20,709 nucleotides of DNA from positions 1-20,709 of IMG/VR virus record IMGVR_UViG_3300024520_000585. One strand, given 5' to 3'. Source of the DNA: a virus. The position numbers were made by a program, and so were the translations under genes. This document shows positions 1 to 20,709 of this stretch, piece by piece; positions within the stretch are counted from its first letter, which is position 1; each line of letters starts with the position of its first letter. The notes under the pieces were generated by a model. That model was not told the DNA's origin. It ran no database searches and saw only the letters and a program-made list of their open reading frames with translations.

Positions 1-890
1 AGCTAGAGTTGGCTAGGTCGGCGGGAGGAGGGCAGGATCTTACAGCATTAGAACGGCAACTTGCTGCTACAGGATTACAGCCAGGTACTCCACAATACCA
101 GCAAGCAATGTGGAAGTTGCTTACAACTCCTAAGACTAATGTTGAGACTAATGTAACTACAGGTAAGAAAGAACGTATACCGATACCTGCAGGTGCTCCT
201 TCTGGTGCTATATGGAAGAATCCTGAAAAACCGGGAGAAGGTATGTTAGTACCTGATCCTAACAGCCCAACTCAGATGAGAGAAGTACCACACACGGTTG
301 CTACAGCATCTACCGCAGGAGAAGCAACAAAGGAAGCACAAATACAGAGTGTTGGTGGTATGTTGTCTCGATATGGGCAACTATTAGATGCAGATGATAC
401 AGATCAATTATCTGGAATGGGCGGACTCTGGACAAAATGGCGTGCAAGACCAGAGTGGCAATCAGCTACCGCAGATAGTGTAGCAAATTTCTTTGGAAAC
501 GAAATAACGCCAGATGCTGCTGAAGCAATTGTTCTTAGTAGTAAGATCGAGAAAGAACTAATAGCAGCAATGAGAGGCGCTGCTGTAGGCCCAGAAGAAG
601 AAAAGAATTTTGTACCTAGTTTACCTGTACTTGGTACACCTAAAATGGTACAAAAAATAAACGCTAAAATTACTGAGGCTAATATAGAGTATCTTAATGA
701 GCGTGCAGAATATAATCGAGGTAGACGTAATGTTATGCCTACCTTGCCTGAGTATGAGCAGATAAGATTAGAGGCTACACAGGGAAGTAGTCCACAATCT
801 GCGACTCCAGGGGCTGTAAACAATTCAGATGCTGCCAGAAGAGCACGAGTAGAAGCTTACTTACCAGGAGTATTTAATAATGCCCCTTAA
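1..890 (+). CDS. Virion-type protein, 5'-truncated by the window edge
   Basis: The frame is open at the left edge (codons at 3-5 and 6-8 are sense), so the real start lies outside; the TTG at 9 is only the first possible start inside the window. About 293 residues are visible. The protein is soluble, rich in Ala, Gln, Pro and Gly, with no membrane segment. Residues ~180-240 hold a helical charged stretch (AMRGAAVGPEEEKNF, then NAKITEANIEYLNERAEYNR) of the kind seen at the C-termini of phage internal virion or DNA-ejection proteins. The following gene starts inside its last codons (overlap 880-890), as in co-expressed late genes. No enzyme motif is visible. Structural or ejection protein is an inference from composition and the next gene; the reality of the coding region is not in doubt. 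Confidence 0.75.
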   Translation, partial: LELARSAGGGQDLTALERQLAATGLQPGTPQYQQAMWKLLTTPKTNVETNVTTGKKERIPIPAGAPSGAIWKNPEKPGEGMLVPDPNSPTQMREVPHTVATASTAGEATKEAQIQSVGGMLSRYGQLLDADDTDQLSGMGGLWTKWRARPEWQSATADSVANFFGNEITPDAAEAIVLSSKIEKELIAAMRGAAVGPEEEKNFVPSLPVLGTPKMVQKINAKITEANIEYLNERAEYNRGRRNVMPTLPEYEQIRLEATQGSSPQSATPGAVNNSDAARRARVEAYLPGVFNNAP

Positions 891-2703
891 TACTGAAAAT
901 ATGACAGCCCAAGACGCTGGTGATGTAGCCTGGGCGATAACTCAAATTGGCGATGTTAAAAATATGGCTAACTGGAATGAGTCTCAGTTAGCCAGGCTAC
1001 AAGCAGGAATAGATTACTTTGATAATACTTTTGGTTTAGAGAATGGTCCGAAAGTCTATCAAATGGCTATGCAAGGGGCAGAAGCTACAGACAAGAAAGA
1101 TGTTCTAAAGTATGAACAACAACTTGTAAAGCATGTAAATTCTCTTGCTGCCCTTGCACCAACAACTCCACCAGAATTTGAACCTGATACTGGTGCTGCT
1201 TTTAATAAAGGACTACAGTCTGCATTAGCCGGATACTTCCCTGACAATGAAGCTAATAAAGCATTGGTTAGAGAAGCACAAGCAAGGTCAGAACAGAATC
1301 CTATTGCTGCAGGTGCAGGAAAGTTTATAGGTGGAATGTTACCTGCTGTTGGTGTTGAAATGGCCTTGGGTAAAATTCCTGGTGTAGGTAAAGCACTTAA
1401 TAAAGTAATACCAGGTAAAGGTTTTAAAGCTCTTGCTGCACGGGAAATGTTAATGAATCAAGGTCCGACTGCACGAGCTATAGCTGCAGGCGGTATTACA
1501 GGTGCTATTAATAGAGATGAAAATGCTTTAACAAATGCTGCATTTGGTGGTATATTTGCAAAAGGTGGGGAAGCTTTACTTGGACGTATGGCTACAAAGC
1601 CTAGTAATAGGAGTAAAGCAGATCAAACATTTATAAAGAAAATGGAAAAGAAAGGTTATTGGGCTAGTCCAGGTTTAGAATCTGGAAGAGCACAAGCTAT
1701 GATGCTAGACCAAGCATTAGAGAAGAGTGCGAATACTGCACATCAGGTTAAAGCTAGATTAGACCATAACAAACAGTTATTAACTGAAAGTGTAGCTGAA
1801 CAAATAGGTTTACCTTCAGGAACAAAGCATTTAGGTTTAGATGTAATTGATAGGCAACGAGAAGTATTAAATGATAAATTAGATACTTTTTATGCTAAGG
1901 TAAAACCTAATTTTAAACCTAAAGACTTAAGTATTATACAACAAATTAAAGACGATTATATAGATGTGATGGGAGAAGATATCCCTCGAGATCTAGAGAA
2001 AAGACTCAAGGCTTATACAAATACAGTTAAAAGACAAACACCATCAGAAGGAAATGAAAATATTCGAAAGCTTATTAAGATAACATCTGATAGAGCACAT
2101 TTTCATTATACAAACCAAGCTGGTAATCCAGAAGCTGCGAAAGGTTTTGATACTTTACATAAGTACTTAACCAAACGTATGGGAGATTTTGGTACTTCAA
2201 AACAAGAAGTTAAACAATGGAGAATTGATAGTGAACAGCAAGGATTACTACTAGATTTAGTTAAAACAGATAAAAATATGCTTACAACAGGTGAAGCAGA
2301 TCCTGCTGCAATAATGAAAATATTTAATGAAAGTGGGACACATAAAATTGCAGCTATTCGAAGACGGCAAGATATGTTTGATGCTGCTAAGTTTGCTTTA
2401 ATGCAAAGCAAATCGTTTATAAGTAGTCAAGCAATGCGGTCACGGTTAGGTCAATATTTTAGACCTAAACAGCGTACTTCGAATATGGGTACATTAGCTG
2501 ACTTAGCTTCATCTTCACAAATACCTCTTATATCTACAATACCTACTGCATGGTATCTTTCTCGAGGTGCAAAAGGTTTACTTCCATCGGGTGCAATACC
2601 ATTTGGCGGAAATGTAGGCGGGGCATATGGTGCAGCAGGTATGCCCAGCCTTGAATTTTTACCTGGCCTTCTCGGAGGAGGCGTAACAGAGGAAAACTTA
2701 TAA
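880..2703 (+). CDS. Putative internal virion / DNA-ejection protein
   Basis: A 607-residue protein starting at ATG 880, nine bases after AGGAG (866-870), overlapping the previous gene by 11 nt. Residues ~130-240 are unusually rich in Gly and Ala with amphipathic and hydrophobic stretches (GAGKFIGGMLPAVGVEMALG; IAAGGITGAI; AAFGGIFAKGGEALLG). The middle (~260-510) is charged and helical, and the C-terminus (~545-600) is again hydrophobic and Gly-rich (LLPSGAIPFGGNVGGAYGAA). This soluble-helical plus membrane-active Gly/Ala pattern is typical of phage proteins ejected with the DNA to form a channel across the envelope (P22 gp16/gp20, T7 gp15/gp16 type), but no specific family is recognised. No lytic transglycosylase motif is visible. 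The stop codon overlaps the convergent polymerase gene by 6 nt, leaving no room for a terminator. Its codons are more A/T-rich than those of the primase gene at 15996. Confidence 0.7.
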   Translation: MPLNTENMTAQDAGDVAWAITQIGDVKNMANWNESQLARLQAGIDYFDNTFGLENGPKVYQMAMQGAEATDKKDVLKYEQQLVKHVNSLAALAPTTPPEFEPDTGAAFNKGLQSALAGYFPDNEANKALVREAQARSEQNPIAAGAGKFIGGMLPAVGVEMALGKIPGVGKALNKVIPGKGFKALAAREMLMNQGPTARAIAAGGITGAINRDENALTNAAFGGIFAKGGEALLGRMATKPSNRSKADQTFIKKMEKKGYWASPGLESGRAQAMMLDQALEKSANTAHQVKARLDHNKQLLTESVAEQIGLPSGTKHLGLDVIDRQREVLNDKLDTFYAKVKPNFKPKDLSIIQQIKDDYIDVMGEDIPRDLEKRLKAYTNTVKRQTPSEGNENIRKLIKITSDRAHFHYTNQAGNPEAAKGFDTLHKYLTKRMGDFGTSKQEVKQWRIDSEQQGLLLDLVKTDKNMLTTGEADPAAIMKIFNESGTHKIAAIRRRQDMFDAAKFALMQSKSFISSQAMRSRLGQYFRPKQRTSNMGTLADLASSSQIPLISTIPTAWYLSRGAKGLLPSGAIPFGGNVGGAYGAAGMPSLEFLPGLLGGGVTEENL

Positions 2704-4566
2704 TTGGCCTACACTACCCCAGTTAGGGCCCACCTCCAACCCCATCCTAACTGGGACTTTAAGGCGAATGGCTGTCTCCATGATCGTACGTAGCTCTTCG
2801 AACTCCACGCGAAGATCTGGATGATAACTTAAGCAGATTTCATCATGTACGCTGATATGGGGATAGCCAGTTTTTTTGAATATACCAGACTTATAAGCAT
2901 CTAACATTCCTTTCTTCATTAAGTCTGCCGCACTACCTTGTAGCACACGATTGATAGCTTTATATGTGTCTGCTACTTGTATATTCCCACCCCACTTAGA
3001 CTGGGCTATAGGTAACAAATAAGCTTTACCTCTTAAGCCTGGCTTGTTCTCTTCCCACAGCCTAAATCTACTTTTTCTCCCAAGGATAGTCTGCACTTCA
3101 TACGGCGGTCTACTGGCTTCGATAGAGTAAGCCTTTAGCATGTTGGCCGCCGCTGGGAAGTTCTTTTGGTAGGTACGATATACTTCCTGTGCTCTACCCT
3201 TGGGATCTGGGTCATCGGGAAAGAATTGCGTAAGTTGAGCAGTAAGCTTTGTTTTACCCATTCCATAGAGTAATCCAAAGTTAATTGTTTTCATAGCAAT
3301 TCTAGGTATATTGCCACCCACTATTTTTCCTACCATAGCATGGAAGTCTGTATCTGCTTTTTGATATGCCGCAATAATTGTAGGATCTTCACTAAAGTGA
3401 GCAAACAACCGGTACTCAATTTGAGAATAATCCATAGAGGCAAATAACGGATAACCCTTCTCAGGGCAAAATATACCTCGTATAATCGGCGCCCATTGCG
3501 CATCTCTTTTTGGTATTTGTTGTCCATTAGGCTTTGAACAGCTAAACCTTCCGCTAATTGTTCCACCAGCATCACTTCTAAGAGGATGTAATGATGGATA
3601 TATTTTCCCATTAATCGACTTTCCCAATATTGCATTTTCAATGAAGGTTCCTCTTGCTTTTATAAGTTTACGTAAGTCTAGAACTTGACTAGCGATTGCA
3701 TGATTACAAGCATGGAGCCAGCTAGAAGTAAAACTAGGGTTACCCTTGTCAGTGTGCTCATAGTCTACTCCTACGTTGTTAAATAGTTTTGCTAAATCTT
3801 TACTAGAGTTTACATTTATTTTGATACCTGTAGTTTGTTGCAGTTGTATTTTCATTAGATGTTCTGCAGTAAGCATTTCATCCCGAACTTCCATAGCTGC
3901 AGGTTCATTTACTGGTAGCCCCCGCCTTCGCATATGAATCAGCAATGGAATTAACTCACATTCCATTACGAATAGATCCCATAGATTCTCTCGTTTAAGA
4001 GCGGGCCATTGACACTCGAAAATACGTAAAGGTAGCTCTGCATCTTTTATAGCATAGGGTGCAACGATACTCTCGGGCATTCTCCATAGATTCTCTCTTG
4101 GTTCCTTACTCCAGGGCCAATGCTCTTTATTATATTGCTCTATTTCACTCTTTGCTTTCGCTATCCCAAGGTAGTGCATTGCCAAAGCATCTAGAGAACT
4201 AGAGCGCCGCTTACCTTGACTAGTAAGCATGTTATCGTCTAGTAATGCTTCTGCGAACTGTATATCATATGGCGTCCCTGTGGGATATATTCCTAGTTCC
4301 GACAGCCAACCTAAGTCATATTGTAGGTTAGCACCGACAAGAGGTATTCCCGTTGATAAGGTATCACGAAGATATTGTATCACCTTGGGTATAGGGTCTT
4401 TGCCTATTGGAATATACCAACCTGGCTGTCCCTTTACAGCTAACGACACCCCCAATACATGACCTACTCCACGGCCCCAGCCCGGCCCGTCTTCTATGAG
4501 ATATGGGTCATAGGTCTCTGTGTCTAAAGCTATGAGTTTAGCGTCAGTTAAATTAGGTAGATTCAT
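2698..4566 (-). CDS. Family A DNA polymerase with 3'-5' exonuclease domain
   Basis: Replicative polymerase of the DNA Pol I family, 622 residues from ATG 4566 (GGA nine bases upstream, 14-nt overlap with the preceding gene). A longer TTG start at 4599 has no ribosome site and is less likely. Proofreading domain: D15 and E17 (IALDTET), D84 (NLQYD), Y171/D175 (YAIKD). Polymerase domain: TISGRFSCSKPNGQQIP at ~336-352, motif A DYSQIEYR with D379, motif B RIAMKTINFGLLYG with K426 and F430, and motif C VHDE with D575. There is no N-terminal 5'-3' flap nuclease, as in many phage enzymes. F430 occupies the E. coli Phe762 position, so discrimination against dideoxynucleotides is expected. Ligase, primase-helicase, helicase and SSB-type genes are in the same window. 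It ends convergently on the virion gene. Confidence 0.97.
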   Translation of the reverse strand: MNLPNLTDAKLIALDTETYDPYLIEDGPGWGRGVGHVLGVSLAVKGQPGWYIPIGKDPIPKVIQYLRDTLSTGIPLVGANLQYDLGWLSELGIYPTGTPYDIQFAEALLDDNMLTSQGKRRSSSLDALAMHYLGIAKAKSEIEQYNKEHWPWSKEPRENLWRMPESIVAPYAIKDAELPLRIFECQWPALKRENLWDLFVMECELIPLLIHMRRRGLPVNEPAAMEVRDEMLTAEHLMKIQLQQTTGIKINVNSSKDLAKLFNNVGVDYEHTDKGNPSFTSSWLHACNHAIASQVLDLRKLIKARGTFIENAILGKSINGKIYPSLHPLRSDAGGTISGRFSCSKPNGQQIPKRDAQWAPIIRGIFCPEKGYPLFASMDYSQIEYRLFAHFSEDPTIIAAYQKADTDFHAMVGKIVGGNIPRIAMKTINFGLLYGMGKTKLTAQLTQFFPDDPDPKGRAQEVYRTYQKNFPAAANMLKAYSIEASRPPYEVQTILGRKSRFRLWEENKPGLRGKAYLLPIAQSKWGGNIQVADTYKAINRVLQGSAADLMKKGMLDAYKSGIFKKTGYPHISVHDEICLSYHPDLRVEFEELRTIMETAIRLKVPVRMGLEVGPNWGSVGQL

Positions 4567-4747
4567 GTCGGTTATTCCAAACGTCTTTAGCTGCTGCAAT
4601 TATGATATCGTGCTGAGCTCTACTATTCCACCCATGAAGTGGATCTGGACCGGTGGCACCACAGTTGAGGCATTCGACCCATGGCTGGCCACGAATAATT
4701 TTACTCAGATCTTCTGATCCACAGAATGGACATGGTTTAAGTTTCAT
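4553..4747 (-). CDS. Lar-type zinc-ribbon protein (restriction-alleviation family)
   Basis: A 64-residue protein with two CxxC knuckles, C6/C9 (LKPCPFCGSE) and C26/C29 (VECLNCGATGP), followed by GWNSR. This is the recognisable layout of the Lar/restriction-alleviation family (PF14354-type): CPFCG, then W(V)xCxxCGAxGP, then a WN(R) box. In Rac prophage and related phages, Lar modulates type I restriction-modification to protect unmodified DNA; most phage members are assigned by sequence alone, so the activity here is inferred. ATG 4747 overlaps the HNH stop as ATGA (4744-4747), and its own end overlaps the polymerase start by 14 nt, so the three are probably translationally coupled. A generic zinc-ribbon of unknown role is the alternative. 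Confidence 0.85.
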   Translation of the reverse strand: MKLKPCPFCGSEDLSKIIRGQPWVECLNCGATGPDPLHGWNSRAQHDIIIAAAKDVWNNRHEST

Positions 4748-5427
4748 TTCTGTCTCCTATAGTAGAAAGGGTTCGGTGCTACAGCATCATCTTGTGAGAA
4801 ACGATTACCTTTACTGCTATTTTCAGATTTTGTTAATATCTGTAAATTATCAGCACAGTGTAATCCAGACACATTAACTCCTCGTATTGGTATGATATGA
4901 TCTACGTGACGTTGTATGCCATCTAGCTTTGTTAGCACATGTGCTTCTAAATAAAAGGCATCGATCTCAGCAGTCTCTTCTGCTGACTTTGCCCATTTAG
5001 GTAATGCCCTAAGCTTTTTTGCCTGATATCGTTGCTTGTTTGCGCTTGCTCGCTCTGGGTTATTTCTTGCCCAAGCATAGGCAGCTTCATTTGCAGTAGC
5101 TCGGCCTTCTTCTGTAGCTCTATATTTATGTACAGCTTCCCTTGCATAAGCTCGGCCCTCTGGTGTAGCTCTATTTTTATGATTGGCTAGGTTAGAAGCT
5201 TCCCTGCTACATTCTTTACACTTTAGATTTAACCCATCTTTTGCGCGTCTATCTATACCAAACTTGTCTATGCTTAAACATCTTTGACAAGTACTACATA
5301 TTTTATAGCCTGCCGGAACGTTAGCTCTAGCTTTATTTTTAGCTTTAGCTTTAACTCTCTTTTCAGCTCTTACTGTTTGATATGCTTGTGCAATCTGTTG
5401 TGCTATGTTTTGTTCTGTGACACTCAT
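4744..5427 (-). CDS. HNH homing-type endonuclease with N-terminal zinc finger
   Basis: A 227-residue protein. Residues 1-40 are a Lys/Arg/Ala-rich basic tail. A Cys4 finger follows (C44, C47, C70, C73: YKICSTCQRC and NLKCKECSREA), then repeated charged segments (~84-140, ATPEGRAYAREA / ATEEGRATANEA). The C-terminus is an HNH nuclease: VDHIIP (D176, H177), LHCADNLQILT (N194) and SSKGNRF (N208). HNH enzymes nick or cut DNA with one metal ion; free-standing phage ones are often mobile and sit beside DNA polymerase genes, as here. The gene has a 160-nt leader upstream, overlaps the Lar gene by 4 nt, and is homologous in layout to the HNH gene at 18182-18826. The reading frame is intact. Confidence 0.93.
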   Translation of the reverse strand: MSVTEQNIAQQIAQAYQTVRAEKRVKAKAKNKARANVPAGYKICSTCQRCLSIDKFGIDRRAKDGLNLKCKECSREASNLANHKNRATPEGRAYAREAVHKYRATEEGRATANEAAYAWARNNPERASANKQRYQAKKLRALPKWAKSAEETAEIDAFYLEAHVLTKLDGIQRHVDHIIPIRGVNVSGLHCADNLQILTKSENSSKGNRFSQDDAVAPNPFYYRRQK

Positions 5428-5455
5428 TTCTGTCTCCGAATTAAGGCTATATTAG

Positions 5456-5469
5456 TATATAGCGATATA
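5456..5469 (-). repeat. Dyad 14-mer TATATCGCTATATA, copy 1
   Basis: Read on the minus strand this is TATATCGCTATATA, a self-complementary sequence (TATAT/ATATA around a CGCT core) lying 28-41 nt upstream of the HNH start at 5427. An identical 14-mer occurs at 19987-20000. Its position in the leader fits an operator or part of a promoter, but no -35 box is clear. Confidence 0.45.
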
Positions 5470-5477
5470 CCCCTGGT

Positions 5478-5587
5478 CTCCTGTGAGCTCCTGTGAGCTC
5501 TCCGTTTTTTTAGCCTAGCTTACCCCCTTGCCTTTCTTTCCGGAGGCGACCACCGCCCCGTTTGGCCTGCCTGGTCGAGTTTTTTCA
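5478..5587 (-). other. GC-rich structured leader between ligase and HNH genes
   Basis: Non-coding. It has a tandem 10-mer CTGTGAGCTC twice (5481-5500, partial third unit at 5478-5480). It also has a dyad CGACCA (5547-5552) with TGGTCG (5572-5577), around a GC-rich core. On the minus strand a second hairpin, GGGGCG/CGCCTC with a 5-nt loop (5543-5559), overlaps the first, so the two folds exclude each other. No T-run follows, so it is not a canonical terminator. It is much more GC-rich than its surroundings. Function unknown; a processed or regulatory RNA leader of the HNH-Lar-polymerase set is possible. Confidence 0.45.
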
Positions 5588-6628
5588 TCAGCTTCTCCAC
5601 GCTTTTGCTATTGGATGGAAAGGTACTTCATCCTTCGTTAAGTAGGCATATTCTATAGTAACTACCCTACCAATATACTGTGGTGCATTCTCTGCTACTA
5701 AGTGTTTTTCATTATGTGTACCAGGTGCAGTAGCACTGAATTTCTTTCCATTTCTTACTTGCATGTGTAGTATACCCCAACCATCTGGTGAGGTAGTAAC
5801 ATCAATAACTATAAACTCTTTGTCTTGCCAAGCTTTGAGTTTAACTAATGTATTACTTCGCTTGCCATCTTCATACCCCATGTCGCCTATTCTTAAAATG
5901 GCCCCTTCGTATTTCTCTTCTCGAAACTGATCAAAATAAGATATAGCCATTTCATATGAGTCTACAGCTATAGTTTCTACTAATGCTGTATTGTGCCCAT
6001 ATCTATATTTTTCTAATATAGTTAACCTTTGTATAAATGGCTCAGGAGATACCATATCATATATATGATATTTTAGCCATTGTGTTCCTAACTGTTTTCT
6101 TTTAATCCAACTAACTATAGTCTGTAGTGATTCGCCATGTGCATATACTTCGCCATCTAATATAGTACCTTCTGGTATGTTTAGTTCTGCTAAGATATGA
6201 TCAATAGTTTTTATTCTTTTACCATTCCTAGTATATGCAATAAGTTCGCCCTCTATATTTGCAACTAGGCAACGGTTACCATCATACTTTCGCTGTATAA
6301 AAGCATCAGTATATTCTATATTTTTGACTTTCTTGAATGGCTGTGCCAACATAGGCCGGGGCAGCGCTATTGCGTTAGTTCGGCCGGACATAGCTTCCTC
6401 AATGTCCGTTACATAGCCCTTATCCAGTTGCTTATTAATCTTTGCAGCTATTTCCAATGCTACTTGCTCCATTATAGAGCGCCCGGACTGGTTAGCAATT
6501 ACTTGACTGGTTTTGTATTGTAATGCCCCTCCCAGTTGCCCCCAAGAGATAGTAAAGCCTTTCGTTTCTGCGTCTATGCCCCAAACCCGAAGATCGCCTT
6601 TTACATCTTTTGCAAATAAAGTAGTCAT
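5588..6628 (-). CDS. ATP-dependent DNA ligase with N-terminal WGR-like domain
   Basis: Seals nicks in duplex DNA through an enzyme-AMP intermediate. The 346 residues hold the nucleotidyltransferase motifs: motif I KYDGNR (K114 is the adenylated lysine), motif III LDGEV (158-161), motif IV EGAI (241-244) and motif V LVKLKAW (261-267). A short OB-fold region follows to residue 346. The N-terminal ~80 residues are not part of a minimal ligase. They show VWGIDAE, SWGQLGG, EQVALEIAAKINKQ and KGY, matching the WGR domain pattern (WG-R/Q-x-G, then a helix ending in K.GY) best known from PARP proteins. ATG 6628 overlaps the dCMP deaminase stop as ATGA. Ligase is firm; WGR is a motif-level call. Confidence 0.95.
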   Translation of the reverse strand: MTTLFAKDVKGDLRVWGIDAETKGFTISWGQLGGALQYKTSQVIANQSGRSIMEQVALEIAAKINKQLDKGYVTDIEEAMSGRTNAIALPRPMLAQPFKKVKNIEYTDAFIQRKYDGNRCLVANIEGELIAYTRNGKRIKTIDHILAELNIPEGTILDGEVYAHGESLQTIVSWIKRKQLGTQWLKYHIYDMVSPEPFIQRLTILEKYRYGHNTALVETIAVDSYEMAISYFDQFREEKYEGAILRIGDMGYEDGKRSNTLVKLKAWQDKEFIVIDVTTSPDGWGILHMQVRNGKKFSATAPGTHNEKHLVAENAPQYIGRVVTIEYAYLTKDEVPFHPIAKAWRS

Positions 6629-7017
6629 AGTAGTATTATCTCTATGTTAAAGTGATTGCAGATTTCATAAGTAAGCTCAGGCCTCCATTTAGCAGATGCC
6701 TCTTGTTTACTTACAACTCGTTGGATACCTATTTGTGCTAACTTAGCCATACAGTTACTGCAAGGTAATGTTGGCCAAATATAGGCAGTAATAGGTGATT
6801 GATTAGCTTGTAACATTGCATTCTCTTCTGCATGTATTGTTATAGCTAATCTATTTTGTTTGTTAAAATTATCTAAGCCTCTAGGATAACCATTATAACC
6901 GGTAGATATTATCCTATTACATTCATCGACGAGCACACATCCTACTTGGCGTTTAGGATCCTTACTCCACGATGCTATAAGCTTAGCCATAGCTAAGTAT
7001 CTTCTATGCCACTTCAT
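6625..7017 (-). CDS. Deoxycytidylate (dCMP) deaminase family zinc enzyme
   Basis: Converts dCMP to dUMP using a zinc-bound water. The 130 residues carry the zinc-deaminase signature: IHAEENA (His ligand and catalytic Glu) and PCSNC (two Cys ligands), after the family-typical SKDPKRQVGCVLVD and GYNGYPRG segments. The length suits the minimal enzyme, without the extra N-terminal zinc site of the T4 protein. It overlaps the TS homologue by 1 nt (TAATG) and the ligase by 4 nt. With an ordinary thymidylate synthase it would supply dUMP. Because the neighbour looks dCMP-specific, the two enzymes would draw on the same pool, as in T4, which has both a deaminase and a dCMP hydroxymethylase. Confidence 0.93.
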   Translation of the reverse strand: MKWHRRYLAMAKLIASWSKDPKRQVGCVLVDECNRIISTGYNGYPRGLDNFNKQNRLAITIHAEENAMLQANQSPITAYIWPTLPCSNCMAKLAQIGIQRVVSKQEASAKWRPELTYEICNHFNIEIILL

Positions 7018-7805
7018 TAGCCTGTATTCAGTAATGCGTTGATGGGTGGGTGAGATGTGTAGTCTTTCAATACAGCCATATTCGCTGTAAAGTTATCTAT
7101 AGTAGCCATAGGGTCTAGCATAAGTGTAGGCAAAGCATACGGCTTTCTTGCTACTTGCATCTTAACTAGTAACTCATGATTTTCATAGATATGACAATCC
7201 CCAAGGAAAGCATGTAGCATATTCGGCGTTAGATTACACTCTTGTGCTACTAATGACAGTAGAAGTGCATAATAGGCTATATCAAATGGTAAGCCTAACA
7301 TTAAATCTACACTTCGCATATTAAAACTTAGTGATAGTCCCCAGTCGTCCACATAGAACTGAAAAGCATAATGGCAAGGCGGTAGACATCCCAAGTGGAG
7401 CTCTCCTGGATTCCACATAGTTACAAGATGGCGGCGGCTTGTCGGATCTTCTTTGATATTGTCTACTACTTGACGTAGTTGATCTATACTACCTTGGGGA
7501 CCTTGCCAATCACGCATTTGTGGGCCATACACTCTACCCATATCTGTGTCACCAGACCAGCGTTTGGCATCTTGTAACCATATAGCTGAGCCCATCTTAC
7601 TTGCATCTGTTTCAGCTCGTAAAAAGCCTGCTAACTCATTAGCACAGCTTTTAAAATATAACTTCTTTGTAGTTACTGCTGGAAAAGTATCAGCTATACT
7701 GATGGCAAAGTGCTGTCCAAATTTAGATATAGTTGGTCCAGCTCTGGTATTTCGCCGATTTCCAGATAGTAGTACTTTATCCAGAAGGGCAAGATAGTTA
7801 TACAT
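7017..7805 (-). CDS. Thymidylate-synthase homologue, predicted dCMP (hydroxy)methyltransferase
   Basis: A 262-residue member of the ThyA fold, almost the length of E. coli ThyA (264). Seen: SRRHLVTMWNP (R124/R125, phosphate binding across the dimer), LPPCH with nucleophile C144, VYGPQMRDW, RSVDLMLGLPF, GDCHIYENH and C-terminal HPPI. At residue 175 (codon GAT, plus strand 7281-7283) it has Asp, exactly 31 residues after the catalytic Cys, where thymidylate synthases have Asn (E. coli N177). Asp here is the known switch to dCMP: T4 dCMP hydroxymethylase has it, and an Asn-to-Asp mutant of L. casei TS methylates dCMP. W76, matching the folate-contacting Trp of TS, is retained, so 5-methyl-dCMP is at least as likely as 5-hydroxymethyl-dCMP. 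The fold assignment is firm; the substrate is inferred. It sits between the pyrophosphatase-like genes and the deaminase. Confidence 0.93.
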   Translation of the reverse strand: MYNYLALLDKVLLSGNRRNTRAGPTISKFGQHFAISIADTFPAVTTKKLYFKSCANELAGFLRAETDASKMGSAIWLQDAKRWSGDTDMGRVYGPQMRDWQGPQGSIDQLRQVVDNIKEDPTSRRHLVTMWNPGELHLGCLPPCHYAFQFYVDDWGLSLSFNMRSVDLMLGLPFDIAYYALLLSLVAQECNLTPNMLHAFLGDCHIYENHELLVKMQVARKPYALPTLMLDPMATIDNFTANMAVLKDYTSHPPINALLNTG

Positions 7806-8061
7806 CTTTTAAATCCTTACTTATAAGCATTGCATAACCAGCTATATCATCCCAATGATCTTTATGTTTATGGCTACCAGCTAATATTCTAGCTAGCTTA
7901 TGACATATCATGTCAATTGCCTCTCTTTGATCATAGGTTAGACAACCCCAATTCTGACTAATCATACATACTTCTTTTAGTTTTTGTGCTGTTTCTGCAT
8001 GATCGCTGAATATGCCATGTGTTGTCTGTCGTTGGATAAGAATTTCTTCAATAGTCATCAT
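7798..8061 (-). CDS. DUF6378-like small protein of nucleotide-metabolism block
   Basis: An 87-residue protein whose centre, QREAIDMICHKLARILAG followed by HKDHWDDIAGYA, matches a widespread small phage family that I recognise as DUF6378 (THGxF near the N-terminus, KxARI, HxDHWxDIAGYA). The helical pattern with acidic residues resembles all-alpha nucleotide pyrophosphohydrolases, but the biochemical role is not established. Two adjacent ATGs (8061, 8058) could start it. It overlaps the preceding gene by up to 14 nt and the TS homologue by 8 nt, which implies co-translation with nucleotide enzymes. Confidence 0.8.
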   Translation of the reverse strand: MMTIEEILIQRQTTHGIFSDHAETAQKLKEVCMISQNWGCLTYDQREAIDMICHKLARILAGSHKHKDHWDDIAGYAMLISKDLKDV

Positions 8062-8371
8062 TTATTCTCTTCATTACTTTTTTATGTACTTGATTCCAAG
8101 CTACATCAAACTCTTCTTCAGTTATTCGTAGCGTGTTAAGGATATTACAATAGAATTTCATAATATCTGCTAATTCATGTACTATCTTTTGTCTATTACA
8201 TTGTTTCTTTTGTACCCTCCATACTTTCCAATTAAACTCTTGTAAAAGTTCTGTAGCTTCTACTATTAGAGCAAGTACATTTTCTCTTATAGCTTCATCT
8301 CCTATACCCATAGGATGAGCCATAAGCTTTTGTAACTGTGCTTGCTGTTTAAGGTATTGTTGTAAGTTCAT
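8048..8371 (-). CDS. All-alpha NTP pyrophosphatase, dUTPase/dCTPase-like
   Basis: A 107-residue protein with the all-alpha NTP pyrophosphohydrolase metal-site pattern ExxE-(12-28)-ExxD: E38/E41 in LIVEATELLQEF and E66/D69 in HELADIMKFY. The LQ start, the ALIVEATELL helix, the NWKVW box and the terminal helix match the dimeric dUTPase/MazG branch, which removes pyrophosphate from dNTPs. T4 gp56, which destroys dCTP and dUTP to protect hydroxymethylcytosine DNA, is in the same superfamily. With a dCMP-type TS homologue 250 bases downstream, a dCTPase or dUTPase role is attractive but not proven. It starts two bases after the helicase stop. Confidence 0.85.
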   Translation of the reverse strand: MNLQQYLKQQAQLQKLMAHPMGIGDEAIRENVLALIVEATELLQEFNWKVWRVQKKQCNRQKIVHELADIMKFYCNILNTLRITEEEFDVAWNQVHKKVMKRINDDY

Positions 8372-8373
8372 AG

Positions 8374-9942
8374 TTAAAATGTATACCCAAGGATAGTAGG
8401 ATATTTGTCATAGTACCCTACTCTAATCTGAGTTGGATGACGGAGTTCAGTTTGACGTTGTAAAGCTTCTGCTACTGTGTTTGGGCATTCACCTCCTGCA
8501 CGTTGTTTCCACCATTGTTCAGCTTTCAGCCTTGGGTATCCTTTATGCTGGAAAGCAATCCACTCATGATAAAGGATAAACGGACCACAGGTATAGCTTA
8601 CTTTAAATGACGGCGTTTTGCCGGCTTTATGATGTTTACTATATCTTATATGCTGAATAGTTTTAGTAAACACCTTTTTCTTTTCTTGCAGCACTGCTTC
8701 TGTTGAGGCCTGTGTTACAAGCTTAGTTTGTATAGTAAAAATATGATCACAACTCGGACATTTTTTAACTCTTATATGTACTATCTCAGCACATTTAGGA
8801 CATACTTTTGTAAAGCCATTACCACCTTCTCCTTTCTTAGCTCTACCTTTCTTCTTGATATATACATTATCTACTGGGCCTAGCCTAGCTACGTTACCTG
8901 CAAAGTCTAATACTAAACATTTATCTTTGCCAGGATTAATTCGCATACCCCGGCCCAACATTTGTACATGCAGCACAGGTGATTGGGTAGGCCGCATCAT
9001 TACAATCATATCCACATTAGGTGCATCAAAGCCTGTAGTTAATGTTTCTACAGACACGATAGCTTGTAAATAGCCCGCTGTGAATAAATCTAGCAAATGT
9101 TTCCTATCAAAGTCTAGTTTACTATGTACTGCAGCTGCAAGTATACCTGCTCTATTTAGCTCTGCTGCTATGTGCTCACAGTGCTCAATATCAATAGCAA
9201 ATACTAGCCAAGACTTACGTGATTCTTTAAACTTTATAAGCTCTTTAACTATTCGTTTAGTTATATGCACATGATCTAATCTTCTACTTAGATCAATCTT
9301 ACTATAGTCTCCTGCAAGTATCTTTAAGCCTTTTGTATCAAGAACATATTCTGTAGCTTTTGTAGATAATAAAGCTAAATAGCCTTCTTGTATAAGCTTT
9401 TGTATCTCTATATTATATATGATCTTATCGAAAAGATGCCCTTCAGTTAATAGTCCATGCCCTCTCCGGAAGGGCGTCGCAGTTAAGCCAAGTACCTTCA
9501 CCTTGGGGAATTTCCCAAGGAATGTACGATACCGGCCTTCGCCTTCCGGTGGAATTAAATGTGCTTCATCTACAATTATAAGTCCGTACTCTTGAAAGAG
9601 GTGTGCTTTCTTATATACCGATTGTATGCTAGCCACAGTGAATAGCCTAAATTGACGAGAATTAAGACCGGCAGAATAAACACCAACACTAGTAGGACAT
9701 AGGTAATCACGAAGAATGCGAGCATCCTGTCGAATAATTTCTTTTGTATGTGTGAGGATAAGAATTTTCTCATTTGGAAACCTTTTATGTGACTCAGCAC
9801 AAAAACCAGCAAGAATATGTGACTTACCTGAACCTGTGGGTGCACAGATTAAAGGATTGCCTGCATCTTTATTATAAAAATATTTAAAGATGCTATCTAT
9901 AGCTTCTTGCTGGTACGCTCTAAGCATTGGCATAAGAATCAT
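8374..9942 (-). CDS. RadD-like superfamily 2 DEAH helicase
   Basis: A 522-residue ATP-driven DNA or nucleoprotein translocase. Motifs in order: Q-like region LRAYQQEAI (7-15), Walker A APTGSGKS (34-41), Ia LTHTKE, II VDEAH (124-128), III GLTATPFRRG (152-161), IV-V VSVETLTTGFDAPNVD (296-311), VI HVQMLGRGMR (325-334). A four-Cys zinc finger follows (C381, C384, C395, C398: CPKC and CPSC), then a C-terminal ~120-residue extension ending in SF2-phage-type basic and aromatic residues. Helicase core plus C-terminal zinc finger is the RadD layout, a repair helicase that assists recombination. ATG 9942, 9933 and 9927 are all possible starts; the GAGG at 9946-9949 does not settle it. It sits directly downstream of the exonuclease and Sak4 genes. 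Confidence 0.94.
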   Translation of the reverse strand: MILMPMLRAYQQEAIDSIFKYFYNKDAGNPLICAPTGSGKSHILAGFCAESHKRFPNEKILILTHTKEIIRQDARILRDYLCPTSVGVYSAGLNSRQFRLFTVASIQSVYKKAHLFQEYGLIIVDEAHLIPPEGEGRYRTFLGKFPKVKVLGLTATPFRRGHGLLTEGHLFDKIIYNIEIQKLIQEGYLALLSTKATEYVLDTKGLKILAGDYSKIDLSRRLDHVHITKRIVKELIKFKESRKSWLVFAIDIEHCEHIAAELNRAGILAAAVHSKLDFDRKHLLDLFTAGYLQAIVSVETLTTGFDAPNVDMIVMMRPTQSPVLHVQMLGRGMRINPGKDKCLVLDFAGNVARLGPVDNVYIKKKGRAKKGEGGNGFTKVCPKCAEIVHIRVKKCPSCDHIFTIQTKLVTQASTEAVLQEKKKVFTKTIQHIRYSKHHKAGKTPSFKVSYTCGPFILYHEWIAFQHKGYPRLKAEQWWKQRAGGECPNTVAEALQRQTELRHPTQIRVGYYDKYPTILGYTF

Positions 9943-10240
9943 CTACCTCTAAAATTCGACATGCCCATGCTCCTTTGTTTGTACAAGCATTAAAACCATC
10001 TTCACCTTTTATAATAACCTTGACTGCAAATCCCTCTTCTATAAGTTGATCTCGTGCAACTTTACTAGGTATGTCCCCATCAAATAGTGGCCCAATTTGA
10101 TATAAGACACGAAGTGTATCTATTTCACCACTTGTCATCTCTTGTACTCGCACAATTAGTTTACAAGCACTTGCGAGTTCATCTTTACTTGATAAATCGA
10201 TAGACTCGTGTAAAATACTAAGCAATTTTTGCAATTTCAT
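9920..10240 (-). CDS. Small unknown protein, possible winged helix
   Basis: The chosen start is ATG 10240 (MKLQKLLS), which overlaps the exonuclease stop as ATGA and has GGGAAAG upstream; a longer start at 10255 is possible. The 106 residues are helical at first, then show EIDTLRVLYQIGPLFDGDIP, SKVARDQLIEEGFAV and IIKGEDGFNACTNKG. The helix-helix-hairpin order resembles a winged-helix unit, but no family is recognised. Position between exonuclease and helicase suggests an accessory of the recombination module; this is context only. Confidence 0.7.
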   Translation of the reverse strand: MKLQKLLSILHESIDLSSKDELASACKLIVRVQEMTSGEIDTLRVLYQIGPLFDGDIPSKVARDQLIEEGFAVKVIIKGEDGFNACTNKGAWACRILEVDDSYANA

Positions 10241-11025
10241 ACACAACTTTCCCATTCTTTACAGCCAGTTGGAACAGATTTAGTATGGCCTTTGGCACAT
10301 GTTAACTTGTCAACGCCCATACTTGCATATTTACAGCTACGGCACACTTTATTAGGTACGTCGTTACCATGGCATATACCATTCATGCTGCATATCTTAC
10401 AGGTCCACCAGTCTACTCCACCAATACGGTTAGGTGGGTCTGTAGCACCTATAACAGATAAAGCTCTAGCTTCATAGTTACTGACAACAGTAGGCTCAAA
10501 AACTATTCGCTCAAAATGTCGTTCTTCTGTGTTTTTATTCACAGCTACAAATAGTATACGAGTTAGATCTAAGTATCCTGCATATAGTTGTCCTTGAACC
10601 CAATAAGCTGGATTAGATTTTTTAATGCCTTTTTTGCAGTATACTTTCCAATAAGCATCTGCCATTGTCTTGATTTCTAGTAAATGTTTTGTCTTCTCCG
10701 CTCCTGGTACCCCGCTAGCGATACCGTCTATATGGCCTTTAATGACTCCACCAAAGATAGATATTTCTTTCTGTTGGTCTGTAACAGTACAGCCGATCTT
10801 TTTTAAATCTCGTACTATACGATGCTCTTCCCAATCACCACGTTCCCATAGTCTAGCTACCCTTGGGGGAATGGGGTTTCGGTAGGCATCATGCAATACA
10901 TAGTACAAGTATCGATCACACTCATGCCCAAGTTGAGAAATCCCAAGGTAGCCGCGGTGATCCGAGCTTGTGTTAAGTGCTTCAATGTGGGCATTGATTA
11001 GGTCTTTATAGATTATTTTAGCCAT
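10237..11025 (-). CDS. Cas4/RecB-like PD-(D/E)XK exonuclease with Cys clusters
   Basis: The start is ATG 11025 (MAKIIYKDL), six bases after GGAAG; the longer start at 11055 lies deep inside the previous gene. The 262 residues show SxLGHECDRYLYY (first Cys, C36), then the PD-(D/E)XK core GHIDG (D100), LLEIKT (E117, K119) and the QxxxY motif QGQLY (Q144, Y148). A Cys-rich C-terminus follows (C209, C212, C218, C228, C231, C243, C255, C261). One N-terminal Cys plus a C-terminal Cys set is the iron-sulfur arrangement of Cas4/AddB-type nucleases; the surplus Cys residues suggest an additional zinc knuckle. The probable role is resection of DNA ends to feed the Sak4 annealing system encoded just upstream. 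Nuclease family is firm; the metal cluster is inferred. Confidence 0.9.
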   Translation of the reverse strand: MAKIIYKDLINAHIEALNTSSDHRGYLGISQLGHECDRYLYYVLHDAYRNPIPPRVARLWERGDWEEHRIVRDLKKIGCTVTDQQKEISIFGGVIKGHIDGIASGVPGAEKTKHLLEIKTMADAYWKVYCKKGIKKSNPAYWVQGQLYAGYLDLTRILFVAVNKNTEERHFERIVFEPTVVSNYEARALSVIGATDPPNRIGGVDWWTCKICSMNGICHGNDVPNKVCRSCKYASMGVDKLTCAKGHTKSVPTGCKEWESCV

Positions 11026-11212
11026 GGTCTTCTTCCGTAATTGATATATATTCATCTACCCAGTCACAAACTTCTTGGTAAGATGAAAAAGGATTCATAC
11101 TGACGGTTATTTTATCCCAACATCTGCATAATGGATTTGCATAAGCTCCCCATTCACCATTATCTTGAAGGATATAATAACCTTTATATTCTTCTACCGA
11201 AACGTTGTGCAT
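11018..11212 (-). CDS. Small conserved-type phage protein of unknown function
   Basis: A 64-residue protein starting at ATG 11212 with one of the best ribosome sites in the window (TAGGAGG, plus strand 11219-11225, five bases before ATG). The pattern YKGYYILQDNGEWGAYANP ... FSSYQEVCDWVDEYI is like small phage proteins with a strand-rich 'YxGYxI' front and a helical 'F.S.EEA..WID' end. No function can be given. It overlaps the exonuclease gene by 8 nt and is preceded by a perfect 13-bp stem that ends three bases before its ribosome site, suggesting translational control or RNA processing. Confidence 0.7.
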   Translation of the reverse strand: MHNVSVEEYKGYYILQDNGEWGAYANPLCRCWDKITVSMNPFSSYQEVCDWVDEYISITEEDHG

Positions 11213-11227
11213 TTATACCTCCTAATG

Positions 11228-11295
11228 CCTTACTAGCTAACACCTCCGAACAGGCTCGTTTTCCCTAATGGTAGAACGAAAATTAGCTAGTAAGG
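11228..11295 (-). other. 68-nt structured RNA candidate (13-bp stem, three-way junction)
   Basis: CCTTACTAGCTAA (11228-11240) pairs perfectly with TTAGCTAGTAAGG (11283-11295). Inside are a second hairpin TCGTT/AACGA (11256-11260 with 11275-11279) and a weak one CCT/AGG (11243-11254), giving a possible three-way junction. On the transcribed minus strand it lies between the DUF669 stop and the strong ribosome site of the next gene. There is no T-run, so it is not an intrinsic terminator, and it lacks tRNA features. A processing site or translational regulator is possible. Confidence 0.5.
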
Positions 11296-11305
11296 ACTTT
11301 TTAAC

Positions 11306-11731
11306 TTATACCCAAGGGGCTTCTTCAGTAGCCTCTATGGCCTCTACGGCCTCTTTGTAATTACTGACAGTATTACTAGGAGCATAGGGGCCACTAGCGG
11401 GCCGGATCGTGACACATGCGCTTATTGGGATTCCGTGCAGTTCTTGTGTATTTTCAATAAGCGGTATACCACAAGCAATGCAAATCTTACTTAAATCACG
11501 TTGTGCGATTTCCACAGCCTTGGGATTCGGATTATCTAGGTTGAGGTTAGCCCAAAGAAGTTTGTTTACATGCTTACCTTCTATGATCTTAAAGGTTAAT
11601 TTAAGATAGTTGCCGTCTCCCTTTTTTGTGTTCATCATTACACTGTCTGTAATGATAACATTATAACGGCCAGCAGGTATAGGAGTAAATTCTTGCGCGA
11701 CTTTTGACGCATCAAATTTTAGTGTTGTCAT
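11306..11731 (-). CDS. DUF669 single-stranded DNA-binding-type protein
   Basis: A 141-residue protein that matches DUF669 from end to end: FDASKV..EFTPIPAGRYNVII, TKKGDGNYLKLTFKIIEG, ANLNLDNPNPKAVEIA, ICIACGIP, and YAPSNTVSNY. DUF669 proteins stand beside phage recombinases and are regarded as SSB-like. The C-terminus (EATEEAPWV) is acidic with a hydrophobic end, reminiscent of SSB tails that recruit partner proteins. It starts by a 1-nt overlap (TAATG) with the Sak4 gene. Sak4 annealing is known to be stimulated by the cognate SSB in other phages, so the pair probably works together. Family assignment is strong; DNA binding is inferred. Confidence 0.88.
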   Translation of the reverse strand: MTTLKFDASKVAQEFTPIPAGRYNVIITDSVMMNTKKGDGNYLKLTFKIIEGKHVNKLLWANLNLDNPNPKAVEIAQRDLSKICIACGIPLIENTQELHGIPISACVTIRPASGPYAPSNTVSNYKEAVEAIEATEEAPWV

Positions 11732-12408
11732 TAGGTTATTACCTTTTTAAATATGTCAGTTAAGTTTGGTTTTTCTGCTTCATTCAGTTTACCTGAACGA
11801 TCTTTTGCTAGATATTGTATGTTTGGTTGTGTTTGTAGGTAACGTTCACCTTCTTTGGTTACTCTCATGCAACAAAGTATGTCCATGAGATATGGAAAGT
11901 TTTGGGTATACATCTGCCCCGGAAGCATGGGACCGAAGCGTATAGTATTAGCTATACTATCTGTAACACACCCTTGTTTTGCTGTAAAGACTACATGCAT
12001 TGGTAATGCTCTGAATGCACGAGTAAGCCTTAGCATTTCCATTGCCATCTTGCCATATGCCTGTCTAGGATCAGCTTGTTTGCCTTCTTCGTTTGCTTTC
12101 CTTTGCAGTTCAAGAAGGCTACCATCGAGTGATTGTTCAGCAATATCACTAATGGAATCTAAACATACAGTCTCATAGGCCCCGCCATGTGCCTTCACAA
12201 AAGCATAAGCTTCTTGTAGCTCTGCAATACTATTTAGCTCTATAGCAGGTATATCTTTATTTGCTAATGAAAGCAACCCTGCTTCAGCTGATAGTATCAA
12301 TGGCTTTGGTGCTGTACTGCACAATACAGTTTTACCTACGCCTGACTGCCCATAAATGGTTATCTTGACATAGTGTATATCACGTTTGGTTGACGTTACA
12401 TTTATCAT
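11731..12408 (-). CDS. sak4: Sak4-like RecA-family ATPase (annealing recombinase)
   Basis: A 225-residue P-loop ATPase of the AAA_24/Sak4 group, remote RecA relatives that anneal single strands during phage recombination. Walker A is IYGQSGVGKT (18-27) and Walker B is VCLDSISD with D84. The sequence KMAMEMLRLTRAFRALPMHVVFTA (given in part: residues ~119-142) is the typical third strand-helix, and the C-terminus NLTDIFKKVI is typical too. Total length equals that of known Sak4 proteins. It overlaps the genes on both sides (ATGA upstream, TAATG downstream) and is followed by DUF669, exonuclease and RadD-like helicase, which is the expected recombination cassette. Confidence 0.9.
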   Translation of the reverse strand: MINVTSTKRDIHYVKITIYGQSGVGKTVLCSTAPKPLILSAEAGLLSLANKDIPAIELNSIAELQEAYAFVKAHGGAYETVCLDSISDIAEQSLDGSLLELQRKANEEGKQADPRQAYGKMAMEMLRLTRAFRALPMHVVFTAKQGCVTDSIANTIRFGPMLPGQMYTQNFPYLMDILCCMRVTKEGERYLQTQPNIQYLAKDRSGKLNEAEKPNLTDIFKKVIT

Positions 12409-12761
12409 TTTATTGCCAATGTGCCTTGACCAGGCTTTGCAGTAACTGCTTGCCGTAAAATACTATCATCTGGTAACTTGTTATACAAGTTGATCTTAAG
12501 AGTTGGTTTCCAATCTAGGCAAAGAACTTCGTCTGTTGAAAGCTTTCCCAAGATGGCTAACTCTGCCCGATCTATCGTATAGTTTACTCTTGCAGTTGCG
12601 GTTACCTTAAATCCGCCAAAGATATCAGTTTTTGAGCCGATCTTAGTGTTTTTTAGCACCTTGGGAAGGATAAGGTTACGAAGGCGAACTTCTTGTTCTT
12701 TTACAGTTGTAAGAGTTGCTTTTGCTGCTAACCAATCTTGTACTAGTTGTTCATCTTTCAT
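12405..12761 (-). CDS. DUF7173-like phage protein upstream of Sak4
   Basis: A 118-residue protein with an N-terminal helix (LVQDWLAAKATLTTVKEQE), a central strand pair (GGFKVTATARVNYTIDRAEL) and a C-terminal YNKLPDDSILRQAVTAKPGQ. This matches small phage proteins commonly encoded directly before Sak4/AAA ATPase genes, which I believe are called DUF7173; the function is unknown. The start at 12761 has only a weak AGAG ribosome site and follows the structured 12789-12928 region, so its translation may depend on that leader. ATGA overlap with sak4. Confidence 0.75.
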   Translation of the reverse strand: MKDEQLVQDWLAAKATLTTVKEQEVRLRNLILPKVLKNTKIGSKTDIFGGFKVTATARVNYTIDRAELAILGKLSTDEVLCLDWKPTLKINLYNKLPDDSILRQAVTAKPGQGTLAIK

Positions 12762-12788
12762 GTTTTATGCTCTATGTTTTGTGTTGGG

Positions 12789-12928
12789 GGCCCTGTTTTC
12801 GTCACACAGGTAGGGCTAAGCCTGCGATTAGACCACGTGATGAGCTAGGTCGTGACTGGCCCTGTTTTATGCAACAGGTAGGGCCAAGCCTGTATAACAC
12901 CTAGACCTCGTACGCTAGGCCTCGTACA
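12789..12928 (-). repeat. Duplicated GC-rich hairpins and 14-bp tandem repeat
   Basis: Two direct copies of a ~35-nt unit, 12789-12824 and 12858-12892, share GGCCCTGTTTT ... ACAGGTAGGGC(C/T)AAGCCTG. Each folds as a hairpin either by GGCCCT/AGGGCC or by CCTGT/ACAGG. Between them lies a short dyad (GACC 12831-12834 with GGTC 12848-12851). Beyond the second copy, CTAGACCTCGTACG (12901-12914) and CTAGGCCTCGTACA (12915-12928) form a 14-bp tandem repeat with a partial third unit running into the stop codon of the next gene. The stretch 12762-12928 is non-coding and GC-rich. No T-run follows. Candidates: RNA processing element, protein-binding leader or replication signal. Confidence 0.6.
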
Positions 12929-13615
12929 CTAGGCTGCATTCTCTTGCTGTGCCCACTCTTTTGCAAAATTGACATACGTCAAAAAGGCATTTGCAGTAGA
13001 CTCAGCATATCCTAGATCATTATGCATTGCCTGCACAAGATCTTTTCGTTGCATCGTAATGTTCTCTCGAATGTAGCTAACGAGCTCGCTCAGCGGAACA
13101 CTATTACCCACACGTCCAGTACTAATACCGAGCTCACGAGTAGCTCGACTATACGCAGCTGCTGCCGAGTTAGCAGTATAGCCCATTTCGTTCTGAAGAG
13201 CTTCAACAACTTCAGTACGACTCTTATCCGCACCAATAAGTTCTGATACGAATTTGACCATATCCACAAGGCTATTGCGATTCTGCGAAGGCAGTTCCAC
13301 ACCCGCCTCTTCCGCATACTTACGGATATGAGCACCAGCAGTAGCTTCGCTTACATCAAAAGTATCCGCAATAAGCGTTAGCATCTCTTTGCGTACATCA
13401 CTATCGGTGAGGTCTGCATCCTCAAGCATCTCATCGACTTTCTTCGTACGCTCTTTTGCCCCAAGGGTGATGCCCGCTCCCCGAGCTAACTTCTGGTATT
13501 CACGTACAGCTTGTGTGATATCGACACCACCTTCAGTAGCAAGCTTCATGATGGTAGCATTCTTGTCAAGATCTGCTTCTAATGCAGCTTGAAAAAGTTC
13601 AGTAAGTTCGGCCAT
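12929..13615 (-). CDS. Four-repeat helical (HTH-like) protein, unknown function
   Basis: A 228-residue protein made almost entirely of four tandem ~50-residue helical units at about 4-50, 59-108, 116-165 and 175-224. The unit is best seen in copies 3 and 4: (S/D)LV..(I/V)(R/S)E.I....(R).(V/L)V.A(L/M)(Q/H)N(E/D)(M/L)GY, then .A.(S)A.A(A/F), then a helix ending in RELGI or AKEWA. Copies 1 and 2 are more diverged (GVDITQAVREYQKLARGAGI; FDVSEATAGAHIRKYAEEAGV). Each unit looks like a three-helix DNA-binding bundle. It has its own promoter (13645-13679), a good ribosome site (GGAGAAG), higher-GC codons than many neighbours and flanking non-coding spacers, so it is probably highly expressed. A DNA-coating or transcription-control role is conjecture; no family recognised. 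Confidence 0.85.
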   Translation of the reverse strand: MAELTELFQAALEADLDKNATIMKLATEGGVDITQAVREYQKLARGAGITLGAKERTKKVDEMLEDADLTDSDVRKEMLTLIADTFDVSEATAGAHIRKYAEEAGVELPSQNRNSLVDMVKFVSELIGADKSRTEVVEALQNEMGYTANSAAAAYSRATRELGISTGRVGNSVPLSELVSYIRENITMQRKDLVQAMHNDLGYAESTANAFLTYVNFAKEWAQQENAA

Positions 13616-13644
13616 TTTCTTCTCCGGTCTTTTCTCAAAGTGTA

Positions 13645-13679
13645 GGTATATTATACTTCACAATGAGATTTTTGTACAG
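13645..13679 (-). promoter_or_regulatory. Promoter CTGTA-N19-TATAATATACC upstream of repeat protein
   Basis: On the minus strand TGTACA (13673-13678) lies 17 bases before TATAAT (13650-13655), followed by ATACC. The full layout CTGTA-N19-TATAATATACC is repeated exactly, with the same spacing and a shared ATCTC in the spacer offset by one base, at 15753-15787 on the other strand. The -10 is a perfect sigma70 match; the -35 matches TTGACA at four of six bases. Start of transcription would be near 13640. Confidence 0.65.
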
Positions 13680-13710
13680 CTAAAGTTTTCTATACGCCCA
13701 TAAATTTTGC

Positions 13711-14304
13711 TTATTGGCCCTCCAATTCTGGATACATTTTGAGACATGAGGCTTGTACCTCTATTGCCTTGTTATACAAGTCTTTCAGCTTGTAAAAAAG
13801 AGCAGACTTTACAGGTTCTGGCTCTACAGGTTCTGGCGTTGGCTCTGGCTCTACAGGCTTGGCAGGCTTGTTTTCCGCCGTAAACTTAGCAGCTATTTCA
13901 TCCTCTAGGGTTAGCCGATCACGTACCATAGCTGGATAATTCTTTGGAATTATGTCTGCTATTGTGGCTACTCCTACTTTTGCATATTTTCCTTGCTCAA
14001 CAGCATCTAAATATTCACCTGCACGGCAATACTCAGTCACTGTTCCTTTTTGAAGCTCAGGTTCTTTTGGTTTATTTCTCAGCATATCACGGATTATAAA
14101 CTGAGCATTACTTTTGTTACAACCTCCTTTATGTTGTAACTCAGCATAACAATGGCGTATTTCTTCTAAAAACGCCATACGATATTCACCTGACACTTGA
14201 CTGTGAAGGTATTTTAGTATTGGCGTATAAGCCGTTAATACTGGCGTATAGTATGCATTGTAAATACCTTCAATGACTGCATTTGAGATGTAAGTTTTGT
14301 TCAT
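13711..14304 (-). CDS. Unknown protein, related to the middle of the J-domain protein gene
   Basis: A 197-residue protein of unknown function. Residues 1-75 are helical with Tyr-rich beginnings (YNAYYTPVLTAYTPIL) and include HCYAELQHKGG. Residues ~92-130 (YCRAGEYLDAVEQGKYAK ... IIPKNYPAMV) parallel residues ~75-108 of the next gene upstream (KWAKAGEFITAVQDGRKLER ... LLPSSYQTLV), so the two may share a domain. A Pro-Glu linker of repeated EPEP/EPTP/EPV (147-166) separates this from a short basic-helical C-terminus. It starts 5 nt after the previous stop with a weak ribosome site. Followed by a 95-nt spacer carrying the promoter of the repeat protein. Confidence 0.75.
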   Translation of the reverse strand: MNKTYISNAVIEGIYNAYYTPVLTAYTPILKYLHSQVSGEYRMAFLEEIRHCYAELQHKGGCNKSNAQFIIRDMLRNKPKEPELQKGTVTEYCRAGEYLDAVEQGKYAKVGVATIADIIPKNYPAMVRDRLTLEDEIAAKFTAENKPAKPVEPEPTPEPVEPEPVKSALFYKLKDLYNKAIEVQASCLKMYPELEGQ

Positions 14305-14309
14305 TAGGT

Positions 14310-15218
14310 TTACCAGTTACGTTTGCTTGCAGGGAACATTGCTCTTACGATATGTACAGCTTCTTGAGTTAACTTTGCATTTTGTTCACCTTTGTCAGGG
14401 TGGTGGGCTTTACGATAGCCAGTGAGTATCCACGACATTGTCTCTTCAGTTACTGATCCTATGTTAAAATCAATACCAAAGAGTTTATACTGTTCACGAC
14501 GCAGAGCTACGTAGTCTGTTGTATCACCCTCTCGTTTTGGTTTCTCTTGTTTCGGTGCCTCTTTTTTGATCTTTGTTGCTGTCCATAGCATGTTTATTCT
14601 CACGCATGCCCATTCCTGGCCGTCCGCCGTCTTTATTCCCAAGGAGGCGTCATCAGTATCTTCTAAGATATCAATGAGCTCTTCAGGTACGGTCTTGTCA
14701 TACCGCCAGCGGAGTACCTCCTCTTCTACCTTTTTATCTTGCTCCTCTTGGGCTTTCGTAGCCTCAGTTGCACGTTCTGCTGCCTCCATCCGTAACAACT
14801 CACGGAAGTCTTTAACATCCCGTAATGTTGTATTTGGAGTTATGATATTAGCATCTTGGGCTTTCTTTAACTCTGCATCACTCATCCTAGCGAGTTCTAC
14901 GAGAGTCTGATAGCTACTGGGTAAAAGGTGAGATAAATATCTCTCCAATTTCCGGCCATCCTGTACGGCAGTTATAAACTCACCTGCTTTAGCCCATTTT
15001 GATGGAAGATCATTTTTATAGCCAGTCCACTCTTCTACTTTCTTACGGTAGTAGTTACCTGGCCCGCCCAGTCCATCAAGTGCCTGTTGCTTGCATGCCA
15101 TCTTGAATTCATAGATATCTGTAGCATGCTTGAATATCCACTCACGTGACTTACTCCGAGATAACTGGATCTTCTCTTGCCAGTCATGCTCGAAGGTTTT
15201 AACGTCTAGTTCATTCAT
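14310..15218 (-). CDS. DUF3102/ParB-like protein with C-terminal J-domain (HPD) motif
   Basis: Start chosen at ATG 15218 (MNELDVKTF), overlapping the preceding small gene by 8 nt; the longer start at 15266 lies within that gene. The 302 residues show an N-terminal helical region (REWIFKHATDIYEFKMACKQ), then KWAKAGEFITAV (75-86) and LLPSSYQTLVELARMSDAEL (98-117), reminiscent of DUF3102/ParB-type helical DNA-binding modules. A Glu/Lys-rich coiled-coil follows (145-170). At the C-terminus (~245-296), LFGIDFNIGSVTEETMSW ... GYRKAHHPDKGEQNAKLTQE has the helix-II, HPD (273-275) and helix-III order of a DnaJ J-domain. HPD triggers DnaK ATP hydrolysis, so the protein may recruit the host chaperone to a phage nucleoprotein complex; this is inference. 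Confidence 0.8.
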   Translation of the reverse strand: MNELDVKTFEHDWQEKIQLSRSKSREWIFKHATDIYEFKMACKQQALDGLGGPGNYYRKKVEEWTGYKNDLPSKWAKAGEFITAVQDGRKLERYLSHLLPSSYQTLVELARMSDAELKKAQDANIITPNTTLRDVKDFRELLRMEAAERATEATKAQEEQDKKVEEEVLRWRYDKTVPEELIDILEDTDDASLGIKTADGQEWACVRINMLWTATKIKKEAPKQEKPKREGDTTDYVALRREQYKLFGIDFNIGSVTEETMSWILTGYRKAHHPDKGEQNAKLTQEAVHIVRAMFPASKRNW

Positions 15219-15390
15219 CAGGTATACCCCATAGGAAAACATCAAATTGTGTTTTCTCTTTTTCAATTATTCTAGCTGCTTCTGTATATGTACAACCTAG
15301 TGCCTCCATAATATTGTTGATAGCTTCTTCATACCTGTCACGCTTCTCTACATCTTGTAGAGGTTCATTTAACCAGTCATCATAGTTCAT
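15211..15390 (-). CDS. Small 59-residue protein of unknown function
   Basis: A short open frame from ATG 15390 to TGA 15211 (MNYDDWLNEPLQDVEKRDRY ... FLWGIPDE). Its ATG overlaps the upstream stop by one base (TGATG) and its stop overlaps the next start by 8 nt. It fills what would otherwise be the only large gap in this part of the block. The composition is acidic, helical and protein-like (EEAINNIMEALGCTYTEAAR). No family is recognised. The exact coupling of both ends is the main evidence that it is real. Confidence 0.65.
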   Translation of the reverse strand: MNYDDWLNEPLQDVEKRDRYEEAINNIMEALGCTYTEAARIIEKEKTQFDVFLWGIPDE

Positions 15391-15596
15391 CAGTGTAATG
15401 CCTCTTTATTAGGGGTGTGTTGCTCTATGTGTAGTACTTCATATGTGCCAAAATGTTCACCAAATAGCTTGGTCAACTGATTTAGCATACTCTGTACTGC
15501 TTCTGCTTCGCTGTCTCCTGTCATAGCTGCATATGTACAACTTATGCACCTACCACCGGATAACTCGAACATTAAAGTTACGATATACTCGTTCAT
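15390..15596 (-). CDS. First gene of the minus-strand block, unknown 68-residue protein
   Basis: A 68-residue protein (MNEYIVTLMFELSGGRCISC) from ATG 15596, with GAGGAAAG 5-12 bases upstream. An alternating strand pattern, YIVTLMFEL and YEVLHIEQH, flanks a helix (EAEAVQSMLNQLTKLFG), suggesting a small alpha-beta fold. Two Cys (CISC) near the front are not followed by a second pair. It is the promoter-proximal gene of the block and is coupled by TGATG to the next gene. Function unknown. Confidence 0.7.
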   Translation of the reverse strand: MNEYIVTLMFELSGGRCISCTYAAMTGDSEAEAVQSMLNQLTKLFGEHFGTYEVLHIEQHTPNKEALH

Positions 15597-15631
15597 CTCT
15601 ACTTTCCTCTTTATTTATTTTCGAAGATATT

Positions 15632-15660
15632 ATTATAACGCAAAAAATTTTAAAAGTAAA
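15632..15660 (-). promoter_or_regulatory. Weak candidate promoter for the minus-strand block
   Basis: On the minus strand TTTACT (15655-15660) stands 17 bases before TATAAT (15632-15637), about 36 bases upstream of ATG 15596. The -10 is perfect and the -35 is 4 of 6. The region is very A/T-rich, so chance matches are easy, but a promoter must exist between the divergent genes. Confidence 0.45.
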
Positions 15661-15686
15661 ATTAAATATTTTTATGCGCATATAAA
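15660..15686. repeat. 27-bp AT-rich dyad element, copy A
   Basis: AATTAAATATTTTTAT-GC-GCATATAAA. It differs from 20322-20348 by only the two bases in the centre (GC versus AT). It contains the self-complementary ATGCGCAT flanked by TTTTT/AAAAA-type arms. It lies in the 218-nt divergent spacer 15597-15814, between the two promoters. Operator or bend site is possible; function unknown. Confidence 0.5.
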
Positions 15687-15752
15687 AATTATTTATGACC
15701 AGCATTGGTATTCCCCATAGGCTTAGCTTATAGCTATCATAGAAAAGTTTGT

Positions 15753-15787
15753 CTGTATTTTTAATCTCCAAAGTGTTATAATATACC
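15753..15787 (+). promoter_or_regulatory. Promoter CTGTA-N19-TATAATATACC before zinc-finger/primase genes
   Basis: CTGTA at 15753-15757 and TATAAT at 15777-15782 followed by ATACC, identical in layout to the 13645-13679 promoter on the other strand. Predicted start near 15790 gives a leader of about 25 nt before ATG 15815. The -35 (TGTATT) is weak by sigma70 standards, but the repeated CTGTA box suggests a phage-specific or regulated element. Confidence 0.65.
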
Positions 15788-15814
15788 CTTACAATGAAAT
15801 AAGAGCATACTAAT

Positions 15815-16003
15815 ATGAATTTCAAGACCTGTAATACCTGTCATAAGAATCTACCTGATAATAAAGAATCTTTTCTGCCAGCTCTTAAGAAAGGCGGAAT
15901 TTGGGGAACTACAATTAAATGCCGCCGCTGTGCTAATGCCAGTGCTGTTGAGCGGCGCCTTATTCGTGAAATCACCAAGCTCATGGAGCAAGCTAATGTA
16001 TGA
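15815..16003 (+). CDS. Small Cys4 zinc-finger protein coupled to primase
   Basis: A 62-residue protein with C6/C9 (KTCNTCHKNLP) and C36/C39 (IKCRRCANA), a treble-clef-like Cys4 finger, followed by a basic helix (SAVERRLIREITKLMEQ). The finger closely resembles the N-terminal fingers of both HNH proteins in this window (CxxC-xxLP...F ... CxxC), but there is no HNH domain. It lies downstream of the 15753-15787 promoter, and its stop overlaps the primase start by 8 nt, with the primase ribosome site inside it. A DNA- or primase-binding partner is plausible; a leftover finger of an old HNH gene is the alternative. Confidence 0.75.
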   Translation: MNFKTCNTCHKNLPDNKESFLPALKKGGIWGTTIKCRRCANASAVERRLIREITKLMEQANV

Positions 16004-18185
16004 AGCAGAACAGTTTCTCACTTTATTAGACCCCACAGCTACTAAATTCCTGTTCGTTACTTTTGACGACTGTAAGAACAAGAATTATAACCTTACCCGT
16101 AACTTCTACGGTACGTTTGCGGAGCACAAAGATACTCTCGCAGATCTTAATTCCCAAGGCGCCGGTATATTCGTTACTGTCAACAAGACTAAAGGTAACC
16201 GCCGCCGTAAAGAAGACTTTATCATTGCCCGTGCTATCTGGCAAGAAGACGACATAGACAGTACAAAACGACCCGACATCCAACCGCACATTATAGTCGA
16301 GTCTAGTCCTAATCATTTCCATCGCTACTGGCTCACAATACAAACAGACATCCCAAGATGGGAGCGGGCGCAACTCCAAATGGTCCGCCATTTCGATAGC
16401 GACCCAGGTGCTAAGGATATAGCGAGAGTACTGCGGCTTCCGGGCTTCCGCAATAATAAACGCAATGCTGATGTCCGCCTGCTTAGTATAACTAGTCATG
16501 AGCCCTACTCTTGGGAAGAAATGGAGCGGGCTCTACTCATTCCGCAACCGGAAACCCACACAAATTCCGCCGCCAATCCGCCTCCCCAAGAGAGTACGCT
16601 TAGCCAGTATGTAGCACAGATAACGTCTGGCGAACATCTACATGCTCCACTACGGGCCATAATGATGATCAACGCCAATAAAGGCGAAGACCGCGAATAT
16701 AACAAAGTCATCTGCACAGGACTCATCTCTGCTTGCCCAGACCTAGAAAGGCAAGCAAAAGCCGCCGCTGATCTAGACTCTATGCTAGACGCCACATACC
16801 GCAAGATAGCCGAAGAAACGCCACCACCCATAATCTTTTCCCCAAGGATAGAGCTAGACCTAGACTGGCCGCCCGGCCTAATGGGCGAACTAGCTAAAGC
16901 CGCCAATGATTTCTTTGTAATCCCTAACAAGACAGCCGCCATTGTAGCCTCAATCAGCCTGATAGCAGGCATTTGCGGCCGCAAGTATAACATATCCACC
17001 GGTGGCTTAAACTTATACACAACCATAATGATGCCAACTGGCGCCGGTAAAGATAGCATACGTAAGTTCTGCTACCGTGTGCTAATGGACAAAGGCATGC
17101 TAGGCACTAACGGTATGTCCTTCTTGGGTCCCCAGAACTTCACAGGTCCCAAGGCCCTGCTAACTGAACTCCAGGCTAGACCTAGCATGCTCTGCGTAAT
17201 GACTGAAGCTGGCTTACTGTACAAGACCGAGTCTGGCGACAGAAGCGGCTTAACCAGAGTTATCCTGCAGGCATATACCAGTAGCGGCCAGCATGAAGTC
17301 ATCGAGACTGAGCGATACAGTTCACAACAAGACTCAGTCGGCGTAGTGTATAGCCCAGCTTTGACTATCCTCAATGAAGCAACCCCTGTGACCTTACTCA
17401 ACGAACTAAAACGCCGTGAGTCCATCAACACAGGCGAACTCCCAAGGATGTGGATATTCATGCTAACCGGCAAGAAGCCATACCCAAACCCGGAACCCCA
17501 CCGCTTAAATCTATCCGCCGGCATAACTGACAACATTCGTGAACTCCTAAACTCTGCTTATGCAGTACAAACCAATAGTGTACCCGACGTTATAAATATA
17601 CCCGTCCCAAGTGAGTACCGACTCTTCACCGAAGAATGTACAGACATCTACAACCGCCTAATGGAAGAACAACCAAATCATGCTATTATGTACTCCCGCG
17701 CTAGTCATAAAGTACTGAAGGTAGCCGCTATCCTTTCGGTTCTGGATAACCCACTAGGAACTCCAAGTATTTCGCCCCAAATGTGGAACTGGAGCAAGAA
17801 GTTCTTTGAGTATGAAATGCACAACATTGACCCTATCATAGGCAATACTAGCGATGTAGCTCTTGCTATGACAAAAGCTGCACATATCATATCTAAGCTC
17901 CTCAAAGGCGAATATACTGGCAAGAACAAAACTATTAACTCTGAGCTCAGAGCTCGAGGTATATTCACTGAGAGTACTTTCAAGCAAGCTGCATCTAATA
18001 TACCAAGCATCCGTGATGCAGGTACTTCTATGAAATATGGCTCTCCCAAGAGTGGCTCCCGTGTCATGCTTGAGTATCTGCTTGCTGAAGGCTATGTAAC
18101 TAAAGCCGTTATACCTCGTTCTAAAGGTTTTCAAGTTACAAAGCTATTTAGCGATTATTGTGCTACACTTCATCTTACAGCTTAG
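15996..18185 (+). CDS. Primase-helicase fusion: AEP (RepB-like) primase plus DUF3987
   Basis: Start ATG 15996, seven bases after GGAG (15985-15988); the upstream GTG 15930 adds non-conserved residues within the zinc-finger gene. The 729 residues begin with an archaeo-eukaryotic-type primase of the RepB/PriCT class: metal site WQEDDID (82-88), ESSPNHFHRYW (102-112, with H107 and H109) and ARVLRLPGFRN (143-153). A linker and a helical PriCT-like part (~225-275) follow, then a DUF3987-type P-loop domain with Walker A MPTGAGKDS (346-354) and a degenerate Walker B region (MLCVMTEAG). Such fusions synthesise primers and unwind DNA at the fork. No separate replicative helicase is seen, so this protein probably fills both roles. 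Codons are more GC-rich than the virion genes. It ends convergently, overlapping the HNH gene by 4 nt. Confidence 0.9.
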   Translation: MYEAEQFLTLLDPTATKFLFVTFDDCKNKNYNLTRNFYGTFAEHKDTLADLNSQGAGIFVTVNKTKGNRRRKEDFIIARAIWQEDDIDSTKRPDIQPHIIVESSPNHFHRYWLTIQTDIPRWERAQLQMVRHFDSDPGAKDIARVLRLPGFRNNKRNADVRLLSITSHEPYSWEEMERALLIPQPETHTNSAANPPPQESTLSQYVAQITSGEHLHAPLRAIMMINANKGEDREYNKVICTGLISACPDLERQAKAAADLDSMLDATYRKIAEETPPPIIFSPRIELDLDWPPGLMGELAKAANDFFVIPNKTAAIVASISLIAGICGRKYNISTGGLNLYTTIMMPTGAGKDSIRKFCYRVLMDKGMLGTNGMSFLGPQNFTGPKALLTELQARPSMLCVMTEAGLLYKTESGDRSGLTRVILQAYTSSGQHEVIETERYSSQQDSVGVVYSPALTILNEATPVTLLNELKRRESINTGELPRMWIFMLTGKKPYPNPEPHRLNLSAGITDNIRELLNSAYAVQTNSVPDVINIPVPSEYRLFTEECTDIYNRLMEEQPNHAIMYSRASHKVLKVAAILSVLDNPLGTPSISPQMWNWSKKFFEYEMHNIDPIIGNTSDVALAMTKAAHIISKLLKGEYTGKNKTINSELRARGIFTESTFKQAASNIPSIRDAGTSMKYGSPKSGSRVMLEYLLAEGYVTKAVIPRSKGFQVTKLFSDYCATLHLTA

Positions 18186-18826
18186 TCTAACCGATTATAT
18201 TTAACAGCATTGTCATGTTGCGTAATAACTTGTAAGTTATCCTCACAATGTAAGCCACATACTGTACGTCCTTGTAATGGTACTATGTGGTCTACTACAT
18301 ATGTTGTATTAGATGATGCAGTCAAATATTTAGCTAATGTATAAAACTCTTTTATTTTAGCTAAATCTGCCCAAAGAGGTATAGCTTGTAATTTTGCAGC
18401 TCTACGTTTGCTACTATGTGCAGTCATAAGATCACTATTTTTTTCATACCATATTTTATTTCTTGCTTTAATTTGTTCTGCATGTTCTTTGTTATATGCT
18501 TGTGCTAATGCTTTATACTTCTCAGGTTTAGCAGCCATGCTTCGTTTACTAGATGCTCGGTGTTTTTCTTTATTTTCGGCTGCCCATTTAACTTGATATG
18601 CTTGTCGTTCTTTTTTATTATCTTGATAATATTGTTTACATCGCTCATTATGCTCAGGATGTTGTTTATACCAAGCTTTAGTTCGCTCTGCTGGAGTAGG
18701 TATGCCACAACTAAGGCAATACATAGAGAATCTACCTGTTGGTGTAAGACAAAATTCTCCCAAGGGTAGTGTACACTTACATTGCTTGCAAGCTTTATGT
18801 GTGCGGCCAGTAGAATCGATATTCAT
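18182..18826 (-). CDS. Second HNH homing-type endonuclease
   Basis: A 214-residue relative of the HNH gene at 4744-5427. Cys4 finger: C13/C16 (KACKQCKCTLP) and C37/C40 (MYCLSCG). A long lysine-rich helical stretch with repeated YxxNKEx/WAAENKEK-type units follows (~45-130). The nuclease has VVDHIVPL, LHCEDNLQVIT and HDNAVKYNR. It stands alone between the primase end (4-nt convergent overlap) and a divergent control region, and is A/T-rich compared with the primase. This fits recent insertion of a mobile HNH gene. The frame is intact. Confidence 0.93.
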   Translation of the reverse strand: MNIDSTGRTHKACKQCKCTLPLGEFCLTPTGRFSMYCLSCGIPTPAERTKAWYKQHPEHNERCKQYYQDNKKERQAYQVKWAAENKEKHRASSKRSMAAKPEKYKALAQAYNKEHAEQIKARNKIWYEKNSDLMTAHSSKRRAAKLQAIPLWADLAKIKEFYTLAKYLTASSNTTYVVDHIVPLQGRTVCGLHCEDNLQVITQHDNAVKYNRLD

Positions 18827-18854
18827 AGTTTTATTTACTCTTTCTAGCTTATCG

Positions 18855-18896
18855 AAAAGTGATAAAAGTGGTTAAAAGTGTCACTTTTAATCACTT
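18855..18896. promoter_or_regulatory. AAAAGTG iteron cluster, left
   Basis: AAAAGTG at 18855-18861, 18864-18870 and 18874-18880, then inverted CACTTTT at 18882-18888 and CACTT at 18892-18896. The steps are 9, 10, 8 and 10 bases, so the sites lie on one face of the helix. The centre TTAAAAGTG-T-CACTTTTAA is a perfect dyad. It lies 29-70 bases upstream of the HNH start at 18826. Confidence 0.65.
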
Positions 18897-19035
18897 CTCT
18901 TTTAAAATCATAGAGTTATAAGCATATCACTTCATTTTTGACCCCTGAGCGTACAGGGGGGTAGGGGTAGGAGATATAAATAAGTGACAAAAAAGAAAAT
19001 ATATAATAAAAAGAAAGACTTATATATATTTTATA
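18897..19035. other. Spacer with GC hairpin and A-rich tract
   Basis: Non-coding. Holds one more CACTT (18929-18933), the perfect hairpin CCCCTG/CAGGGG (18942-18947 with 18954-18959) followed by G-rich GGTAGGGGTAGG, and a purine-rich A tract (18988-19019). No convincing promoter with correct spacing was found. Together with the iteron clusters it makes the 252-nt divergent spacer 18827-19078. Confidence 0.5.
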
Positions 19036-19059
19036 CACTTTTAAACCACTTTTTTCACT
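19036..19059. promoter_or_regulatory. CACTTTT iteron cluster, right
   Basis: CACTTTT at 19036-19042 and 19047-19053 and CACT at 19056-19059, steps of 11 and 9 bases, all in one orientation. Same heptamer as the left cluster (AAAAGTG inverted). It ends 20 bases before the start of the resolvase-like gene. Confidence 0.6.
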
Positions 19060-19078
19060 AGTTTACAGGCAATCAACA

Positions 19079-19489
19079 ATGACAAACGCGAAACAGAAAG
19101 GCGCTAATGGCGAAAGAGAAGCATGTATCACTCTTGGGAAGATGTTAACTGGCATAGAGGGTGCTTCGCCCACTGGTACTCGGGTCCCGTATAGTGATTT
19201 ACTGGAACGAAACTTAGAACAAACTAGATCTGGCGGGGCAGATATCATGGGTATTGCTGGGCTTTGCATTGAAGTTAAGCGATGTGAGACAGTAACGATA
19301 CCAATGTGGTGGCGACAAGTTAACAGAGCGGCCGAAAACACTGGTACTTTGCCTGTACTCATGTATCGGCAGAATAGAAAGCCATGGACCTTTTGCCTGC
19401 CATCGTATCTGCTCGTAGTTGGGGCCAAAGGGTATCTCACTCTTGGGGAACCAGACTTCCGTGTCTGGCTTCGGCATTGGTTAGCCTAG
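19079..19489 (+). CDS. PD-(D/E)XK nuclease, Holliday-junction-resolvase-like
   Basis: A 136-residue protein from ATG 19079. Seen: KGANGEREAC (helix with conserved Glu), RSGGADIMGI (first metal Asp), LCIEVKRCE (E-x-K), and then WWRQVNRAA, the usual Q-containing helix. This is the order E...GxxDI...ExK...Q of small Hjc/phage-type PD-(D/E)XK endonucleases that resolve branched DNA before packaging. The partner in the window would be the Sak4 recombination set. It is transcribed from the iteron-containing divergent region and overlaps the next, convergent gene by 9 nt. A generic structure-specific nuclease is the alternative. Confidence 0.85.
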   Translation: MTNAKQKGANGEREACITLGKMLTGIEGASPTGTRVPYSDLLERNLEQTRSGGADIMGIAGLCIEVKRCETVTIPMWWRQVNRAAENTGTLPVLMYRQNRKPWTFCLPSYLLVVGAKGYLTLGEPDFRVWLRHWLA

Positions 19490-19702
19490 TTTCTCATCTT
19501 TGGTCTCGGCCCCGGACTGTACGAGATAGACCATAGCCTGTGCTACGATCTTACTCTGATATTCCGATAGTACTGTGACTTTTTCAGTCTGTTCATTACT
19601 AATAGTCATACGCTTACCATTCGACCGGAGTATGAAGTTCGGGCCGATATAGAACTTACGGTCACCTAAGACTGATAGTGCTAATGCTAGTGCTTTATTC
19701 AT
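19481..19702 (-). CDS. Small unknown protein
   Basis: Three consecutive ATGs stand at 19708, 19705 and 19702; AGGAG directly abuts the first, so the third (MNKALALALSVLG) has the best spacing (six bases). The 73 residues have a hydrophobic N-terminal helix too short and too charged after it for a clear signal peptide, then strand-like FYIGPNFILRSNGKRMTIS and a helix KIVAQAMVYLV. No family recognised. It overlaps the resolvase gene convergently and follows the gene at 19712 by 9 nt. Confidence 0.65.
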   Translation of the reverse strand: MNKALALALSVLGDRKFYIGPNFILRSNGKRMTISNEQTEKVTVLSEYQSKIVAQAMVYLVQSGAETKDEKLG

Positions 19703-19711
19703 CATCATCTC

Positions 19712-19903
19712 CTACATGTTAACCAACATCTTGTTGGCGGGTTTGGATGCCGTCTCTATGACAAACGCACGATCAACATCGATCGGGCAATTCATCTTGA
19801 TGGCATCTACTTGGGAAACATAGACTAGTAGTTCGGGATGTATCATCACAAAGTAACATTTATCATTTGTGATGTCTCGGATAAGCCAATGAGCTTTCTT
19901 CAT
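19712..19903 (-). CDS. Small unknown protein
   Basis: Start proposed at ATG 19903 (MKKAHWLIRDI), 63 residues; a longer version from ATG 19945 adds MVVSKKLLCFLRHD but begins only a few bases after a terminator-like hairpin and has no ribosome site. The protein is strand-rich: HWLIRDITNDKCYFVMI, ELLVYVSQVDAI, then IDVDRAFVIET. Such small alpha-beta proteins are common in phage early regions. No function can be given. Confidence 0.6.
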   Translation of the reverse strand: MKKAHWLIRDITNDKCYFVMIHPELLVYVSQVDAIKMNCPIDVDRAFVIETASKPANKMLVNM

Positions 19904-19953
19904 ATCATGTCTCAAAAAGCATAGTAGTTTTTTCGAAACTACCATATATAAGT

Positions 19954-19991
19954 AAAAAATATATCGACATAGATAATCTATGCCGATATAT
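19954..19991 (-). terminator. Intrinsic terminator-like hairpin after the gene at 20002
   Basis: ATATATCGACATAGA (19959-19973) and TCTATGCCGATATAT (19977-19991) form a 15-bp stem with one G-U position and a 3-nt loop. On the minus strand it is followed by TTTTTT (19954-19959). It lies 11 bases downstream of the stop of the minus-strand gene 20002-20241. The stem is A/T-rich, so efficiency is uncertain. Confidence 0.6.
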
Positions 19992-20000
19992 CGCTATATA
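19987..20000 (+). repeat. Dyad 14-mer TATATCGCTATATA, copy 2
   Basis: Identical to the sequence at 5456-5469 (opposite strand). It abuts the stop codon of the gene 20002-20241 and overlaps the distal arm of the terminator-like hairpin. Confidence 0.45.
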
Positions 20001-20001
20001 A

Positions 20002-20241
20002 TTACTTTGTTACATACTTAACATATGCATCAACGTAATTTTGAAAGCTTAAGTAATGAAAAGCCGATGATTCTTTACAAAGGCCTTGAGCTTCGCACGC
20101 TTGGGCCAACTTACGACGGGAGCTATAGTTCCCGCGATTATCTATGATGAATTTAACTAATGCATCATAATCGGTCTTATGACTACTAGCTAATTTGGCT
20201 TCGAGCTCTTTGATTTTGGCTTCTAATTCGCTTGTGTTCAT
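20002..20241 (-). CDS. Small helical protein, possible DNA-binding regulator
   Basis: Start at ATG 20241 (MNTSELEAKIKELEAKLASS); a longer frame to 20343 consists of A/T-tract translation and is not credible. The 79 residues begin with a coiled-coil (ELEAKIKELEAKLA) and continue with NYSSRRKLAQACEAQGL and SAFHYLSFQNYVDAYVKY. The second part has a helix-turn-helix look (RKLAQACEAQGL), but no family is recognised. No strong ribosome site. A 10-bp dyad operator candidate lies 22-45 bases upstream, so autoregulation is conceivable. Confidence 0.6.
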   Translation of the reverse strand: MNTSELEAKIKELEAKLASSHKTDYDALVKFIIDNRGNYSSRRKLAQACEAQGLCKESSAFHYLSFQNYVDAYVKYVTK

Positions 20242-20262
20242 AGTATTTATCGATTTATTAAC

Positions 20263-20286
20263 TCGAATAAAATTATTTTTATTCGA
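20263..20286. promoter_or_regulatory. Perfect 10-bp inverted repeat, operator candidate
   Basis: TCGAATAAAA (20263-20272) and TTTTATTCGA (20277-20286) around TTAT. The size and symmetry suit a dimeric repressor site upstream of the gene starting at 20241. On either strand it could also form an RNA hairpin, but no matching gene end is nearby for a terminator role. Confidence 0.5.
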
Positions 20287-20321
20287 TTTAAATATTATAA
20301 TATAAATAAAAAAATAAATAT

Positions 20322-20348
20322 AATTAAATATTTTTATATGCATATAAA
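20322..20348. repeat. 27-bp AT-rich dyad element, copy B
   Basis: Same as 15660-15686 except for two central bases, giving ATATGCATAT as the palindromic core. It forms the left boundary of the A/T-only tract. Confidence 0.5.
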
Positions 20349-20545
20349 TTTTATATTATTATTATATTATTATATATTTATATTATTATATAATTATATA
20401 TTTATATATTTATATATTTATATATTTATATTATATTATTATTATATTATTATATTAATATATATTTATATTATTATATTATTATATTATTATATATTTA
20501 TATATTTATATTATTATATTATTATATTATTATATATTATTATAA
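20342..20545. repeat. 204-bp tract without a single G or C
   Basis: From 20342 to 20545 every base is A or T. It is built of irregular repeats: TATATATT about four times near 20395-20430, and ATTATTATAT-type units in several places (for example 20440-20460 and 20471-20540). The 73-codon open frame across it encodes only Ile, Tyr, Leu, Phe and similar and is an artefact. Such a tract melts easily; a DNA-unwinding element of an origin, a matrix-like spacer or an assembly artefact are the options. Confidence 0.8.
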
Positions 20546-20709
20546 GCTCAGTTTATTGAGATATAAATATAATTTATGAGCCCCTCTACGCACTCGAGCA
20601 AGCTCTCGTGCGGTCGTTTCGTGCAATTAAGTCCAGTTTTTACGCTATAAGAAAGAGCCCGCTATAAAAAATTATTTCGGGTTAAAATTTAAGCACAATA
20701 AGATAAATC
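20546..20709. other. Non-coding right end of the window
   Basis: No credible gene. It has an imperfect dyad GCACTCGAGC/GCTCTCGTGC (~20590-20612) and CGCTATAA twice (20643-20650 and 20660-20667, 17 bases apart), each followed by A-rich sequence. No ribosome site with a long frame runs off the edge. Confidence 0.5.

Follow-up and report, generated by a model that had tools for sequence, protein, structure and literature searches.

The replication module and its primase-helicase

The DNA analyzed here, a 20,709-nt stretch of a phage genome (hereafter the window), carries a replication and recombination module. The primase-helicase gene lies on the plus strand (15930-18185), and its product matched the Pfam families RepB_primase (E 9.5e-16) and DUF3987 (E 3e-7). 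The gene is listed from a GTG codon, and the ATG at 15996 is the likelier start. In an AlphaFold model, residues 1-180 (15999-16538, plus strand) form the predicted AEP catalytic domain, which matched the cyanophage S-2L PrimPol with a Z score of 21.4 and RepB' with Z scores of 17.1-17.4 (17.1 for PDB 3h25). The secondary structure of the model further indicated a putative helix-bundle domain of four helices in residues 200-273 (16596-16817, plus strand). The alignment to full RepB' (3h20) extended over model residues 1-274 with an rmsd of 16.2, the bundle match itself being weak, and neither the Pfam HBD model nor the NrS1-1_pol-like HBD domain of Pfam was matched in the window primase. The helicase-type (DUF3987) part was located by Pfam at 17148-17777 on the plus strand. 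By sequence profile and predicted fold, the window enzyme is classed as an AEP primase of the RepB type with a RepB'-like catalytic fold. Orthologues in the relatives G002, G003, and L215 are 44-59% identical, and the WQEDD, HRYW, and D-P-A-K-D columns are invariant or nearly so across the four proteins.

The other members of the module are encoded on the minus strand. Pfam identified, between 10237 and 12408, a Cas4-type exonuclease (10237-11055), a DUF669 single-strand binding protein (11306-11731), and an AAA_24 ATPase (11731-12408) that is Sak4-like by synteny, the Sak4 name being taken from annotated syntenic phages. A ResIII/DEAD helicase (8374-9942) and a family A DNA polymerase (2698-4599) also belong to the module. 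A further minus-strand gene (12929-13615) encodes a predicted DNA binder with four three-helix repeats, whose single-sequence model was of low confidence (mean pLDDT 64); searches of bacterial genomes with this protein returned no match. With regard to the protected modification site suggested in the original prediction, no methyltransferase was recognized among the proteins scanned.

CCCAAG is over-represented in the window

The hexamer CCCAAG occurs 41 times in the window, 24 times on the plus strand and 17 on the minus strand, or approximately 2 per kb. In 23 cases the word extends to CCCAAGG, found on the plus strand at 3079-3084, 4165-4170, 7200-7205, 8386-8391, 9514-9519, 10942-10947, 11311-11316, 13460-13465, 14638-14643, 16153-16158, 16841-16846, 17148-17153, 17441-17446, and 18759-18764, and on the minus strand at 1365-1370, 3199-3204, 4384-4389, 7493-7498, 8531-8536, 9502-9507, 10862-10867, 11519-11524, and 12660-12665. 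Another 12 sites read CCCAAGA (plus strand, 908-913, 6541-6546, 12547-12552, 16352-16357, 16585-16590, and 18045-18050; minus strand, 14747-14752, 14855-14860, 16510-16515, 17123-17128, 19133-19138, and 19442-19447). CCCAAGT is found at 7390-7395, 10927-10932, and 17606-17611 on the plus strand and at 19810-19815 on the minus strand, and CCCAAGC at 5070-5075 (plus) and 20100-20105 (minus). The counts and strand split of the original prediction were reproduced exactly upon recount, and every coordinate it gave as an example was a true site. Its claim of an excess over random also held, with base composition predicting 6.0 copies of CCCAAG and 1.2 of CCCAAGG, but the GC content of the window is 40.2% and not 38%.

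CCCAAG was the most over-represented hexamer in the window, with a z score of 14.2 versus 7.3 for the next, and none of its one-mismatch neighbours had similar enrichment. The sites are oriented nearly equally to the genes (21 sense and 20 antisense), occupy all three reading frames in sense and antisense alike, and are never intergenic (0 of 41). Shuffling the window genes with codons preserved yielded a mean of 8.9 copies (sd 2.6, maximum of 18 in 2000 runs) compared to the 41 observed, and when the shuffle was redone with a second gene caller the z score was 12.3. Such a shuffle had been set beforehand as the test of the excess, which survived it, supporting the proposal that the pressure acts on the DNA and not on the protein. 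The over-use of CCCAAG in this phage genome is real and huge.

Density, and not position, is maintained among relatives

The excess also persists outside the window, so that the second refuting condition set beforehand, its loss over the whole genome, did not hold either. L001 has 10 CCCAAG sites in its 6 kb past the stretch homologous to the window, and enrichment was again found in G003 (43 sites versus 6.6 expected), G002 (65 versus about 22), and L215 (48 versus 7.2). Within the homologous stretch, L001 kept the sites at 16153, 16352, 16510, 16841, 17148, 17441, 17606, 18045, 19133, 19442, and 19810. Those at 16585 (an alignment gap), 17123 (one base), and 20100 were lost, and the site at 18759 lies within an HNH-type gene absent from L001. 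In the three diverged relatives very few aligned sites are shared with the window, 2 of 34 in G002, 4 of 34 in G003, and 6 of 27 in L215. Since these relatives stay enriched although nearly all of their sites sit elsewhere, it is the density of CCCAAG that is maintained, and not its position.

CCCAAG enrichment was absent from more distant relatives of the window phage and from the sampled hosts. G004 has a module related to that of the window, with Cas4, helicase, SSB, and Sak4 relatives of 41-45% identity, and is without a clear word. Scans of viral and bacterial contigs for dense pairs or triples of CCCAAGG gave hits that were mostly due to chance or ascertainment, and no host was identified among the matches listed.

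Each strand is tiled independently

The spacing of each word was then considered strand by strand. The primary tests used the full hexamer and CCCAAGR, since several word variants had been tried in G002, where CCCAAGG by itself was even on one strand only. Same-strand spacing was under-dispersed, with a coefficient of variation below random, on 26 of 26 strands tested (Fisher P 4e-29). The median same-strand gap was 0.5-3.6 kb, which falls on the scale of Okazaki fragments, and the maximum gaps in the window were 2.2 and 3.1 kb. In phage VpKK5, whose word occurs about every 2 kb, the coefficients were 0.28 and 0.31.

Permuting the strand labels removed the regularity, with a combined P of ~1e-17 over 13 genomes; for the window alone, P was 0.0175 with CCCAAG and 0.004 with CCCAAGR. 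Sliding one strand against the other made no difference (P 0.21). Because label permutation destroys the regularity while strand sliding changes nothing, each strand is tiled independently, as predicted for a function exerted on a single-stranded template. As a control, 0 of 195 other enriched words of the same genomes reached P<0.005. The window clade is less regular than the named phages, with a combined label-permutation P of 0.015 for four genomes and 0.46 for G003 alone.

Cultured phages with the same module have their own words

Cultured phages having the same replication module each possess their own enriched word. The word TGCCCACA is common to phages of E. coli, Pseudomonas, and Klebsiella, CCCACAA is found in Salmonella/Erwinia phages, and TGNCCACA in the Vibrio/Pseudomonas phages VpKK5 and PSASB_03. 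Observed over expected counts of GCCCACA were 22/4.2 in Halfdan, 28/6.7 in Kakheti25, and 27/4.2 in Kmi2C, while those of CCCACAA were 37/5.4 in S144 and 27/4.4 in RF1. The matrix of words against phages is block-diagonal, with each word limited to its own lineage. Two Pseudomonas phages of the same group have different words. Me-ZS1, whose primase shares 56% identity with the PSASB_03 enzyme, has only a weak, different word. The tetramer GTGG is contained in TGTGGGCA, TTGTGGG, and TGTGGNCA; the window word, CCCAAG (CTTGGG), is without GTG. The NrS1-1_pol-like HBD domain was found in Halfdan, Kakheti25, PSASB_03, VpKK5, and others, and the Halfdan primase is homologous to the NrS-1 PrimPol (E 2e-27). 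In the NrS-1 genome, taken as a positive control, the octamer TTTGGTTA recognized in vitro was not enriched (1 versus 2.1 expected).

Other candidate words were set aside. CTAAGGA of L458, at first taken for a further word, was dropped because it consists mainly of inverted and tandem copies clustered at one place in record G007. TCCGCG/TTCCGC (L461-L463), ACACCG (L190/L191), TCCACA (L139/L140), and others are enriched, mostly fail the spacing test, and are not claimed. Literature searches, which covered few subscription papers, found no published description of these words.

A candidate start site for the phage primase

CCCAAG most likely marks primase start points, strand by strand and at fairly regular intervals, a reading to which we assign a probability of roughly 0.7. 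CCCAAG(R), or (Y)CTTGGG on the other strand, would be the site that the phage's own RepB-type AEP primase-DUF3987 helicase recognizes on a single-stranded template and at which it starts. As the helicase unwinds the DNA, the primase would come upon one of these sites roughly once per kilobase of exposed lagging-strand template and make a primer there, such that the sites would set where Okazaki fragments begin. Selection would keep the sites of either strand numerous enough to leave no long gap, and positions would be free to change between relatives. We infer the primase as the recognizer, and with it the identity of the template strand and the position of the primer start within the site. 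The original prediction had listed a primase start site among several guesses, and it is the one favored by the lineage-specific words, the even spacing on each strand, and the failure of the control words to show such spacing. The match of the gaps to Okazaki fragments, the relationship of the enzyme to RepB', and the GTGG that several sister words share with the measured NrS-1 sites also speak for it. Counting against it are the unenriched octamer of NrS-1, a window word without GTG and a primase of the RepB and not the NrS type, the weaker regularity of the window clade, G004 with its related module but no clear word, and the weak, different word of Me-ZS1.

Genetics does not single out the recognizer, because Cas4, the helicase, Sak4, and SSB vary together with the primase. 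One rival is a phage-encoded Chi-like site, a word on one strand to which the Cas4-type exonuclease and the ResIII helicase, together with Sak4, would respond while processing DNA ends, thereby starting recombination-dependent replication. In its favor, these genes belong to the same module in the word-bearing phages and follow the word as closely as the primase gene, and Chi, too, is strand-specific and may be enriched in phage genomes (PMC3784561). We nonetheless regard this as unlikely. Even spacing on the Okazaki scale is no known property of Chi, the word occurs at ~2 per kb versus 0.2 per kb for Chi, the GTGG contained in several words is a measured PrimPol site, and G004 has relatives of all four proteins but no clear word. 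Binding of the word by the four-repeat, helix-turn-helix-like protein (in architecture, segregation, or silencing) is less probable still. The protein is present in the word-sharing clade plus a few others, its close homologues (59-67%) are in G002, G003, and L215, all of them enriched, and L215 was discovered only by means of it. Against this, the named phages, whose words are equally strong and have the same layout, gave no match to its profile, more distant homologues are encoded in L134 and G004, two records in which CCCAAG is not the enriched word, and a binder of double-stranded DNA would need no separate regularity on each strand.

A word dictated by the host and mirrored by the phage, whether host Chi, an uptake sequence, or a genome signature, is slightly less probable again. 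In its favor, lambdoid phages that have no RecBCD inhibitor show enrichment of Chi (PMC3784561). However, TGCCCACA spans phages of three host genera, Halfdan has 2 copies of E. coli Chi, the words are not enriched in a piece of the E. coli chromosome and are lacking in the unrelated Pseudomonas phage LUZ19, and no bacterial genome was strongly enriched among the matches listed in the search for dense CCCAAGG. The earlier suggestion of host Chi is thus disfavored by a word shared across host genera and by a coliphage in which E. coli Chi is not enriched, and that of an uptake or architecture word by its absence from the sampled hosts and by the strand-specific spacing. Nor would a packaging signal, also proposed at the outset, be expected to tile both strands over whole genomes. 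A mutational or codon-pair bias without function would accord with site positions that are unconserved between relatives, but even, strand-specific spacing and a strict hexamer are unexpected from mutation bias, and the remaining words enriched in these genomes do not show such spacing. Functionless bias is highly improbable, having been largely refuted by the spacing tests.

Comparison with known systems

The NrS-1 PrimPol (Zhu et al. 2017, as cited in PMC8718748) is, like the window enzyme, an AEP-type phage primase with a C-terminal helicase, and its helix-bundle domain has a putative counterpart in the window enzyme. It recognizes several template bases, with 5'-GTGG-3', found within the sister-phage words, among its best measured sites (PMC8718748). 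It differs in that its octamer is unenriched in its own genome, whereas the window primase is RepB-type with the word CTTGGG. The catalytic domain of RSF1010 RepB', which contacts specific template bases (PMC4434180; PDB 3h20, 3h25), is of the same AEP domain family as the window primase by Pfam, sequence profile, and predicted fold. In RSF1010, however, ssiA and ssiB provide one 40-nt hairpin site per strand in a leading-strand mode, compared to the dozens of short sites per strand in the phage. The T7 gp4 primase, with sites 5'-GTC-3' and (G/T)2GTC and Okazaki fragments of about 1-6 kb (PMC12839067), resembles the present proposal in starting primers on the lagging-strand template at Okazaki-scale spacing, but is DnaG-type. 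Phage Chi is similarly a short, asymmetric, strand-specific word under selection in phage genomes, but has a host-encoded recognizer, an observed/expected ratio of about 2.3, and 0.2 copies per kb (PMC3784561), whereas here the word tracks the phage lineage across hosts.

It is fairly probable that the genomes of an entire group of tailed phages, those having AEP primase-helicases, carry a ladder of primer start sites 6-8 bases long, laid out on either strand without regard to the other, and that the word changes with the divergence of lineages; the words, and with them the Okazaki start points, could then be read from sequence alone. Primase specificity is usually viewed as two to four bases, with sites far outnumbering those used. 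Mycobacteriophage stoperators are, like CCCAAG, asymmetric and repeated across the phage genome; they differ in being longer and bound by a repressor, and we know of no per-strand tiling of stoperators. If the proposal is true, lagging-strand start points would be predictable from sequence, as a six-to-eight-base site present in dozens per genome and even on each strand, primase specificity would be tied to genome evolution, and the code by which AEP primases recognize their sites could be approached by experiment. Halfdan is a phage of E. coli K-12, and the idea is directly testable there.

Enrichment of CCCAAG in the window and related phages

The original prediction held that CCCAAG followed by G or A is in excess on both strands, and its counts were exact. 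CCCAAG occurs 24 times on the plus strand and 17 times on the minus strand, with 23 occurrences of CCCAAGG and 12 of CCCAAGA, compared to 6.0 for CCCAAG and 1.2 for CCCAAGG expected at the 40.2% GC of the window. Ranked by over-representation, CCCAAG was first of the window's hexamers (z 14.2; runner-up 7.3), and its one-base neighbours had counts near expectation. The excess withstood the shuffling of synonymous codons within each gene, 2000 shuffles giving 8.9±2.6 sites (maximum 18) versus the 41 present. By gene orientation 21 sites were sense and 20 antisense; every frame was used, and none was intergenic.

Nor did the excess vanish beyond the window. The near relative L001, 95% identical in nucleotide sequence across the overlap, has 10 more sites in 6 kb outside it (codon-shuffle z 4.9 in this short extension). 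Alignment of the phage polymerase identified relatives L129 (record G003) and L128 (record G002), with polymerase identity of 60-62%. L129 has 43 sites over 18.5 kb and L128 has 65 over 42.8 kb; in L128, CCCAAGG occurs 45 times versus 5.5 expected. CCCAAG was also the top hexamer (48 versus 7.2) of L215, reached only via another protein. Codon-shuffle z values for the window, G002, G003, and L215 were 7.9-12.3. Polymerase relatives at ≤44% identity were not enriched to a similar degree (median ratio about 1.06); mild enrichment was found among them, as in L133/G006 (z 4.0). In L001 the excess of the palindrome GGCGCC equals that of CCCAAG (7 places; 14 versus 1.3 in a two-strand count), but the window has it only 4 times.

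When orthologous genes were aligned by codon, few window sites coincided with those of G002 (2/34), G003 (4/34), or L215 (6/27). L001 kept 11 of 14, near the 79% retention of all hexamers. The word is thus maintained through its density, with sites continually lost and gained, rather than by positional conservation. The 206 sites pooled from the clade have a strict CCCAAG core and weak flanking preferences, for pyrimidines at -2 and -1 and G at +6, +9, and +10; read on the opposite strand, this is CTTGGG with a C-rich stretch 5' and purines 3'.

Other words in other phage lineages

All 6-mers and 7-mers were scanned by codon shuffling in related contigs, then in cultured phages carrying the same replication module, and an enriched word was not peculiar to one phage. 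TGCCCACA is common to Escherichia phage Halfdan (20 versus 2.7), Pseudomonas phage Kakheti25 (17 versus 2.4), and Klebsiella phage Kmi2C (12 versus 0.8); CCCACAA to Salmonella phage S144 (37 versus 5.4) and Erwinia phage RF1 (27 versus 4.4); and TGNCCACA to Vibrio phage VpKK5 and Pseudomonas phage PSASB_03. The matrix of words by genomes was block-diagonal. Among relatives with a similar module, Me-ZS1 had only a weak word and G004 no clear one. The words were absent from a piece of the E. coli chromosome and from the unrelated Pseudomonas phage LUZ19, and Halfdan contains just two copies of the E. coli Chi octamer. That the words follow phage lineage argues for a recogniser carried by the phage, not the host.

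Among further relatives, ACACCG/CGGTGT was enriched in L190, L191, L182, and L183, with significant strand-specific spacing in L190 only (P 0.012), and TCCGCG or TTCCGC in L461, L462, and L463, with no regular spacing. Record G007 (the contig of L458) has nine clustered CTAAGGA copies at 5084-5322, four on one strand, the next four on the other in 10-12 bp steps, plus one, resembling origin iterons or an operator array.

Spacing of the words on each strand

Same-strand spacing was more even than the random mean on 26 of 26 strands in 13 genomes (Fisher P 4e-29); the VpKK5 plus-strand sites, for example, follow one another at 547, 2713, 4477, 6730, 8075, 11535, 13849, and onward. In the key test, strand labels were permuted among sites, which abolished the regularity (combined P 1e-17; window P 0.0175, or 0.004 with CCCAAGR, the form originally predicted). 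Sliding one strand against the other left it unaffected (P 0.21). Thus, the strands are tiled independently, an arrangement indicative of a single-strand function. As a control, 195 other enriched words from the same genomes gave 2.6% at P<0.05 and none at P<0.005. Regularity in the window clade was modest (four members combined, P 0.015), perhaps reflecting the short core and some chance sites.

Candidate recognisers and the primase-helicase

The window encodes a primase-helicase (15930-18185, plus strand) with a RepB-type AEP domain. In the named word-bearing phages the primase likewise carries a helicase-type domain or, in S144, a DUF3987 protein is encoded in the same place; the RF1 primase was not identified in its partial record. 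The predicted structure of the window primase matched cyanophage S-2L PrimPol (Z 21.4) and RSF1010 RepB' (Z 17.1-17.4). Four predicted helices lie after the catalytic domain, the position of the helix bundles in RepB' and NrS-1, but this putative bundle matched poorly by itself. RepB' contacts its template base-specifically (PMC4434180). NrS-1 PrimPol, a homologue of the Halfdan primase, is most efficient, of the sites measured, at GTGA and GTGG (PMC8718748); GTGG is contained in three of the phage words, and the octamer of NrS-1 was not enriched in its own genome. Word spacing is compatible with the scale of T7 Okazaki fragments, about 1-6 kb (PMC12839067). From this kinship, the shared GTGG, and the spacing, we propose that the words would be sites where primer synthesis starts.

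Because Cas4 exonuclease, helicase, Sak4, and SSB all vary together with the primase, the main rival is a Chi-like role encoded by the phage. Recognition by the polymerase is unlikely, as BLAST gave no match between the polymerases of the TGCCCACA and TGNCCACA groups. A lesser rival is a protein of four three-helix repeats (12929-13615, minus strand), 59-67% conserved in the clade, with distant homologues in L134 and G004; it had no match among 50,697 phage records and was not found in other word-bearing phages.

Other features of the window

The segment 14310-15266 (minus strand) had no PHROG match; judged by eye, it ends in a part similar to a DnaJ (J) domain at the C-terminal side (HHPDKG). 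A low-complexity, very AT-rich stretch lies at 20338-20559, close to the contig end. Two related HNH-type genes are located at 4744-5427 and 18182-18826; the latter contains the CCCAAG site at 18759 and is missing at the same place in L001, so it looks mobile.
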